Source: Siphonodentalium dalli (taxonomy: Eukaryota > Mollusca > Scaphopoda > Gadilida > Siphonodentaliidae). Taken from it: DNA of 64,000 nt. The notes under the pieces are model-generated. The model ran no database searches and was not told the DNA's origin. It saw only the letters and a list, made by a program, of their open reading frames with translations. Below, piece after piece: positions 1 through 64,000 of the stretch. A program made the translations under genes and the position numbers. The first letter of the stretch is position 1, and each line of letters opens with the position of its first letter. Location: contig CP136061.1 of the NCBI GenBank assembly GCA_032622095.1, forward strand, positions 253,839,582 through 253,903,581, read 5' to 3'.

Positions 1-821
1 AATTGAACTGCAGAAAGAGAAAAAAAATTGTGTTCAGTGGGAAGGGTATCGAAAGGTATCTTACCTATTTTCAAACCTCTCCTATAAAAACGTTTAGAAG
101 TTTTATTAGTCAGGTGCCCTGGCTAATTCAAGATAACAATATTTAGTATTAAACTTTTCAATTAATCTTAATTGTGAAGCTTTTTTGATTGAATTGTCAA
201 TGACCTAATGGAATGTGAGAATAAAAAAATTTGAAAAACAAATTACCCTACCTACCTACCTATTATGTTAGACCATGTAACCTAAACACAGGTGACAGGT
301 ATTACTATTATTATTATTAAATTTTTTTTGCTATAATATTTCGAAGGGTCCAAAAACTTTTTCGCAGAATTGGCGACTCTTTGTGAGAAAATGTGACGTT
401 CAAACTTCTTGCCACTCACAGTAAGGTGATATGGTTCTATATGTCGTAATTCTTGTCAGTATAGTAGTTCATTGTGTTCCCCTGTGCTGTAAAACGGTAT
501 GTCGTACACTCATGTTGTATGTTGATGCCGGGAAACTAGAAAAAGTGTCAGCGTTTGGGATCTTAGCGCCACGATATTGTCGAATGAGCAAACTTGATTT
601 CCAAGCTATTCCAACGTGAACCCTTCGCATACGATAGGGCAATGATCGTCCGAAGATAGCAAACCCACACCCACCCACCCCCGATTTCTATTAGTATTCT
701 ACTGTAACTTTTTTAGAAAAAGATATTTGTCCCACCTCAGGTCTATCCATATAAGGTCAAGTGATTGGGACATTTCGCATGTTGAGTTGTAAATTCTTCA
801 GTACTAACAAATTTCAATTAA
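1..821. other. No gene recognised
   Basis: AT-rich sequence with a short CTAC/CCTA microsatellite near 248-262 and a C-rich ACCC run near 666-682. Short open frames here have no recognisable motif or splice context. I see no RNA gene. TTAA at 818-821 is the left target-site copy of the element that follows. Confidence 0.5.
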
Positions 822-1203
822 CCCTTTACCCAACAAACCGGCCAAATAAAGCATCAACAGTCTAAAATATCTTCGGTCTGTCTTAATAGAACCATACAAA
901 TATGGATATCATTGGAACCGGCTCCTTGACCACATTGTGATTGTTACAGTTATGCCCTGTGCCAATGCATTATCTTATATATGCGAGTCGACCATAGGTC
1001 GCCTCACATATATAAGAGAATGCATTGGCCTAAAAAAAATCTTTTTTTAACACTTTTTACCATTTTTTCTTACATTCTTTAACAATTTTATAATTTTTAA
1101 TGTGTTAAGCCAATGCATTCTCTTATATATGCGAGGCGACCTATGGTCGACTCGCATATATAAGAGAATGCATTGGCACAGGGCGGTTCTGTTGGGTAAA
1201 GGG
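822..1203. mobile_element. piggyBac-like MITE with two long internal palindromes
   Basis: The element starts CCCTTTACCCAACA and ends TGTTGGGTAAAGGG, and lies between TTAA (818-821) and TTAA (1204-1207). CCC/GGG termini with a TTAA duplication are the hallmark of piggyBac-superfamily insertions. Just inside each end is a near-perfect palindrome of about 65-70 bp (near 962-1032 and 1113-1177) built on CCAATGCATTCTCTTATATA and its complement. No transposase is encoded, so it would depend on one in trans. Related copies lie at 42323-42676, 54233-55395 and 57267-57460, and related palindromes at 51247-51660 and 53696-54121. Confidence 0.75.
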
Positions 1204-1373
1204 TTAATCAGCCTAACTTTCCCACTGAATTTCTATATAGTGTGACGTACCCGGGCTTACAGAATGTTGTGATTTAGATTCTCAACGTTTAAATATCTGT
1301 GTCGCCTCCCCTGCCCTCCATGTCGCTACGTCCCTACATGTGCGTGTTGTGAGAAAACCTGGTGCATTTATCA

Positions 1374-1720
1374 TGTATTATTATCCATCCCTTAACTAAC
1401 ACCTTTTTCCGATTAGGCAAAAGCCGCCACGTGATAGTGCAGGAAAAAGTCATATTGTACTCCCGAATGTCATATTGGACTATGGAAACTAAATAACCAC
1501 AAAAGTTTTATTCCCAAAATTTGGATAAACATAGATGGATAATAAAAATGTCACTATACAATGTTGTGTACATATTGAATTTTTCTTGTACTCGTCCAGG
1601 TTGTGGGGGAAAAGTCATATTGGACTCGACACTGGCGTGTCTCGTCCAATATGACTTTTCACCACAACCTGGACTCGTACAAGAAAAACACATACTGTAC
1701 ACAACATTGTATAATAACTT
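1374..1720. mobile_element. Foldback element (CTCGTCC hairpin family), copy 1
   Basis: A near-perfect hairpin of about 145 bp occupies roughly 1558-1709. Both arms read from TACAATGTTGTGTAC through TCTTGTACTCGTCCAGG to an AAAGTCATATTGGAC core. The left flank, TATCCATCCCTTAACTAACA near 1383, reappears as its complement near 50065-50085 beside a second hairpin of the same family (49615-49729). This suggests these are the true outer ends of the family. Overlapping short ORFs on both strands are a by-product of the palindrome. Confidence 0.6.
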
Positions 1721-1980
1721 TATAATATGTCACCTTGGTGGACTAATCTTTTACTTGAATACTTGGGAGTGGATAATTTGTAAATTAATGCGTGCGAGAT
1801 AATAGAACACATAGGCTTATTGTAATCACGATAGACCGTTTTACAGCTCTGCAACTATTTAAAGATATGTACGTGTAAATAAAAGTCTGTCACCAGACCT
1901 AATTGGAAAACATTCAGTGGTCGAGCGCCGATTGTGGTGTTATAATGTTTGCTCACAAACTTCGTACTGACACTGATCAT

Positions 1981-2370
1981 TAGAGACCTTTCGCAAAAAT
2001 CACTATTACGATTACGGATAGGATATATTGTCCTAGTAAGGTTGACACCACTACAATTTAGCTACGATAGCTAATTGGTGATACGGCATATGCCCCACTG
2101 TATTCAGTTACACATATATTTGATGGAAAAAGTAATATGTGTCTCTTTCAGATCCCATGTTCGTATCCGTGTGTAATACACCACACATATAATGTTAGAA
2201 CGTCCCGAAGGCATATCTTTGACACATCTGCACATAATTATAGACTGCGTGTGGTGTATTTTTGTCTCACATAAGAGACCCCGTGCGTAAAGATCGAGTT
2301 TTGGCCGTATACTGGCAGGATATATTCCATATCCGTAATCGTCTTCGTGGTTTTGCGAAAGGTCTATATT
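1981..2370. mobile_element. Foldback MITE, about 390 bp
   Basis: The left end (GACCTTTCGCAAAA, then GATTACGGATAGGATATATT) is matched by the inverted right end at 2318-2368 (ATATTCCATATCCGTAATCG, then TTTTGCGAAAGGTC). The arms are about 48 bp with some divergence. No coding capacity and no clear target duplication. Confidence 0.55.
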
Positions 2371-2545
2371 ATCTAAAAAAGGAACCGATTTGAATAGCAA
2401 GACGAGAACTTTAAAATCAACACGAGCAGCCATGAACTCCCCCATTGTATAAAGTACTGAATAAATTTTAAATTTAAATATCTTGTATTTACAAAAAATA
2501 AGGTATCGCAGCCTGTCGAAAAAAATAATCTGAGTTTTTGAACGC

Positions 2546-2847
2546 TTCGTATGTTTTTCAAGAGTTATCTATCCTGGAAACGCGCTAACTTACGAGATAA
2601 CAATTTCTACCTTTCCACGTGCATTTAGTTTGCTGTAAATATGTTTATTCCTTGGAGTCCTATCTCATCGTCAATATATCTATTCTATAAGATCGTGAAA
2701 ATAGAGGAATCCACAAATCTTCCATAGCTGTATATCAGAAAACCGATCAATGGGAAAGTATTAAATAAAACGCGAGCGGAAAAGAGCAGACGGTTGTCCC
2801 ATAGGTTAGCGCGTTTCTAGGATAGATAACTCTCGAAAAACATACGA
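2546..2847. mobile_element. Foldback MITE in the 3' flank of DCAF1
   Basis: CGTATGTTTTTCAAGAGTTA and TCTATCCTGGAAACGCGCTAA near 2546-2590 recur inverted near 2804-2846. The arms are about 43 bp and the loop about 215 bp. It ends fewer than 20 bp from the DCAF1 stop codon, so it probably forms most of that gene's 3' untranslated region. Confidence 0.6.
2644..2649 (-). terminator. Candidate polyadenylation signal for DCAF1
   Basis: TTTATT on the plus strand reads AATAAA on the minus strand, about 220 bases past the DCAF1 stop codon and inside the loop of the flanking foldback element. If used, the mRNA 3' end is supplied by the transposon. Inferred from the hexamer only. Confidence 0.35.
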
Positions 2848-2865
2848 AGACAACACCTTTCGCTT

Positions 2866-5800
2866 TTATAACAGTTGGAATAAAGAATCATCAAGATCAT
2901 CGTCATCCCCGTTACTATCGTTACTGTCTGTATCTGTATCCAAATCAAGATCAACAGATATGTCATCTTCACTTTCAGGACTTTCAACATCACTAATGTC
3001 GTCGTTCCCCCCGCCTTCGTCTTCAGATTCCGAACTGGTTTCAGGAAATAGAACTGAGTCATCTGAACCACCATCCAAATTACTTAAATCATCATCTTCA
3101 TCATCATCATCATCATCGTCGTCGTCAACATCATCGTCTTCTTCTTGAAGCTGATCGTCGTCAGCGTCTCTCAGTTTTCCAATGTCATACAACCTACAGA
3201 TACTTTCATCTGTGCCAACATCTTCCATCTGATTCTCAACAACAGCCAACATGTTGTCAAATTTATCAACACAAAGATCATAAATACTTCGGGTCTTGAG
3301 GTCCATGGTTGATATATGTGAGTAATTTGTTGCGTCGAATGTTCTGAATGCTGAACCAAATGGACTTCTGTAACGGTCATCTTCTGGGTCTGTCTCTAAA
3401 TCAATGTGTGTTGCGAAAATCACATCTCCTGAGGTAGTAAATTTTATTTGGCATTGGTCCAGAGATGGCACAGTGTGTAACAAATGGAAGTTACGAATGT
3501 CCCAAACTTCAGAGTTGATGATGATCTCTAGACCCATTGGATGGAAAACACCGCTGATATGCTGGTTAAATTTATCAAACTTGTGAATTGACTTGGCCAT
3601 TCTCGTGTCCCATAAAACACCATCATTGAGCACTAGCTCGTCCTCTGGGTGGAATGTTGCCATATTTGTACTGTAGTTGTTTGCCTTCTTATCATCAAAC
3701 AAAGTTCGTATTTTGCTGCCTGTCGAAACATCATATATATGTGCAGTTTCATCTTTTGTGCCTATGATTTTATCTTGCGTCAAATTGCTAAATTCTGCGT
3801 GGTTGTCTTCAAAGTTATATACATTATCCAACATATTATCACTGTATTTCCATAGAGCGGCTTGGGGTTCACTTCCCCGCCCTGTTGAAGTCAGTAAAGA
3901 TTTACCATTCCTTGCTACTTGGCAGTGGGCCACAGCAGACTGATGACAAGAAAAGCTGTGGACTTCCTCCGCTGTATTCAGACTGGTAAATTTCAAATCA
4001 CCAGCAAATGTGCCAAGTATTAGGAACTCATGGTCAGTCCAGAAAGTACAACTGGATATGCCTTCATCTATGCCATCCCTATAAGTCCTAACTGGACAAA
4101 ACTTGCTATATATATATTTCCTGTTGCATTGTTGTCCATCTCTTCCTCCGTAGAGTGGTTTGATCGACTGATGAAATATTCTAGATGTGATGTTGGATGG
4201 AGCAGATGTTCTTCCCCGAGGAACGGGACATCTGTGAGGTTGGAAAAGCGACATTGGTGGACATGTTGATACCGGATTTTGACACAGTGCATGCTGCTTC
4301 CTTAGGTATTCTGTGACAATTTTATCCAGATTCATATCGCCGGGAGGTCGGCCATAAAATCGAGGCTTCACCAGCAGGTTCTGGTTAATGTTGTCTCGAC
4401 TAAACTTACTCTCAGTTTGGTGATACTTATTTTGGAACGCTGAAACTGGTGAAGGTATATACTTGCAACCAATGGTAAATTTGATGGGTCCAGAAGTTCG
4501 TGGGGTTGATGGACTTGAAAATCCTGAATTATGACCGCGGCTGGTCTGCTGAAGAATACTGTGGGCAGATGAACTTGTATGAGCAACTGACTTCGACATC
4601 TGTTTAGGTGTGATTGGCGAGTATATCATGGGATTAGACGGGTGGACGAAGGGTGGAGTGTTACACCGTGGTAATTTAGCTTCCAGTTGTAGATGTGCAG
4701 CTGTGTCTACCAGACCTTTAGATAATAGGTAGTCATTTATCAGTTGAAGTAGTTCTTTCTCTCTGTAATTTATCTTTGTCTGTGCGACTATACTTGCTCT
4801 TCTGATATCCTCCAGTGAAGCACTGACGGTGTCGTTGGACTTCCCAGAAACCTTTTCCAATAAATTGCTGGCATACTTGCAGAATTTCACATGCTCTTGT
4901 CTCTTGTCTTGCAAAACTGGCTCTCTCATTAGATACTGTAATTGTCCATTGTTGAACATTGGGAGCTTGCTGATTATTTGGCGAACTGTTTCACATCTTG
5001 CTAGTCCAAGAAGAGCTCGACAGGCCAGCGCTCTTATTGAATCTGCATCAGTGATAGGGGTTTTTATTGATAAGAGAGACAACAGTGACATGATACCATT
5101 GTTGTGTCGAGTCCCATTCCACATCTTACTTAGGATATCCTCACCACCTCTGTGGTTGACCTTTTTACGAGATCCTCCACTGACATATCTCCCAACACCC
5201 GCACCAAGCCGATCAACAGGTCCACACACACAATTAATCAACACATTCAATGCTGATTTCTGCACGTCAGGTTCCGCAACAAGAATATCTCCTTCCGTCA
5301 AGCCAATAATAGCACTTATCCCAGGTGTGGCCATCTCATCTGGCAAAGTCACACTTTCCAGTAACAAAAGCTGGGATCTTGATGAAATCGTGCAAACAGC
5401 TAGAACATCGAGGCAATTTTTTATTGTTTCTGCCTTTCCTGGGAAATTGTTCCAGCTAGGAGCCAGAGCAGCTAGTTGCATGAGTAGCTGGATACCACCA
5501 AGCGTGTTAAACTCAACTTCAGGTTTCCATTGTGCCCTTATTGGGAGGTACTCCATTAACAGCTCCATGTTTTCTTGTAATATTTCAACGTCCAATTTCA
5601 TAGGTTTATAGGGTTGTTGATCTTCAAGTGGGGAGCCATCATTCCTTGCATGTGACCTCCTGATTTCATCTGCTTTAATTGAAAGATGAGCCTCAAAGTA
5701 TTTCTTGAGAGTGAGAGAAACATGCCTGGCAGCTTGTCGCATTGTGTATATAGCATCATCGCTATATCTGGAGCTAGCATTTTCATCTGTGTTAACAATC

Positions 5801-7206
5801 CCCTGGGTACCAATCACATTGAAGAGTCTACGCAATCCGTCTTTCCTATCAAACAGATCAAGCATATTCCTAAAAGGAAAGCACTGACTGAAGAACATAG
5901 CTGCGTGACAGCGACTGGAGTCGTGAGAGCACTCTATAAGCCATAGCATATAACAGACTAGGTCTGATGTTATGTGATCTGGGAGAATACTGAGCATTTC
6001 CATTGCATCTTCAAAATAAGAAAGGTAATAGAAGCACAGTGATGCACCTGTGGCTGCTACCGATGGTCTGTACACATGAAGAAGTTTCTGGATTCCTTCT
6101 GCAGCAAGAAACTCGACAGCAAACTTTTTATGACACAGTAAAGTTGCACAATATTTTAAAGCCTCGAATGCCAATCTCCCATCTTTGTTCTCTCTTGGAT
6201 TTATTAGATTGAAGATTATATCTAACGCATTGTTTTCAAAAGCAGCACCTAGGAGCTCTTGGTATTCTGCCATTGGAGTCACGTACTGTAATATGAGTCG
6301 TTGTTTCATGCAGCAAGTTAGTGGATCCAGGGAATAAGTACTGATGAGATATGACTCAAGTTCAATCCAACTGCTGTTACTGGCTTCACTTACTGAGCGG
6401 CTGTCATTGGTGGTTCTAGGTTTCTTGAATCTAAACAGCTCTTCACTATAGTAGCTAGGTGACAGTGATCTCTTCATCCTTGCTTTTCCTGTCCGATGAA
6501 TATCTGACTCCGTTTCGGATATGTTTTTCTCAGGAGTCTTTTCTTGATGAACAATGCAACCAGATGGCTTGGAGGGAGATTTGTCACCAAACATTGAAAA
6601 ATGTCTTTTCTCCTTCTGCTTCTCTGTCAAATCGGAGCCACTGCCATCAAATCTCATTTCTTTTTGCAGATCCCTTAAGCGTTGTAACATCAAAGGCACC
6701 AGTTTACTACTCGGTTCTTTATGCTTGACAGCTACATCTTGTATTTCCATAGCTCCTGCGAGCAGCCCAGTGGCATATGACCGCAAGGGTTCACTAGCTT
6801 TCTCAGACCAGCGAAATAAGTTCTTCACAATCCCTTCCGTTTCCTGAAAAACAACTGATGTTTCTAATCCTGGAAGCAAGTCTAAAGCAAGCCGAACTCC
6901 AGCAATAATAACGCTATTTTCTTGATTTGACATAATGTAAGTGCTGACTAGCTTGTCCATGAACTCCTCATTTTTGAAAACAGCCTTCATCATGTGACCA
7001 AGAACACATTGTGGATTTGCTCGAGCTGGATGCCGATCATCGAAAGGATCAGGATCACTTTTATAGTAAACTTCAGTTTCTCTTTCAATAATCTCAGCAA
7101 TTCTTGTTAAAGTGAATAGAGGGTTATATGGTTGGTTGGTTGAATCACCGTTCTCTCTCGACCATGCTTCTAACAGGTCATCCAGTTCTGTTTCTGATTT
7201 CGACAT
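2866..7206 (-). CDS. DCAF1: DCAF1 (VprBP), DDB1- and CUL4-associated factor 1, single exon
   Basis: Substrate receptor of the CUL4-DDB1 (CRL4) and EDD/DYRK2 ubiquitin ligases, mainly nuclear. The 1446-residue frame is close to the animal family length of about 1500. Seen in order: a helical armadillo-like N-terminal half (about 1-780); a LisH motif near 806-838 (core INDYLLSKGLVDTAAHL) that mediates dimerisation in the family; a WD40 propeller from about 1025; two WDxR motifs, WDTR near 1198 and WDIR near 1234, which in DCAF1 proteins contact DDB1; and an Asp/Glu-rich tail from about 1345 with a long Asp run. The ATG at 7204-7206 has A at -3 and the N-terminus resembles the family start. The frame has no introns, stops or frameshifts, whereas vertebrate DCAF1 has many exons. 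It could therefore be an old functional retrocopy or a lineage with lost introns. No poly(A) tract or target duplication is visible. The plus-strand 260-codon frame inside it is a shadow. Confidence 0.96.
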   Translation of the reverse strand: MSKSETELDDLLEAWSRENGDSTNQPYNPLFTLTRIAEIIERETEVYYKSDPDPFDDRHPARANPQCVLGHMMKAVFKNEEFMDKLVSTYIMSNQENSVIIAGVRLALDLLPGLETSVVFQETEGIVKNLFRWSEKASEPLRSYATGLLAGAMEIQDVAVKHKEPSSKLVPLMLQRLRDLQKEMRFDGSGSDLTEKQKEKRHFSMFGDKSPSKPSGCIVHQEKTPEKNISETESDIHRTGKARMKRSLSPSYYSEELFRFKKPRTTNDSRSVSEASNSSWIELESYLISTYSLDPLTCCMKQRLILQYVTPMAEYQELLGAAFENNALDIIFNLINPRENKDGRLAFEALKYCATLLCHKKFAVEFLAAEGIQKLLHVYRPSVAATGASLCFYYLSYFEDAMEMLSILPDHITSDLVCYMLWLIECSHDSSRCHAAMFFSQCFPFRNMLDLFDRKDGLRRLFNVIGTQGIVNTDENASSRYSDDAIYTMRQAARHVSLTLKKYFEAHLSIKADEIRRSHARNDGSPLEDQQPYKPMKLDVEILQENMELLMEYLPIRAQWKPEVEFNTLGGIQLLMQLAALAPSWNNFPGKAETIKNCLDVLAVCTISSRSQLLLLESVTLPDEMATPGISAIIGLTEGDILVAEPDVQKSALNVLINCVCGPVDRLGAGVGRYVSGGSRKKVNHRGGEDILSKMWNGTRHNNGIMSLLSLLSIKTPITDADSIRALACRALLGLARCETVRQIISKLPMFNNGQLQYLMREPVLQDKRQEHVKFCKYASNLLEKVSGKSNDTVSASLEDIRRASIVAQTKINYREKELLQLINDYLLSKGLVDTAAHLQLEAKLPRCNTPPFVHPSNPMIYSPITPKQMSKSVAHTSSSAHSILQQTSRGHNSGFSSPSTPRTSGPIKFTIGCKYIPSPVSAFQNKYHQTESKFSRDNINQNLLVKPRFYGRPPGDMNLDKIVTEYLRKQHALCQNPVSTCPPMSLFQPHRCPVPRGRTSAPSNITSRIFHQSIKPLYGGRDGQQCNRKYIYSKFCPVRTYRDGIDEGISSCTFWTDHEFLILGTFAGDLKFTSLNTAEEVHSFSCHQSAVAHCQVARNGKSLLTSTGRGSEPQAALWKYSDNMLDNVYNFEDNHAEFSNLTQDKIIGTKDETAHIYDVSTGSKIRTLFDDKKANNYSTNMATFHPEDELVLNDGVLWDTRMAKSIHKFDKFNQHISGVFHPMGLEIIINSEVWDIRNFHLLHTVPSLDQCQIKFTTSGDVIFATHIDLETDPEDDRYRSPFGSAFRTFDATNYSHISTMDLKTRSIYDLCVDKFDNMLAVVENQMEDVGTDESICRLYDIGKLRDADDDQLQEEDDDVDDDDDDDDDEDDDLSNLDGGSDDSVLFPETSSESEDEGGGNDDISDVESPESEDDISVDLDLDTDTDSNDSNGDDDDLDDSLFQLL

Positions 7207-7956
7207 GATTTTATTTTTATTGAATATTGCACCATGAAATTAACTTACATGTAAGACACGTGTAGTGGATATTATACAGCACGTTCGACAGTATATGAGT
7301 TGTCAGTTGCATTCCTGGCGGTATGGTTTATATTAGTTCTAACTCTTAACGCTGACTTCCTCATCTACGATAATTTTAACGCAAAATAAAAAAAAGTGGT
7401 TTCCCACAAGAGAACCCGCTATTGTGCGATAAAAAACAACAAGGTTTGGGACACACTAAAAAGTGTAAGTCGGGGCCGGGAAAGCTCCAAATAAAAGGTG
7501 TAAGCGGGATATCACATGCCACATGGCATTTTGTTCAATGTTTCCATTTGTTATATGTCTCTGGGTTAGGATATGGCATACATTTCAGTTTAATTTTTTG
7601 TCCAATTTGTTGATTTTATTCAAATGTTTTCGTTTGGAGCACACTAAAAAGTGTAAGAGTCCGACTCCAGAAGCCGACTGGGTGTCGGATTATCTCCTTT
7701 GGTTCTCTATAGATATTAATACAATTGCTTTGGAACTCCATATCCGCTAAAGGGTTATCATAGGTCAAAAAGTTCATGTTGCTATGACAACGAGGACTTC
7801 AAATTGACAACGATTGTGTGAACTTATATATGTGTTGTCACTATGTGGCCATCAAAATAATTTATTCAGTCTAGTTTTAGACATTAATTTTGCTGGTGGA
7901 ATAACATAGCATTTTGTTATGGCAAGGATCCGAGAGTGATCGGTTAGACCAAAAAT
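7207..7956. other. Upstream region of DCAF1; no gene recognised
   Basis: Presumed promoter and 5' untranslated region of DCAF1, without a clear TATA element. A motif CACACTAAAAAGTGTAAG occurs twice in direct orientation (near 7451 and 7639), about 187 bp apart. Each copy contains a small palindrome (CACTnnnAAGTG-like). The short ORFs lack recognisable domains. Confidence 0.4.
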
Positions 7957-8090
7957 TTACATTATAATTACCATGTTGTTTACATAGTTTATGGGTGTAT
8001 TTTTCACTAATCCGTTGTACATATACTATTGAGTATAAATGGAGATGGTACCATAAATGGCCGGATTTAGGGTAGAGCCCCCCCCCCCTT
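7957..8090. mobile_element. Half of a foldback MITE (GGTACCATCTCC family)
   Basis: Matches the right arm of the complete copy at 16486-16764: ATTATAATTACCATGTTGTT, then TGAGTATAAATGGAGATGGT and ATGGCCGGATTTAGGGTAGA, ending in a C run and TTTAAA. The left arm is missing or too diverged to see. Confidence 0.6.
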
Positions 8091-8102
8091 TAAAACCCCT
8101 CC

Positions 8103-9014
8103 TTGTGGAATGAATGTGTATCAGCCAGCTCCACCAGATCATGCCATGAATCTCTACTCTGGCTAACGCCCGTAGAGGTCATATTCAACCAGTACAAAAC
8201 GCTTACTAATCATTTTGACAAAGACCCGTTTGAAAAATTGGCCTTAAGTTTTTATAAACAAATGCTAGGAGTTAATTCTAAGGCGACTAATTTGGCGACT
8301 CGTGGTGAACTGGGGAGATTTCCACTGGGCTTCAAAGTAACCCAGCAAGTTATACGTAATTTTGTTCGAATTATCAAACTTAATGACAGTTCGCTACTAC
8401 ATGATGCTTATTTGTGTAATCTGAATACATATTCTAAGGGTCAAGTAACATGGCTTAACTCCATTCAAACAATTCTTGACATTTCTGCATATAAAGATGT
8501 ATGGGATAACAAATATGTAAAACACATCCCAAGAAGGTTGAAAAGAGTATAATGAGTAATTTAAGGTCCAAATATATAAAACAATGGGAACTACAAACCC
8601 TTCACTCTGAAAAACTTAGGACTTACATAACTATTAAAGATAATTTTGGTTGTGAGAACTACCTATTTCATCAAAAAACCTATAAGTACAGGAAAACACT
8701 TTGTAGATTGAGGATAAGTGCTCATTCTCTGCACATTGAAACTGGCAGACATACTCGTCCGAAAAAAACTGACATTAATGACAGAAAATGTAACATTTGT
8801 AACAGCATTGAAGATGAGGCCCACCTCATACTGCATTGTAAGAAGTATAGTTCACCAAGTTATGTTTGATGCTCTAAATAGTTTTATTGATAGATTTTAT
8901 TTTCTACCGGAAAACGAGAAACTTTCGATAATTCTAAGTTGTAATGAGTATGATATATGCACAGTTGTAACTAAGTTTCTAGGTGCAATATTAAAGGACA
9001 GAGGTCAAATATAA
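8103..9014 (+). pseudogene. Non-LTR retrotransposon ORF2 C-terminus, frameshifted
   Basis: Three consecutive frames together resemble the C-terminal part of a CR1/jockey-like reverse transcriptase polyprotein: 8103-8552, 8552-8869, and a third frame continuing to 9014. Supporting features are a post-RT segment with TRGELGRFPL-like sequence, then HIETGRHTRP, and a terminal CCHC-type motif (CNIC...HLILHC, near 8790-8840). The frame changes at about 8552 and again near 8860, so no product is made. The reverse transcriptase and endonuclease domains are absent, a typical 5' truncation. The first 90 bases share a dispersed repeat with 57100-57180 (ATCATGCCATGAATC), so the true element start is uncertain. 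No poly(A) tail is obvious. Confidence 0.75.
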
Positions 9015-9084
9015 GTCCTGAAAGTGGTAATATACACAAGCATGTATTTTCTGATTATGTTGTTCTCAGTTGTGCATTGTTCAT

Positions 9085-9236
9085 TTAGGAGATAAACACA
9101 CCCTGTTGAGTTGTACATTCTGGGATTCGAGAATGAAAACAGTTTGTGAACGAGCCGGCTTGCCGGCGAGTTCACAAACTGTGTTCATACTCGAATCCCA
9201 GAATGTACAACTAAACAGGGTACGTTTATCTCCATT
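9085..9236. mobile_element. Near-perfect hairpin element
   Basis: The arms pair across about 65 bp: GGAGATAAACacacCCTG, then TTGTACATTCTGGGATTCGA and ACAGTTTGTGAAC, inverted after a loop around GAGCCGGCTTGCCGGCGA. Single copy in this window. Non-coding. Confidence 0.6.
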
Positions 9237-9414
9237 GTAATTCAATCTAGCAAGGAATTTGCTAAAAAAAAACTGTATAAAAAGTATAATTTAGTCATTT
9301 TCATGACACGAATCGAGACTTTCATTTCGCCGTTGTCACCGTGCACAAATCATTGGGTTTGTTCATTGCGTTACTCGGAACACTGCTCCGTAACCATTTC
9401 CTGTGGGGCGGGTT

Positions 9415-9606
9415 GGCTCGTTTCGCTACTCCGTTCTGCGCCGATGAAATTGTACCGTGCCACATTCAGATTTGATGCACTCTGAAGCAGCCGATGAATG
9501 GTATCTATAGACAACAACGCGCGGGTGTGCTCGTTTCGCTACTCGTTCTGCGCCGATGAAATTTGACCGTGCTACATTCAGATTTGATGCACGCTGAAGC
9601 GGCCGA
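9415..9606 (+). repeat. Direct duplication, about 78 bp x2
   Basis: Segments near 9415-9492 and 9529-9606 both carry GCTCGTTTCGCTACT, GTTCTGCGCCGATGAAAT, ACATTCAGATTTGATGCAC and TGAAGC. They are spaced about 114 bp start to start with modest divergence. No coding interpretation. Confidence 0.6.
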
Positions 9607-9689
9607 TTTCGGTGAATCGAAAACGAAAGTTAGCCGCTCTCGGTCAATCAGAATGCTTGTTTTTAGGGACAAATACTCAATATTATTGC

Positions 9690-10195
9690 GCTTAATCAGA
9701 ATAAGGAATAAGGAATATCTTATTGCACTTTTAAAGTGAAATGAGGACTCTCTTGTTGTGCTTAAGCGCAATAAGAAGTATTCTTATTGCACTTAAGTGC
9801 AATAAGGAATATTCTTATTGGCAAGTTATTGCGCTTAAGCACAATAAGAGCTAATTGTGCTTAAGCGCAATACGGAATATTCCTTATTGCGCTTACGCGT
9901 AATTAGCCACATTACATAATCTCCCTATAATTCAAATGGTGTAGTCCATGGTACAATGGGTGGAGCAAATATAGGATAATTCTACTATATGCAGAGGGGT
10001 GATCTCATGAGGGAGATATTAATTGCGCTTAAGTGCAATAAGGATGTAATTGCACTTAAGCTCAATAAGAGATTCCTTATCGCGCTTAAGCACAATAAGA
10101 TATTTCTTATTGTGCTTAAGCGCAATTAGATCTTCCCTTATTGTGCTTAAGCGCAATAAGGGATTCCTTATTGCACTTAAGCTCAATTATTTGTT
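9690..10195. repeat. Cluster of about 12 short palindromes centred on CTTAAG
   Basis: Variants of TTATTGCGCTTAAGCGCAAT recur near 9757, 9784, 9825, 9851, 9883, 10020, 10047, 10075, 10107, 10138 and 10167, plus a broken one near 9712. Many are about 30 bp apart. Each is a 20-24-bp palindrome with the AflII site at its centre, and most differences are substitutions such as GCGC/GCAC/GTGC. A 100-bp stretch (9905-10015) without palindromes splits the cluster in two. Function unknown. Confidence 0.7.
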
Positions 10196-11399
10196 AAATG
10201 TCAATTTGGCATCCCATAGAAACAGGTTATAACTGAATTATCATTTAAATAATAATGCATTATATTACGGCACATTCCATTATAATATTACTGTGTAGTG
10301 ATATTCTACTTGCCACACGAGCTGTCCGTGTCTCGTCCAACGTTCCACCAAAGACGATGGTTTTACTCTATGTCGAGTAGGTTCGTGTGTCCTGCATGGA
10401 TTCCATCAATATGCAAATGTTTGTATAACCTTTGTTTATTTATTTAATGGTCATTTCTTAATTGATTTATAATCATTGATGTGCGGATGAGAACGGGGGC
10501 ACATGTTTACTGCCGATTTCGTACCTATGTCGGTTGGGTGTCTGATCACTGAGTGTGGGTCACTTGTTTAAATCGCACCACCTTTTTGAAAGAAATATGT
10601 TTATGTAATTTTTAACCTTTATGAATTATTTATTTAATGGCCATTTCTTAATTTATTTATCGACCGGTATGCTTATATGACATCTCAGCGTATAGCCTTT
10701 CAATCAGCCCTCAAGCACGTAGTGATTTCTCACATGTAATGTTCACCAACTTGAATGACAGTGAAGAAGGAAGAAGTGATTTATTCCACTGAGACCGTGT
10801 CACAATAAAACATAGCTGCTAGACCCGATTAAACTGTGGACTAACGGGGATAAGCAGGGTTTTATGCGGTTTCGGACAAAATTAGTCAAATTGGGGGGGG
10901 GGTCGTAAACAGCAGCTTTAGATAAAATTGGGGGGGGGGTATACATAAAATTGTGAGTAAATCTGTTCTTTTTCTTTTGTTCCCCCCCCCCCCCCCCCCC
11001 CCCCCCCGTGCTTCGTGCATGGAGGGTCCCCAAGTGCGAAAGACATTCAAAAATTTATTTTTGCGCATGTAAATCTGATCTTCTCCGTTGGGGTTCCTTC
11101 TCACGCTTACCAAATTGACTATACCGCGTACACATTACTCTATTCGGTCTCGGGCTCTGATTACAACTTTTAGTCCCTCCCTCAAATAGTATACTTGAAC
11201 GCTCAATACCAGTTCCTGATTCTCCAGACCAAATTTTAATGCACGAAAAAATTGCCTATCCTGATTCCATTCAGCCTTTTCCAAAAAAGTCTTGTGGATC
11301 GGATCATCCATTCGTCGACTCCATTGTTAATATTCAGTTTGCTGGTTGCATCTGAACAATATCCGTGGCCGTGTATTGTCCAAATAATTCCACGACGCA
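10196..11399. other. No gene; G/C homopolymers upstream of the zinc-finger gene
   Basis: Contains a direct pair of TTTATTTAATGGNCATTTCT (near 10436 and 10625), two 10-base G runs (10893-10902, 10930-10939) and a 26-base C run (10982-11007). The last 300 bp should hold the promoter and 5' leader of the zinc-finger gene. No clear TATA box is visible. Confidence 0.45.
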
Positions 11400-14300
11400 A
11401 TGAATAATGTGGCTGAACAATATGTAAAACTAGAACCGCAAAACTGTCCACAACTCGAACAAGAGTTACAACTTGTGCAAGACAACGGCAAAGCAAACAC
11501 ATCTGTCCCAGGGGAAGAAAAGGGCGCACATACAAATGTGTCAGATATATCGGTAGACTCCACGTATTCATGTGGTGTGTGTGAAAAACAATTTACTGAG
11601 AAACATCGCCTTATATTTCACAGTAGCTATTGTAATTCATTGGATACAAGATGCAATGACGAAAAATTAACATGTCACATATGTGGCCCTGGCAAATCCT
11701 ATATATCGAAGAATTCACTAACAAGACACATGCTTGTGCATACTGGCAAGAAGAAACATGCATGTTCTTATTGCGAGAAAACATTTGCACGATCTGATGA
11801 GTTGAAAAGTCACATCCGGAAACACAAGAAAGAAAAGGAATCATTATCTAAAGATGGTTGTACTCAGACAGATGCGAAAGAGTCAGATATACATTCGCAC
11901 ATTCCCATGTATTCATGTGTTATCTGTGAAAAGCAATTCGTAAAGAAACAACAATTGACATACCATATTAGCTATTGGCACTCGTCGGGTGGTCGAGATG
12001 CTGGCAAAAAATTTATATGTGACATTTGTGAACCTGCCAAATCCTATATAGCGAAGAATTCACTAGCAAGACACATGCTTGAGCATACTGGTGAGAAGAA
12101 ACATGCATGTTCATATTGTGAGAAAACATTTGCACGAGCTGATGAGTTGAAAAGTCACATCCGAACACACAAGAAAAAAAAGGAATCGTTATCTAATGAT
12201 GGTTGTGTAGAGACGGCAGATGTGAATGAGTCAGATATGCATTCTCATATTGCCACGTATTCATGTGGTATCTGTGAAAAGCAATTCACAAAGAAGCAAC
12301 AATTGACATTTCATATTAGTTATTGGCACTCATCGGGTGAACGAGATACTGACAACAAATTTATATGTGACATCTGTGGTCCTCCCAAATCCTATATATC
12401 GAGGAATTCACTAAATAGGCACATGGTTGAGCATACTGCTGAGGAGAAACATGCAAGTTCATATTGTGAGAAAACATTTGTACGATCTTATGAGTTGAAA
12501 AATCACATCCAGATACATGATAAAAATGGGGATTCTAATGATGGTTGTGCAGACACAGATGCAAAAGAGTCAGATATAAATTCGCACAATGCCCCGTATT
12601 CATGTGGTATATGTGAAAAGCAATTTACGGAAAAACATCGTCTGGCATATCACATCAACTATTGGCATTCAATGAATGGACGAGGGAATGAAAAAAAGTT
12701 CACATGTCACATTTGTGGACCTGCCAGATCCTATTTGTCAAGAATTGCACTTATAAGGCACATGATTGCTCACAGTGAGAAGAAACATGAATGTTTATAT
12801 TGTGAGAAAAAATTTGCACGACCTGATTTGTTGAAAAGTCATTTAAAGATTCACAAGAAAAACACTGATACTGATGACAATGATGCTTGCACCGACACTG
12901 ATCCAAAATTAAGAAGTTCAAATATACATCCGCATTCTTCTACTGTTATGTATTCTTGTGATGTGTGTGAAAGACAATTTAGCCAAAAACGTCGCCTGGC
13001 ATACCATATCAGCTATTGGCATTCAATGACTGGACGAGGGAATGAAAAAAAATTCACATGTCACATTTGTGGATCTTCCAAATCCTATTTGTCAAGAATT
13101 GCACTTATGAGGCACATGCTTGTACATGGTGAGAAGAAACATGAATGTTTATATTGTGAGAAAAAATTTACACGATCTGATCAGTTGAAAAGTCACCAAA
13201 TGATGCACAAGAAAACCATGGATACTGCTAAAGCCATGGATACTGCTAAAACCATGGATACTGCTAATAATGATGCTTGCATGGATACTGTTGCGAAAAT
13301 AAAAAGTCCAGATATACATGTACATCCGCATTCTACTGCACATAAATATTCGTGTGGTGTGTGTGAAAAAGTATTTACAGACAAACGTCGACTGGCATAC
13401 CACACCAGCTATTGGCATTCATCAAAAGGTCGGAGGAATGATGCAAAATACACATGTCATATTTGTGGTCCAGCTAAATCCTATATAGCGAGGAATTCAC
13501 TTACAAGACACATGCTTGTGCACAAAGAAGAGAAGAAACATTCATGTTCATATTGTGAGAAAAAATTTGCACGATCTGATAGGTTGAAAAGTCATATCAT
13601 GATGCACACGAAAAACGATGCGATAATCAAAAGTTCAGTTGTAGATCCGCATTGTACTATGTATTCATGCCGTGAGTGTGATAAACAATTTACAGACAAA
13701 CGTCGCCTGGCGTATCACATCAGCTATTGGCATTCATCAAAAGGTCGAAAGGATGATGAAAAATACACATGTCAGATCTGTGGTCCTCTCAAATCCTATA
13801 TATCGAGGAATTCACTTACAAGACACATGCTTGTGCATAGAGAGGAGAAGAAACATTCATGTTTATATTGTGAGAAAACATTTACAAGATCTGACCGTCT
13901 GAAAAGTCATATAAAGACACACAAGATAAACAGGGATAACGGTGACAATGCTGCCTGCATAGATACTAATCACAATGATGCTCGCATAGATACTAATCAC
14001 AATGCTGCTCGCATAGATACTAATCACAATGATTCCTGCATAGATACTAATCACAATGCTGCCTGCATAGATACTAATCACAATGATGCTTGCATAGATA
14101 CTGATCACAATGATGCTTGCACAGACACCGATTCGAAAATAGAACGTTCAGATATACGTGTACATCCGCATTCTACTACAGTTATGTATACTTGTGCTGT
14201 GTGTGAAAGACAATTTACAGACAAACGTCGTCTGGCATACCACACCAGCTATTGGCATTCATCAAAAGGACGAAAGGAGGATGAAAAATTCACATGTCAT

Positions 14301-15686
14301 ATTTGTGGTCCTGTCAAATCCTATATATCGAGGAATTCACTTACAAGACACATTCTTGTGCATACTGGCGAGAAGAAACATGCATGTTCTTATTGTGAGA
14401 AAACATTTGTACGATCTGATGAGTTGAAAAGTCATATAAAGATACACAAGATAGACAGGGATAACGATGAAAATGTTGCTTGCATAGATACTAATCATAA
14501 TGATCCTTGCACAGGCACCGATTCGAAAATAGAAAGTTCAGATATACATGCTACTATACATTCTACTACAGTTATGTATTCTTGTGATGTGTGTGAAAGA
14601 CAATTTACAGACAAACGTCGCCTGGCATATCATATAACCTATTGGCATTCAATGATTGGACGAGGGAATGAAAACAAGTTCAACTGTCACATTTGTGGAC
14701 CTGCCAGAACATATCTGTCAAGAATTGCGCTTAAGAGGCACATGCTTGCACACGGTGAGAAGAAACATGAATGTTTATATTGTGAGAAAACATTTACTCG
14801 ACATGATCTGTTAAAAAGTCACCACTTAATGCACAAGAGACATCAGGATTGCCCACAATCAGATATTACAAATTATGAATGTGATCTATGTGTCAGACAG
14901 TTTGAGAAGAGAACCAGCCTGATACAACACGTGGCAAGTTGTCATCCATCTAAGGAAGTCCAGAATGACGAAAAATTCATGTGTGAAATATGCCCTGTTG
15001 AAAAATTATTTCTGTCAAAGAAATATCTGAAAAGGCATATGCTTTTGCATGGAGAGAAAAAACATGCTTGCTCACGGTGTTCGAAGCTGTTTGCAACAAC
15101 TGCCACACTTAGATGTCATGTGAAGAATCACCATAAAAATGATGACATAACTGAGACAACTGAACGTGAAAGTGATATATGTCAGATTGTTTATGGTACA
15201 GAAACAGATTTGTCAAAACATGCATGTGTACCTGCAAATGAGAACAGACAGACGGAACATTGGGTCTGCGAGGTATGTGGTCAGAAGTTTAAATACATTA
15301 GCAGTTTAAACACCCACTTGTTAGTTCACTCGGACTTGATGCCTTACACCTGTCATGTCTGTCAGAAATCATTTAAGGCGAAGGGCAATTTGAAAACTCA
15401 CATCATGAGGCATTCGTCGGATAAAACATTTGTGTGCGAGAAGTGTGGTAAAAGATTTTCATGTCAAGGTGATATGAAGTTGCATCAAAGAATTCATTCT
15501 GATGAAAAGCCATTCAAATGCACTGTGTGCGGGCATAGATTTCGTGACAGGAGGAACTTATTGACTCACAAATACACGCACGTGAGTGCTAAATTGTACC
15601 CATGCAGCCATTGTGGGGCTGGATTCTCGAGGAGGAAATTTCTCTTCAATCACGTGACGAAACAGCATCCAACTGAAACCGCTTGA
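11400..15686 (+). CDS. Large multi-C2H2 zinc-finger protein, 1428 aa, single exon
   Basis: Probable nuclear DNA-binding regulator; no orthologue recognised. After a 55-residue leader come ten modules of about 100-140 residues. Each has three C2H2 fingers: type A (YSCGVCEKQFT...H..YWH), type B (CHICGPxKSYxSRxxLxRHM) and type C (C.YCEKxFxRxDxLKSH). Modules are joined by acidic, low-complexity linkers. The tail (about 1287-1425) has five classical fingers in tight tandem, apparently the most conserved DNA-reading block. That makes about 35 fingers. In module 3 the type C finger near residue 350 reads HASSYCEKTF, having lost its first zinc-binding Cys. No KRAB, BTB, ZAD or SCAN domain is present. 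Two linkers contain in-frame minisatellites. The ATG at 11400 has a purine at -3. Codons and spacing suggest expansion by module duplication. Confidence 0.92.
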   Translation: MNNVAEQYVKLEPQNCPQLEQELQLVQDNGKANTSVPGEEKGAHTNVSDISVDSTYSCGVCEKQFTEKHRLIFHSSYCNSLDTRCNDEKLTCHICGPGKSYISKNSLTRHMLVHTGKKKHACSYCEKTFARSDELKSHIRKHKKEKESLSKDGCTQTDAKESDIHSHIPMYSCVICEKQFVKKQQLTYHISYWHSSGGRDAGKKFICDICEPAKSYIAKNSLARHMLEHTGEKKHACSYCEKTFARADELKSHIRTHKKKKESLSNDGCVETADVNESDMHSHIATYSCGICEKQFTKKQQLTFHISYWHSSGERDTDNKFICDICGPPKSYISRNSLNRHMVEHTAEEKHASSYCEKTFVRSYELKNHIQIHDKNGDSNDGCADTDAKESDINSHNAPYSCGICEKQFTEKHRLAYHINYWHSMNGRGNEKKFTCHICGPARSYLSRIALIRHMIAHSEKKHECLYCEKKFARPDLLKSHLKIHKKNTDTDDNDACTDTDPKLRSSNIHPHSSTVMYSCDVCERQFSQKRRLAYHISYWHSMTGRGNEKKFTCHICGSSKSYLSRIALMRHMLVHGEKKHECLYCEKKFTRSDQLKSHQMMHKKTMDTAKAMDTAKTMDTANNDACMDTVAKIKSPDIHVHPHSTAHKYSCGVCEKVFTDKRRLAYHTSYWHSSKGRRNDAKYTCHICGPAKSYIARNSLTRHMLVHKEEKKHSCSYCEKKFARSDRLKSHIMMHTKNDAIIKSSVVDPHCTMYSCRECDKQFTDKRRLAYHISYWHSSKGRKDDEKYTCQICGPLKSYISRNSLTRHMLVHREEKKHSCLYCEKTFTRSDRLKSHIKTHKINRDNGDNAACIDTNHNDARIDTNHNAARIDTNHNDSCIDTNHNAACIDTNHNDACIDTDHNDACTDTDSKIERSDIRVHPHSTTVMYTCAVCERQFTDKRRLAYHTSYWHSSKGRKEDEKFTCHICGPVKSYISRNSLTRHILVHTGEKKHACSYCEKTFVRSDELKSHIKIHKIDRDNDENVACIDTNHNDPCTGTDSKIESSDIHATIHSTTVMYSCDVCERQFTDKRRLAYHITYWHSMIGRGNENKFNCHICGPARTYLSRIALKRHMLAHGEKKHECLYCEKTFTRHDLLKSHHLMHKRHQDCPQSDITNYECDLCVRQFEKRTSLIQHVASCHPSKEVQNDEKFMCEICPVEKLFLSKKYLKRHMLLHGEKKHACSRCSKLFATTATLRCHVKNHHKNDDITETTERESDICQIVYGTETDLSKHACVPANENRQTEHWVCEVCGQKFKYISSLNTHLLVHSDLMPYTCHVCQKSFKAKGNLKTHIMRHSSDKTFVCEKCGKRFSCQGDMKLHQRIHSDEKPFKCTVCGHRFRDRRNLLTHKYTHVSAKLYPCSHCGAGFSRRKFLFNHVTKQHPTETA
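13214..13272 (+). repeat. In-frame 18-bp coding minisatellite
   Basis: About three copies of ACCATGGATACTGCTAAA lie in the linker after module 5 of the zinc-finger protein and encode TMDTAK repeats. The unit length is a multiple of three, so copy changes keep the frame. Confidence 0.7.
13948..14125 (+). repeat. In-frame 27-bp coding minisatellite
   Basis: About six to seven copies of a 9-residue unit (ACIDTNHND and variants such as ARIDTNHNA) lie in the linker after module 7. Alternate copies end in NHNA or NHND, hinting at a higher-order 54-bp unit. Imperfect related units recur in the linker after module 8 (near 14478-14520). Confidence 0.75.
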
Positions 15687-15701
15687 CCAAATACTAATTT
15701 C

Positions 15702-16346
15702 GCTGAAGGGGTCCATCTCACCAAAAACGTGCTGAAGGGTACACAGGTTTTTTAAATGTGCTGAAGCCTACACAGGGTTTGAAATCTCATTATAAATGAC
15801 GTTTAATTTTCGTGTCTGCTATTATTACTTTCCAATAAAAATTAAAATGGAACTAAAAACAAACTGCTGATGGACGCCAGACTTCCATGAACAGAGCAAA
15901 CTCCATACAGCGCCCTCTACGTTATCACTGCGATATAGCACTGCCACAAGGATGGTACAAGGATGCAGACGATAAATCTATTTTTACAGATCGTCGCGGA
16001 ACTATATTTAGTCACCTATTATCTTGTTTTGACCACCAAATTTTTTTTAAGTTTGCAATAATGGTAATTCTTTCGATCTTGATAAGAACAATATGAACTG
16101 AGCCAGACATAGACAATTTTAATCCTAAAACATAAGAACTAAAAACACGTAAGAAATACTTACCAATTAATGTCCTTATGGCAGTGGTATCTCAGCGGAG
16201 CGATGGGAGATAACTCTGCCTGGAGTTTGTGAACAGAGTTCAAGTATCGGTGTTACTGCCGGTCACAAACCATGTGTACCCTCAAGCACATTTTCAAAAC
16301 CTCTGTACCATTCAGCACTTGTTTTGGTGAGAGTGACCCCTTCACT
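15702..16346. mobile_element. Iteron-type foldback element directly after the zinc-finger gene
   Basis: Left end GCTGAAGGGGTCCATCTCAC is inverted at the right end (GTGAGAGTGACCCCTTC, to 16346). Inside each end a short motif is iterated: GTGCTGAAGGGTACACAGGT and GTGCTGAAGCCTACACAGGG on the left, with inverted counterparts on the right (CTGTACCATTCAGCAC). The element starts 16 bp past the stop codon of the zinc-finger gene. A related copy begins at 19776. Confidence 0.6.
15834..15839 (+). terminator. Candidate polyadenylation signal of the zinc-finger gene
   Basis: AATAAA 148 bases past the stop codon, inside the foldback element 15702-16346. It is the first plus-strand hexamer I see after the stop codon, so the transposon probably supplies the 3' end of the mRNA. 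Confidence 0.45.
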
Positions 16347-16485
16347 ACTTTCGTCTGTGTGACTATTAAATTGGTTGTATCACCGATAACTTATTTTCAC
16401 TTGAGACAAAAAGACCATTTGTAACTTTCTACATTTGTATGGGAGGTAATTTTCACATTTTAAAACATGTATTAAATAATTTGGC

Positions 16486-16764
16486 TAAAAGGGTCTGTAC
16501 ACTAAATCCGACCATTTATGGTACCATCTCCTTTTATACTCAACATAATATATGCAATTGATGAATTAATTTGAGCCATGAATTACATGTAGCGCAAAAA
16601 TACACTCATGTTCTCTATGAATGATGCAAACAACATGGTAATTATAATGAAAATGATGTTATTACCCTAATCATAAACTCATTTTCATTGTAATAACCAT
16701 GTTCTTGAGTATAAAAGGAGATGGTCCCAAAAATGGCAGGATTTGGTGTACAGTACCCCTTTAA
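16486..16764. mobile_element. Foldback MITE (GGTACCATCTCC family), complete copy
   Basis: Left TAAAAGGGTCTGTACACTAA, with CCATTTATGGTACCATCTCC following, pairs with right GGAGATGGTCCCAAAAATGG and TGTACAGTACCCCTTTA. The arms exceed 100 bp and include CATGGTAATTATAATGAAAA facing its complement. Partial copies at 7957-8090 and 56620-56880. Confidence 0.7.
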
Positions 16765-16765
16765 A

Positions 16766-17474
16766 TTGTACATGTAATTAAAAATTCTTCTATTTTAATT
16801 TCGCCAGAAAGAAGCTGAGCCTTTAATTTCTCATTTTAGGATGGCTATACCAATCCTTTTCAAATGTCCATACTTACTTTGAATTCAACCCTTGAGATTA
16901 GTTTTTGTATACCGTACGCCGGTTTTGAACATAACGTGACGCATTATGTTATTGGTCCGTCCTTTCGCTTTTTTCGTTTTCGGGTGATAACTTTGGTAAG
17001 TCTGAACTGAAATTTGGTATGTGGGTTTACTAGCCCAAAATACAGGTCATATTCAAATTCGGGTTCCGCCCCCCCCCCCCCCCCCCCCCACCCACCAATT
17101 TTCACCAGAGTTACGACCCTTTTTGTTTGAATTTGCACTTAAGTTTCGTTTCCGGATGATAACTTAAGTCTGAATTGAATGGAACGAATGGTATGTGAGT
17201 TTACTAGCCCAACATACATGTCAATTTCGAATTTGTGTTCGGCCCGCCAATTTTCACTTGAGTTTTCAACATTCACCATACTTGTGTGTTTTTTTTTGGT
17301 CAAACTATATACCGTGTGTCGATGCTGTTGAGTTAAGTTAGCTATATAATGCATACGTTTAAAAACCATCGATAAAACATGAATACTCAGTTACTTAACA
17401 GCCTCCGCTCACAGTATTATGGTCGGTATTTGTTTTATGTATATTCATTTCGCCTTCTATGTACCGCCTGATGA
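16766..17474. repeat. Dispersed repeat module with a 21-C run; no gene
   Basis: Two related segments (near 16975-17100 and 17145-17265) each read GATAACTTnnGTAAGTCTGAA, GGTATGTGNGTTTACTAGCC and CCAATTTTCACC. The first carries a C run at 17069-17089. Related wording (GGTATGTGGGTTTCTCAGCC-like) occurs in the foldback at 17548-18395. Confidence 0.45.
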
Positions 17475-17546
17475 CTTCGGGGGTAAAAAATATTTGATTC
17501 GAGTCGAGGAACCCACCCATCAAAGCTCAGAGTGATCAGATATAGA
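17475..17546. repeat. Dispersed repeat R, left fragment
   Basis: TTCGGGGGTAAAAAATATTT, then GATTCGAGTCGAGGAACCCA and CAGAGTGATCAGATAT. Continues at 18815-19075 after an insertion. Intact relatives lie at 44585-44920 and 45890-46110. Confidence 0.6.
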
Positions 17547-17547
17547 T

Positions 17548-18395
17548 TTTTATGTTTACCCATACCATAGTATGGTAAACATAGTGTCAACGTCCGGATT
17601 TACCACTCGTCGTTAGTCCGTCCGTCGTCTGTCTTTATGTCTATCTGTCTGTAGACACTTTACGCATGGTGCGATAACTCGAACATTTTCTATCCGACCG
17701 GAATCAAATTTTGTATGTGGGTTTCTCAGCCCAAAATACAGATCGAGTTCGAATATGAGTTTGATCCGAGTTTTTTATACGGAGTTATGGCCCTCTGACA
17801 TAGAATTCATGCATGCTTCGATAAATCAACAATTTTTCAACTGATAGGAACCAAATTTGGTACGTGAGTTTGTCAACTCAAAATACAGATCGAGTTTGAA
17901 TATGGGTTAGATCTGACATTTTATACCAGAGTTATGAACCTTTTTCAACTAAGAATTGAACAAATAACCATAGCAGTCTACAACTAATTAATTACCAGTG
18001 GTATCACTTTAGCTCTGAGCGAAAATGTTCGAGTTATCGCACCATGCGTAAAGTGTCTACAGACAAACAGACGGATGGACTAATGACAGGTGGTCAATCC
18101 GGACGTTGACACTACCATACTATGATATGGGTAAGAGTAATTTTTATGTTTACCCATATCATAGTATGGTAGTGTCAACGTCCGGATTGACCACATGTCA
18201 TTAGTCCATCCGTCTGTTTGTCTGTAGACACTTTACGCATGGTGCGATAACTCGAACATTTTCTATGTGATCGGAACCAAATTTTGTATATGAATTTATC
18301 AGCACAAAAGACAAATCGAGTTCGAATATGTGTTTGATCAGACTATTTTTAACTAATTTATGGCCCTTTTTCGAAAATAATATTCACTCTTAAAA
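17548..18395. mobile_element. Foldback element plus a second partial copy
   Basis: Copy 1 runs from GTTTACCCATACCATAGTAT (17554) to the inverted CATACTATGATATGGGTAA (near 18130). The arms also share GTGTCAACGTCCGGATT, TAGTCCNTCCGTC and GACACTTTACGCATGGTGCG. A second left arm starts at about 18147 in the original orientation and breaks off near 18390. The insertion splits the older dispersed repeat R. Confidence 0.65.
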
Positions 18396-18814
18396 AAAAA
18401 AAAATAGTTTGAATTCCTTGCTCTATTTAACATAAGCCTGTGATTTGTTGACAGCTCTGCTGTATAATTGATACTAATCGGTCAGCAGTGAGGTGTTTAT
18501 CTTGATGGCTGTTGTGGGTAGAATTTGATACAGTATCATTATAAACTGAAATTGGAATCTCTTGACCAAGTATTCCATGTCCAGGTCACCTATCCACATT
18601 TAACCCAAGGCTGTGGTGGTTCAGCATTACATATCCTGTTCCAGTGCATTCTCTTATATAAATGTGAGTGACCCATAAATTCCAATAATTTGTGTTATGT
18701 GCATTGTCTATAATAGTACCTAACAGTATACACTATAATTCAACATCAAAACTCTCATTTATGATTCCGATCAGAGTAATTTACTCTCGCCAAGGGATGG
18801 TTAACATCTGCCGA
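18396..18814. other. No gene recognised
   Basis: AT-rich sequence with a degraded fragment of the GCATTCTCTTATATA palindrome family near 18649. Nothing else identified. Confidence 0.4.
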
Positions 18815-19075
18815 TCGTGATCGGCCTCTCGTTAAAATCTATTATTGTTCACCACCTGGAATATTTAGTGACCCAGTAAAAGTCGACGAGAAGACTGTCT
18901 CGGACCAAATTGCGGATGAAGATGGATAACTCTAAAATCAAGTGGCTTTTTGTGTCAGAATTTGACAAACCGGCAACATTTCGTTGAAGAAAATGTTGAT
19001 AAATAACAGGTTTTGGGCAATTTTATACTATATTTGACTGTGGATAGCTTTATTTTTCGGCAATTAATCGATTCT
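18815..19075. repeat. Dispersed repeat R, right fragment
   Basis: Contains AAATTGCGGATGAAGATGGA, CTCTAAAATCAAGTGG, TTTGTGTCAGAATTTGA and TGTTGATAAATAACAGGTT. These match 44735-44890 closely and 46050-46090 more weakly. Confidence 0.6.
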
Positions 19076-19077
19076 GT

Positions 19078-19258
19078 ATGCCTGTATGGTGCTTATTTGA
19101 ATTATCTGGGCTGGTCCATGCCTGTATGGTGCTTATTTGAATTATCTGGGCTGGTCCATGCCTGTATGGTGCTTATTTGAATTATCTGGGCTGGTCCATG
19201 CCTGTATGGTGCTTATTTGAATTCTCTGGGCTGGTCCATGTCTATATTGTGCTTATTT
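19078..19258 (+). repeat. Tandem repeat, 40-bp unit x about 4.5
   Basis: Unit contains CATGCCTGTATGGTGCTTAT and TTGAATTATCTGGGCTGGTC. The first three copies look identical, the fourth has one change (TTATC to TTCTC) and the fifth is partial and diverged. Confidence 0.9.
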
Positions 19259-19775
19259 GGAACATTTGTTTCATCAACAAATTGCCATCTTCCGACAGGA
19301 TATGGTGCATGTCTGCCAAATTTTTTTGAACCATCACTCTGGTCAAACAAAGATAGTGCAAACATTTTGCTGGATATCTGTTAGTAACATTTAATGCTAA
19401 TATACCAGTACTAGTATTATATGTCACTTGTTATATTGATGTGGCTGCAATTAAGTTCATCTGCAATTACATGTCATAAAATATTCTTTATATTAATAGG
19501 ATCTAATTCTGGATGATTTTTTTCTGAAAACACGCGAGACATATTCCTCTCACATATGTTCGACATAAATATTGACTTCCCTTACAATGAATTGTGCTTC
19601 AGTGCAATTAAGTTGTGACTTGATCGCTAAATAAATGATGATAGTGATTGATTTAGCAACATTATGTTGGCCTTTAAAATAATCTCAATTTCAAACTATC
19701 AATTCGAAGGGAAAAATCATTATCCTCTATAACCACTGTATGCTATAGTACTATAACAACACCTGCCCTACTATG
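19259..19775. other. No gene recognised
   Basis: AT-rich sequence without a foldback pair, tandem repeat or convincing coding segment that I can see. Confidence 0.4.
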
Positions 19776-19995
19776 GCTGAAGGGGTCACTCTCACCAAAA
19801 AAAAGTGCTGAATAGTGCACAGGTTTTAAAATTATGTTCTAAATGACGTTTAGTTTTCGTTTCTGTCATGATTTCCTTTAGAGAATAACTGTTTACGTTA
19901 TAATGATCATTAAAATGAACCGAAAACAAATTTCTGATGGGCGCCAGACTTTCAGGAACACAGTTGTGCCTTCTTAATGATATACACGTCCTGGT
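19776..19995. mobile_element. Iteron-type foldback element, left portion
   Basis: Begins GCTGAAGGGGTCACTCTCAC and continues GTGCTGAATAGTGCACAGGT, then TAAATGACGTTTAGTTTTCG and CTGATGGGCGCCAGACTTTC. It parallels 15702-15880 throughout. It is interrupted by the next element at 19996. A degraded right end may be GAGCGACATTCAGCC near 20476. Confidence 0.55.
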
Positions 19996-20377
19996 GCTGA
20001 ATAGGTCACTCACCGGTTTTCTGTGATAAAGTTACCCAGGTTCCTAAATTTGTGATAAAGTTACCCAGGTTGAAGAGAATTGTGATAAAGTTATCCAGGT
20101 TAAGCAAATCTCACAATATCAACTCGATTTAAAAGTCACCGATGGAAATATTGTTCAGTTTTGGCAAATTAATAGCCCTTATTAATAATAAATTAAGATA
20201 TATTAGTACTGTAGTTTGTCATTTTGATCGCAAAAATCAATAATTTGTTGCTAAACGCGAAATGTTATTAACCTGGGTAACTTTATCACAATCCTCTCAA
20301 ACCTGGGTAACTTTATCACAATTTCAGGAACCTGGGTAACTTTATCACAGAAAACCGGTGAGAGTGACCTATTCAGC
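19996..20377. mobile_element. Iteron-type foldback element, complete 382-bp copy
   Basis: Ends GCTGAATAGGTCACTCACCG and its inverse (...GAGAGTGACCTATTCAGC). Each arm holds three direct copies, spaced about 29-30 bp, of a motif: TGTGATAAAGTTACCCAGGT on the left and CCTGGGTAACTTTATCACA on the right. The 170-bp centre is AT-rich and non-coding. This is the clearest member of the family described under findings. Confidence 0.75.
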
Positions 20378-20539
20378 CGTACTAGTAGGTCTTCTGCAAC
20401 ACAATTCACAATATGAAAAGTATTGACGTGCGTTCACATGTTTTCTGCTGAATCAAAAATACCGGTATGAGGGAGCGACATTCAGCCGATCATTCCTGTG
20501 AATTATTTTGTATGTAGTGAGTTGTCCTGACTGAGTGAA

Positions 20540-20855
20540 GCTGAAATGGTCATTGTCACCCCCTTTCATTCAGTTGGGTACCCAGCTTTTTAAAACTTTC
20601 AGTTAGGTACCCAGCTTTTATAAAATTTACATTTGGGTACCCAGCTTTATGAATCAGGTCGATCTGCAGTACCTATGTCCTATGCATACAATTCCTCTCC
20701 GCTATTATTTTCAAGTATCGTGACGAATCTACATCATAATTCATATATAAATACGTATTCACACATTTAACAGGTTCATTTCGCAATCAAGTGACGACAA
20801 TAACTAATTAAATCACGCTGTGTGTGAGATTTGATAAAGCTGGGTACCCAAATGT
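20540..20855. mobile_element. Iteron-type foldback element, cut by the assembly gap
   Basis: Starts GCTGAAATGGTCATTGTCAC, followed by three copies of GGGTACCCAGCTTTN spaced about 32 bp. The inverted counterpart GATAAAGCTGGGTACCC appears at 20832 just before the N run. The rest of the right arm is lost in the gap. Confidence 0.65.
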
Positions 20856-20955
20856 NNNNNNNNNNNNNNNNNNNNNNNNNNNNNNNNNNNNNNNNNNNNN
20901 NNNNNNNNNNNNNNNNNNNNNNNNNNNNNNNNNNNNNNNNNNNNNNNNNNNNNNN
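20856..20955. other. Assembly gap, 100 N
   Basis: Exactly 100 N. The round length suggests a placeholder of unknown true size, next to a satellite array that could explain why the assembly broke here. Confidence 0.99.
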
Positions 20956-21748
20956 ATAAGCTGTTCGTAATACTTATCAGTAGTAGTTCATTATGCGACT
21001 ACTATAAGCTGTTCGTAATTCTTATCAGTAGTAGTTCATTATGCGACTACTATAAGCTGTTCGTAATTCTTATCAGTAGTAGTTCATTATGCGACTACTA
21101 TAAGCTATTCGTAATTCTTATCAGTAGTAGTTCATTATGAGACTACTATAAGATGTTCGTAATTCTTATCAGTAGTAGTTCATTATGCGACTACTATAAG
21201 CTATTCGTAATTCTTATCAGTAGTAGTTCATTATGCGACTACTATAAGCTGTTCGTAATTCTTATCAGTAGTAGTTCATTATGAGACTACTATAAGCTGT
21301 TCGTAATACTTATCAGTAGTAGTTCATTATGCGACTACTATAAGCTGTTCGTAATTCTTATCAGTAGTAGTTCATTATGCGACTACTATAAGCTATTCGT
21401 AATTCTTATCAGTAGTAGTTCATTATGAGACTACTATAAGATGTTCGTAATACTTATCAGTAGTAGTTCATTGTGCGACTACTATAAGATGTTCGTAATT
21501 CTTATCAGTAGTAGTTCATTATGCGACTACTATAAGATGTTCGTAATACTTATCAGTAGTAGTTCATTATGCAACTAATATAAGCTGTTCGTAATTCTTA
21601 TCAGTAGTAGTTCATTATGCGACTACTATAAGATGTTCGTAATTCTTAGCAGTAGTAGTTCATTGTGCGACTACTTTTAGATGTTCGTAATACTTATCAG
21701 TAGTAGTTCATTATGCGACTACTATAAGATGTTCGTAATTCTTATCAG
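20956..21748 (+). repeat. Satellite, 48-bp unit x about 16.5
   Basis: The unit runs ATAAGCTGTTCGTAATTCTT, ATCAGTAGTAGTTCATTATG, CGACTACT. Variants (CTGTT/CTATT/ATGTT, ATTCTT/ATACTT, GCGAC/GAGAC) alternate through the array. Each unit contains an AGTAGT...ACTACT inverted pair. The left edge is the gap, so the array may be longer. Confidence 0.93.
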
Positions 21749-21812
21749 GTTTCAATCACGGCATTAATTCCGCCAACAATCATGTTCACGGCATGTATCA
21801 TGTAATAAATAT

Positions 21813-21960
21813 AATCTACAACTCATCCCCAGTTTATAGCATAATTTACAAAACTCGTCCAGTAAATTAGGTCTGGACATCGACAAAGGCTCGGTCCAGA
21901 CCTAGTTTACTGGACTCGTTTTGTAAATTCCGCTATAAACTGGGGACTCGTTGTAGATCC
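21813..21960. mobile_element. Hairpin MITE (GTCCAGACC family), copy 1
   Basis: Arms: TCTACAACTCATCCCCAGTT, ATTTACAAAACTCGTCCAGT, AAATTAGGTCTGGAC, then a short loop containing AAAGGCTCG, then the inverse. The arms are about 67 bp with few mismatches. Second copy at 43187-43333. Confidence 0.75.
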
Positions 21961-21980
21961 TCTATTGTAACAACGACGCT

Positions 21981-22139
21981 GTTTTCTGACTATATTTTGA
22001 TATCAAATGTATGGCAATAGATTATTTTGGTATGAAATCTTTGTTATTCCCCTCTGAACACCAACGGCGTGTTTCACGTCACTTTAATCTTGATCATGTT
22101 CATCGCATGGTTCTCTTAATTGTGCATAACGTATATATT
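21981..22139 (+). repeat. Repeat with a circularly permuted inverted partner at 27 kb
   Basis: Block A (GTTTTCTGACTATATTTTGA ... GATCATGTTCAT, 21981-22104) is followed by block B (GGTTCTCTTAATTGTGCATA, ACGTATATAT). The partner at 27046-27203, read on the minus strand, has B directly followed by A. Confidence 0.65.
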
Positions 22140-23171
22140 GGAGGAGGTAGTTAAAAACAAGATCTGCGATCAACGACAGCGTGGCTAGAATGTATCCTTC
22201 GTCGGGGGATTGCAGCTCCCACTTTCAAACTGACCGAAATTTCCAATTCCTGGAAAATCCATTTGAACCCCGTCGGAGTTTGGAGTTCTCAGGCTTTCTA
22301 ATTGTTGAACATATCCAACCTAACACCGCCTATATTTATTTGGAAAACTCCAATTGATGACCATTTGTTGTAAAATATAGAGATCCGGGGGGCTGGGAAA
22401 CACCACAGAATACAAGGGTAAACCTGTCTTCGGTAACATATATGGACAAAGGTGATCATTATCTAGGTACACATTCCGAAGCGCCACTTGGACAATTCCA
22501 TAGTCAGTTAAATTAAAAACAGGAGCATAATAGAGGTATGCCTGCATGGTATTTTGAAATTTGGAAAATATAGGTAATACATATGACAGAGTATGCGTAC
22601 CAGTATCGTAGAATCACGCACTATCATAAATGAACTAGTTATACGTATTAAAATATTTTTTAGTTTCATGATTGTCCCATACCGGTAGTTTCATGGGGGG
22701 GGGGGGGGGGGTCGCGCACAAAAATTCCATATATGAGGCGGGGGTGGGTGGGTCATTTCACCCGGAAAAAATACGTAAATGACAAAAAATGCAAATTTTT
22801 TTCCTCCACTTAAAATCACTGTTTTTGTGCTCATGTAATCTGTTAATATCAACCATATGACACACTATGCTATTTAAAACATACTAACCAGAACTAACTA
22901 CCATTTAGGGGTGTATGTATGCTGATGTATGTCAAAATTAATGTACCAGATTTCGACGGATGAAAGATATATTATATAAGCATAATTATGAAATGATTAC
23001 CATCTTCTGTTCTTAATCCACATAATGGATATTATTTGTTATCAAGATAAACTTGATGATACAAACAAAAATAACAGTTCCACTATATTCCACTGGTTTA
23101 AAACTATAAAACAAATTAACTCATACAAAAAGTTCATACTATTTGGATAACAATATGAAAACTTAGCCTTT
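22140..23171. other. No gene; low-complexity and dispersed repeats
   Basis: Contains a 17-G run (22695-22711) and G/T-rich sequence after it. The CCAATTGATGACCATTT stretch near 22348 recurs near 26880. The 75-codon minus-strand frame at 22320-22547 has no recognisable motif. Confidence 0.4.
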
Positions 23172-25467
23172 TAGTCCAGGAGATATTGGTCGACCTCTGC
23201 ACCCCCCCCCCCACAGGACTCAACTTCACCCCACTATTTTTCTTCCTTAAGGTCTCCTATAATTTTTTTCACTTGTTAACAAGAAAAAAAGTGGCCGCAG
23301 AGACTCCAGACAAGATGGCGTCCATCATGGCGGCCATTTTTTTTAAATGCACCATGTCTCTTTGATCGCCGTTATAGTAAAGATGATAACACATGTGGAC
23401 TTTTTTCCGCTAGATTCGTTATGCTAATATACAACCCTTACAAATTAGCCAAAATTCCGACACCAGAATCCAAAATGGCGGCCAAGATGGCCGCCGAAAT
23501 GTGAAAATATGCTATTTTTCTGACATGTTACCACCTTTCGTTTGTCTCTGTGGGAAAATGTTGGCATATTTGCACCATGTTATACATTTATCATATAGAG
23601 GAGTCATTTTCGACCACATGAGGACCATAATATACTTTCATTGCGGGATATTTTTGTCCGATATAACGTTTTCCCAAATGCCGGTATAATAGGTCAAAGC
23701 CGAATCTACGTTAATAACGCGATGTAATGTTTCGAATCAATGAATGTTATTGCTATTATAACAGCACCCATGCATATATATTTGCAGGAGATACTCGAGC
23801 TAGGATTCTTCTTATATCTGAGTTGAGGAATATTTACCCAAATCCAAGATGGCGGCCAAAATGGCCACCAGAAATAAAAAATCGCCGAAAATCGCCGATT
23901 TTAACATCAGTGAGCATTATTGTCATGAAAACTCCACACCTGTTTACTATTGTGAGTTGGGAACACTTAGGCGAAGAACTTTCCTTGTACCGTTTCAAAA
24001 TAAAAGTACCCCAAATCCAAAATGGCGCCCACAATGGCGGACAGATTTTGAAAAATCACCGAAATTTCCTCATATTCACATCATTGGGCATTATTGTCCA
24101 GACAACTCCACCCATGCTTACAGTTGAGTTGGAAATACTGAGGAGAAGTAATTACCTTACATCTCATGCAAGAAATTGTTTTCCAAATCGTAGATGGCGG
24201 CCAAAATGGCGATCGAAATTTGAAAATACGCCTACATTCCTTTACTTTCTTAGGATGGGCGTTATTGTTTCGCGATTTCTACCCACCATTACATGTTGAT
24301 ATGTATGCATTATTCATTAGGGTTTGGCAAGTGATATTCACAGTCAATATGGCAGCCAAACTGGCGGCCAGAAATTGAAAATAAGCCCATATTATCACAT
24401 ACTAATTTCAATTTTTTCTCATAATATCGATTTGTATAGACGGAACGGTACATAATATAAACCATATATTAGTTCCAATGTAAGTCGTAGCCTTTTGGAA
24501 CGATGACAACCCACAATCGCTATGTGGCATTTAAAAATCCATTCTCCACTAAGGGTTCATACTGGCCGTAACCGTATATGGGTGCGCCGAATAGTCATAT
24601 TATGACTTCCAGGAATCAAAACAACAGTACCTGAGCTTATTCTGAATTGCCACATTCAGCATTATCTAGACCCGTTTCCGTCTCTTCGTCAGATTAATCT
24701 TTCTCACTCACAACAACAGTTTACTACACTTCTTTGTAGAAGGGTGCCACTAATCGGAATGTTTCAAACAATACATATGCCGGTGTCCAGCTCACGTGTT
24801 TGTTTCGAAAGCTTGGAATTCTTGGATTTGGGTAAACATTCCTCAGCTCAGATATAAGAGGAATCCTAGCTCGAGTATCTCCTGCACATATATATGCATG
24901 GATGTTGTTATAATAGCAATAACATTCATTGATTCGAAACATTACATCGCGTTATTAACGTAGATTCGGCTTTGACCTATTATACCGGCATTTGGGAAAA
25001 CGTGATATCGGACAAAAATATCCCGCAATGAATGTATATTATGGTCCCCATGTGGTCGAAAATGACTCCTCTATATGATAAATGTATAACATGACGCAAA
25101 TATGCCAACATTTTCCCACAGAGATAAACGAAAGGTGGTAACATGTCAGAAAAATAGCATATTTTCACATTTCGGCGGCCATCTTGGCCGCCATATTGGA
25201 TTCTGGTGTCGGATTTTTAGCTAATTTGTAAGGGTTGTATATTAGCATAACGAATCGAGCGGAAAACAAGACCGCATGTGATATCATCTTTACTATAACG
25301 GCGATCAAAGAGACATGGTGCATCTTGTCTGGAGTCTCTGCGGCCACTTTTTTTTCTTGTTAACAAGTGAAAAAAATTATAGGAGACCTTAAGGAAGAAA
25401 ATTAGTGGGGTGAAGTTGAGTCCTGGGGGGGGGGGGGTGCAGAGGTCGACCAATATCTCCTGGACTA
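23172..25467. mobile_element. Large foldback element, arms about 650 bp, with YY1-like motifs
   Basis: The left arm (23172-23848) starts TAGTCCAGGAGATATTGGTC. The right arm (24825-25467) ends with its complement. The arms look about 90 percent alike. The 980-bp loop and the arms contain AAGATGGCGGCC-type sites near 23313, 23471, 23847, 24020, 24190, 24349 and 25170-25195, several about 160-170 bp apart. The 190-codon plus frame at 23727-24299 translates the repeated modules and shows no protein family, so I do not call it a gene. Confidence 0.7.
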
Positions 25468-25810
25468 TTTTGTGACATTAAATCAACCACAGTTATTATT
25501 CACAAGTCTAAGCAGTTAGGTACTGTACATATACATGTAATAAGGTAGTATATCTTGGAGTTCCAGTTATTTGACTGCCAATACATATGGTATTGTATTT
25601 ATTAGTTGTTTGTTCATTATTGGTTGCTTTGATATTTAATTTAGGATATAGCAGGATAGAGCAATGTAACTATAAAAGTAGCTTTTGGTATTAAAGTCTC
25701 AACTTATTCCATATGCAACATAAAGCTAGAATATAAACATGACTAATATGAACTTTGTTCTTGAAACTAATTATAAATCATACTAACCTGGATCAAACTG
25801 CACAGGTAAT

Positions 25811-26007
25811 CTATGCAACTCTCTTCATGCGAACTTTCTCAGAGTCACATATCTCAACTGAACAGTCTGATCCAGGATGCTTGTTCTTATAATGGGTTTC
25901 CATGTGAGACGTCCAGTAAACCACATTGCACAGGGGGAACCTACATGTATACAGACGGTTTGTACAAGGTGACCGTGGCTTGGATATCTCTGCTGGCTTT
26001 AAACTAA
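25811..26007 (-). other. Possible orphan C2H2 finger exon
   Basis: On the minus strand an AG acceptor (CCAGCAG, near 26000) precedes an open segment with CRFPLCNVVYWTSHMETHYK, a C-x4-C...H-x3-H arrangement that could be a single zinc finger. The frame ends at TAG (25811-25813). A good donor sequence, CAGGTTAGT, lies just downstream but in a different frame. Neighbouring exons are not recognisable. Weak. Confidence 0.25.
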
Positions 26008-27045
26008 ACTTTATACTCTGATAATAAGTTAATAATACTGCCAATTTTTCGCTAATATTGGTATATGTCAATCTGCAAACCAACATGACATACATACATG
26101 TATTTAGACTGAGCTGCTGTGAGTGTGACTTTCCTTGGATTGGGTCCCAGATGAAATTTGTTCTGCCCCTATTACTACAGTATTACTATTGGGCCTTGAC
26201 TCTAAAACATCTTATACTATTGTTATATAAAAGAATATGGAGTTATTGAGGATATCAGGAAATGTATTACCTCGTAATTATTATGTTTTATGGCATTATG
26301 CCCAATGTTTTTAAGTGCATGCGTTCAGCATTTCCACATTTTATACTAATAGAATTATCTCCCTTTAGAGCAGTTTAGAGGTTTACTAAAATGCTGGGTA
26401 TAGTATTAAATAATAAGAAATGGAACAATTCTTTGCTAGGCTTTGATTTGGTTTATATTTTATGTTTTTTGTAAGATTTTGGGGGGTGGATCCCAAAAAT
26501 TGGGCGGAAAAAAAAGAAAAAAATTGCAGGTAGAGGGGTGGTGGGTCCCCGAAAGGGGCAAATTTTTTTTTTTCGCCCTATATATGTAATTTTTTTCCGC
26601 GACCCCCCCTGGTAGTTTCAGTAAAAAATGGGAGCGTGGTACATAGTTAGGTGTTACAAATTTAGAAATTAGAAACTTAAGCATAGGCCGCGAGTTTTCG
26701 AAAGGGTTAATTTTGAAATTTAGAGTTATGTACATGAGTAAGCAGTTGTAGAATGTAAGTGTAGGTGTAAGTCTGCAGTAAAATATTAAATATCACTGGA
26801 ATCGTCGTCAGTTATGTACCTGGTGATGGAGTGTTTAAACAACAGACCACCGCTTTTCGACACTTTTCGACACTTGATTCCAATTGATGACCATTTCAGT
26901 CAAAAACATAAAGCTTAAAATAGCACAATATTCGACATTCGATCTGAAATCAACCCATTTCAAATTTATGAGATGACATTCCAACTGATGTGAGGCACGA
27001 AATATTCAATTGATTGATAAATAAAGGTAGGAGGGTGAGACAGCC
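26008..27045. other. No gene; G-rich and AT-rich filler
   Basis: The segment at 26478-26620 is a degenerate G-rich stretch (GGGGGGTGGATCCCAAAAA-like) related to that near 22695. Nothing else supportable. Confidence 0.35.
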
Positions 27046-27203
27046 CATGAACATGATCAAGATTAAAGTGACGTGAAACACTCCGTTCGTGTGTTCAGAG
27101 GTGAATAACAAAGATGCATACCAAAATAAGTTATTTCCATAAATTTGATATCAAAATATAGTCAGAAAACATATATACGTTATGCATAATTAAGAGAACC
27201 ATA
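27046..27203 (-). repeat. Inverted, permuted partner of 21981-22139
   Basis: Read on the minus strand: GGTTCTCTTAATTATGCATA, ACGTATATAT, GTTTTCTGACTATATTTTGA ... GATCATGTTCAT. It carries a 4-base or smaller scatter of differences per 20 bases from the plus copy. Confidence 0.65.
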
Positions 27204-28059
27204 AACAACCATCGGTACGCTTTCTATACCAGAAATTATCTCATATATATGAGCGCATATTTCGACTTTCGAAAGAAGTTTTTAAGATGGTCTCTCTCTT
27301 CCCACAAAGTTTTATTACGCGTTTGGAGTGTATACTGCGAGGCTGATCTGACGATGTCATATGAGATATGGGGTAACTTTGATTTAAAATGTACTAGCTA
27401 TATTGCCTACTGGTTAGACTTTTGGCATGTCTAACCGATGGCTGGACTACACTTGAATATATTATTGCGGGAACACAATGCATAATATAACTTTGCTGAT
27501 GAAGTATATGTCTCAGTTGGAATGAAGACTAAAGGTCGTATTGCGAAGTATCGGGTGTATTTAATCCGATTAGTAGATGTTTGGTCCGCCTTTAGATGCT
27601 TTCTGATGTGGTGAATGAGACACATTCAGTGCTAAGCCGTAGTTTTGTTTATAATTTGAAGGATTAGTTGTTTTAATGGAATTCTGAGGTGGTGAATTGA
27701 TGAAACCATGCCTAATAATATGATATTGAGGGCGTTACCATTTCTGACTATGGTTTTATTGTAAATATCCCTGCCAGTTATACCGTAGCGAGTTTGCGAT
27801 AGCCGTCCGACGGGAACGGGTAAGGGTAAATTGGTGAACTTCGTCACGGTCACTAGGGTACTTTTAATGAAGTACATACATTCAGCGATGTGGATTTAGA
27901 ACGAATAGAATCGTATAGATGTGTCCCATTGACCGTTAATCTGTCACTAAGGGCTTCCCACCCGTAAGTATATATATTATCGGAAATAGCAGTCATGAAG
28001 CTATGCATTAACCAATTTATTGCAAGATATAATCCGCTAATCTCATTGATAACGTGGTA
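27204..28059. other. No gene recognised
   Basis: AT-rich sequence with no convincing coding segment, foldback or tandem repeat. Ends at A (28059), which serves as the 5' flank of the first Helitron-like copy. Confidence 0.4.
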
Positions 28060-28977
28060 TCTATTATATATTTTGAAAGATCTGTGTGTGTGTGTATCTG
28101 TGTGTTTGTAATCGATGGACTCAAAAACGGCTCAGCCAATTTCGATGAAACTTGGTATGTGGGGGTATTTTCGGGCCACGAGTAACATAGGCCTATTAAT
28201 TTGTTCGTGCGAGGTCAACTTTTCACGTGCCGAGGTCAAATCTGTTTTTACGCCGTTTTGCGCTAATATATTTCAGTTCGGTGCTCACAAATCGATTCGA
28301 TATAGCGCGAATAATAAATTGCCAGTCATATAATTTGTAAGGTTAGAATCTGTGTGGCTTCATCTTTCCAACGATATATAATATGTATGTATCCGTTTTA
28401 GTTATCTGCCTCAATTATTAAGAAGAAGTGGTACGATCTTCTATCAGGGTAAAAACAATGCGTAACTTCTATGACGTCGTTAGAGGTCATAAAGTTAGAT
28501 CACGTTAACTCTTGACCGGCCGATGCATTTGACTGTTTCAGACGTATTGGCGATATCTCGGGCACCGATGGTAATTTATCTTTACGTTGAAACTTGATAA
28601 TTAATGAGCGTGTGTATATGAGGCGCGTTTATATACTTCAGTGGAAATCAAATCGGGTTAAACTGGCGGATTTTTACGGACGAAATTTGATGCATAGGGT
28701 ATCTCGGTATCCGCTGGGCCGATTTCCCGGTATCCGCTGGGCCGATTTCCACCATTTTTGGGGTGTTGGTGTTTGACCCCACCTGACCTTGACCTTCAAA
28801 ATGGTCAATTCAAGGTCAAATCGGGTTAAACCGGATGGATTTCGACGGGTACTTTTGTCGGGTACTTTTGTTCGGGAACTGTGTTTTGGACGGGTCAAAT
28901 CGTGACCCCACTTGACCTTGGCCTTCAAAATAGACAATTCAAGGTCAAAGCCCGGACGAAGTCGGGTCACCTTCTAG
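28060..28977 (+). mobile_element. Non-autonomous Helitron-like element H1 (918 bp)
   Basis: Starts TCTATTATATATTTTG and ends with hairpin CCCGGACGAAGTCGGG followed 11 nt later by CTAG. It sits after A, with T (the first base of the next copy) after CTAG. A 5'-TC, a 3' hairpin, a CTAG end and insertion between A and T are Helitron hallmarks. Internal features are a GT-rich tract, an AACGGCTNAGCCAATTTCGA motif and TGACCTTGACCTTCAA blocks. No Rep or helicase is encoded. Confidence 0.75.
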
Positions 28978-29579
28978 TCTATTATATATTTTGGAAGATC
29001 TGTGTGTCTGTGTGTGTGTTCGCGATGAACTCGAAAACGTCCAACCCGATTTCGATGAAACTTGGTATGTTGGGGTATTTTCGGCCGGGGACGAACATAG
29101 GCATATTAATTTGTCCGTGCGACGTGACCTTGACCTTGAAATCGGGTCATTTCAAGGTCAAATGCCCAAATATTACGGGATTTCGACGAAACTTGGTATG
29201 CGGGGGTACATTCGTATGGGGAGTCCCATAAGCATATTCATTTGCCCGTGCGACGTGACCTTGACCTTGAAATCGGGTCAATTCAAGGTCAAATCGCCAA
29301 TTTTGATGGGATTTCGAGGAAATTTGATACATGGGTGTACTTTTGTCAACTGAGTGTTTTTGGACAGGTCAAATCGTGACCCCGACCTGACCTTGACCTT
29401 CAAGATAATAAATTCAAGGTCAAATCGGGTAAAACCGGATGGATTTCGACGGGCACGTTTGTCGGGTACTTTTGTCCGGGCAGTGTTTTGGACGGGTCAA
29501 ATCGTTACCTCAACTGACCTTGACCTTCAAAATGGTCAATTCAAGGTCAAAGCCCGGACGAAGTCGGGTAACCTTCTAG
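28978..29579 (+). mobile_element. Non-autonomous Helitron-like element H2 (602 bp)
   Basis: Joined to H1 exactly CTAG|TC. Same termini; the 3' spacer reads TAACCTTCTAG. The interior has three ATTTCGANGAAA(C/T)TTG modules with TGACCTTGACCTTGAAATCG blocks, a different core from H1. Confidence 0.72.
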
Positions 29580-29948
29580 TCTATTATATATTTTGGAAGA
29601 TCTGTGTGTGTGTGTGTTCGCGATGGACTCGAACACGGCTGGACCGATTTCGACCAATCTTGGTACGGACACGTAATTCGACCCGGGAACGAACATGGGC
29701 CCTTCCATTTGTCCGTGCGGCGTCACCTTGACCTTCAAAACTCATATCTCGGGATTCGCAGTGCTATCACGCCGGATTTAGCACTGCGATGCAGGGAGGA
29801 TAACTCTATATTCATACGTCGACGAACGTACGCAATTTGCAGGCAATTACGAATCGTGTAATTTTCCCAAAATTATAACATTTACAATATATATTGTCAA
29901 TTTGCAGGCTATTAAAAATCGTGCATCTATCCCAAAATATATCATTTA
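29580..29948 (+). mobile_element. Helitron-like element H3, 3'-truncated
   Basis: Starts TCTATTATATATTTTGGAAG immediately after the CTAG of H2, but loses similarity after about 29760 (near CAAAACTCATATCTCGGGAT). The remainder to 29948 is unrelated AT-rich sequence. It separates the plus-strand array from the minus-strand array. Confidence 0.55.
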
Positions 29949-30866
29949 CTAGAAGGTGACCCGACTTCGTCCGGGCTTTGACGTTGAATTGTCTATTTTG
30001 AAGGCCAAGGTCAAGTGGGGTCACAATTTGACCCGTCCAAAACACAGTGCCCGAACAAAAGTACCCGACAAAAGTACCCGTCGAAATCCATCCGGTTTTA
30101 CCCGATTTGACCTTGAATTGACCATTTTGAAGGTCAAGGTCAGGTGGGGTCAAACACCAACACCCCAAAAATGGTGGAAATCGGCCCAGCGGATACCGGG
30201 AAATCGACCCAGCGGATACCGAGATACCCTATGCATCAAATTTCGTCCGTAAAAATCCGCCAGTTTAACCCGATTTGATTTCCACTGAAGTATATAAACG
30301 CGCCTCATATACACACGCTCATTAATTATCAAGTTTCAACGTAAAGATAAATTACCATCGGTGCCCGAGATATCGCCAAGACGTCTGAAACAGTCAAATG
30401 CATCGGCCGGGTAAGAGTTAACGTGATCTAACTTTATGACCTCTAACGACGTCATAGAAGTTACGCATTGTTTTTACCCTGATAGAAGATCGTACCACTT
30501 CTTCTTAATAATTGAGGCAGATAACTAAAACGGATACATACATATTATATATCGTTGGAAAGATGAAGCCACACAGATTCTAACCGTGCAAATTATATGA
30601 CTGGCAATTTATTATTCGCGCTGTTTCGAATCGATTTGTGAGCACAGAACTGAAATATATTAGCGCAAAACGGCGTAAAAACAGATTTGACCTCGGCACG
30701 TGAAAAGTTGACCTCGCACGAACAAATTAATAGGCCTATGTTACTCGTGACCCGAAAATACCCCAACATACCAAGTTTCATCGAAATTGGCTGAGCCGTT
30801 TTTGAGTCCATCGATTACAAACACACAGATACACACACACACAGATCTTTCAAAATATATAATAGA
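29949..30866 (-). mobile_element. Helitron-like element H4 (918 bp)
   Basis: Inverted copy of H1 with the same length. On the minus strand it begins TCTATTATATATTTTGAAAG and ends CTAG at 29949, with T (plus-strand A, 29948) following. It is the first of a minus-strand tandem array reaching 35673. Confidence 0.75.
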
Positions 30867-31623
30867 CTAGAAGGTGACCCGACTTCGTCCGGGGTTTGAC
30901 CTTGAATTGTCTATTTTGAAGGGCAAGGTCAAGTGGGGTCACGATTTGACCCGTCCAAAACACTGCCCGAACAAAAGTACCCGACAAAAGTACCCGTCGA
31001 AATCCATCCGGTTTTACCCGATTTGACCTTTTAACCCGATTTGATTTCCACTCCACATTTACACACGCTCATTAATTATCAAGTTTCAACGTAAAGATAA
31101 ATTACCATCGGTGCCCGAGATATCGCCAAGACGTCTGAAACAGTCAAATGCATCGGCCGGGTGAGAGTTAACGTGATCTAACTTTATGACCTCTAACGAC
31201 GTCATAGAAGTTACGCATCGTTTTTACCCCGATAGAAGATCGTACCACTTCTTCTTAATAATTGAGGCAGATAACTAAAACGGATACATACATATTATAT
31301 ATCGTTGGAAAGATGAAGCCACACAGATTCTAACCGTGCAAATTATATGACTGGCAATTTATTATTCGCGTTATATCGAATCGATTTGTGAGCACAGAAC
31401 TGAAATATATTAGCGCAAAACGGCGTAAAAACAGATTTGACATCGGCACGTGAAAAGTTGACCTCGCACGAACACATTAATAGGCCTATGTTCATCGTGG
31501 CCCGAAAATACCCACACGTACCAAGTTTCATCGAAATTGGCTGAGTCGTTTTTGAGTCCATCGATTACACACAAACCCACAGACACACACACATACACAG
31601 ATCTTTCAAAAATATATAATAGA
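30867..31623 (-). mobile_element. Helitron-like element H5 (757 bp, internal deletion)
   Basis: Joined CTAG|TC to H4. It lacks the GGTATCCGCTGGGCCGATTT part of the long copies, jumping from the AAAACCGG block to ATTAATGAGCG. Confidence 0.72.
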
Positions 31624-32237
31624 CTAGAAGGTGACCCGACTTCGTCCGGGCTTTGACCTTGAATTGTCCATTTTGAAGGTCAAGGTCAAGTAGGGTCACG
31701 ATTTGACCAGTCCAAAAACACTGCCCGGACAAAAGTACCCGACAAACGTGCCCGTCGAAATCCATCCGGTTTTACCCGATTTGACCTTGAATTGATCATT
31801 TTGAAGGTCAAAGTCTGGTCGTGGTCACGATTGGACCCGTCCAAAACAATCAGTGGACAAAACTAACCCCAAGTATCAAATTTCGTCAAAATCCCATCAA
31901 AATTGGCGATTTGACCTTGAAGTTACCCGATTTCAAGGTCAAGGTCACGTCGCACGGGCAAATGAATATGCTTATGAGACTCGCCATAAGAAAGTACCCC
32001 CACATACCAAGTTTCATCGAAATCCCGTGATATTCGGGCGATTGACCTTGAAATGACCCGATTTCAAGGTCAAGGTGACGTCGCACGGACAAATTAATAT
32101 GCCTATGTTCGTCCCCGGCCGAAAATATCCCCACATACCAAGTTTCATCGAAATCGGCTGGGCCATTTTCGAGTCCATCGATTACAGACAGACAGACAGA
32201 CACACACACACACAGATCTTCCAAAATATATAATAGA
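31624..32237 (-). mobile_element. Helitron-like element H6 (614 bp)
   Basis: Same core type as H2 (repeated TTTCATCGAAATCCCGTGAT modules on the plus strand). Both ends intact and joined CTAG|TC to its neighbours. Confidence 0.72.
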
Positions 32238-33153
32238 CTAGAAGGTGACCCGACTTCGTCCGGGGTTTGACCTTGAATTGTCTATTTTGAAGGCCAAGGT
32301 CAAGTGGGGTCACGATTTGACCCGTCCAAAACACTGCCCGAACAAAAGTACCCGACAAAAGTACCCGTCGAAATCCATCCGGTTTTACCCGATTTGACCT
32401 TGAATTGACCATTTTGAAGGTCAAGGTCAGGTGGGGTCAAACACCAACACCCCAAAAATGGTGGAAATCGGCCCAGCGGATACCGGGAAATCGGCCCAGC
32501 GGATACCGAGATACCCTATGCATCAAATTAATTTCGTCCGTAAAAATCCGCCAGTTTAACCCGATTTGATTTCCACTGAAGTATATAAACGCGCCTCATA
32601 TACACACACTCATTAATTATCAAGTTTCAACGTAAAGCTAAATTACCATCGGTGCCCGAGATATCGCCAAGACGTCTGAAACAGTCAAATGCATCGGCCG
32701 GGTGAGCGTTAACGTGATCTAACTTTATGACTTCTAACGACGTCATAGAAGTTACGCATTGTTTTTATCCTGATAAAAGATCGTACCACTTCTTCTTAAT
32801 AATTGAGGCAGATAACTAAAACGCATACATACATATTATATATCGTTGGAAAGATGAAGCCACACAGATTCTAACCGTGCAAATTATATGACTGGCAATT
32901 TATTATTCGCGCTATATCGAATCGATTTGTGAGCACCGAACTGAAATATATTAGCGCAAAACGGCGTAAAAACAGATTTGACCTCGGCACGTGAAAAGTT
33001 GACCTCGCACGGACAAATAAATATGCCTATGTTCGTCGCCGGCCGAAAATACCCTAAAATACCAAATTTCATCGAAATTGGCTTAGTCGTTTTTGAGTCC
33101 ATCGATTACACACAAACAGACACACACACAGATCTTTCAAAATATATAATAGA
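32238..33153 (-). mobile_element. Helitron-like element H7 (916 bp)
   Basis: Long-type copy with intact TC and hairpin-CTAG ends. Nearly identical to H8, sharing an ATTAATTTCGTCCGT variant absent from H1 and H4. Confidence 0.75.
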
Positions 33154-34069
33154 CTAGAAGGTGACCCGACTTCGTCCGGGGTTTGACCTTGAATTGTCTA
33201 TTTTGAAGGCCAAGGTCAAGTGGGGTCACGATTTGACCCGTCCAAAACACTGCCCGAACAAAAGTACCCGACAAAAGTACCCGTCGAAATCCATCCGGTT
33301 TTACCAGATTTGACCTTGAATTGACCATTTTGAAGGTCAAGGTCAGGTGGGGTCAAACACCAACACCCCAAAAATGGTGGAAATCGGCCCAGCGGATACC
33401 GGGAAATCGGCCCAGCGGATACCGAGATACCCTATGCATCAAATTAATTTCGTCCGTAAAAATCCGCCAGTTTAACCCGATTTGATTTCCACTGAAGTAT
33501 ATAAACGCGCCTCATATACACACACTCATTAATTATCAAGTTTCAACGTAAAGCTAAATTACCATCGGTGCCCGAGATATCGCCAAGACGTCTGAAACAG
33601 TCAAATGCATCGGCCGGGTGAGAGTTAACGTGATCTAACTTTATGACCTCTAACGACGTCATAGAAGTTACGCATTGTTTTTATCCTGATAAAAGATCGT
33701 ACCACTTCTTCTTAATAATTGAGGCAGATAACTAAAACGGATACATACATATTATATATCGTTGGAAAGATGAAGCCACACAGATTCTAACCGTGCAAAT
33801 TATATGACTGGCAATTTATTATTCGCGCTATATCGAATCGATTTGTGAGCACCGAACTGAAATATATTAGCGCAAAACGGCGTAAAAACAGATTTGACCT
33901 CGGCACGTGAAAAGTTGACCTCGCACGGACAAATAAATATGCCTATGTTCGTCGCCGGCCGAAAATACCCTAAAATACCAAATTTCATCGAAATTGGCTT
34001 AGTCGTTTTTGAGTCCATCGATTACACACAAACAGACACACACACAGATCTTTCAAAATATATAATAGA
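33154..34069 (-). mobile_element. Helitron-like element H8 (916 bp)
   Basis: Same length as H7 and differing at only a handful of positions by eye (for example GAGCGTTAAC versus GAGAGTTAAC, ATGACTTC versus ATGACCTC). This points to very recent tandem duplication or concatemer insertion. Confidence 0.75.
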
Positions 34070-34891
34070 CTAGAAGGTGACCCGACTTCGTCCGGGCTTT
34101 GACCTTGAATTGTCCATTTTGAAGGTCAAGGTCAAGTGGGGTCACGATTTGACCAGTCCAAAAACACTGCCCGGACAAAAGTACCCGACAAACATGCCCG
34201 TCGAAATCCATCCGGATTTACCCGATTTGACCTTGAATTGATCATTTTTAAGGTCAAGGTCTGGTCGGGGTCACGATTGGACCCGTCCAAAACAATCGGT
34301 GAACAAAATTAACCCCACGTATCAAATTTCGTCGAAATCCCATCAAAATTGGCGATTTGACCTTGAAGTTACCCGATTTCAAGGTCAAGGTCACGTCGCA
34401 CGGGCTAGTGAATATGATTATGAGACTCGCCATAAGAAAGTACCCCCACATACCAAGTTTCATCGAAATCCCGTGATATTCGGGCGTTTGACCTTGAAAT
34501 GACCCGATTTCAAGGTCAAGGTCACGTCGCACGGACAAATAAATATGCCTATGTTCGTCCCCGGCCGAAAATACCCCCACATACCAAGTTTCATCGAAAT
34601 CGGCTGGGCCATTTTCGAGTCCATCGATTACACACAAACACACACACAGATACACACACTTGACCCGTCCAAAACACTGCCCGAACAAAAGTACCCGACA
34701 AAAGTACCCGTCGAAATGGTTTTATCCGATTTGACCTTTTAACCCGACTTGATTTCCACTCAAGTATATAAACGCGCCTCATATACACACGCTCAAAATC
34801 CGCCAGTTTAACCCGATTTGATTTCCACTGAAGTATATAAACGCGCCCCGAGATATCGCCAAGACGTCTGAAACAGTCAAATGCATCGGCC
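34070..34891 (-). mobile_element. Helitron-like element H9, 5'-truncated and fused to another copy
   Basis: The 3' end at 34070 is intact. The 5' end (expected after the CACACA tract) is missing at about 34658, where sequence jumps to TTGACCCGTCCAAAACACTG, the interior of a long-type copy. A scrambled segment follows (34658-34891) with two short repeats of TTTGATTTCCACTNAAGTAT. Confidence 0.6.
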
Positions 34892-35673
34892 GGGCAAAAG
34901 GTGACCCGACTTCGTCCGGGGTTTGACCTTGAATTGTCTATTTTGAAGGCCAAGGTCAAGTGGGGTCACGATTTGACCCGTCCAAAACACTGCCCGAACA
35001 AAAGTACCCGACAAAAGTACCCGTCGAAATGGTTTTATCCGATTTGACCTTTTAACCCGATTTGATTTCCACTCAAGTATATAAACGCGCCTCATATACA
35101 CACGCTCATTAATTATCAAGTTTCAACGTAAAGATAAATTACCATCGGTGCCCGAGATATCGCCAAGACGTCTGAAACAGTCAAATGCATCGGCCGGTCA
35201 AGAGTTAACGTGATCTAACTTTATGACCTCTAACGACGTCATAGAAGTTACGCATTGTTTTTACCCTGATATAAGATTGTACCACTTCTTCTTAATAATT
35301 GAGGCAGATAACTAAAACGGATACATACGCATTATATATCGTTGGAAAGAGGAAACACGAAAGATTCTCACAGTTTCATTATTATGACTGGCATGTTATT
35401 ATTCGCGCTGTTTCGAATCGATTTGTAAGCACCGAACTCAAATGAAAGTCCCGTAACACAGCGTAAAAACAGATTTGACCTCGGCACGTGAAAAGTTGAC
35501 CTCGCACGAACAAATTAATAGGCCTATGTTACTCGTGGCCCGAAAATACCCCCACATACCAAGTTTCATCGAAATTGGCTCAGCCGTTTTTGAGTCCATC
35601 GATTACACACACACACACCCACAGATACACACACACACACACACACACAGATCTTTCAAAAATATATAATAGA
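34892..35673 (-). mobile_element. Helitron-like element H10, 3' end damaged
   Basis: Begins AAAAGGTGACCCGACTTCGT, lacking the normal GACTAG junction. It ends on the plus strand ...AATATATAATAGA at 35673, followed by T at 35674. That is a proper 5' A|TC boundary and closes the minus-strand array. Confidence 0.65.
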
Positions 35674-35926
35674 TTACAATTTCTGATATATAAATTTTGT
35701 TACAGCTAATATTCTTAGGTCTATTGTCGATAGATTTATTTTTTGTATATTCACACAACGCATAGGCTCAAGCTGTTTATATTTACCCCGCGGGTCTGGA
35801 ATCTCATCCAAGAATCCATTTAGCTGAAATGATACTTCGTTGTTGCGAAATGGAATCTACCGGTGGTCCCAAGCCGTCAATGTCAACAACATCGAAATTG
35901 TTCAACTTTGACTGTGAGAAAATAAT
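35674..35926. other. Spacer between Helitron-like arrays
   Basis: About 250 bp with no similarity to the flanking elements and no coding evidence. Confidence 0.4.
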
Positions 35927-36272
35927 TACAATTTATCTTTACATTGAAGCTTGATAATTAATGAGCGTGTGTATATGAGGCGCGTTTACATACTTTAGTG
36001 GAAATCAAATCGGGTAAAACTGGCGGATTTTTACGGATAGGGTATCTCGGTATCCGCTGGGCCGATTTCCCGGTATCCGCTTGCCCAATTTCCACCATTT
36101 TTGGGGTGTTGGTGTTGGAAAACTGCCAGACGGATTTTGACAAAATTTGATACTTAGTGGTAATTGTTTCCAGGGAGTATTTGGACGGGTCAAATCGTAA
36201 CCCCACCTGACCTTGACCTTCAAAATGGTCAATTCAATGTCAAAGCCCGGACGAAGTCGGGTCACCTTCTAG
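35927..36272 (+). mobile_element. Helitron-like element H11, 5'-truncated
   Basis: Holds only the 3' third (from ATTAATGAGCGTGTGTATAT) and an intact 3' hairpin and CTAG end. It is joined CTAG|TC to H12. Confidence 0.68.
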
Positions 36273-37005
36273 TCTATTATATATTTTGAAAGATCTGTAT
36301 GTGTGTGTGTTTGAAATCGATGGACTCAAAAACGGCTAAGCCAATTTCGATGAAATTTGGTATATGGGGGTATTTTCGGCCGGAGACGAACATAGGCCTA
36401 TTGATTTTCAGATCCGAGGTCAACTTTTCACGTGCCGAGGTCAAATCTGTTTTTACGCAGTTTTGCGCTAATATATTTCAGTTCGGTGCTCACAAATCGA
36501 TTCGATATAGCGCGAATAATAAATTTCCAGTCATATAATTTGCACGGTTAGAATCTGTGTGGCTTCATCTTTCCAACGATATATAATATGTATGTATCCA
36601 TTTTAGTTATCTGCCTCAATTATTAAGAAGAAATGGTACGGTCTTCTATCAGGGCAAAAACAATGCGTAACTTCTATGACGTCGTTAGTGTTCATAACGT
36701 TAGATCACGTTAACGCTCAACCGGCCGATGCATTTGACTGTTTCAGACGTCTTGGCGATATCTCGGGCACCGATGGTAATTTATCTTTACGTGTGTAAAT
36801 GTGGCGCGTTTATATACTTGAGTGGAAATCAAATCGGGTTAAAATGTCAAATCGGGTAAAACCGGATGGATTTCGACGGGTACTTTTGTCGGGTACTTTT
36901 GTTCGGCAGTGTTTTGGACGGGTCAAATCGTGACCCCACTTGACCTTGGCCTTCAAAATAGACAATTCAAGGTCAAACCCCGGACGAAGTCGGGTCACCT
37001 TCTAG
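36273..37005 (+). mobile_element. Helitron-like element H12 (733 bp)
   Basis: Starts TCTATTATATATTTTGAAAG and ends CTAG at 37005 followed by T. Internal deletion similar to H5. Last copy of the cluster. Confidence 0.72.
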
Positions 37006-37278
37006 TACTATATATAAAGAGAGTAGTTGGGCGTGAAGCGCCCGGGATGGTCGAATAGATAGAGTGATCTTTTCTTTCACCCCAGTTGATAAAGTGGCAA
37101 TTTAAGCCACTTTATGTTCAAACTCTCGAGGCGGCTTCTAGCACGCACTTTGCTAACTACGGAACAATCAATTATTTTATTAACGGACGCTCAACGTCGA
37201 ACTTAATGGACGGTTATTTCACTATGAACGCTTTAATTTTAGATGACTTGTATGTACATCTACAGTACCCGTCAAAAG

Positions 37279-37708
37279 AAGTGGTATATTAAGCGCGATA
37301 TTCTCGCGCCCAATATCGCAATAATATTGCAAGTGGAAATACTTATAAGCGCGCCGCTTGCGATATTATTTCAATATTTTGCGCTTAATATCGCAAAATT
37401 TCGCGCTTAATATTGCGCTCAAAATTGTGACATTTAAATCAAATTATTGCTTCTATATTGTTTATTGCATAAATAGAGACAATGTTTTTGATTTATATAT
37501 ATATATTATAGTTTTACATGCTATGTGTACACTATATGCACCGTATTTATCTAATATAAATATAAATATAACACTATCCGGTCTTTTGCGTTCAATATCG
37601 CAATAAAAAGCGCGACAGATTTTTTATATTGCGCTATATATAATCTCGCCTTTTTCGAAATTAAGCGCACTCAATATCGCAATAAATGCGCCCCTCAATA
37701 TACCACTT
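37279..37708. mobile_element. Foldback element rich in GCGCTTAATATCGC palindromes
   Basis: Outer ends AAGTGGTATATTAAGCGCGA and (inverted) CCCCTCAATATACCACTT. Inside, CAATATCGCAATA, GCGCTTAATATCGC and GCGCTTAATATTGCGC recur on both sides of an AT-rich centre. The wording resembles the TTGCGCTTAAGCGCAA cluster at 9.7-10.2 kb. Confidence 0.6.
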
Positions 37709-38339
37709 GGTATACTGTATGATACCATAATATATGCATGTATCTAAATTAGACGAGGTTGGCGCGGGTTCTAACATTGTACTGTGTCTTTAAAGGCACG
37801 GGCGGCGTTCATTGCAGAAATATTCATATTTGTTCAAATCGCAATCAACAGAAGGAATATTAAATTATATATAGTTTTGTTCATATGCCAAACATAATCA
37901 GCGCGTAAATAGTATATTGTCAAGACGTACGATGGTGTACGTAAACAAGAGCCTGGTTGTGTTACATATGTTTTGCTTCTGTTTACATAACACAGCGCAA
38001 TTCTATTGGTTAATCACACACAAATGATATAAACGCTCTTTATTATTTCCATATCAGGAAAACAGTAACAAATAACGCTCTTTATGTTTACCATATCCGG
38101 ATCTAAACAAAGGCCAAGTTCTGTAATGTTTTTTGCTTTTGTTTACATAACGTACTGTTTATGCCACATTTCTGATTGGTATAAGAACAAGGTCTGTCGA
38201 TATTTTACTATTCTTTCTGTTTGTGGCGGTTTTTGACGGAGGTGAATATTTTAACAGCATATACCCACGGCCAACACCGCCCGCATCTTTAAATTCGCAG
38301 AATATTTTCTGAAAAACAAGATGTTGGATAAGCACCTAA
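37709..38339. repeat. Dispersed repeat fragments; no gene
   Basis: Contains TCTTTAAAGGCACGGGCGG, TAAATAGTATATTGTCAAGA, GTTTACATAACACAGCG and TATTTTACTATTCTTTCTG. Related sequence (AATAGTATGTTATTGTCAAG ... TTATGATTGGTATAAGAACA) occurs at 41705-41880 and 43620-43740, so this is a dispersed family with inverted GTTTACAT motifs. Confidence 0.5.
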
Positions 38340-38503
38340 TATTATAAGTTACGGGACACTTAGTGGTCGGATATGGTGTCATGTGAGGCGAAGTGAGATC
38401 AATATTAGGCGAGGCCGTAGCTATAGGCCGAGCCTAATATTGATCTCGCTGAGCCTCACACAACACCATATCCGACCACTAAGCGTCATGTAACGTATTT
38501 ATT
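38340..38503. mobile_element. Hairpin MITE (GGTGTCATGTGAGGCG family), copy 1
   Basis: Arms of about 75 bp: TAAGTTACGGGACACTTAGT, GGTCGGATATGGTGTCATGT, GAGGCGAAGTGAGATCAATA, then a short loop and the inverse ending ACGTATTTATTATG. Copies 2 and 3 lie at 38970-39134 and 41139-41294. Confidence 0.75.
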
Positions 38504-38573
38504 ATGCCAGTGGACAAAATCCAGCATATCCCTTTAATCGTCGCTGTAATTTATTGTAATTTGTAAGATAAAT

Positions 38574-38900
38574 GTGTCGTCTATGGCCATTAACTTATGT
38601 AACGTCACAGTGACGTGTCATGGGCGTTGAACGTCAACGCATTGCGTCAATGTCTAATTACCAGAAGTAGGACACCTTGTTGAGTTTGATAGTTAATATT
38701 GAGTCTTTAGAATGCCTCAAATATATCGCATGCAGGGTTTGGTACATGGTACTATGTCTTTAAATTCACAGAAAATGATTTCCGACAAATAACCCCTTTC
38801 TTGGCGCCAAAAATACACCAGAAATATTCCCGAGGCGACTGAGTTTCTGAAAAAACAAGATGGCGGAAAAGCACATAATATTGATTTCATATTAGGTCAC
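38574..38900. mobile_element. Left part of a 700-bp foldback family
   Basis: Starts AAATGTGTCGTCTATGGCCA and includes TAACGTCACAGTGACG and TTTAAATTCACAGAAAATGA. It matches the left arm of 39197-39903, but the right arm is absent. Confidence 0.55.
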
Positions 38901-38969
38901 CGACCTAATATGGGTTCATATACCGTCACTATATCTCGACGCTGATTGGCTAATTGCAAGACTTGACAT

Positions 38970-39134
38970 AATAATATAAGTTACAGGGCGAGTTGTTGTC
39001 GGATACGGTGTCATATGAGGCGAAGTGAGATTAATATCGGGCGAGGCGCTAGCCGAGCCCGATATTAATATCGCTGAGCCTCATAAATTATGTCACCGTA
39101 GCCGGCAACTACGAATCATGTAACGATTTTATCA
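38970..39134. mobile_element. Hairpin MITE (GGTGTCATGTGAGGCG family), copy 2
   Basis: Same architecture as copy 1, with TATGAGGCGAAGTGAGATTA on the left and the inverse on the right. The most diverged of the three. Confidence 0.7.
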
Positions 39135-39196
39135 TGCTTTCCATGTTAGAATTTGAATTACTTGTACGAAGTTCATTAGCTGCCAGTAAGTAAATT

Positions 39197-39903
39197 TGTT
39201 GTCTATGGCCATTAACTTATGTAACGTCACAGTGACGCGCCATGGGCGTTGAACGTCAACACATTGAGTCAATGGTTAATTACCAGAAGCAGGAAAACAA
39301 ATTGAGATTGATAGTTAATTTATGAGTGTTTAGAATTCCTCAAATATATCACATGCAGGTTTTGATACATGGTTATATGTCTTTAAATTCACAGAAAATG
39401 ATTTCCGACAGATATCCCTTTTCTTGGCGCCAAAATACATCGAAAATATACCCGAGGCGGCAGAGTTCCATGAAAAACAAGATGGCGTTTATCGACCCCA
39501 TATGAATACATATACCCCCTGGGGCTTTCAATATGGGGTCGATGACAATCAAGGTGAACCTAATATACCCTCATATCCTGTCAGTAGATCTACATTCCCA
39601 TTGGTCAATCTAATACGCCAGCATGATAATGATTTCACATGGGGGCACTGACCTAATATTCGTCGATAGTTTTGGTGTATTTTGGCGGAAATCATTTTCT
39701 GCGAATTTAAAGACATAGTACCATGTACCAAAACCTGCATGCGATATATTTTAGGAATTATAAAGACTCATAAATTAACTATCAAACTCAACAAGTTGTC
39801 CTATACTTCTGATGATTAGCCATTGACTCAATGCGTTGACGTTCAACGCCTATGGCGCGTCACTGTGACGTTACATGTTAATGGCCACAGACGACACATT
39901 TAA
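39197..39903. mobile_element. Foldback element, about 700 bp
   Basis: Left arm 39197-39440 (GTTGTCTATGGCCATTAACT ... GATTTCCGACAGATATCCC) pairs with right arm 39660-39903 (GGAAATCATTTTCTGCGAAT ... AATGGCCACAGACGACACAT). The centre contains a smaller CGACCCCATATGAAT palindrome. Each arm carries GTCACNGTGACG. Confidence 0.65.
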
Positions 39904-40138
39904 CTCACAGGTATTAGACACAATTTTTTTTTTAATGTAATAAAAATCTCGGAAAAGTATTTATCTCATTTTTGATAGAGGTCAGCATTTTTCTCTACAA
40001 AAGCAACATTTTATTTTTTATTGATCTGAAATTGCAGCCCTATGTGACCAAATAATCATAGTTTTCAAAAAAAGTTTGGGTCGCCGTCGTATTTGAGATT
40101 AGTGAACATAGAAAAACATTTTAAGTTGATAAATCAAA

Positions 40139-40812
40139 ACGAAACGTCCGTCCAATGAAAAATAAAAAAAATCAAACGTTCCAACACCCAAATCACCGAA
40201 ATCTATACTCTAATCATCAAACTAAATAGCCCTATTGTCAAACAGACGTTGTTTCATGAAGGACAGCTAATTTGGGTGTGGTACTCAACATACATCGAGT
40301 TTAATAACGATTTTTGTCTTTTTTTTTTCGTCAGTTTTACATGATTCTTTTCGCGGGAGGCCATTTTGAAAGTGCGAAACAAACTCGAGAAACGCTGCAG
40401 TAAATGACTCCAAAATTAAATAATTTTACATCGATAAAAAAAAATGTTTTATCTAATTCCTTATCTAGTGGGTATTATATATCCACCGCATGATTTTTGT
40501 CATTAATAATGCCGGATATCAATTAAAAGAGAGATATTAAAATTAATTTAATAAAGTTCAAGTTAGTTTCGCTTTAAGTTTTGCAAAATGGCCTCCCGCG
40601 AAAAGAAATCTGTTAAACTGACGAAAAAAAAAGGACATAAATCGTTATTAAACTCGATGTATGTTGAGCACCACCCCCAAATTAGCTGTACTTCGTGAAA
40701 CAATGTCTGTTTGACAATAGGGCTATTTAGTTTGATGATAATAGTATAGATTTCGGTGATTTAGGGGTTGGATTATTTGATTTTTTGATTTATCATTGGA
40801 CGGACGTTTCGG
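40139..40812. mobile_element. Foldback element, arms about 250 bp
   Basis: Left GAAACGTCCGTCCAATGAAA through ATTGTCAAACAGACGTTGTT, CGAGTTTAATAACGATTTTT and TTCGCGGGAGGCCATTTTG pairs with the complementary right side ending GGACGGACGTTTC. The loop is about 200 bp and AT-rich. Non-coding. Confidence 0.7.
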
Positions 40813-41138
40813 GTACCAAAAAATAAATTTCATTGACAACTTCGAATGCTCATTTGTTTAAAGTACGACGGAAAGCTAAACTTTAACAAAAAATATGATT
40901 ACTTGGGCACATAATGCTAGAATTCCAGATCAATTTGATAACAAAATTTGCTTTTGTGAGGATGATTTTTGACCTCCCATTTTCACTATCAGCCTTGATA
41001 CTTACCTTTATTTTTTATTTTTTTATTTTTTTTGGCCTATTTTGGCCAAATACCTGTGATTTAACTTACCAAATTAAAATAAATTACAGCGACGATTAAT
41101 TAGATGGACATATTGGACTTTGTCCACAGTTGACTGAC

Positions 41139-41294
41139 ATAATAAATACGTTGCGGGACGCTTATTAGTCTGATATGGTGTCATGTGAGGCTCAGTGAGA
41201 TCAATACGGCTTACGGACTCGCCTAATATTGATCTCCCTTCGCCTCACATGACATCATATCAGACTATTAAGCGTCGCGTAACTTATATTATTT
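41139..41294. mobile_element. Hairpin MITE copy 3, in the PLAC8-family promoter
   Basis: ATACGTTGCGGGACGCTTAT ... ATGGTGTCATGTGAGGC pairs with GCCTCACATGACATCATATC ... GCGTCGCGTAACTTATATTA. It ends 98 bp before the start codon of the PLAC8-family gene, so it lies in or next to that gene's core promoter. Its right edge supplies a TATATTA sequence. Confidence 0.75.
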
Positions 41295-41392
41295 TACTTG
41301 GTAATACATGTATCACAGGTTGAATCAGAGAAAGACATAAATACCTGGATTCTGCCGATCACCTGAGCGGAACCAATTAATACCTACGAACC

Positions 41393-41684
41393 ATGGCACA
41401 CATGTCAGTGACATCACAGCCACAATCTCGCTACGTCGAGAAGGGAGGACAAGCTCAAGAACAAAGTTACCATCATTATGAGGAGCGACGTGATAACCCA
41501 CCCCAGTACCATGAATCTCAGCGCGCAGGTCAACAACACACTGCACCGGTCAGTACGAACACAATAGTCGTCACCACAGCTCCCACCGGACAAGCGTCTA
41601 AAGTCGGGATGATGCCTGGCTCACTGCAAGGTCACAGGGATTGGTCTACGTCGCTTTGTTCATGCATGGACGATATGGGAATTT
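41393..41684 (+). CDS. PLAC8/cornifelin-family protein, coding exon 1
   Basis: First of three coding exons (41393-41684, 47678-47817, 55553-55645) that join into a 174-residue protein. The ATG has a near-ideal context (ACCATGG). Residues 1-80 are a polar, Gln/Thr-rich leader. Residues 81-97 start the PLAC8 domain (HRDWSTSLCSCMDDMGI), matching the family pattern W-x-T/S-x-L-C-x-C-x2-D. The exon ends one base into a Cys codon (phase 1) at donor TTT|GTAAGT. PLAC8-family proteins (PLAC8, cornifelin, plant FW2.2) are small Cys-rich, often membrane-associated proteins with roles in cell growth and metal handling; the exact role here is unknown. A broken copy of the end of this exon lies 520 bp downstream. 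Confidence 0.87.
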
Positions 41685-42201
41685 GTAAGTTTGATTTAAA
41701 GACACGTGAATAGTATGTTATTGTCAAGTTCGTGCGCTTTGTTATGTAAACAAAATTCAAAACTGTTACAGAACCTGGCTTTTGTTTACATACCACAGTA
41801 TATGAACTTGACAATAACATACTATTTACGCGATATTTATGATTGGTATAAGAACAAAATATGTCAAATATTATAGCAAATTAGAACTCTTGTGTTTGAC
41901 TTGACATGCGTGTTGTCATGACAATGTCGTCCATGTGCGTTTAGACATTTGTGATGATAAAATAATTGGAGAACCAAATCACACCGTTTCGCAATATAGT
42001 TCTTTGCTACTAGTGCGACTTTCCAAAGTTACGGTACGAAATTACACACATTAAAACCGATATTATGTGTGATTAATAAGGGTATGTTCGCTTAGTATAT
42101 ATCTTAATATCGCGGAAGTCCACCAAATGTGGGTAAAATGTCGGCGGTAGCAGCGGTCTTTCCGATTCATCAAGGGAGGTAACTCCTGCATGGAGTTCGA
42201 C

Positions 42202-42320
42202 GGCTCCCATCGCGGCTTCTAACGTCGGGGTGATGTCCGGGTCACTGCAAGGTCACAGGGATTCGTCTACGCTGCTAAATGTTCATGCATGGACGATATG
42301 GGGATTTGTAAGTTTGACTT
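42202..42320 (+). pseudogene. Broken duplicate of PLAC8-family exon 1 end
   Basis: Closely matches 41579-41698 (GTCACTGCAAGGTCACAGGG, TTCATGCATGGACGATATGG, donor GATTTGTAAGTTTGA). The conserved Trp codon is changed (TGG to TCG), and two extra bases (ACGCTGCTAAATG versus ACGTCGCTTTG) shift the frame, so it cannot supply a working PLAC8 start. The splice donor is still intact. A TTAA at its 3' edge received a MITE. Confidence 0.75.
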
Positions 42321-42322
42321 AA

Positions 42323-42676
42323 CCCTTTGATTGGAGCTGCGCTGGTGCAGCATTGCATATCATGTGCCAGTGCATTCTCTTATATATGCGAGTCACCAAT
42401 ATGGAGGTTCGAATATATAAGAGAATGCATTGTCTTACAAGGTCAAGGTAAATATTGTTAGGCCAATGCATTCACTTATATATGCGAGGCTGCCTATGGG
42501 AGACAGGCATATATAAGAGAATGCATCGGCTTACACGGTCAAGGTAAATGTTGTTAGGCCTATGCTTTTACTTATACATGTACATGCGAGGCTGCCTATG
42601 GGAGACTCGCATGTACAAGATAATGCATTTTCATAGGATTTCGCAACAATTTCCGGTAGCTCCAGTCATGGAAGGG
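42323..42676. mobile_element. piggyBac-like MITE inside the duplicated exon segment
   Basis: Starts CCCTTTGATTGGAGCT and ends AGCTCCAGTCATGGAAGGG, flanked by TTAA (42319-42322) and TTAA (42677-42680). Inside are three successive palindromes of the GCATTCTCTTATATATGCGA type, one with an extra TACATGTA. The duplicated exon sequence resumes after the right TTAA (TTAAAGGCGCGG versus TTAAAGACACGTG). Confidence 0.75.
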
Positions 42677-43186
42677 TTAAAGGCGCGGATGGCCTTATAT
42701 TATATTGGTTGTAGGTTATAACTTAGAAATATAAGTTACCATTATGAAAATTTCCTCAAGAATATACTAATAGTATATAGTAAAATGTTTTATTACATGA
42801 TCCTACCCTTATTCCATTCAATAAACCCATTCTATAAATTGTGATATTAAACGTTCGTTTAATAACAGGAAATAGTGCCAGGTGACCTTTGACTTCCGGT
42901 TTGTGGTTTCTTTACATTCCGCACGCTACGTCTCAAAATACTATGGCTTCCAATATAATTTCAACAAACTATAATGAATGAAGAGTTTGAAAAGTTATGT
43001 CATTAAATATACGCCATTAAATATGCCAAATAGTCTTTATTTATATGGGACTATTTCTTTGCGCGTGCAAACAACGCAGAGTTGTGTGAAACGTCATCGC
43101 ATCCCTTATAGAAGTTGATGTTAGTTTCGCGTCCCATTTGTTGATTTAAGTATGTTTGTCGAGGTTTTGGATCATGTAATAAATAG

Positions 43187-43333
43187 AATCTACAACTCGT
43201 CCCAAGTTTATAGCGGAATTTACAAAACTCGTCCAGTAAATTAGGTCTGGACCTCGCCAAAGGCTCGGTCCAGACCTAATTTACTGGACTCGTTTTGTAA
43301 ATTTCGTTATAAACTGGGGACTCGTTGTAGATC
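43187..43333. mobile_element. Hairpin MITE (GTCCAGACC family), copy 2
   Basis: TCTACAACTCGTCCCAAGTT ... TTAGGTCTGGACCTCG, loop CCAAAGG, then the inverse to TTGTAGATCCTCTATA. Nearly the same as 21813-21960. Confidence 0.75.
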
Positions 43334-44584
43334 CTCTATATATAGTATGAATACGATATTATCCACAACAGAAAAGTATGTGAGCTGAGCATTTGAGAGT
43401 GTGCGATAAGCAAAACACTGATCAACACCGTGTCGATTTTTTTGAGTGTCGATTTTTTTGAGTGATTCACGGTAACTCATTCAACGCCGAAATATTGAGT
43501 GGCGAGGATTGGCCAGCGCGATACCGATACGTTGTAAACAACATGGTGGCAGATTTAACGAACGTTCACTTCGTGGGATCTCCCCGGAGTTGAGTTTTCT
43601 TATCGCAGCACGCTTATACTGTGCTGTAATGGCTTTTGTTTACTAATACTGCGTACGATCTTGACAGTAATATGTTATTTATGCGATATTTATGATTGGT
43701 ATAAGAACAAAATCTGTCTAACAATACCCATCGCGAAGGCCATCCGTACCTTTAAGATTTCACTGAAGTGATCATTTTTCCACCTCTACAGAAATCTCTG
43801 TTTATCACAGCCGAGAATTCAAAAGAGTTGAGGCCACATAATTATTTTGTTTGATTTGGTCTAAAGGGATCCGAGGCATTCGCATTGGGTAAATGTGCCA
43901 AAAATATAAAACTTATGTAAAAACATCACATCAAGAAGAACATATAGAAATATATCAACTTTGTTCCTATTATTAATAGCTTTCCGATAACGAAATTTCG
44001 CGTATTGAAACCATTGTTATGTAAACAAACATGTTACAGTGATGTTCAACAAACATCGCTTATCGCGTAGTAAGTTAAAATATTTTATTCTAAATAGTGT
44101 CTTTAACCAAAACATATATTACCTGCACTGTTTTTTCATTGTTATAAACTTCCCTGCCACATCAAAAATTTCCCATATTTTAAACTGGTGGAGTGTGATC
44201 TCTGCAGGCGGAGATGGACTAAAGATCCATGACATGATCTAAGAAGGAGTCCAGCATGGAAGTTATATAGAACAGCGCCACATCCTAATGGCACTTCTGG
44301 CGCGCGACGAAAGTATGACTAAATCCGTTGGGTATTTAGTATTACATAGACAACCCAACTGCCTGCATTCTCTATCGCTCCATTAACTGTATTATTAATT
44401 TGACAATATCTCCTCTCCGAGTAGAGCTTCAGTGTCATTGACACTTACATTTTAATATGTGTAACTCTATTTGTTTTTAGATAAGCAGCATGGATATGGG
44501 TAGGTATGGAAAATATTGTTTGTTGTTTGACATAGACATGATTAAAGATGCATAATCCGAATTAACGCTCGAAAATTACTATTT

Positions 44585-44920
44585 CCTTGGCTTCGGGGGT
44601 TAAACATATTTGATTCGAGTCGAGGAACCCACCCAACAAAGCTCAGAGTGATCAGATATCGATGTTTGAAATCTATTATTTTTACCACCTATCATTTTAA
44701 GTGGCCCAATAAAGAGTGGGCTCGAAGACGGTCTCGTGCCAAATTGCGGATGAAGATGGATAATTCTAAAATCAAGTGGGCTTTTTTGTGTCAGATATTT
44801 GAAAAACCGGCAAAATTTCGTTGAACAAAATGTTGATAAATAACAGGTTATAGGCAATTTTATACTATAGTTGACTGTGACTAGAATTATTTTGGGCAAT
44901 TACTCGATTCTGATAAGCGG
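44585..44920. repeat. Dispersed repeat R, intact copy
   Basis: GGCTTCGGGGGTTAAACATA, GATTCGAGTCGAGGAACCCA, then AAATTGCGGATGAAGATGGA and GTTGATAAATAACAGGTT in one uninterrupted stretch. This shows what 17475-17546 and 18815-19075 looked like before the insertion at 17.55 kb. Confidence 0.65.
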
Positions 44921-45364
44921 CATTTAAAAAACATGTTGTTGTTGGAATCTGATGATATGGGGACCATCGAATCAGATTGAGTACCTTTAAATTAGTACCA
45001 AGAGTGCAACTAATATTGCAACATCAAACACAGTGAAACGAGTACATGTGTATATAGGTCGACGAAACAATTCCCGTCGATTCACTATATGACTTCTTTC
45101 AAGTCGCTTGAAGACGAATGCATCACTGATTTATTATTGTGTCATTCATGGGTTTACAAATACTTAAACACTTATCAATATAAGTATACGATGACTGGAT
45201 CACGCCGGTCCATAGGCATTATATGTTACTTTATCTATACAATATATAGATATGCACTAATTGCGCGGAGTTAACAAAAGAGTTTGTCTTCTATGATTGG
45301 CGGAGGAATTTTGTAGTCCGTCGAGGGAACATAGCTGAGTTCGGCAAGCGAGTGAATACCAAGA

Positions 45365-45450
45365 TCATGCCATGAATCAAAACCTTGGAACTTTTTGAAG
45401 TTTTGACAGGGAACATTATAAAGTTGAAAAAATAACGCGGGGAATATATA
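45365..45450. repeat. Short dispersed repeat, also near 8140 and 57105
   Basis: ATCATGCCATGAATC, then GGAACTTTTTGAAGTTTTGA and CAGGGAAC. The same text with a longer middle (CTCTGGCTAACGCCCGTA) occurs at 57105-57215. The first part also begins the retrotransposon fragment at 8.1 kb. Confidence 0.55.
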
Positions 45451-45889
45451 TAATATTTATTAGTTATTATATGTTCACTTTAGATGAATGTCCCAATTCA
45501 ACATTGCATGCTTTTCCGTGGTATTTGTGAGCCGATATAAACAGTGAGTTAATTAACCAGGATAAATTCTATAATTGTTAAAAGTATAGTCATATTATGT
45601 CTTCAATGTCCTCCATTCGCCATCGACAAGTCTCTATATTCACAGTCGTAGAATTGTACATCGCAATTGAGCCATAAATTGCAGGTTTTGTTTTGGTATA
45701 TATGGAAATGATAGCGTGTCTCGTGGATTACATAATCCAGCCAAAATTTATTGCATTCTTTAAAATCAAAGATGGTGGTCACAATGGTGGACAAAGCTCC
45801 ATGAATTCGAACTGTTGGTTTGGTTTAATTTAGTATCTTGCATGTCACAATTAAAGGTACTCAATCAGATTAAACGCTCCTAAATTACT

Positions 45890-46110
45890 ATTTCTTTGGC
45901 TCCGGGGGTAAAAAATATTTGATTCGAGTCAAGGAACCCACCCATCAAAGCTCAGAGTGATCAGATATCAGTTTTGAAGTTTGATATTTCTCGAGATGTG
46001 TAATAATAAGTGGCCCAGAAACACGTGGTCAAAATGAGGGTCTCGGACAAAATTGCGGATGGAGATGGATAACTCTAAAATTAAGTGCTAATACGGTCAA
46101 ATTTCGTGGC
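45890..46110. repeat. Dispersed repeat R, third copy
   Basis: GGCTCCGGGGGTAAAAAATA, GATTCGAGTCAAGGAACCCA, AAATTGCGGATGGAGATGG. More diverged after 46000. Confidence 0.6.
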
Positions 46111-47677
46111 AAAAACAATTCAGGATACCCCAATTAATTTTCAAAGGTTCAAATCAAAGGAATATTTGTTTTCATTAACCGATATTTAGCAATAAAGTTA
46201 ATTAGACAAACTTTGAGGCACAACGACGAGTTCCACAATAGCGATCATGACTTTATTCGGAAGAATAAGATTAACCCATAAAATATGAAAACTCAGAATA
46301 GCATGGATACATTAAACAGAATGCCATGGCGAATGTAATTACGCAAACAACAAGGCAGCAAGCGAGCTATCAGTTTTAAGTTAATAATACAGCCTGTACC
46401 ATGCTTTAGAGCACAATCCCATTGTTGCAATCGTTCCCTGATTTTTGGTAAAGCACACCAATTCCCAAGGCTGGCGAAGGAATAGTTCAGTGATTATCCC
46501 ATTGTTAGGCATGTGCACACGCAACTCATAACATATAAATCGCACGGGCGCTTCAAAGTGGGACCAGTCCGTGTAGTTTCGGACATATCTATTCACATTC
46601 AACGGCGATTAGTTCATGTTAATCGCGTTGTTGGGCGTGGCTAACCGGCTATTGTGTCCAATCGCGGCCAGCGCACGGATTGTGCGTCGTGGTCAAAACA
46701 CTACCAACGGCACATTTCCAGTTGATTGTATTATGTGCAATTGTTCTCTAAGTCGGTCAGAACACGCGAATAGTTCTTTACCAGAATAAATCTCGTCTTC
46801 GACTCGATTGAGTCTAGTAAAGAACAATTCTTGTGCTCTAACCCTTACTTGTGTAGCGGATGCAGATTTGCCCCTCCGGTAATGTTCATACAAGTGGATG
46901 TCTTTATCAACTGCTCTATTCTAATGAACATTACAAGAGGGACAACTCTATCTGCTATGCTCATTATAAAATCACCTAATTCTAATACACCTCAGGTGGT
47001 GCATACCTGGTCCCGTATATAGAGGTAGTAATGGTTTTGCTGTTCTTTGTTTGTAATATTGTCCAGGTTAAAGCCACACCGGCTTCCAGGAGCCAAATAC
47101 TAAAGTAAATCATATTTACTGGTATTTGGTTGCCTATGCTGTTTTCTTAAGTGGCATTCTGTATCCAACCAATAATGGACCTGTGATGCATGTCTTTGCT
47201 ATTTTAATAAAGTATGCATTTTTGACTGCTAGTTGTCATTTGAACTCTGTCGGGAATCGTACGATCAGACAGGAATCTGCTTCCTGTTACACGTATACGA
47301 CATTTAAACTAGAACGTTCATGCATTATGCCACAAGTCGACATTCATAACCCAGAACGTCCATTTCCCCAGTGTTCACAGCAAAGTCCACACGCAATTTC
47401 CACTCACACGAGCCGTTCAAGGATCGTGGTTTTGTTGTCAGCCAACAAACGTTCGTAAACGTCTCATTTATAGAAATTTATATAGATTTATCATAATTAT
47501 TCATCTGTATCAATGTATTTCTGTATTTCTCCTTGTATATTATAAGACTGGACATTCGTCAACTATAAATGGTCTCGGCCTACGGCCTCGACAATCTAGT
47601 TTACGAATATCCAGTAGCTCATCCTTTAGCCTGATAGGATTATACCTGTAACACAGACTGTTATCCAATATTTCCAG

Positions 47678-47817
47678 GTTGCTGGACATACTTTTGTTGG
47701 CCGTGCGTGCTGTGTGACTTGTCGGGTCGGCTCGGTGACTGTCCATGTATGCCTTTCTGTGTACCCGGAGCTGAAATCGCCATGAGAACTAGAGTCCGAA
47801 CCCTGGGCGGAATAAAG
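47678..47817 (+). CDS. PLAC8/cornifelin-family protein, coding exon 2
   Basis: Starts after acceptor TTTCCAG, completes the split Cys98 codon and encodes residues 99-144. The Cys-rich PLAC8 core reads CWTYFCWPCVLCDLSGRLGD, then CPCMPFCVPG and AEIAMRTRVRTLGGIK. This aligns with the family pattern CLCGTFCxPCLxCQVA...AMRTxxRxxxGI. It ends in phase 0 at donor AAG|GTAAAT. The phase agrees with exon 1 before it and exon 3 after it, with no stop codons. Confidence 0.92.
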
Positions 47818-49120
47818 GTAAATGTGTCCCTCCATCGATCCGTGCCATGGCTAGAGGGTCTCCGTTGGGGGGGGGGGGTGTATAAGTTGAAATTTTCAAA
47901 GGAACCTCCCCTTGAAATTTCAAAGCCCCACACCGCTTTATAACAGCCCATATTTCCAATTTGGGGAATTTTCATTTGCCCCCACCCCATTGTGTTGGAA
48001 TTCTCCAACTGGTTCCTCAAACTTTCAAACTGTTAGAAATTTCCGAACTAACACAGCTCTATATGGTTGTAAATTCCCAAACGGATTGCTATTTCAGTCC
48101 AAAATTTTAAAACTTTTGGTTTAAAACCAATAAAATTCAAACTAAATTCCGGCATGAATATGAGATTATCATAACAAATTCAACCCACTTTTGGTTTGAA
48201 ATTACCAATAAATGTTGTGTTGGGCATGAAATGTCAAAATGTTTAAAAGTTTGGCCAAAGTTGGTGGTGTCCAACACCCCCTTGTTGCTGTTTCACGACT
48301 TTATATCGATATACCCACAGAGACTATATCGCTCGATATCATTTCACGCTGTTGGGATAATTCGATTCCGATTTACTTAAAGGGACCCAAGGTGCCCACA
48401 GAGGGTACATGTCCAACAAATATAAGAGTCTGGAAACATTTCCACTCAGAACATGTATAAATAGAGAAACGTTGTTCTTATATTCATCACTGACAACACT
48501 TAATGACATATCATGTATTTGTTCGGGTGCATGAAACTGATAAGTTAGCATTCAGGAGCTATGCCAACTGGAGGAATGTAGCATTCTACTAACATCACCG
48601 AAAATCTCAAGCAAATCGACCGTACCACTCCATAGAAAACATTATCTGAACTACGCTAAATTGTAAATATTTACTACTCGAATCGGGACGCTTCTATCAG
48701 CGATATAATAATGAAAACGATTTCGCCATCGGCAGTCACTGCATTTAATTAATACATACGAGTGACGTTGTGTGTTGTCAATTTTAATAGATATAATATC
48801 TGTAAAAATAACTACTTTGAACAAGATTATTCTCCATTTCTATTTGATCACCCAACCGGGGTGTTTCACTTCACTTTAAGTGGCGAAAGTTCACGCGTTG
48901 AACCACTGTGATGTAAACAAAACTGTCATAGTAATTTGTCAACAAATATCGCTAACCGTGTAGTAAGTTCAAATATTTTAATCTGAATATTATTTCCAGA
49001 ATATTTATTCAATGCTTTGACCTTTTCCAATGTTTACCTTCAAGTTTTGATTAACTTTTGTTATCATATTGAAATAATTGGACTGTTATCGGTAATTCAT
49101 CTGTAACAGTAATACGCCCT

Positions 49121-49361
49121 GTCACTAAGTCGCGGTCATATTGGATCCACCCGGTCCGGTTCCGTGGTTTTAGTGCTACAGGTCAAAGTTTTGGAGTAGC
49201 ATTCCATATATGGAAATCATGAATAATTCAAAAGCTCCATATATGGAAATGCTACTCCAAAACTTTGACCAGTAGCACTAAAGCCACGGAACCGGGGCTG
49301 GAAGAATCTCTGAAACCACGGAATGGAACTGGATGAATCCAATACGGCCGCTACTCAGTGA
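49121..49361. mobile_element. Foldback with nested inner hairpin
   Basis: Outer arms: GTCACTAAGTCGCGGTCATA, TTGGATCCACCCGG and GTTCCGTGGTTTTAGTGCTA. Inner hairpin: AAAGTTTTGGAGTAGCATTC and CATATATGGAA with its inverse. An extra CCACGGAATGGAACTGGATG on the right makes the outer arms unequal. Confidence 0.6.
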
Positions 49362-49614
49362 TCTCGCTTATGTTTCATTAAGAATGGTTTTGACTTTCGA
49401 AATTTCATTTTTGGAGAGTTACTAATAATGTAACAAAGAACAAATTCAATCTATTTGTGTACATGTAATTGTTGATGATCTTTGTTTTATAGACTTTTAT
49501 AAATTTTATATTATATCACATGAACCAACATCGAAGGTCTCGAGTCGTTTTAATTCTCCAATCATCACATTTGACATGAAGTTTTATGGAGACCAATATT
49601 ATAAAGTTATTATA

Positions 49615-49729
49615 CAATGTTGTGTACAGTATGTGTTTTTTGTACACTGCTTGTCTCGTCCAATGTGACTTTTCACCACAACCTGGACGAGTACAAGAAA
49701 AACACATACTGTACAGAACATTGTATAAT
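49615..49729. mobile_element. Foldback element (CTCGTCC hairpin family), copy 2
   Basis: TACAATGTTGTGTACAGTAT ... GTCTCGTCCAATGTGACTTT, then ACCTGGACGAGTACAAGAAA ... ACAGAACATTGTA. The left arm is shortened relative to copy 1. The outer end, TGTTAGTTAAGGGATGGATA, lies near 50062-50085. Confidence 0.55.
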
Positions 49730-50457
49730 CACATTTGTATTATCCATCTGTATGTTTATCCAAATTGTAGGAATAAACTTTTGTGGTCATTTAAGACTCA
49801 TTTTTGGTATTTGTCGGCACTTGATTCTCTGTAAAAGCCTGTAATTGATCAGCAGAAATCATGATTTGGGACAGTAAACACGGAAGTGAAAAAAAAATTA
49901 ATACTGAAGTGAAATCCTGCGCGCGCATCACAATTTTACCGATTCATTTGGCAATAGAGTTACTTCGTGACGTCATGTAGTCCCTATAAAAAAAGCCTTA
50001 TGAGTCCAATATGACTTTTTCCCGGATTATCATGTGACGGATTTTGCCCAATCAGAAATAGTGTTAGTTAAGGGATGGATAATAATATTCAATTTACATA
50101 CATAGTGGAATTAAAATATGCAATAACCGAAGTAATATATTGAAGAATTTGTATGTTGTCTGGGATTGCATATGAAATACAGTTTTATAGCGATTGGGTT
50201 CGCTCGGACTGAGGCCGACTTATAATGGTTACTGCAGTCTAAGTAAACTGACTACATAACAATAACATGTTATCGAACTATATGCTAGTATCGCCCTTAA
50301 ACCGAGTAATATCGATTTGCGGCATCTCCAATCCGAGTAATATGGATTTACGACATGCCGAAAATTCTACTTCACTATATACTATAAAATAACGTATATG
50401 TATCCATTTGATATCAGCCATCGGTAACCCTATATCAGCCTTCGACCTTCGGTTTCA

Positions 50458-50571
50458 GGCTGATATGAGGTTACCTCGGGCTGATATGAGGTTACCTCGG
50501 GCTGATATGAGGTTACCTCGGGCTGATATGAGGTTACCTCGGGCTGATATGAGGTTACCTCGGGCTGATAT
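50458..50571 (+). repeat. Tandem repeat, 21-bp unit x5.4
   Basis: GGCTGATATGAGGTTACCTC plus G, five identical copies and a partial sixth. The unit is a multiple of three and translates as ADMRLPR. There is no sign it is coding, and it lies in intron 2. The unit contains GAGGTTACCTC, an odd palindrome. Confidence 0.92.
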
Positions 50572-51246
50572 TGGGCCTAATATCAAACAAACCAAGTAAT
50601 ATCCGCTAAATATATATCATGGAATCCCATTACTTTGGAAGAGTATTATATACATCAGTGTCAACCAATCAAAAATTCTCAGGACTCAACAGAAGTCACT
50701 CAGAGATAATCGTGAATTCGGCGAACCTCATCGTTCTTGTTTAGTTTAGTTTCTCTATATCCCAAAATTGGCAGACGACACATTGCACAATCGAGGTTCC
50801 CAATGGGTGTTCCAGTGGGAATTTCAATCTGAGTCTATGTCTCCCATAGCAGTCGAGGCCAGTGGAAAAATATTTCTCAACTTATTAGGGTTGTGTCTCA
50901 GTAATGGGTTGGTTTCACAACTAGCCAATGGGTTATACCTAACAGACATTAGTTTGGGGCAGATTTTCACATAGGTTGGGAAGTTTATCCTCACCATGGA
51001 TGGCGGGAACATGGAACTGCCTCAAAGTAAAGCAGTCATATGTGCTAAACTTAAGGCAGCAACACATAAGAACGTGTACCTACTAATTGGCAGCCCATAT
51101 AAAATTGGTTTTGTAATTTCGAATCCGCGTTTAATAGACACGTTTCATACTTGTGAATTTGGTTGACAATCCGAAACCGTAATCGTAGCTACGGGTAGTG
51201 GAAAAACTACAACGAATAGAAAGAATACGAATTCTAATGACATGGT

Positions 51247-51660
51247 ACCCGCCATATCAAATGCAGTCGTAAGTCGGGATTTTTTTTACCCTGTGCCAAT
51301 GCATTCTCTTATATATGCGAGTCGACCATAGGTCGCCTCGCATATATAGGAGAATGCATTGGCCTAACAATTTTTTACAATTTTAATAATTTTTTCTTGT
51401 ATTCTTTAACAATTTTATAATTTCACCCATACAGAGCCCCAGACAAATATGAGCAGACGACACTCTTCTATATGCTTCTATATATGTGCGGGGCTCCCTG
51501 CAGGGTAATGGATGTTTTTTATTTTATGTGCTAAAAATTGTAAGAAACTTTTATTTTAAAAAAATGATAAAAAATTGTTAGGCCAATACATTCTCTTATA
51601 TATGCGAGGCGACCTATGGTCGACTCGCATATATAAGAGAATGCTTTGGCACAGGGTAAA
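51247..51660. mobile_element. Double-palindrome element, right end truncated
   Basis: Starts CCCGCCATATCAAATGCAGT. It carries two GCATTCTCTTATATATGCGA palindromes and, between them, an AGAGCCCCAGACAAATATGA segment facing GTGCGGGGCTCC. The right CCCGCC end found at 53696-54121 is missing after GCACAGGGTAAAAC. Confidence 0.6.
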
Positions 51661-51965
51661 ACAATGACCACATGGTACATAATCGTAATTTTTATCTGTC
51701 GTAGTAGCGAAAGGTGTCTATTGATTGTTCGCGATAGACAGGTTACAAAGATCGAATATCGCGACCAGGTTACGAACAGGTTACAAACGAACAGGTTCTT
51801 GGCAATTTGAACATATGAGAACAGACCAAGAACATGTTCATGTGTTTGTATTCTTATTCCCCCAATTCGGTGAGTGAGATTCCAGACCCGACAACGCATT
51901 TTCTTTGTATGTTCTTGGTACGTTCCTGATCTGTTGTCGGAGTTCTGACAACGCGAGTCACGTCT

Positions 51966-52415
51966 TAATGGCGCTGAATTGGTCACTCACACCGTTTTTT
52001 TTGTGATGAAGGTACCAAGGTCCCGAAAATTGTGATAAAGGTACCCAGATTGGGAACAATTGTGATAAAGGTATCCATGTTAATCTACGGTCGACGAGGC
52101 ATTTTTGAGTTACACTGCAGGACAATATATCAAAGGATACATTAGTTGATATACTTCGTCGGGACTACATTCTCTCAATTTAGAGTAGTTCAAACACCTT
52201 AAAACTGAAAGCAACTTCCTACATCTAAACGACTTTCCAGCAAAGACATTGAAATCTCGTTTATTTTGAGATATGATGAATCTGAGTAATTTCAGCACGA
52301 TTTTTCCCAACCTGGATACCATTATCGCAACCCGGATACCATTATCGCAATTTTCAGAAGCTGGGTACCTATATCACACAAAAAACCGGCGAGTGTGACC
52401 AACTCAGCGCCATTT
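51966..52415. mobile_element. Iteron-type foldback element
   Basis: Ends TTAATGGCGCTGAATTGGTC and its inverse (...CCAACTCAGCGCCATTTAA). The left arm has three iterons of the form TTGTGATAAAGGTACCCAGA. The right arm has three of the form CTGGATACCATTATCGCAA or CTGGGTACCTATATCACA. It sits inside a larger inverted pair of AAGAACATGTTC-type sequence (near 51831 and 52822). Confidence 0.7.
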
Positions 52416-52961
52416 AAGCTCGGGGGGGGGGGGGGGGCAGGTAACTACGTTTTAAAATTTGTGCGTTTCAACCTGGAACCAGTCTATTCAACAAGAGACA
52501 TCGAGCCCAAATAAACAGACACGAGAGTCGCAAAAACAATGGCAGACGACAGCTAAATAGCAATTTAATTTCCATTCACTGAGCAGTTATATCAACTTTG
52601 AGACGAAATTCATTCAATAAAATGTCCTTTTACTTCCATGAACTAGAAATTTAGCCAGTTGTCGAATTTCGCGCGATAGAATTGTCCTTGTCTTTGTTCA
52701 CCGAAACGTAGCAACCTGACCAATTTAGCGTCATTAACACCATGCACGTACCAAGAACATACAAGCAACGTGTTCTCACCTCCTCCGAATTTTGGAAACG
52801 AGAATACAAACCAATGGACATGTTCTTGATCTTTTATAACAAAAATACCGGTGAAACCAAATGAGCCTTAGCGGCCTACTGATCTCGAACACAGAAGAAT
52901 CGGATTGTCACCCACATATGAATGCGAATCGTGGGGAGTGACGACATACCCATAGCGTGTA

Positions 52962-53358
52962 GCTGAATAGGTCATTGTCGCATGGTTTCTGGCAAAAAGA
53001 CACCCAGAATCTCTTAAACTGTCAAAAAGACACCCAGGATCTCAAAGTATCGCCAAACAACGGGAATATTGTTTAGTCGTCTGCTATTAATATTAAGATA
53101 ATTATTTGTTTGTGATAGGAGTGAAATATCAACGAAATTTAATTCGGCTTTGAGTCTAACTTACAGCGCAATTCCACATCCTTGATAGTTGGACCAATAT
53201 TAATAGCAGACGACTAAACAAACCTCCCGTTGTTTGGTGAGACTTTGAGATCCTGGGTGTCTTTTTGACAGTTTAAGAGATCCTGGGTGTCTTTTTGACA
53301 GTTTAAGAGATCCTGGGTGTCTTTTTGCCAGAAACCATGCGACAATGACCTATTCAGC
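52962..53358. mobile_element. Iteron-type foldback element (GGGTGTCTTTTTG iterons)
   Basis: Ends GCTGAATAGGTCATTGTCGC and its inverse. The left arm has two copies of CAAAAAGACACCCAG. The right arm has three of CCTGGGTGTCTTTTTG at 32-bp spacing. An inner inverted pair (CAACGGGAATATTGTTTAGT, CGTCTGCTATTAATA) lies inside the arms. Confidence 0.75.
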
Positions 53359-53695
53359 CATAGTATATATACCAGGGATATCGGAATGTTTGAGGCTACA
53401 CAACGAGTATAGCCATTCAATAGTCCGGATTCACTCAGATTGAGTATGTTATTACTGTTCTTTAGTTGACTGGCTGGTATATTAGTCTACACTCATTAAC
53501 ACCAGGCACATGTATTCAATGGAATCCGAGCCATTGAATACACATTAGTGTATACTCTAGTGTAACACTCGCTGGAACTATTCTTGTTCATTTTGTCGCC
53601 AAGAACGATGACGTTCATTATACGTCAACGATCCGCTTCGGTGATGTCCCGACAATTACTGGTTTTTCATCAGAGTTAAATCACAATAAATGTAG

Positions 53696-54121
53696 CCCGC
53701 CATATCAAATGCAGTCGTAAGTCGGGATTTTTTTTACCCTGTGCCAATGCATTCTCTTATATATGCGAGTCGACCATAGGTCACCTCGCATATATAAGAA
53801 AATGCATTTTAATAATTTGTTCTTGTATTCTTTAACAATTTTATAATTTCACCCATACAGAGCCCCAGACAAACATGAGCAGACGACACTCTTCTATATG
53901 CTATATATGTGTGGGGCTCCCTGCAGGGTAATGGATGTTTTTTATTTTATGTCCTAAAAATTGTAAGAAACATTTTATTTAAAAAAAATGATAAAAAATT
54001 GTTAGGCCAATGCATTCTCTTATATATGCGAGGCGACCTATGGTCGACTCGCATATATAAGAGAATGCATTGGCACAGGGTGAAAAAAATCCCGACTTAA
54101 GACTGGATTTGATATGGCGGG
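53696..54121. mobile_element. Double-palindrome element, complete
   Basis: Termini CCCGCCATATCAAATGCAGT and (inverted) ATCCAGTC...ATATGGCGGG. Contains two GCATTCTCTTATATATGCGA palindromes, the left one shortened. The internal AGAGCCCCAGACAAACATGA / GGGGCTCCCTGCAGGG segment matches 51247-51660. No TTAA flanks, unlike the CCCTTTACCC subfamily. Confidence 0.65.
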
Positions 54122-54232
54122 TCACAAATGTGTAGCCATAGTATCAATGAAAGTGACAGTAATGGATTTTATTTATCTGACACAACGTTGTAATATGAAT
54201 GCAGAATACAATCATAATCTCGTATCTTTTAA

Positions 54233-55395
54233 CCCTTTACCCAACAAAGCGGCCAAAAACCCCCAAAATAAAGCTTCAACAGCCTAAAATATCTTCGGTC
54301 TGTCTCAATAACACCATACAAATATGGATATCATTGGAACCGGTTCATTGACCACATTGTGATGGTTACAGTTATGCCCTGTGCCAATGCATTCTCTTAT
54401 ATATGCGAGTCGACCATAGGTCGCCTCGCATATATAAGAGAATGCATTGGCCTAAAAAAAATCTTTTTTTAACACTTTTTACCATTTTTTCTTACATTCT
54501 TTAACAATTTTATAATTTTTTCTTACATTTTTTAACATTTTTACTTGCGCCAGTCCAGGCTGGACGCAAGTAATGTTTTCGGTTCGGATCTTTGTCTGTT
54601 GTCTGTCCTTCCGCGAACATGTTACGTCATACCGGAAGTACATACTGTAAATAATGGACACGCAAAATATGAAATGGTTGCATCAATTGTAATTTAAATC
54701 AAGATATATACTTAATTTGCATCGTCATCTGGTTTTATTTTGGTAATAAATCGTTCATAAATTAACAATTTTGAATGATTTCTTTCTGGAAACCGATCAA
54801 GACGCAATGACGTCATGACGCACATCAGGGCGTCACGAGCTACATGGGCGCGCAAAACACCAGACATGATTGCGTCGATGTCCTGACAACTGCGACTCGT
54901 GTTACACGGACTGGCTATTCCATCTGCCAACAACTTCGTTTCGTATCTTTATATGAACGATGTCTATAATGTTCTATAAATATGTCAAACAACTCGTACG
55001 TATTACCGAGACTAGCATTTATGATAGTGTAATATATCAACTTGAGATAATAGAGATATTATGTCCGTACACACAACTATTTCAGCGATGGATGAACTGA
55101 GATTTGATATCTAGAATTTTGTTATCGATCTCTCTCAAACGAGGGGCCAGCACCCGTGATTCAAACTGCTGTTGGTAAGACACCGCAACACATGCCGAAT
55201 GTGTGATGGGCGCAAGTATAGGCAGCTTCAGAGAGTGCATTCTAGTTTATAATATTTTTCTACATTCTTTGACAATTTTATCATTTTTAATATGTGTTAA
55301 GCCAATGCATTCTCTTATATATGCGAGGCGACCTATGGTCGACTCGCATATATAAGATAATCCATTGGCACAGGGCCGTTCTGTTGGGTAAAGGG
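54233..55395. mobile_element. piggyBac-like MITE carrying a second insertion
   Basis: TTAA (54229-54232) then CCCTTTACCCAACA; the right end is TGTTGGGTAAAGGG then TTAA (55396-55399). It matches 822-1203 except for about 700 extra bases between roughly 54543 and 55225. These begin CTTGCGCCAGTCCAGG (a small hairpin) and end near GGGCGCAAG. A 73-codon minus-strand frame in the insert (54712-54933) has protein-like composition but no family I know. Confidence 0.7.
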
Positions 55396-55552
55396 TTAAC
55401 GAACTCGTTGCGGACGGAGCATGCATGGATCTCGTGAAATATATCCTTGCGCCATCCGAAACTCATTATATTAAAGATTCTCGATTAAGATGCGCGTTGT
55501 GTTCTCTCCATTTATCACTTTCCTGATCAACTTTACATTATAACTTTTTCAG

Positions 55553-55645
55553 GGGTCAATCTGCGACGACTGTTTAACGGTGTCGTGTTGTGAACTTTGT
55601 TCATTGTGCCAGATGGATAGAGAAATGAAGGCCATGGGAATTTAA
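55553..55645 (+). CDS. PLAC8/cornifelin-family protein, coding exon 3 and stop
   Basis: Follows acceptor TAACTTTTTCAG in phase 0. Encodes residues 145-174, GSICDDCLTVSCCELCSLCQ then MDREMKAMGI, and TAA. This is the classical C-terminal half of the PLAC8 domain (GxxxDDxxxxxCCxxCxLCQxxRE), with the CC, C and LCQ residues present. The joined protein has the usual family length apart from the 80-residue polar leader. Confidence 0.92.
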   Translation, partial: GSICDDCLTVSCCELCSLCQMDREMKAMGI

Positions 55646-55735
55646 TGGACTTCAACCATCCACGGATTGGACTTCTATACCCTCCACGGATCGGCGACAT
55701 TGTAACATAATATATATTATTTCATAGCTTTACTA

Positions 55736-55741
55736 AATAAA
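55736..55741 (+). terminator. Polyadenylation signal of the PLAC8-family gene
   Basis: AATAAA 91 bases past the stop codon. An iteron-type repeat begins 56 bp further on, so the transcript probably ends before it. Confidence 0.6.
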
Positions 55742-55796
55742 ATATTTTAAGAAATTAACGCTTTTAAATCACGTTAATATTGTGATATTTCCTTAA

Positions 55797-56012
55797 CCTG
55801 GGTAACTTAATCACAATTCTCTCCACATGGGTAACTTAATCACAATTCTCTCCACATGGGTAACTTTATCACAATTTCTGGAACCTGGGTAACTTTATCA
55901 CAATTCTCTCCACATGGGTAACTTTATCACAATTTCTGGAACCTGGGTAACTTTATCACAGAAAAACAAAACCGACGAGAGAGATGGGTGAGAGTGACTA
56001 TAATTTCAGTGT
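55797..56012. mobile_element. Iteron-type foldback, right arm with six iterons
   Basis: Six direct copies of a 29-bp unit (CCTGGGTAACTTTATCACAA plus TTCTGGAA or TTCTCTCCA; 55797-55970), then GGGTGAGAGTGACTATAATT and TCAGTG. The iteron is the same as in 19996-20377. No left arm is present, and the number of units is doubled. Confidence 0.7.
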
Positions 56013-56234
56013 TACTAATGGTATTCAAGATTCATGTGGGCGGTGGTATAGGGGTGACACCCTCCATTGCTGTGTAGAAGTGGTACGTTTTGAAATCCGT
56101 CCTCTAACCTGTACGTACCAGTAGGCCTGCATAATAAGAAGTTAAGATGAGTCATTTCAATAATATTTATAACCTACAAGGTTTTGATAAAGGTATATGC
56201 AAAACACATTTATACTACACCTTCGGTTACACAT

Positions 56235-56340
56235 ACAAGTACAGTAATGCCCAAAGTAATTGACCACTTAACCACAGCAGAATTACCCATAATTATGCTG
56301 TGGTTAAGGTGTCAATTACTCTGGGCATTACTGTACATGT
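56235..56340. mobile_element. Short hairpin, arms about 42 bp
   Basis: TACAGTAATGCCCAAAGTAA, TTGACCACTTAACCACAGCA, loop, and the inverse ending GGGCATTACTGTA. Flanks ACAAG/CATGT extend the pairing slightly. Confidence 0.7.
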
Positions 56341-56619
56341 AGGAATGTCAACAAAAACAGATATACAAAATAAATACATTCCAAACTACTATTGTTAACA
56401 ACAATCAATAAATTACATGTATGAAGTCGTCGGACACGAGTTAACAACCGTTAGACTGAATGGGTCATTGTCGCCATGCACTTTGGTGTGTTGGGGACCC
56501 GTATGATTTGACGCCAGTTGGCGATCACGTGGATCATGGGTAGTCATCTACAGCATAACATGTTATTCAAGCTTCACGGTATGGAATTTATCAGCCACTG
56601 CTGATATAACGTTAAAGAG
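56341..56619. other. No gene; isolated iteron-family end motif
   Basis: ACTGAATGGGTCATTGTCGC near 56454 matches the terminal motif of the iteron foldbacks, but no iterons or opposite end follow. Confidence 0.4.
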
Positions 56620-56880
56620 GACTGACTGTACACTAAATCCGTCCATTTATGGGACCATCTCTTTTTGTACTCAATAGAATATGTAACAAATGAATGAATT
56701 TGAGCCATGATGTAGTGCTAAATACACTCATGTTCTCTCTAAACGATGTAAAAAAACATGGTAATTATAATGAAAATGAACTTATGACTCCAGCCATTTA
56801 TTCATTTTCATTATAATTACCATGCTATTTGTATTGTTCATAGAGCACATGAGTGTATTTTGCACTAATAAAATTCATTC
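56620..56880. mobile_element. Foldback MITE (GGTACCATCTCC family), partial copy
   Basis: CTGTACACTAAATCCGTCCA, TTATGGGACCATCTC, then CATGGTAATTATAATGAAAA and its inverse. The right terminus diverges after TTGCACTAAT near 56868. Confidence 0.6.
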
Positions 56881-57104
56881 ATGTTTTGCATATAGTATGC
56901 TGAGTAAAAATGTGAAAGGTGATAACTGCTGTCTTCTATATAAACATAAACACCGAAAAGGTCAAGCTGCATGGGTAATTTACCTGGGTACAAAACCTGG
57001 GTACAAAACACATCAAAATGTGGCACCATTGACTCCTTTAGCCTCAGTTCGCCAGTACAATTTGAGCAGTGCCTGATTTCCTGCATGTATCGCACAGGTA
57101 TGGT

Positions 57105-57235
57105 CCTTAGATCATGCCATGAATCTTTATACTCTGGCTAACGCCCGTAAGGATCATATTCCACCAGTACAAAACCTGGGAACTTTTTGAAGTTTTGACA
57201 GGGAACCTTATAAAATCGAAAATATAACAATGGGG
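57105..57235. repeat. Short dispersed repeat, fullest copy
   Basis: GATCATGCCATGAATCTTTA, CTCTGGCTAACGCCCGTAAG, ACCAGTACAAAACCTGG, ACTTTTTGAAGTTTTGACAG. Shares its first half with 8135-8200 and its second with 45380-45425. Confidence 0.6.
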
Positions 57236-57266
57236 ATATATTTCTTTGTTATTATCTGTTTCTTAA

Positions 57267-57460
57267 CCCTTTACCCAACAGAAGGGCCCTGTGCCAATGC
57301 ATTCTCTTATATATGCGAGTCGACCATAGGTCGCCTCGCATATATAAGAGAATGCATTGGCTTAACACATTAAAAATTATAAAATTGTTAAAGAATGTAA
57401 GAAAAAATGGTAAAAAGTGTTAAAAAAAGATTTTTGTTAGGCCAATGCATTCTCTTATAA
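57267..57460. mobile_element. piggyBac-like MITE, right end lost
   Basis: TTAA (57263-57266) then CCCTTTACCCAACAGAAGGG and the first palindrome intact. The second palindrome breaks off at TTCTCTTATAATTGACAG. The central AT segment is inverted relative to 822-1203. Confidence 0.65.
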
Positions 57461-58823
57461 TTGACAGTTCGAACGGGAATGCAGTTCTGTATTTATTTCA
57501 CGCCGGCGGAACTTAAAAAATGCTAATGATTTGAGAAAACTTAAATAATTATGAAAATGAAAACGAAATCACGGCAGAAGAGGAGTTAATCCGTTGGAAC
57601 TTAATTTTTGCCGTGGAACCAGTCTACCAATGTCTCGGTATGCGTCCTTCAACTTGATGACGGATGCCGCCTCGAATGTAAATTGTTCGCAATTTCACAA
57701 TATTTAATGTGTAAAATTAAGTATTTTGGGACCTGACAGGAGATGGTTATGTATCTTTTGGATTTAATGAGCAACGAAGTTCGATAATCTGTATTTCTTC
57801 ATGGAGGAGTGACTCAAGTTGACAACTTATTCCGAGAATTCTAAAATGAAAAGTTTGTGATTTAGTCAATGTTTGACTTCGAAGTTCGAGCGTGGAAAAT
57901 TCGAGTTCACACGGTGCAACACAGCTAAGAGAGAACGTTTACTGACAAAATGTCTATGATCAACTAAAATTAAATTCTTGAATCTATCGAACGGATCTAG
58001 ATATGGGTTGGAGAATCTCCATCAAACTTGCCACATCATGGCCAATTCTGACTCGAAATTCTGGAAAACTAGTGATTTTCGAAAATACAAAGTCAAAATG
58101 TTTCAACTTTCACTTTCACTTTCAGGTAAGTTTTTCTTTTCTTTAAATAAATCAGAAAAAAATACATGTAAATTCCTATTTCAAGAGTTAACAATCAAAA
58201 TTCCAATCCATTTGTCATTTGAATGATTTGTCAATGAATTATTCAAATTTTTGAAATATAATTAATAAGTTTTTTCAGTTTATTTTTTTGAAATTTTTAC
58301 TATTCACTAATTCAGGCATATGTTTCTAACTAGTGTCTAGTACCAGGTGAGTACTACCAGTAGTGGTGCAGAAGAAAATTTTAAATTCCACATATATCAA
58401 TATTAGGACTGTTTGTCATTCGACATTACCAAATACCATACTGCGTACAACGATTTTGAATTAAAAAAAAAAAGGCTGATACTAGAACAATTTTAACCAT
58501 TTTGTTCAATACAAAATTGGAATATATAAATTTATAATATGTGTAGGCCTACATGTATTTCTCTCTGATTTTAGCATATTCTGATTAGTTCGGCATTTTA
58601 TTAATTTATAAATTCAAATGTTAAATTAGTGTCACTTCCAAAAAATATTTGGTCAGTTTTTCATACTATTAAAATAGTAGAGGGAAAGATTGCCTATTTG
58701 CTGTCCCCAGGGAAAGGCATAAAATTACATTTGAAATACAAGATCAAAACATTTTCTTCTTAAATAGAATATCAACATGTTATTGTACATGTATGTAATA
58801 ACAATTAGTGAATTTTACAATAA
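57461..58823. other. No gene recognised
   Basis: AT-rich. The 82-codon plus frame at 57978-58226 has no recognisable motif. TTTATT near 58598 (AATAAA on the minus strand) could serve the recombinase gene that ends at 58824. Confidence 0.4.
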
Positions 58824-59225
58824 TTAGTCTGTGTCGCTGTCTGATTCAATACGTGCAATTCTCCTGTATTTGTTCTTGCTGTGCCTATTAGAACTTTCTG
58901 CATCTGAATCACCACTGTTGGCCCTGGGCATTTTAACGGTTATTTTAAATGTACCACCAGAAATGTTGGCATTACTGAAAACACCTTGCATCAATCTTTC
59001 TTCAACTGTGTACTAGTAGCTACTTTGCTCAATGTTGTACTTGTACTGGTACCTGTGTTGGGGACTACTTCCTTCAAATGAGTAGTGGCCTCACTGTAAT
59101 AAGTGTTTCTCATCCCGGTACTAGTACTTGGCAGTAAAGCCCTGCAATAACTTTCACTGATGGGTATTTCATTGGCTACGGGCATCACTGGTTTGAAATT
59201 ATGAGAACCGGTAGTCGCTGCATTA

Positions 59226-59676
59226 GGTTACACTGGTGTAAATACTATAGGCAGCTCCCCCTGCGGTTGCGGGAGGAGTATAGAGTTTCACAGTTAAAAC
59301 ACTCTGGGCTGTGATTGGTTGCATGAATTAAATGTAAACTGTTGACAAAAATTCAAGGAATCATTCTCCCACAAACTTCATTTGCCAAGAGGCCCATTCA
59401 TTAAAGGTGAAGTCTGTTGTGGCTGTTTAGAAATTTTAAGTGTGATTGAAAAAATGACAATATTTTTTTAGTGCGGAACTGACCCTAGTCATGAAAAAAC
59501 GAAAATTTGAAGTGGATTCCCTGCTAGACGGTGTTGATTTTTTTATTGGGAAAGTTTCCACAGATGTCAAGCTCACATAATCCGAAGGCAGTTTGAACAG
59601 TTTCCATTTGACCTCTGATGCAGATCAACAAACGTTAACATTGAAGCCTATGGGAAATATTTACACCAGTGTAACC
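59226..59676. repeat. 451-bp repeat R, copy 1, with inverted ends
   Basis: Begins GGTTACACTGGTGTAAATA and ends TATTTACACCAGTGTAACC, a perfect 19-bp terminal inverted repeat. The end itself contains the interrupted palindrome TTACACnnGTGTAA. Copies 2 and 3 lie at 60578-61028 and 61930-62380. Confidence 0.88.
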
Positions 59677-60577
59677 TAAAGGGAAAAAATAGCTTTTTAT
59701 CATTTTTGATTCCTGGGAGTCACTTTAAAGCATTTTAATGCATTTTACAGAGCCTGGTCTTTCAGTCCAATGAATATCTCATGCTTGGTGTGGCTATTCT
59801 TGCTGCTGATGTCTTCTTTCACTTACATCAGCCAAAAAAATAGTAAGATTTTTCATAAAAAATGCCAATTTTTAAGGTATTTTCAAAAAAATTCAAGGTG
59901 GTAATAGTCACATGATAATGCAAATGACCCATAACATGAGCATGTCAACGACACATATATCAATTGTTATAAGAACCTAATCTAACAAGTATTTTGGATT
60001 TTATAGCCAGTGATATACAGATATATATCATAAAAGTGTGTCATTTCTACTGGTGGGTATGGTCATTTGAAGGTTAATAGCACTAAAACTTGGACACATT
60101 TAAGAAAATGCTTCAGCAATTCAAAGAGAGCATATCTTTATTCAACTAATTCAATATACACCCACATCCAGTTATCTTGGATCACCCTTGCAGACCTGAA
60201 AATGTCATATTTTATTCTTCAATGTGCTGATAAAGTCATGCGCTTGATGCTCAGCTGATCAGATCTGGACTCAATGACCTCACATCACCAGAAATTCTCT
60301 CATGGAAAGAATATTGTACAGTCTTCCATAGCTGATCCAAGTTTGCAACACCAGACCCCTAAAACTGAGTGAAAATGGGGCCTGAACATGACTGGTGGTG
60401 GAAAATTGTGCCTTTTTGATGAATAATTTGTTAAAGGGGGTGGGGTTAAATTGTGTGTGATAAATAAAGAACCATAGGGGTGATATTGTTTTTGAACACA
60501 TTTTTTCCATTGATGGGCAATTCTGAAGAAATGTAGGGAGTTACAATTATTCCGCGAAAAAGCGGGCTATCGCTTTA
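59677..60577. repeat. 901-bp internal segment I, copy 1
   Basis: Begins TAAAGGGAAAAAATAGC and ends GCGGGCTATCGCTTTA, which are loosely inverted relative to each other (TAAAG...ATAGC). Second copy at 61029-61929. The short frames at 60067-60258 (+) and 60280-60510 (-) and their duplicates have no recognisable domain. Confidence 0.75.
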
Positions 60578-62338
60578 GGTTACACTGGTGTAAATACTAT
60601 AGGCAGCTCCCCCTGCGGTTGCGGGAGGAGTATAGAGTTTCACAGTTAAAACACTCTGGGCTGTGATTGGTTGCATGAATTAAATGTAAACTGTTGACAA
60701 AAATTCAAGGAATCATTCTCCCACAAACTTCATTTGCCAAGAGGCCCATTCATTAAAGGTGAAGTCTGTTGTGGCTGTTTAGAAATTTTAAGTGTGATTG
60801 AAAAAATGACAATATTTTTTTAGTGCGGAACTGACCCTAGTCATGAAAAAACGAAAATTTGAAGTGGATTCCCTGCTAGACGGTGTTGATTTTTTTATTG
60901 GGAAAGTTTCCACAGATGTCAAGCTCACATAATCCGAAGGCAGTTTGAACAGTTTCCATTTGACCTCTGATGCAGATCAACAAACGTTAACATTGAAGCC
61001 TATGGGAAATATTTACACCAGTGTAACCTAAAGGGAAAAAATAGCTTTTTATCATTTTTGATTCCTGGGAGTCACTTTAAAGCATTTTAATGCATTTTAC
61101 AGAGCCTGGTCTTTCAGTCCAATGAATATCTCATGCTTGGTGTGGCTATTCTTGCTGCTGATGTCTTCTTTCACTTACATCAGCCAAAAAAATAGTAAGA
61201 TTTTTCATAAAAAATGCCAATTTTTAAGGTATTTTCAAAAAAATTCAAGGTGGTAATAGTCACATGATAATGCAAATGACCCATAACATGAGCATGTCAA
61301 CGACACATATATCAATTGTTATAAGAACCTAATCTAACAAGTATTTTGGATTTTATAGCCAGTGATATACAGATATATATCATAAAAGTGTGTCATTTCT
61401 ACTGGTGGGTATGGTCATTTGAAGGTTAATAGCACTAAAACTTGGACACATTTAAGAAAATGCTTCAGCAATTCAAAGAGAGCATATCTTTATTCAACTA
61501 ATTCAATATACACCCACATCCAGTTATCTTGGATCACCCTTGCAGACCTGAAAATGTCATATTTTATTCTTCAATGTGCTGATAAAGTCATGCGCTTGAT
61601 GCTCAGCTGATCAGATCTGGACTCAATGACCTCACATCACCAGAAATTCTCTCATGGAAAGAATATTGTACAGTCTTCCATAGCTGATCCAAGTTTGCAA
61701 CACCAGACCCCTAAAACTGAGTGAAAATGGGGCCTGAACATGACTGGTGGTGGAAAATTGTGCCTTTTTGATGAATAATTTGTTAAAGGGGGTGGGGTTA
61801 AATTGTGTGTGATAAATAAAGAACCATAGGGGTGATATTGTTTTTGAACACATTTTTTCCATTGATGGGCAATTCTGAAGAAATGTAGGGAGTTACAATT
61901 ATTCCGCGAAAAAGCGGGCTATCGCTTTAGGTTACACTGGTGTAAATACTATAGGCAGCTCCCCCTGCGGTTGCGGGAGGAGTATAGAGTTTCACAGTTA
62001 AAACACTCTGGGCTGTGATTGGTTGCATGAATTAAATGTAAACTGTTGACAAAAATTCAAGGAATCATTCTCCCACAAACTTCATTTGCCAAGAGGCCCA
62101 TTCATTAAAGGTGAAGTCTGTTGTGGCTGTTTAGAAATTTTAAGTGTGATTGAAAAAATGACAATATTTTTTTAGTGCGGAACTGACCCTAGTCATGAAA
62201 AAACGAAAATTTGAAGTGGATTCCCTGCTAGACGGTGTTGATTTTTTTATTGGGAAAGTTTCCACAGATGTCAAGCTCACATAATCCGAAGGCAGTTTGA
62301 ACAGTTTCCATTTGACCTCTGATGCAGATCAACAAACG

Positions 62339-63637
62339 TTAACATTGAAGCCTATGGGAAATATTTACACCAGTGTAACCATTAGCTGAACACAATGCTC
62401 TGGGAACAATCACATTTGTATTACCGGTATTTGGATTGTTGCCTTGCAGAATAGCACACATCCCTTTCTGCTGATTTATGGAAGCTGTGGCATAGTTATT
62501 CAAGCTGTTCACATTTTTATGACCCGATAATTGGGAGATAATTTGGGGGTTCACACCAGCATGGAGTAATTGTGTGCACATCGTCTTCCTCAGCGAATGA
62601 TTGGTTTTATTTCCAGGGATTCCTGCTTTTGTGCACATGTCTTTCACCATAGATTTCACTTTGTTTACACCAATAGGCTGAGCCTTGAACCATAAAATGT
62701 TCGGTCCCGTTGTCCAATGCATATTGCCAGAAATATAAAAAGGAGATCCAGAATCCATCATTTTTTGTGGTCGGTTTCTTGCATAGAGTTTGTACATTTC
62801 TATTGGGCATCTGTTTTTGTTGACTTCATTTGGAAATATTTTTGGACTGAATGGCCTCGTTGTTGAATTTCCATCTCTTGTTTTGCTAAGGCGTTCATTG
62901 AACTCAAGATATTCTGTCCCACTACTGTCCACTTTCAATTTAATATCTCCAAATTTTAATTGTGAATTTTCATGTGACCCGCGGAATCCTAGCAGTTTTG
63001 TATTGAAAAACCACAAAGTGTTCAATAGTGCTTCTGGTGTACTGCTCCCCAACTGCCCTGTCTCCCACAGTTTCTCTTCTTCCTCCTCTGTCAATGGCTC
63101 CGCTTTGTTCGGTTTGTTCCCAAAACCCCGTTCTTTCAACTCTTTTCGCTTCGATTTCAGTACATCTCTGCTCATTTGAAATTTATCAGACGTCAATATT
63201 TCCTCTCCATATTCTGCATCTTTCAAATGTCTCTGAATTCCTCTGTGCAAAGCTGTTAAGCTATCTGGCTCGAACTCTGATCCATTTTCTTTACGTGCCG
63301 TCAACAAGAAACCACCGATATATGTATCCAGTTCAGTCGGTGGAATCTGTTCTGGTTCCCTGCCCTCACCATTCACTTGCAACCATTTTGTTAGCTTTCT
63401 GATGCAGGACTCAGTTTTTTTAATTGTATTCGGGTTTCTTTTACTCGCCACATACTTCTTCAGATCAGATACATTGCACACCGGTGCGAACTCAGTATTA
63501 CTTGACATACTTGTATTTGAAGTAATATTCTCATCATTTGTTTGTTGATTTTCTTTATTTTGAACTTCTTCAGTCTCAGAATTATTACTAGTACTGTCTG
63601 CTTGCAACTCTGGCACTGTATTACACGTACCTTGCAC
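62339..63637 (-). CDS. Tyrosine recombinase catalytic ORF with transposon-encoded tail
   Basis: Open frame of about 432 residues counted from the GTG at 63637; in-frame codons continue upstream to about 63740. Residues 52-165 look like the SAM-like core-binding domain (VSDLKKYVASKRNPNTIKKT, then LTALHRGIQRHLKD). The catalytic domain has R219 (GFRGSHE), a candidate beta-hairpin Lys252, H347-x2-R350 (NHSLRKT), H373 (SGHKN) and the Tyr382 nucleophile (NNYAT): the full R-H-x-x-R-H-Y set of active tyrosine recombinases. Closest families are CryptonA and the DUF3504 proteins. The last 13 residues, from G420, are translated from the terminal repeat of the inserted element, which also supplies the TAA stop (62339-62341). 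Confidence 0.85.
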   Translation of the reverse strand: MQGTCNTVPELQADSTSNNSETEEVQNKENQQTNDENITSNTSMSSNTEFAPVCNVSDLKKYVASKRNPNTIKKTESCIRKLTKWLQVNGEGREPEQIPPTELDTYIGGFLLTARKENGSEFEPDSLTALHRGIQRHLKDAEYGEEILTSDKFQMSRDVLKSKRKELKERGFGNKPNKAEPLTEEEEEKLWETGQLGSSTPEALLNTLWFFNTKLLGFRGSHENSQLKFGDIKLKVDSSGTEYLEFNERLSKTRDGNSTTRPFSPKIFPNEVNKNRCPIEMYKLYARNRPQKMMDSGSPFYISGNMHWTTGPNILWFKAQPIGVNKVKSMVKDMCTKAGIPGNKTNHSLRKTMCTQLLHAGVNPQIISQLSGHKNVNSLNNYATASINQQKGMCAILQGNNPNTGNTNVIVPRALCSANGYTGVNISHRLQC

Positions 63638-64000
63638 TTCAAGTTCTTCAATCTCATGCCGCTGACTTGCTATGTAGTTTCGTAAATCCCTTATGTTGTT
63701 TGTTGCTATTGATGGTTCACATACAGTGATACTTCATGCTGATCATTGGAGTCGTGTTGACTTTCACTTTGTGTCGCTGTCACCGGGACAGAGGCAGTCA
63801 CAGTGGGCACCTCTTGGTCTGATTGAGAATTATCAACGAAATAAAAGTCATCAGCTAGGATGCTTTCAACGAACCGTTTGTCACTTTCAGTCAGCGATTC
63901 ATTTCCAGATTCACAAATATAAAAATCTCCCAACGGGAAAGGTGAATTCATTTTAAATATTATTTTCTTCTATTTCTGAATTACGCCAATTTACGGAAAA

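Follow-up and report, generated by a model that had tools for sequence, protein, structure and literature searches.

A MITE-sized, probably Mutator-like foldback transposon family with diverged subterminal iterons in the genome of Siphonodentalium dalli

According to the accessible parts of its description, Muta1 of Aedes aegypti is a Mutator-type transposon with a terminal motif, internal tandem repeats and target site duplications (TSDs) of 8–9 bp; its authors termed it a type-2 Foldback and found subterminal tandem repeats in 10 of 12 Aedes families of Mutator-like elements (MULEs) with long terminal inverted repeats (TIRs) (PMC5225508). Tm1 of Meloidogyne, as far as the available text goes, is a Mutator-type foldback element whose TSDs are mostly 9 bp long (PMC3169594). 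For Galileo, a Drosophila transposon of the P superfamily, the available sections state that only the extremities, over about 40 bp, are conserved between species (PMC3573991, PMC3688188). Muta1 and Tm1 thus precede the family described below, and the statement of an earlier note on this DNA that no named family has such a layout was wrong.

The window, i.e. the whole analysed stretch of 64,000 nucleotides, contains members of a foldback-type family with common ends and subterminal arrays inverted between the arms, as had been proposed: the arms pair, and the iterons of each arm were counted in a scan allowing up to 4 mismatches. A GAAG-type element of 645 bp (15702..16346, no strand assigned) begins with GCTGAAGGGGTCCATCTCACC, has a degraded right end and bears two left and two right GTGCTGAAGGGTACACAGG-like iterons. 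Another GAAG-type left arm (19776..19985, + strand, fragment end approximate) has a single iteron at 19805, and no right end was found for it in the scan of the window. An AAC-type element of 382 bp with 3 + 3 iterons GTGATAAAGTTACCCAGG (19996..20377, no strand assigned) is 93% identical to the genomic copy L012. The ACC-type element (20540..20855, + strand) is interrupted by a 100-N gap at 20856–20955, before which three left-arm iterons (GTTGGGTACCCAGC) and one right-arm iteron are found, while the GTC-type element of 397 bp (52962..53358, no strand assigned) has 2 + 3 iterons CAAAAAGACACCCAGG. The coordinates 15702, 19776, 19996, 20540 and 52962, given for these elements in the earlier note, hold. 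Its element at 51966 is present too, but this AAC-like variant of 436 bp with 3 + 3 GTGATAAAGGTACCCAGG-like iterons actually starts at 51973 (51973..52408, no strand assigned). At 55797 the array was confirmed, but it belongs to a solo AAC-type arm rather than to a whole element (55797..56010, − strand; six iterons with a 29-bp period, a degenerate right end near 56010); its left end was looked for and none was seen, and GTTACTAAT, which directly follows the arm, matches the target motif of the family. The lone end placed at 56454 sits at 56455..56474 (+ strand, ACTGAATGGGTCATTGTCGC), has no iteron array and is the weakest item listed. The 9-mers on either side match at 5 of 9 positions for both 15702–16346 and 52962–53358 and at 7 of 9 for 19996–20377 (CGTCCTGGT / CGTACTAGT); 51973–52408 has no TSD, its flanks being alike at 2 of 9 positions (CTTAATGGC / GCCATTTAA) and inverted rather than direct. 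Duplications around the copies in the window have thus decayed, and the 9-bp TSD is evident from other genomic copies.

The end pattern GCTGAATAGGTCACTCTCAC with up to 3 mismatches has 6 sites in the window versus 0.01 expected; a looser 16-mer pattern gave 14 matches versus 3.9 expected, and some of these are not true ends. Throughout the genome (2.23 Gb) the AAC-type end with up to 3 mismatches was registered 8,695 times, a number that pools AAC, GAAG and GTC ends, which are only 2–3 bases apart, and the reversed-pattern control gave 22 matches, so that the common end is real and not coincidental. Counted separately, GAAG, GTC and ACC ends amount to 5,384, 1,340 and 733, respectively, with a control of 0 in each case. 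The 20-bp terminal signal of each arm reads GCTGAAnnGGTCAYTSTCRC. Literature search with five end strings returned, in the sources as far as they are accessible, a sole match of one string, in duck microsatellite work.

Long inverted arms built largely from internal direct repeats place these elements among foldback transposons. In the GTC-type element of the window the terminal 82-nt arms (52962–53043 and 53277–53358) are 99% complementary, and folding of its 397-nt single strand is characterized by z = −27.5. Most two-ended copies examined (40 of 53) are MITE-sized, 301–428 bp. Perfect 9-bp duplications flank 27 of the 53, in 41 the flanking 9-mers agree at 8 or 9 positions, and perfect duplications of 5–8 or 10–12 bp were registered in none. 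TSDs of the MULE superfamily are 8–11 bp long, typically 9 bp, and the family thus has duplications of the MULE type. The target centre is A[C/G]T within a TTA[C/G]TAA-like site in all four subfamilies; in the 41 copies, with strands pooled, A and T of this A-S-T centre reach frequencies of 0.91 each, and the surrounding T/A preference is weaker (0.52–0.55). The core itself is present in 34 of the 41 copies (AAC 15/17, GTC 7/8, ACC 4/6, GAAG-containing classes 8/10). One target 9-mer joined to GCTGAAnnGGTCA was found, with up to 2 mismatches, at 600 places of the genome, and its reversed control at 3.

In Muta1 and Tm1, as here, subterminal tandem repeats follow a terminal motif. With Muta1 the family shares the short terminal motif and subterminal tandem repeats in long TIRs, and with Muta1 and related Aedes MULEs the many non-autonomous copies and variable repeat number; however, the Muta1 repeats are 12 bp long with 3–4 bp spacers, compared with a period of 29–31 bp here, its targets show no apparent preference, unlike the palindromic TTASTAA-like core here, and its transposase is known, the likeness being one of layout (PMC5225508, as far as available). 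Composite foldback TIRs, mostly 9-bp TSDs and MITE-like members are common to Tm1, whose arms combine a terminal motif with a variable number of 14-bp motifs; judging by the accessible text, only Tm1 has asymmetric 7-bp motifs outside the inverted repeat, along with a Phantom-type transposase, and it lacks a clear target consensus (PMC3169594). Absence of target preference is a trait of those two families and no rule for MULEs, and the present family departs from it. Rehavkus, in the part of its description at hand, resembles the family in the two properties compared, a 9-bp TSD and a TIR of 26–400 bp; its transposase has a PHD finger, and a minisatellite precedes its 3′ TIR (PMC6446971).

When arms were sorted by end alone, the first ACMCAG core appeared at position 41 in the consensuses of all four subfamilies, column agreement in the GAAG consensus being weak (about 0.5–0.7). 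Of 118 single arms, classed by their iterons, 6 fell into no class; position 41 holds the first exact core in 35 of 43 AAC, 24 of 28 GTC, 13 of 19 ACC and 9 of 22 GAAG arms, but does not in 6 ACC and 13 GAAG arms, three of the latter having it at 40. Spacing from core to core is 29–31 bp in 127 of 147 cases, and five spacings in ACC arms equal 20 bp. Other shifts scored higher than register 0 in four of six subfamily pairs, by 0.03 to 0.08 (positions 21–75), for which indels or A-runs could be responsible. The earlier note supposed interchangeable iterons and possible switching of transposase-binding sites; on such a view conserved ends would have gained unrelated iterons by recombination. Outer iteron halves, which differ between subfamilies in most columns, and the chimeric copies documented for Galileo in the accessible parts of its descriptions (PMC3573991, PMC3688188) speak for such an exchange, but the common register, the mostly constant period and the ACMCAGS core shared by the four subfamilies (its conservation across collected iterons is circular, since the core served as search key) make it very improbable. 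Unlike in Galileo, in none of the 53 two-ended copies did the iteron type differ between the ends: the class of the first iteron, the only one compared in each arm, is identical in 48, and one arm has no classable iteron in four (L082, L083, L084 and L100). L089, considered as an AAC/GTC hybrid, was rejected, being a GTC copy with an indel. Moreover, AAGCAAAATGACACCCAGG and similar iterons seem to stand between the GTC and AAC types. Because of the register at 41, the 29–31 bp spacing and the absence of copies with mixed ends, the simplest reading is that the subfamilies represent a single colinear inverted repeat, in which the iterons diverged, and the colinear register argues that the arrays diverged in place and were not exchanged. 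Identity to the nearest neighbour among 41 copies, some of which are segmental duplicates, reaches 99.7% for AAC and at most 90.8% for GAAG, which hints at successive bursts.

Based on TSD length and architecture only, the family is read as non-autonomous and Mutator-like. We therefore hold it fairly probable that these are non-autonomous MITE-sized foldback DNA transposons, most likely MULEs, with subfamilies representing one TIR lineage with diverged iterons; it is an abundant transposon family of known kind rather than of a new one. Merlin (IS1016/IS1595-like) transposases also produce TSDs of 8–9 bp, and the genome contains 62 matches to their domain (PF12762), several within open frames of 483–574 aa free of stops. 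Nevertheless, mobilization by such an enzyme seems unlikely: the sole Merlin match near an end among the matches listed (C3:59960732) lies ~2.9 kb outside the paired ends of the long copy considered below, we know of no such subterminal arrays in Merlin elements, and arrays of this kind have been reported, in the available parts of the sources, for animal MULEs (PMC5225508, PMC3169594). Every perfect TSD here is of 9 bp, with none of 7 or 8 bp among the 53 copies. The duplication typical of the P superfamily is 8 bp. This makes a P-superfamily foldback family akin to Galileo hardly credible, even if Galileo, as far as its descriptions are accessible, comprises subfamilies and has multiple transposase-domain sites and long foldback-like TIRs with internal repetition; the sequences flanking it are of 7 bp, and its transposase is of the THAP/P type (PMC3573991, PMC3688188).

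MULE domains gave at least 150 matches in the genome (150 of 813 candidates scored). At 44 places among these 150, some of them near-identical duplicates, family ends framed no MULE locus; 30 of these were covered by flanks of 1.5 kb, 8 by 6-kb windows and 6 by downstream stretches. Nearness of ends to MULE, FLYWCH and Merlin matches was judged by eye among the matches listed, for Merlin with part of the lists, and covered the first 100 places of each end list; the long copy considered below came to light in this way, through the Merlin match lying outside it. At one MULE locus (L059) only an end fragment was registered, in a stretch that we take to be intronic sequence of a ZSWIM-like gene. 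Two many-copy MULE classes were rejected as partners, their boundaries, as judged by eye, being unrelated to the family ends, and so was the MULE frame L061, since the GTC end ~8 kb away belongs to a MITE remnant beside other sequence.

For a Mutator-like family of this kind one can assume that a transposase supplied in trans would bind the iterons through its DNA-binding domain and cut at the GCTGAA terminus, insertion proceeding by a 9-bp staggered cut into the palindromic TTA[C/G]TAA-like site. Division of the end into a single terminal and a repeated subterminal signal, predicted to serve cleavage and binding, respectively, is plausible. As the iterons diverged, ACMCAGS would have been retained and most of the outer half altered. 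It is possible, if tentative, that the subfamilies record stepwise co-divergence of the transposase DNA-binding domain and its sites, with ACMCAGS (first at 41) constant, the outer half diverging in concert through the array, and hardly any change in the end signal or the target preference. If so, the genome would offer a set of matched specificities on which the escape of a transposase from its own parasites could be tested. Thousands of ends, together with readable TSDs in sampled copies, constitute a large natural data set on foldback evolution, in which the ends, iterons and target choice can be traced.

The best lead towards a transposase is a paired-end copy of 4,621 bp at C3:59964036–59968656. 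Its right end is an exact ACC end flanked by the 9-mer GTCAGTAAC, its left end with the same 9-mer was matched within 1 mismatch, and the 91 nt beside the right arm are unlike two ACC MITEs. Inside this copy no MULE (150 of 813 candidates scored), Merlin or second-search (150 of 822) match was present among the matches listed. If it encodes a transposase, four site variants and the enzyme could be matched directly.

Inner-edge patterns designed to leave out MITE interiors gave 7 places for GTC (6 examined) and 39 for AAC (16 examined, 80 bp each). Five of the six GTC places continue into the MITE interior and one is the nested copy L114; at L117, which is among the five, other sequence follows after about 124 bp. 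Six of the 16 AAC places are MITE-like (L123–L126, L131 and L134), L121, L122 and L135 represent one repeat, L132, L133 and L136 also match repeats elsewhere in the sequence examined, and L127 (weak MITE match only), L128, L129 and L130 have no explaining match; the L128 interior as a DNA query yielded zero matches, which is a false negative, given two known copies, and no evidence. Copies L009, L010, L077, L083, L085, L086 and L114+L120 were rejected as autonomous, since they fit MITEs split by other sequence; in L083 a BED-finger frame belongs to an insert with CAGGGTTGGG ends, which we take to be hAT-like. For L004 and L071 the comparison with MITEs was by BLAST alone, and L011 was inspected by eye alone. 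The longest open frames of L082 and L084 are 88 and 94 aa. These two copies have the right arm and inner junction in common and differ in their perfect TSDs, so that the composite probably moved as a unit.

The foldback elements described in the earlier note were found in the window, where the 20-bp end occurs six times within 3 mismatches against 0.01 expected. Their coordinates proved accurate to a few bases, except that the element placed at 51966 begins at 51973; among the listed elements, that at 55797 is a solo arm and the one at 56455 a weak lone end. Arms of window elements are inverted and composed of direct repeats, and single-strand folding of a 397-nt element gave z = −27.5. The element at 51973–52408 is flanked by an inverted rather than direct repeat (CTTAATGGC / GCCATTTAA) and lies within a bigger inverted repeat (51820–51870 / 52785–52835).

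Scanning of the genome (2.23 Gb, 9 contigs, ends counted on both strands) gave 8,695 matches to the AAC-type end within 3 mismatches (22 in the control), a number that includes GAAG and GTC ends, so that subfamily counts are not additive. The GAAG, GTC and ACC ends were registered 5,384, 1,340 and 733 times, respectively, with zero controls, and end variants GCTGAACN 55 times. This is a real, abundant family of non-autonomous foldback elements. Target duplications were analyzed in 53 distinct two-ended copies from fetched loci, many of which were picked for closely spaced ends. Flanking 9-mers were identical in 27 copies; 14 copies differed at one position, 8 differed at two, and the remaining 4 agreed at 4–5 positions. 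Perfect duplications of 5–8 or 10–12 bp were observed in none of the 53. The target centre was A-S-T inside a TTASTAA-like motif in 34 of 41 copies, with each subfamily represented. A search pattern combining one target 9-mer with the end core matched 600 genomic places within 2 mismatches, whereas the reversed pattern matched 3.

When arms were grouped by terminal 20-mer only (31 AAC, 18 GAAG, 26 GTC and 13 ACC), consensus cores from position 41 read ACCCAGG, ACACAGG, ACCCAGG and ACCCAGC, respectively; column agreement was high in the AAC and GTC sets, weaker in ACC and about 0.5–0.7 in GAAG. Arm by arm, the first exact core fell at 41 in 35/43 AAC, 24/28 GTC, 13/19 ACC and 9/22 GAAG cases (3 more GAAG arms had it at 40; 6 of 118 arms remained without class). 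Successive cores were spaced by 29–31 bp in 127 of 147 instances, and five spacings of 20 bp belonged to ACC. Identity of subfamily pairs at register 0 (positions 21–75) was 0.40–0.58 versus 0.24–0.27 for shuffles, being matched by 0 to 404 of 20,000 shuffles depending on the pair, though a non-zero shift beats it by 0.03–0.08 in four of six pairs. Within the iteron the subfamilies have in common the seven-base core, whose conservation is circular in this comparison, and mostly differ in the outer twelve columns, except for a G located three positions ahead of the core. Iteron class was equal at both ends in 48 of 53 two-ended copies, and in 4 one arm was unclassable; the apparent mismatch in one copy turned out to be a GTC copy with an indel, so that none of the 53 carries unlike types. 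Given the register at 41, the spacing and the same type at both ends, the iterons appear to be divergent versions of a single repeated site, arranged in one colinear TIR, rather than swapped modules, and the modular switching suggested earlier is not supported. It is this colinear divergence, with ends and target choice staying similar, that makes the family interesting.

Judged by TSD length and layout only, the family most likely belongs to MULEs. The Mutator-type elements Muta1 and Tm1 have the same architecture and TSD length, but differ in repeat period, in target preference and in having a known transposase. Galileo behaves similarly in its subfamilies, but its flanking sequences are 7 bp long and its transposase is of the P type. 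The main rival is movement by a Merlin transposase, whose profile PF12762 gave 62 matches (77 of 77 candidates scored). The MULE domain (PF10551) and FLYWCH (PF04500) gave at least 150 matches each, with 150 of 813 and 150 of 822 candidates scored. A transposase for the family was not found in the MULE flanks and long copies that were read. No framing family ends were seen at 44 of the 150 MULE places, some of them near-identical duplicates, whose flanks were examined (1.5 kb on each side at 30 places, a 6-kb window at 8 and a downstream stretch at 6), and two multi-copy MULE classes were dismissed as partners by boundaries that, to the eye, are unlike family ends.

Long copies with family ends, considered as autonomous candidates, were mostly MITEs broken by other sequence. 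Loci L082 and L084 share a composite structure and the same right arm, without a long ORF; because the same composite is inserted with different perfect 9-bp TSDs, a MITE and its captured or nested insert seem to have transposed together. In loci L128 and L129 (20634226 and 41022095 of contig C3) an intact AAC inner TIR edge is followed by the same non-MITE interior. At C3:59964036-59968656 lies a 4,621-bp copy whose right end matches the ACC type exactly and whose target-like 9-mer recurs at a left end, where 9-mer and end together showed one mismatch. Sequence adjoining its right arm is unlike two ACC MITEs compared, and its interior had no MULE, FLYWCH or Merlin match among the matches listed (for the first two, from the same 150 of 813 and 150 of 822 scored candidates).

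Other features of the window include a single 1457-codon frame (2866–7239), intronless within this stretch, with LisH and WD40-type matches all under curated Pfam cut-offs, which we take to resemble DCAF1. A long frame of 1,432 codons (11388–15686) encodes C2H2 zinc fingers, contains repeated blocks and stops just ahead of the 15702 element. An open frame at 62339–63733 has DUF3504 and phage-integrase-family domains, a kind of tyrosine recombinase often found in Cryptons. A 48-bp tandem array of 16.5 copies (20956–21748) directly follows the 100-N gap that interrupts the 20540 element. The near-perfect hairpin repeat GCCAATGCATTCTCTTATATATGCGAG... has many occurrences, with several copies within 51281–57361 (e.g. 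54006–54074, 54383–54451 and 57293–57361) and a tandem at 42366–42628; it is probably another foldback or MITE family.
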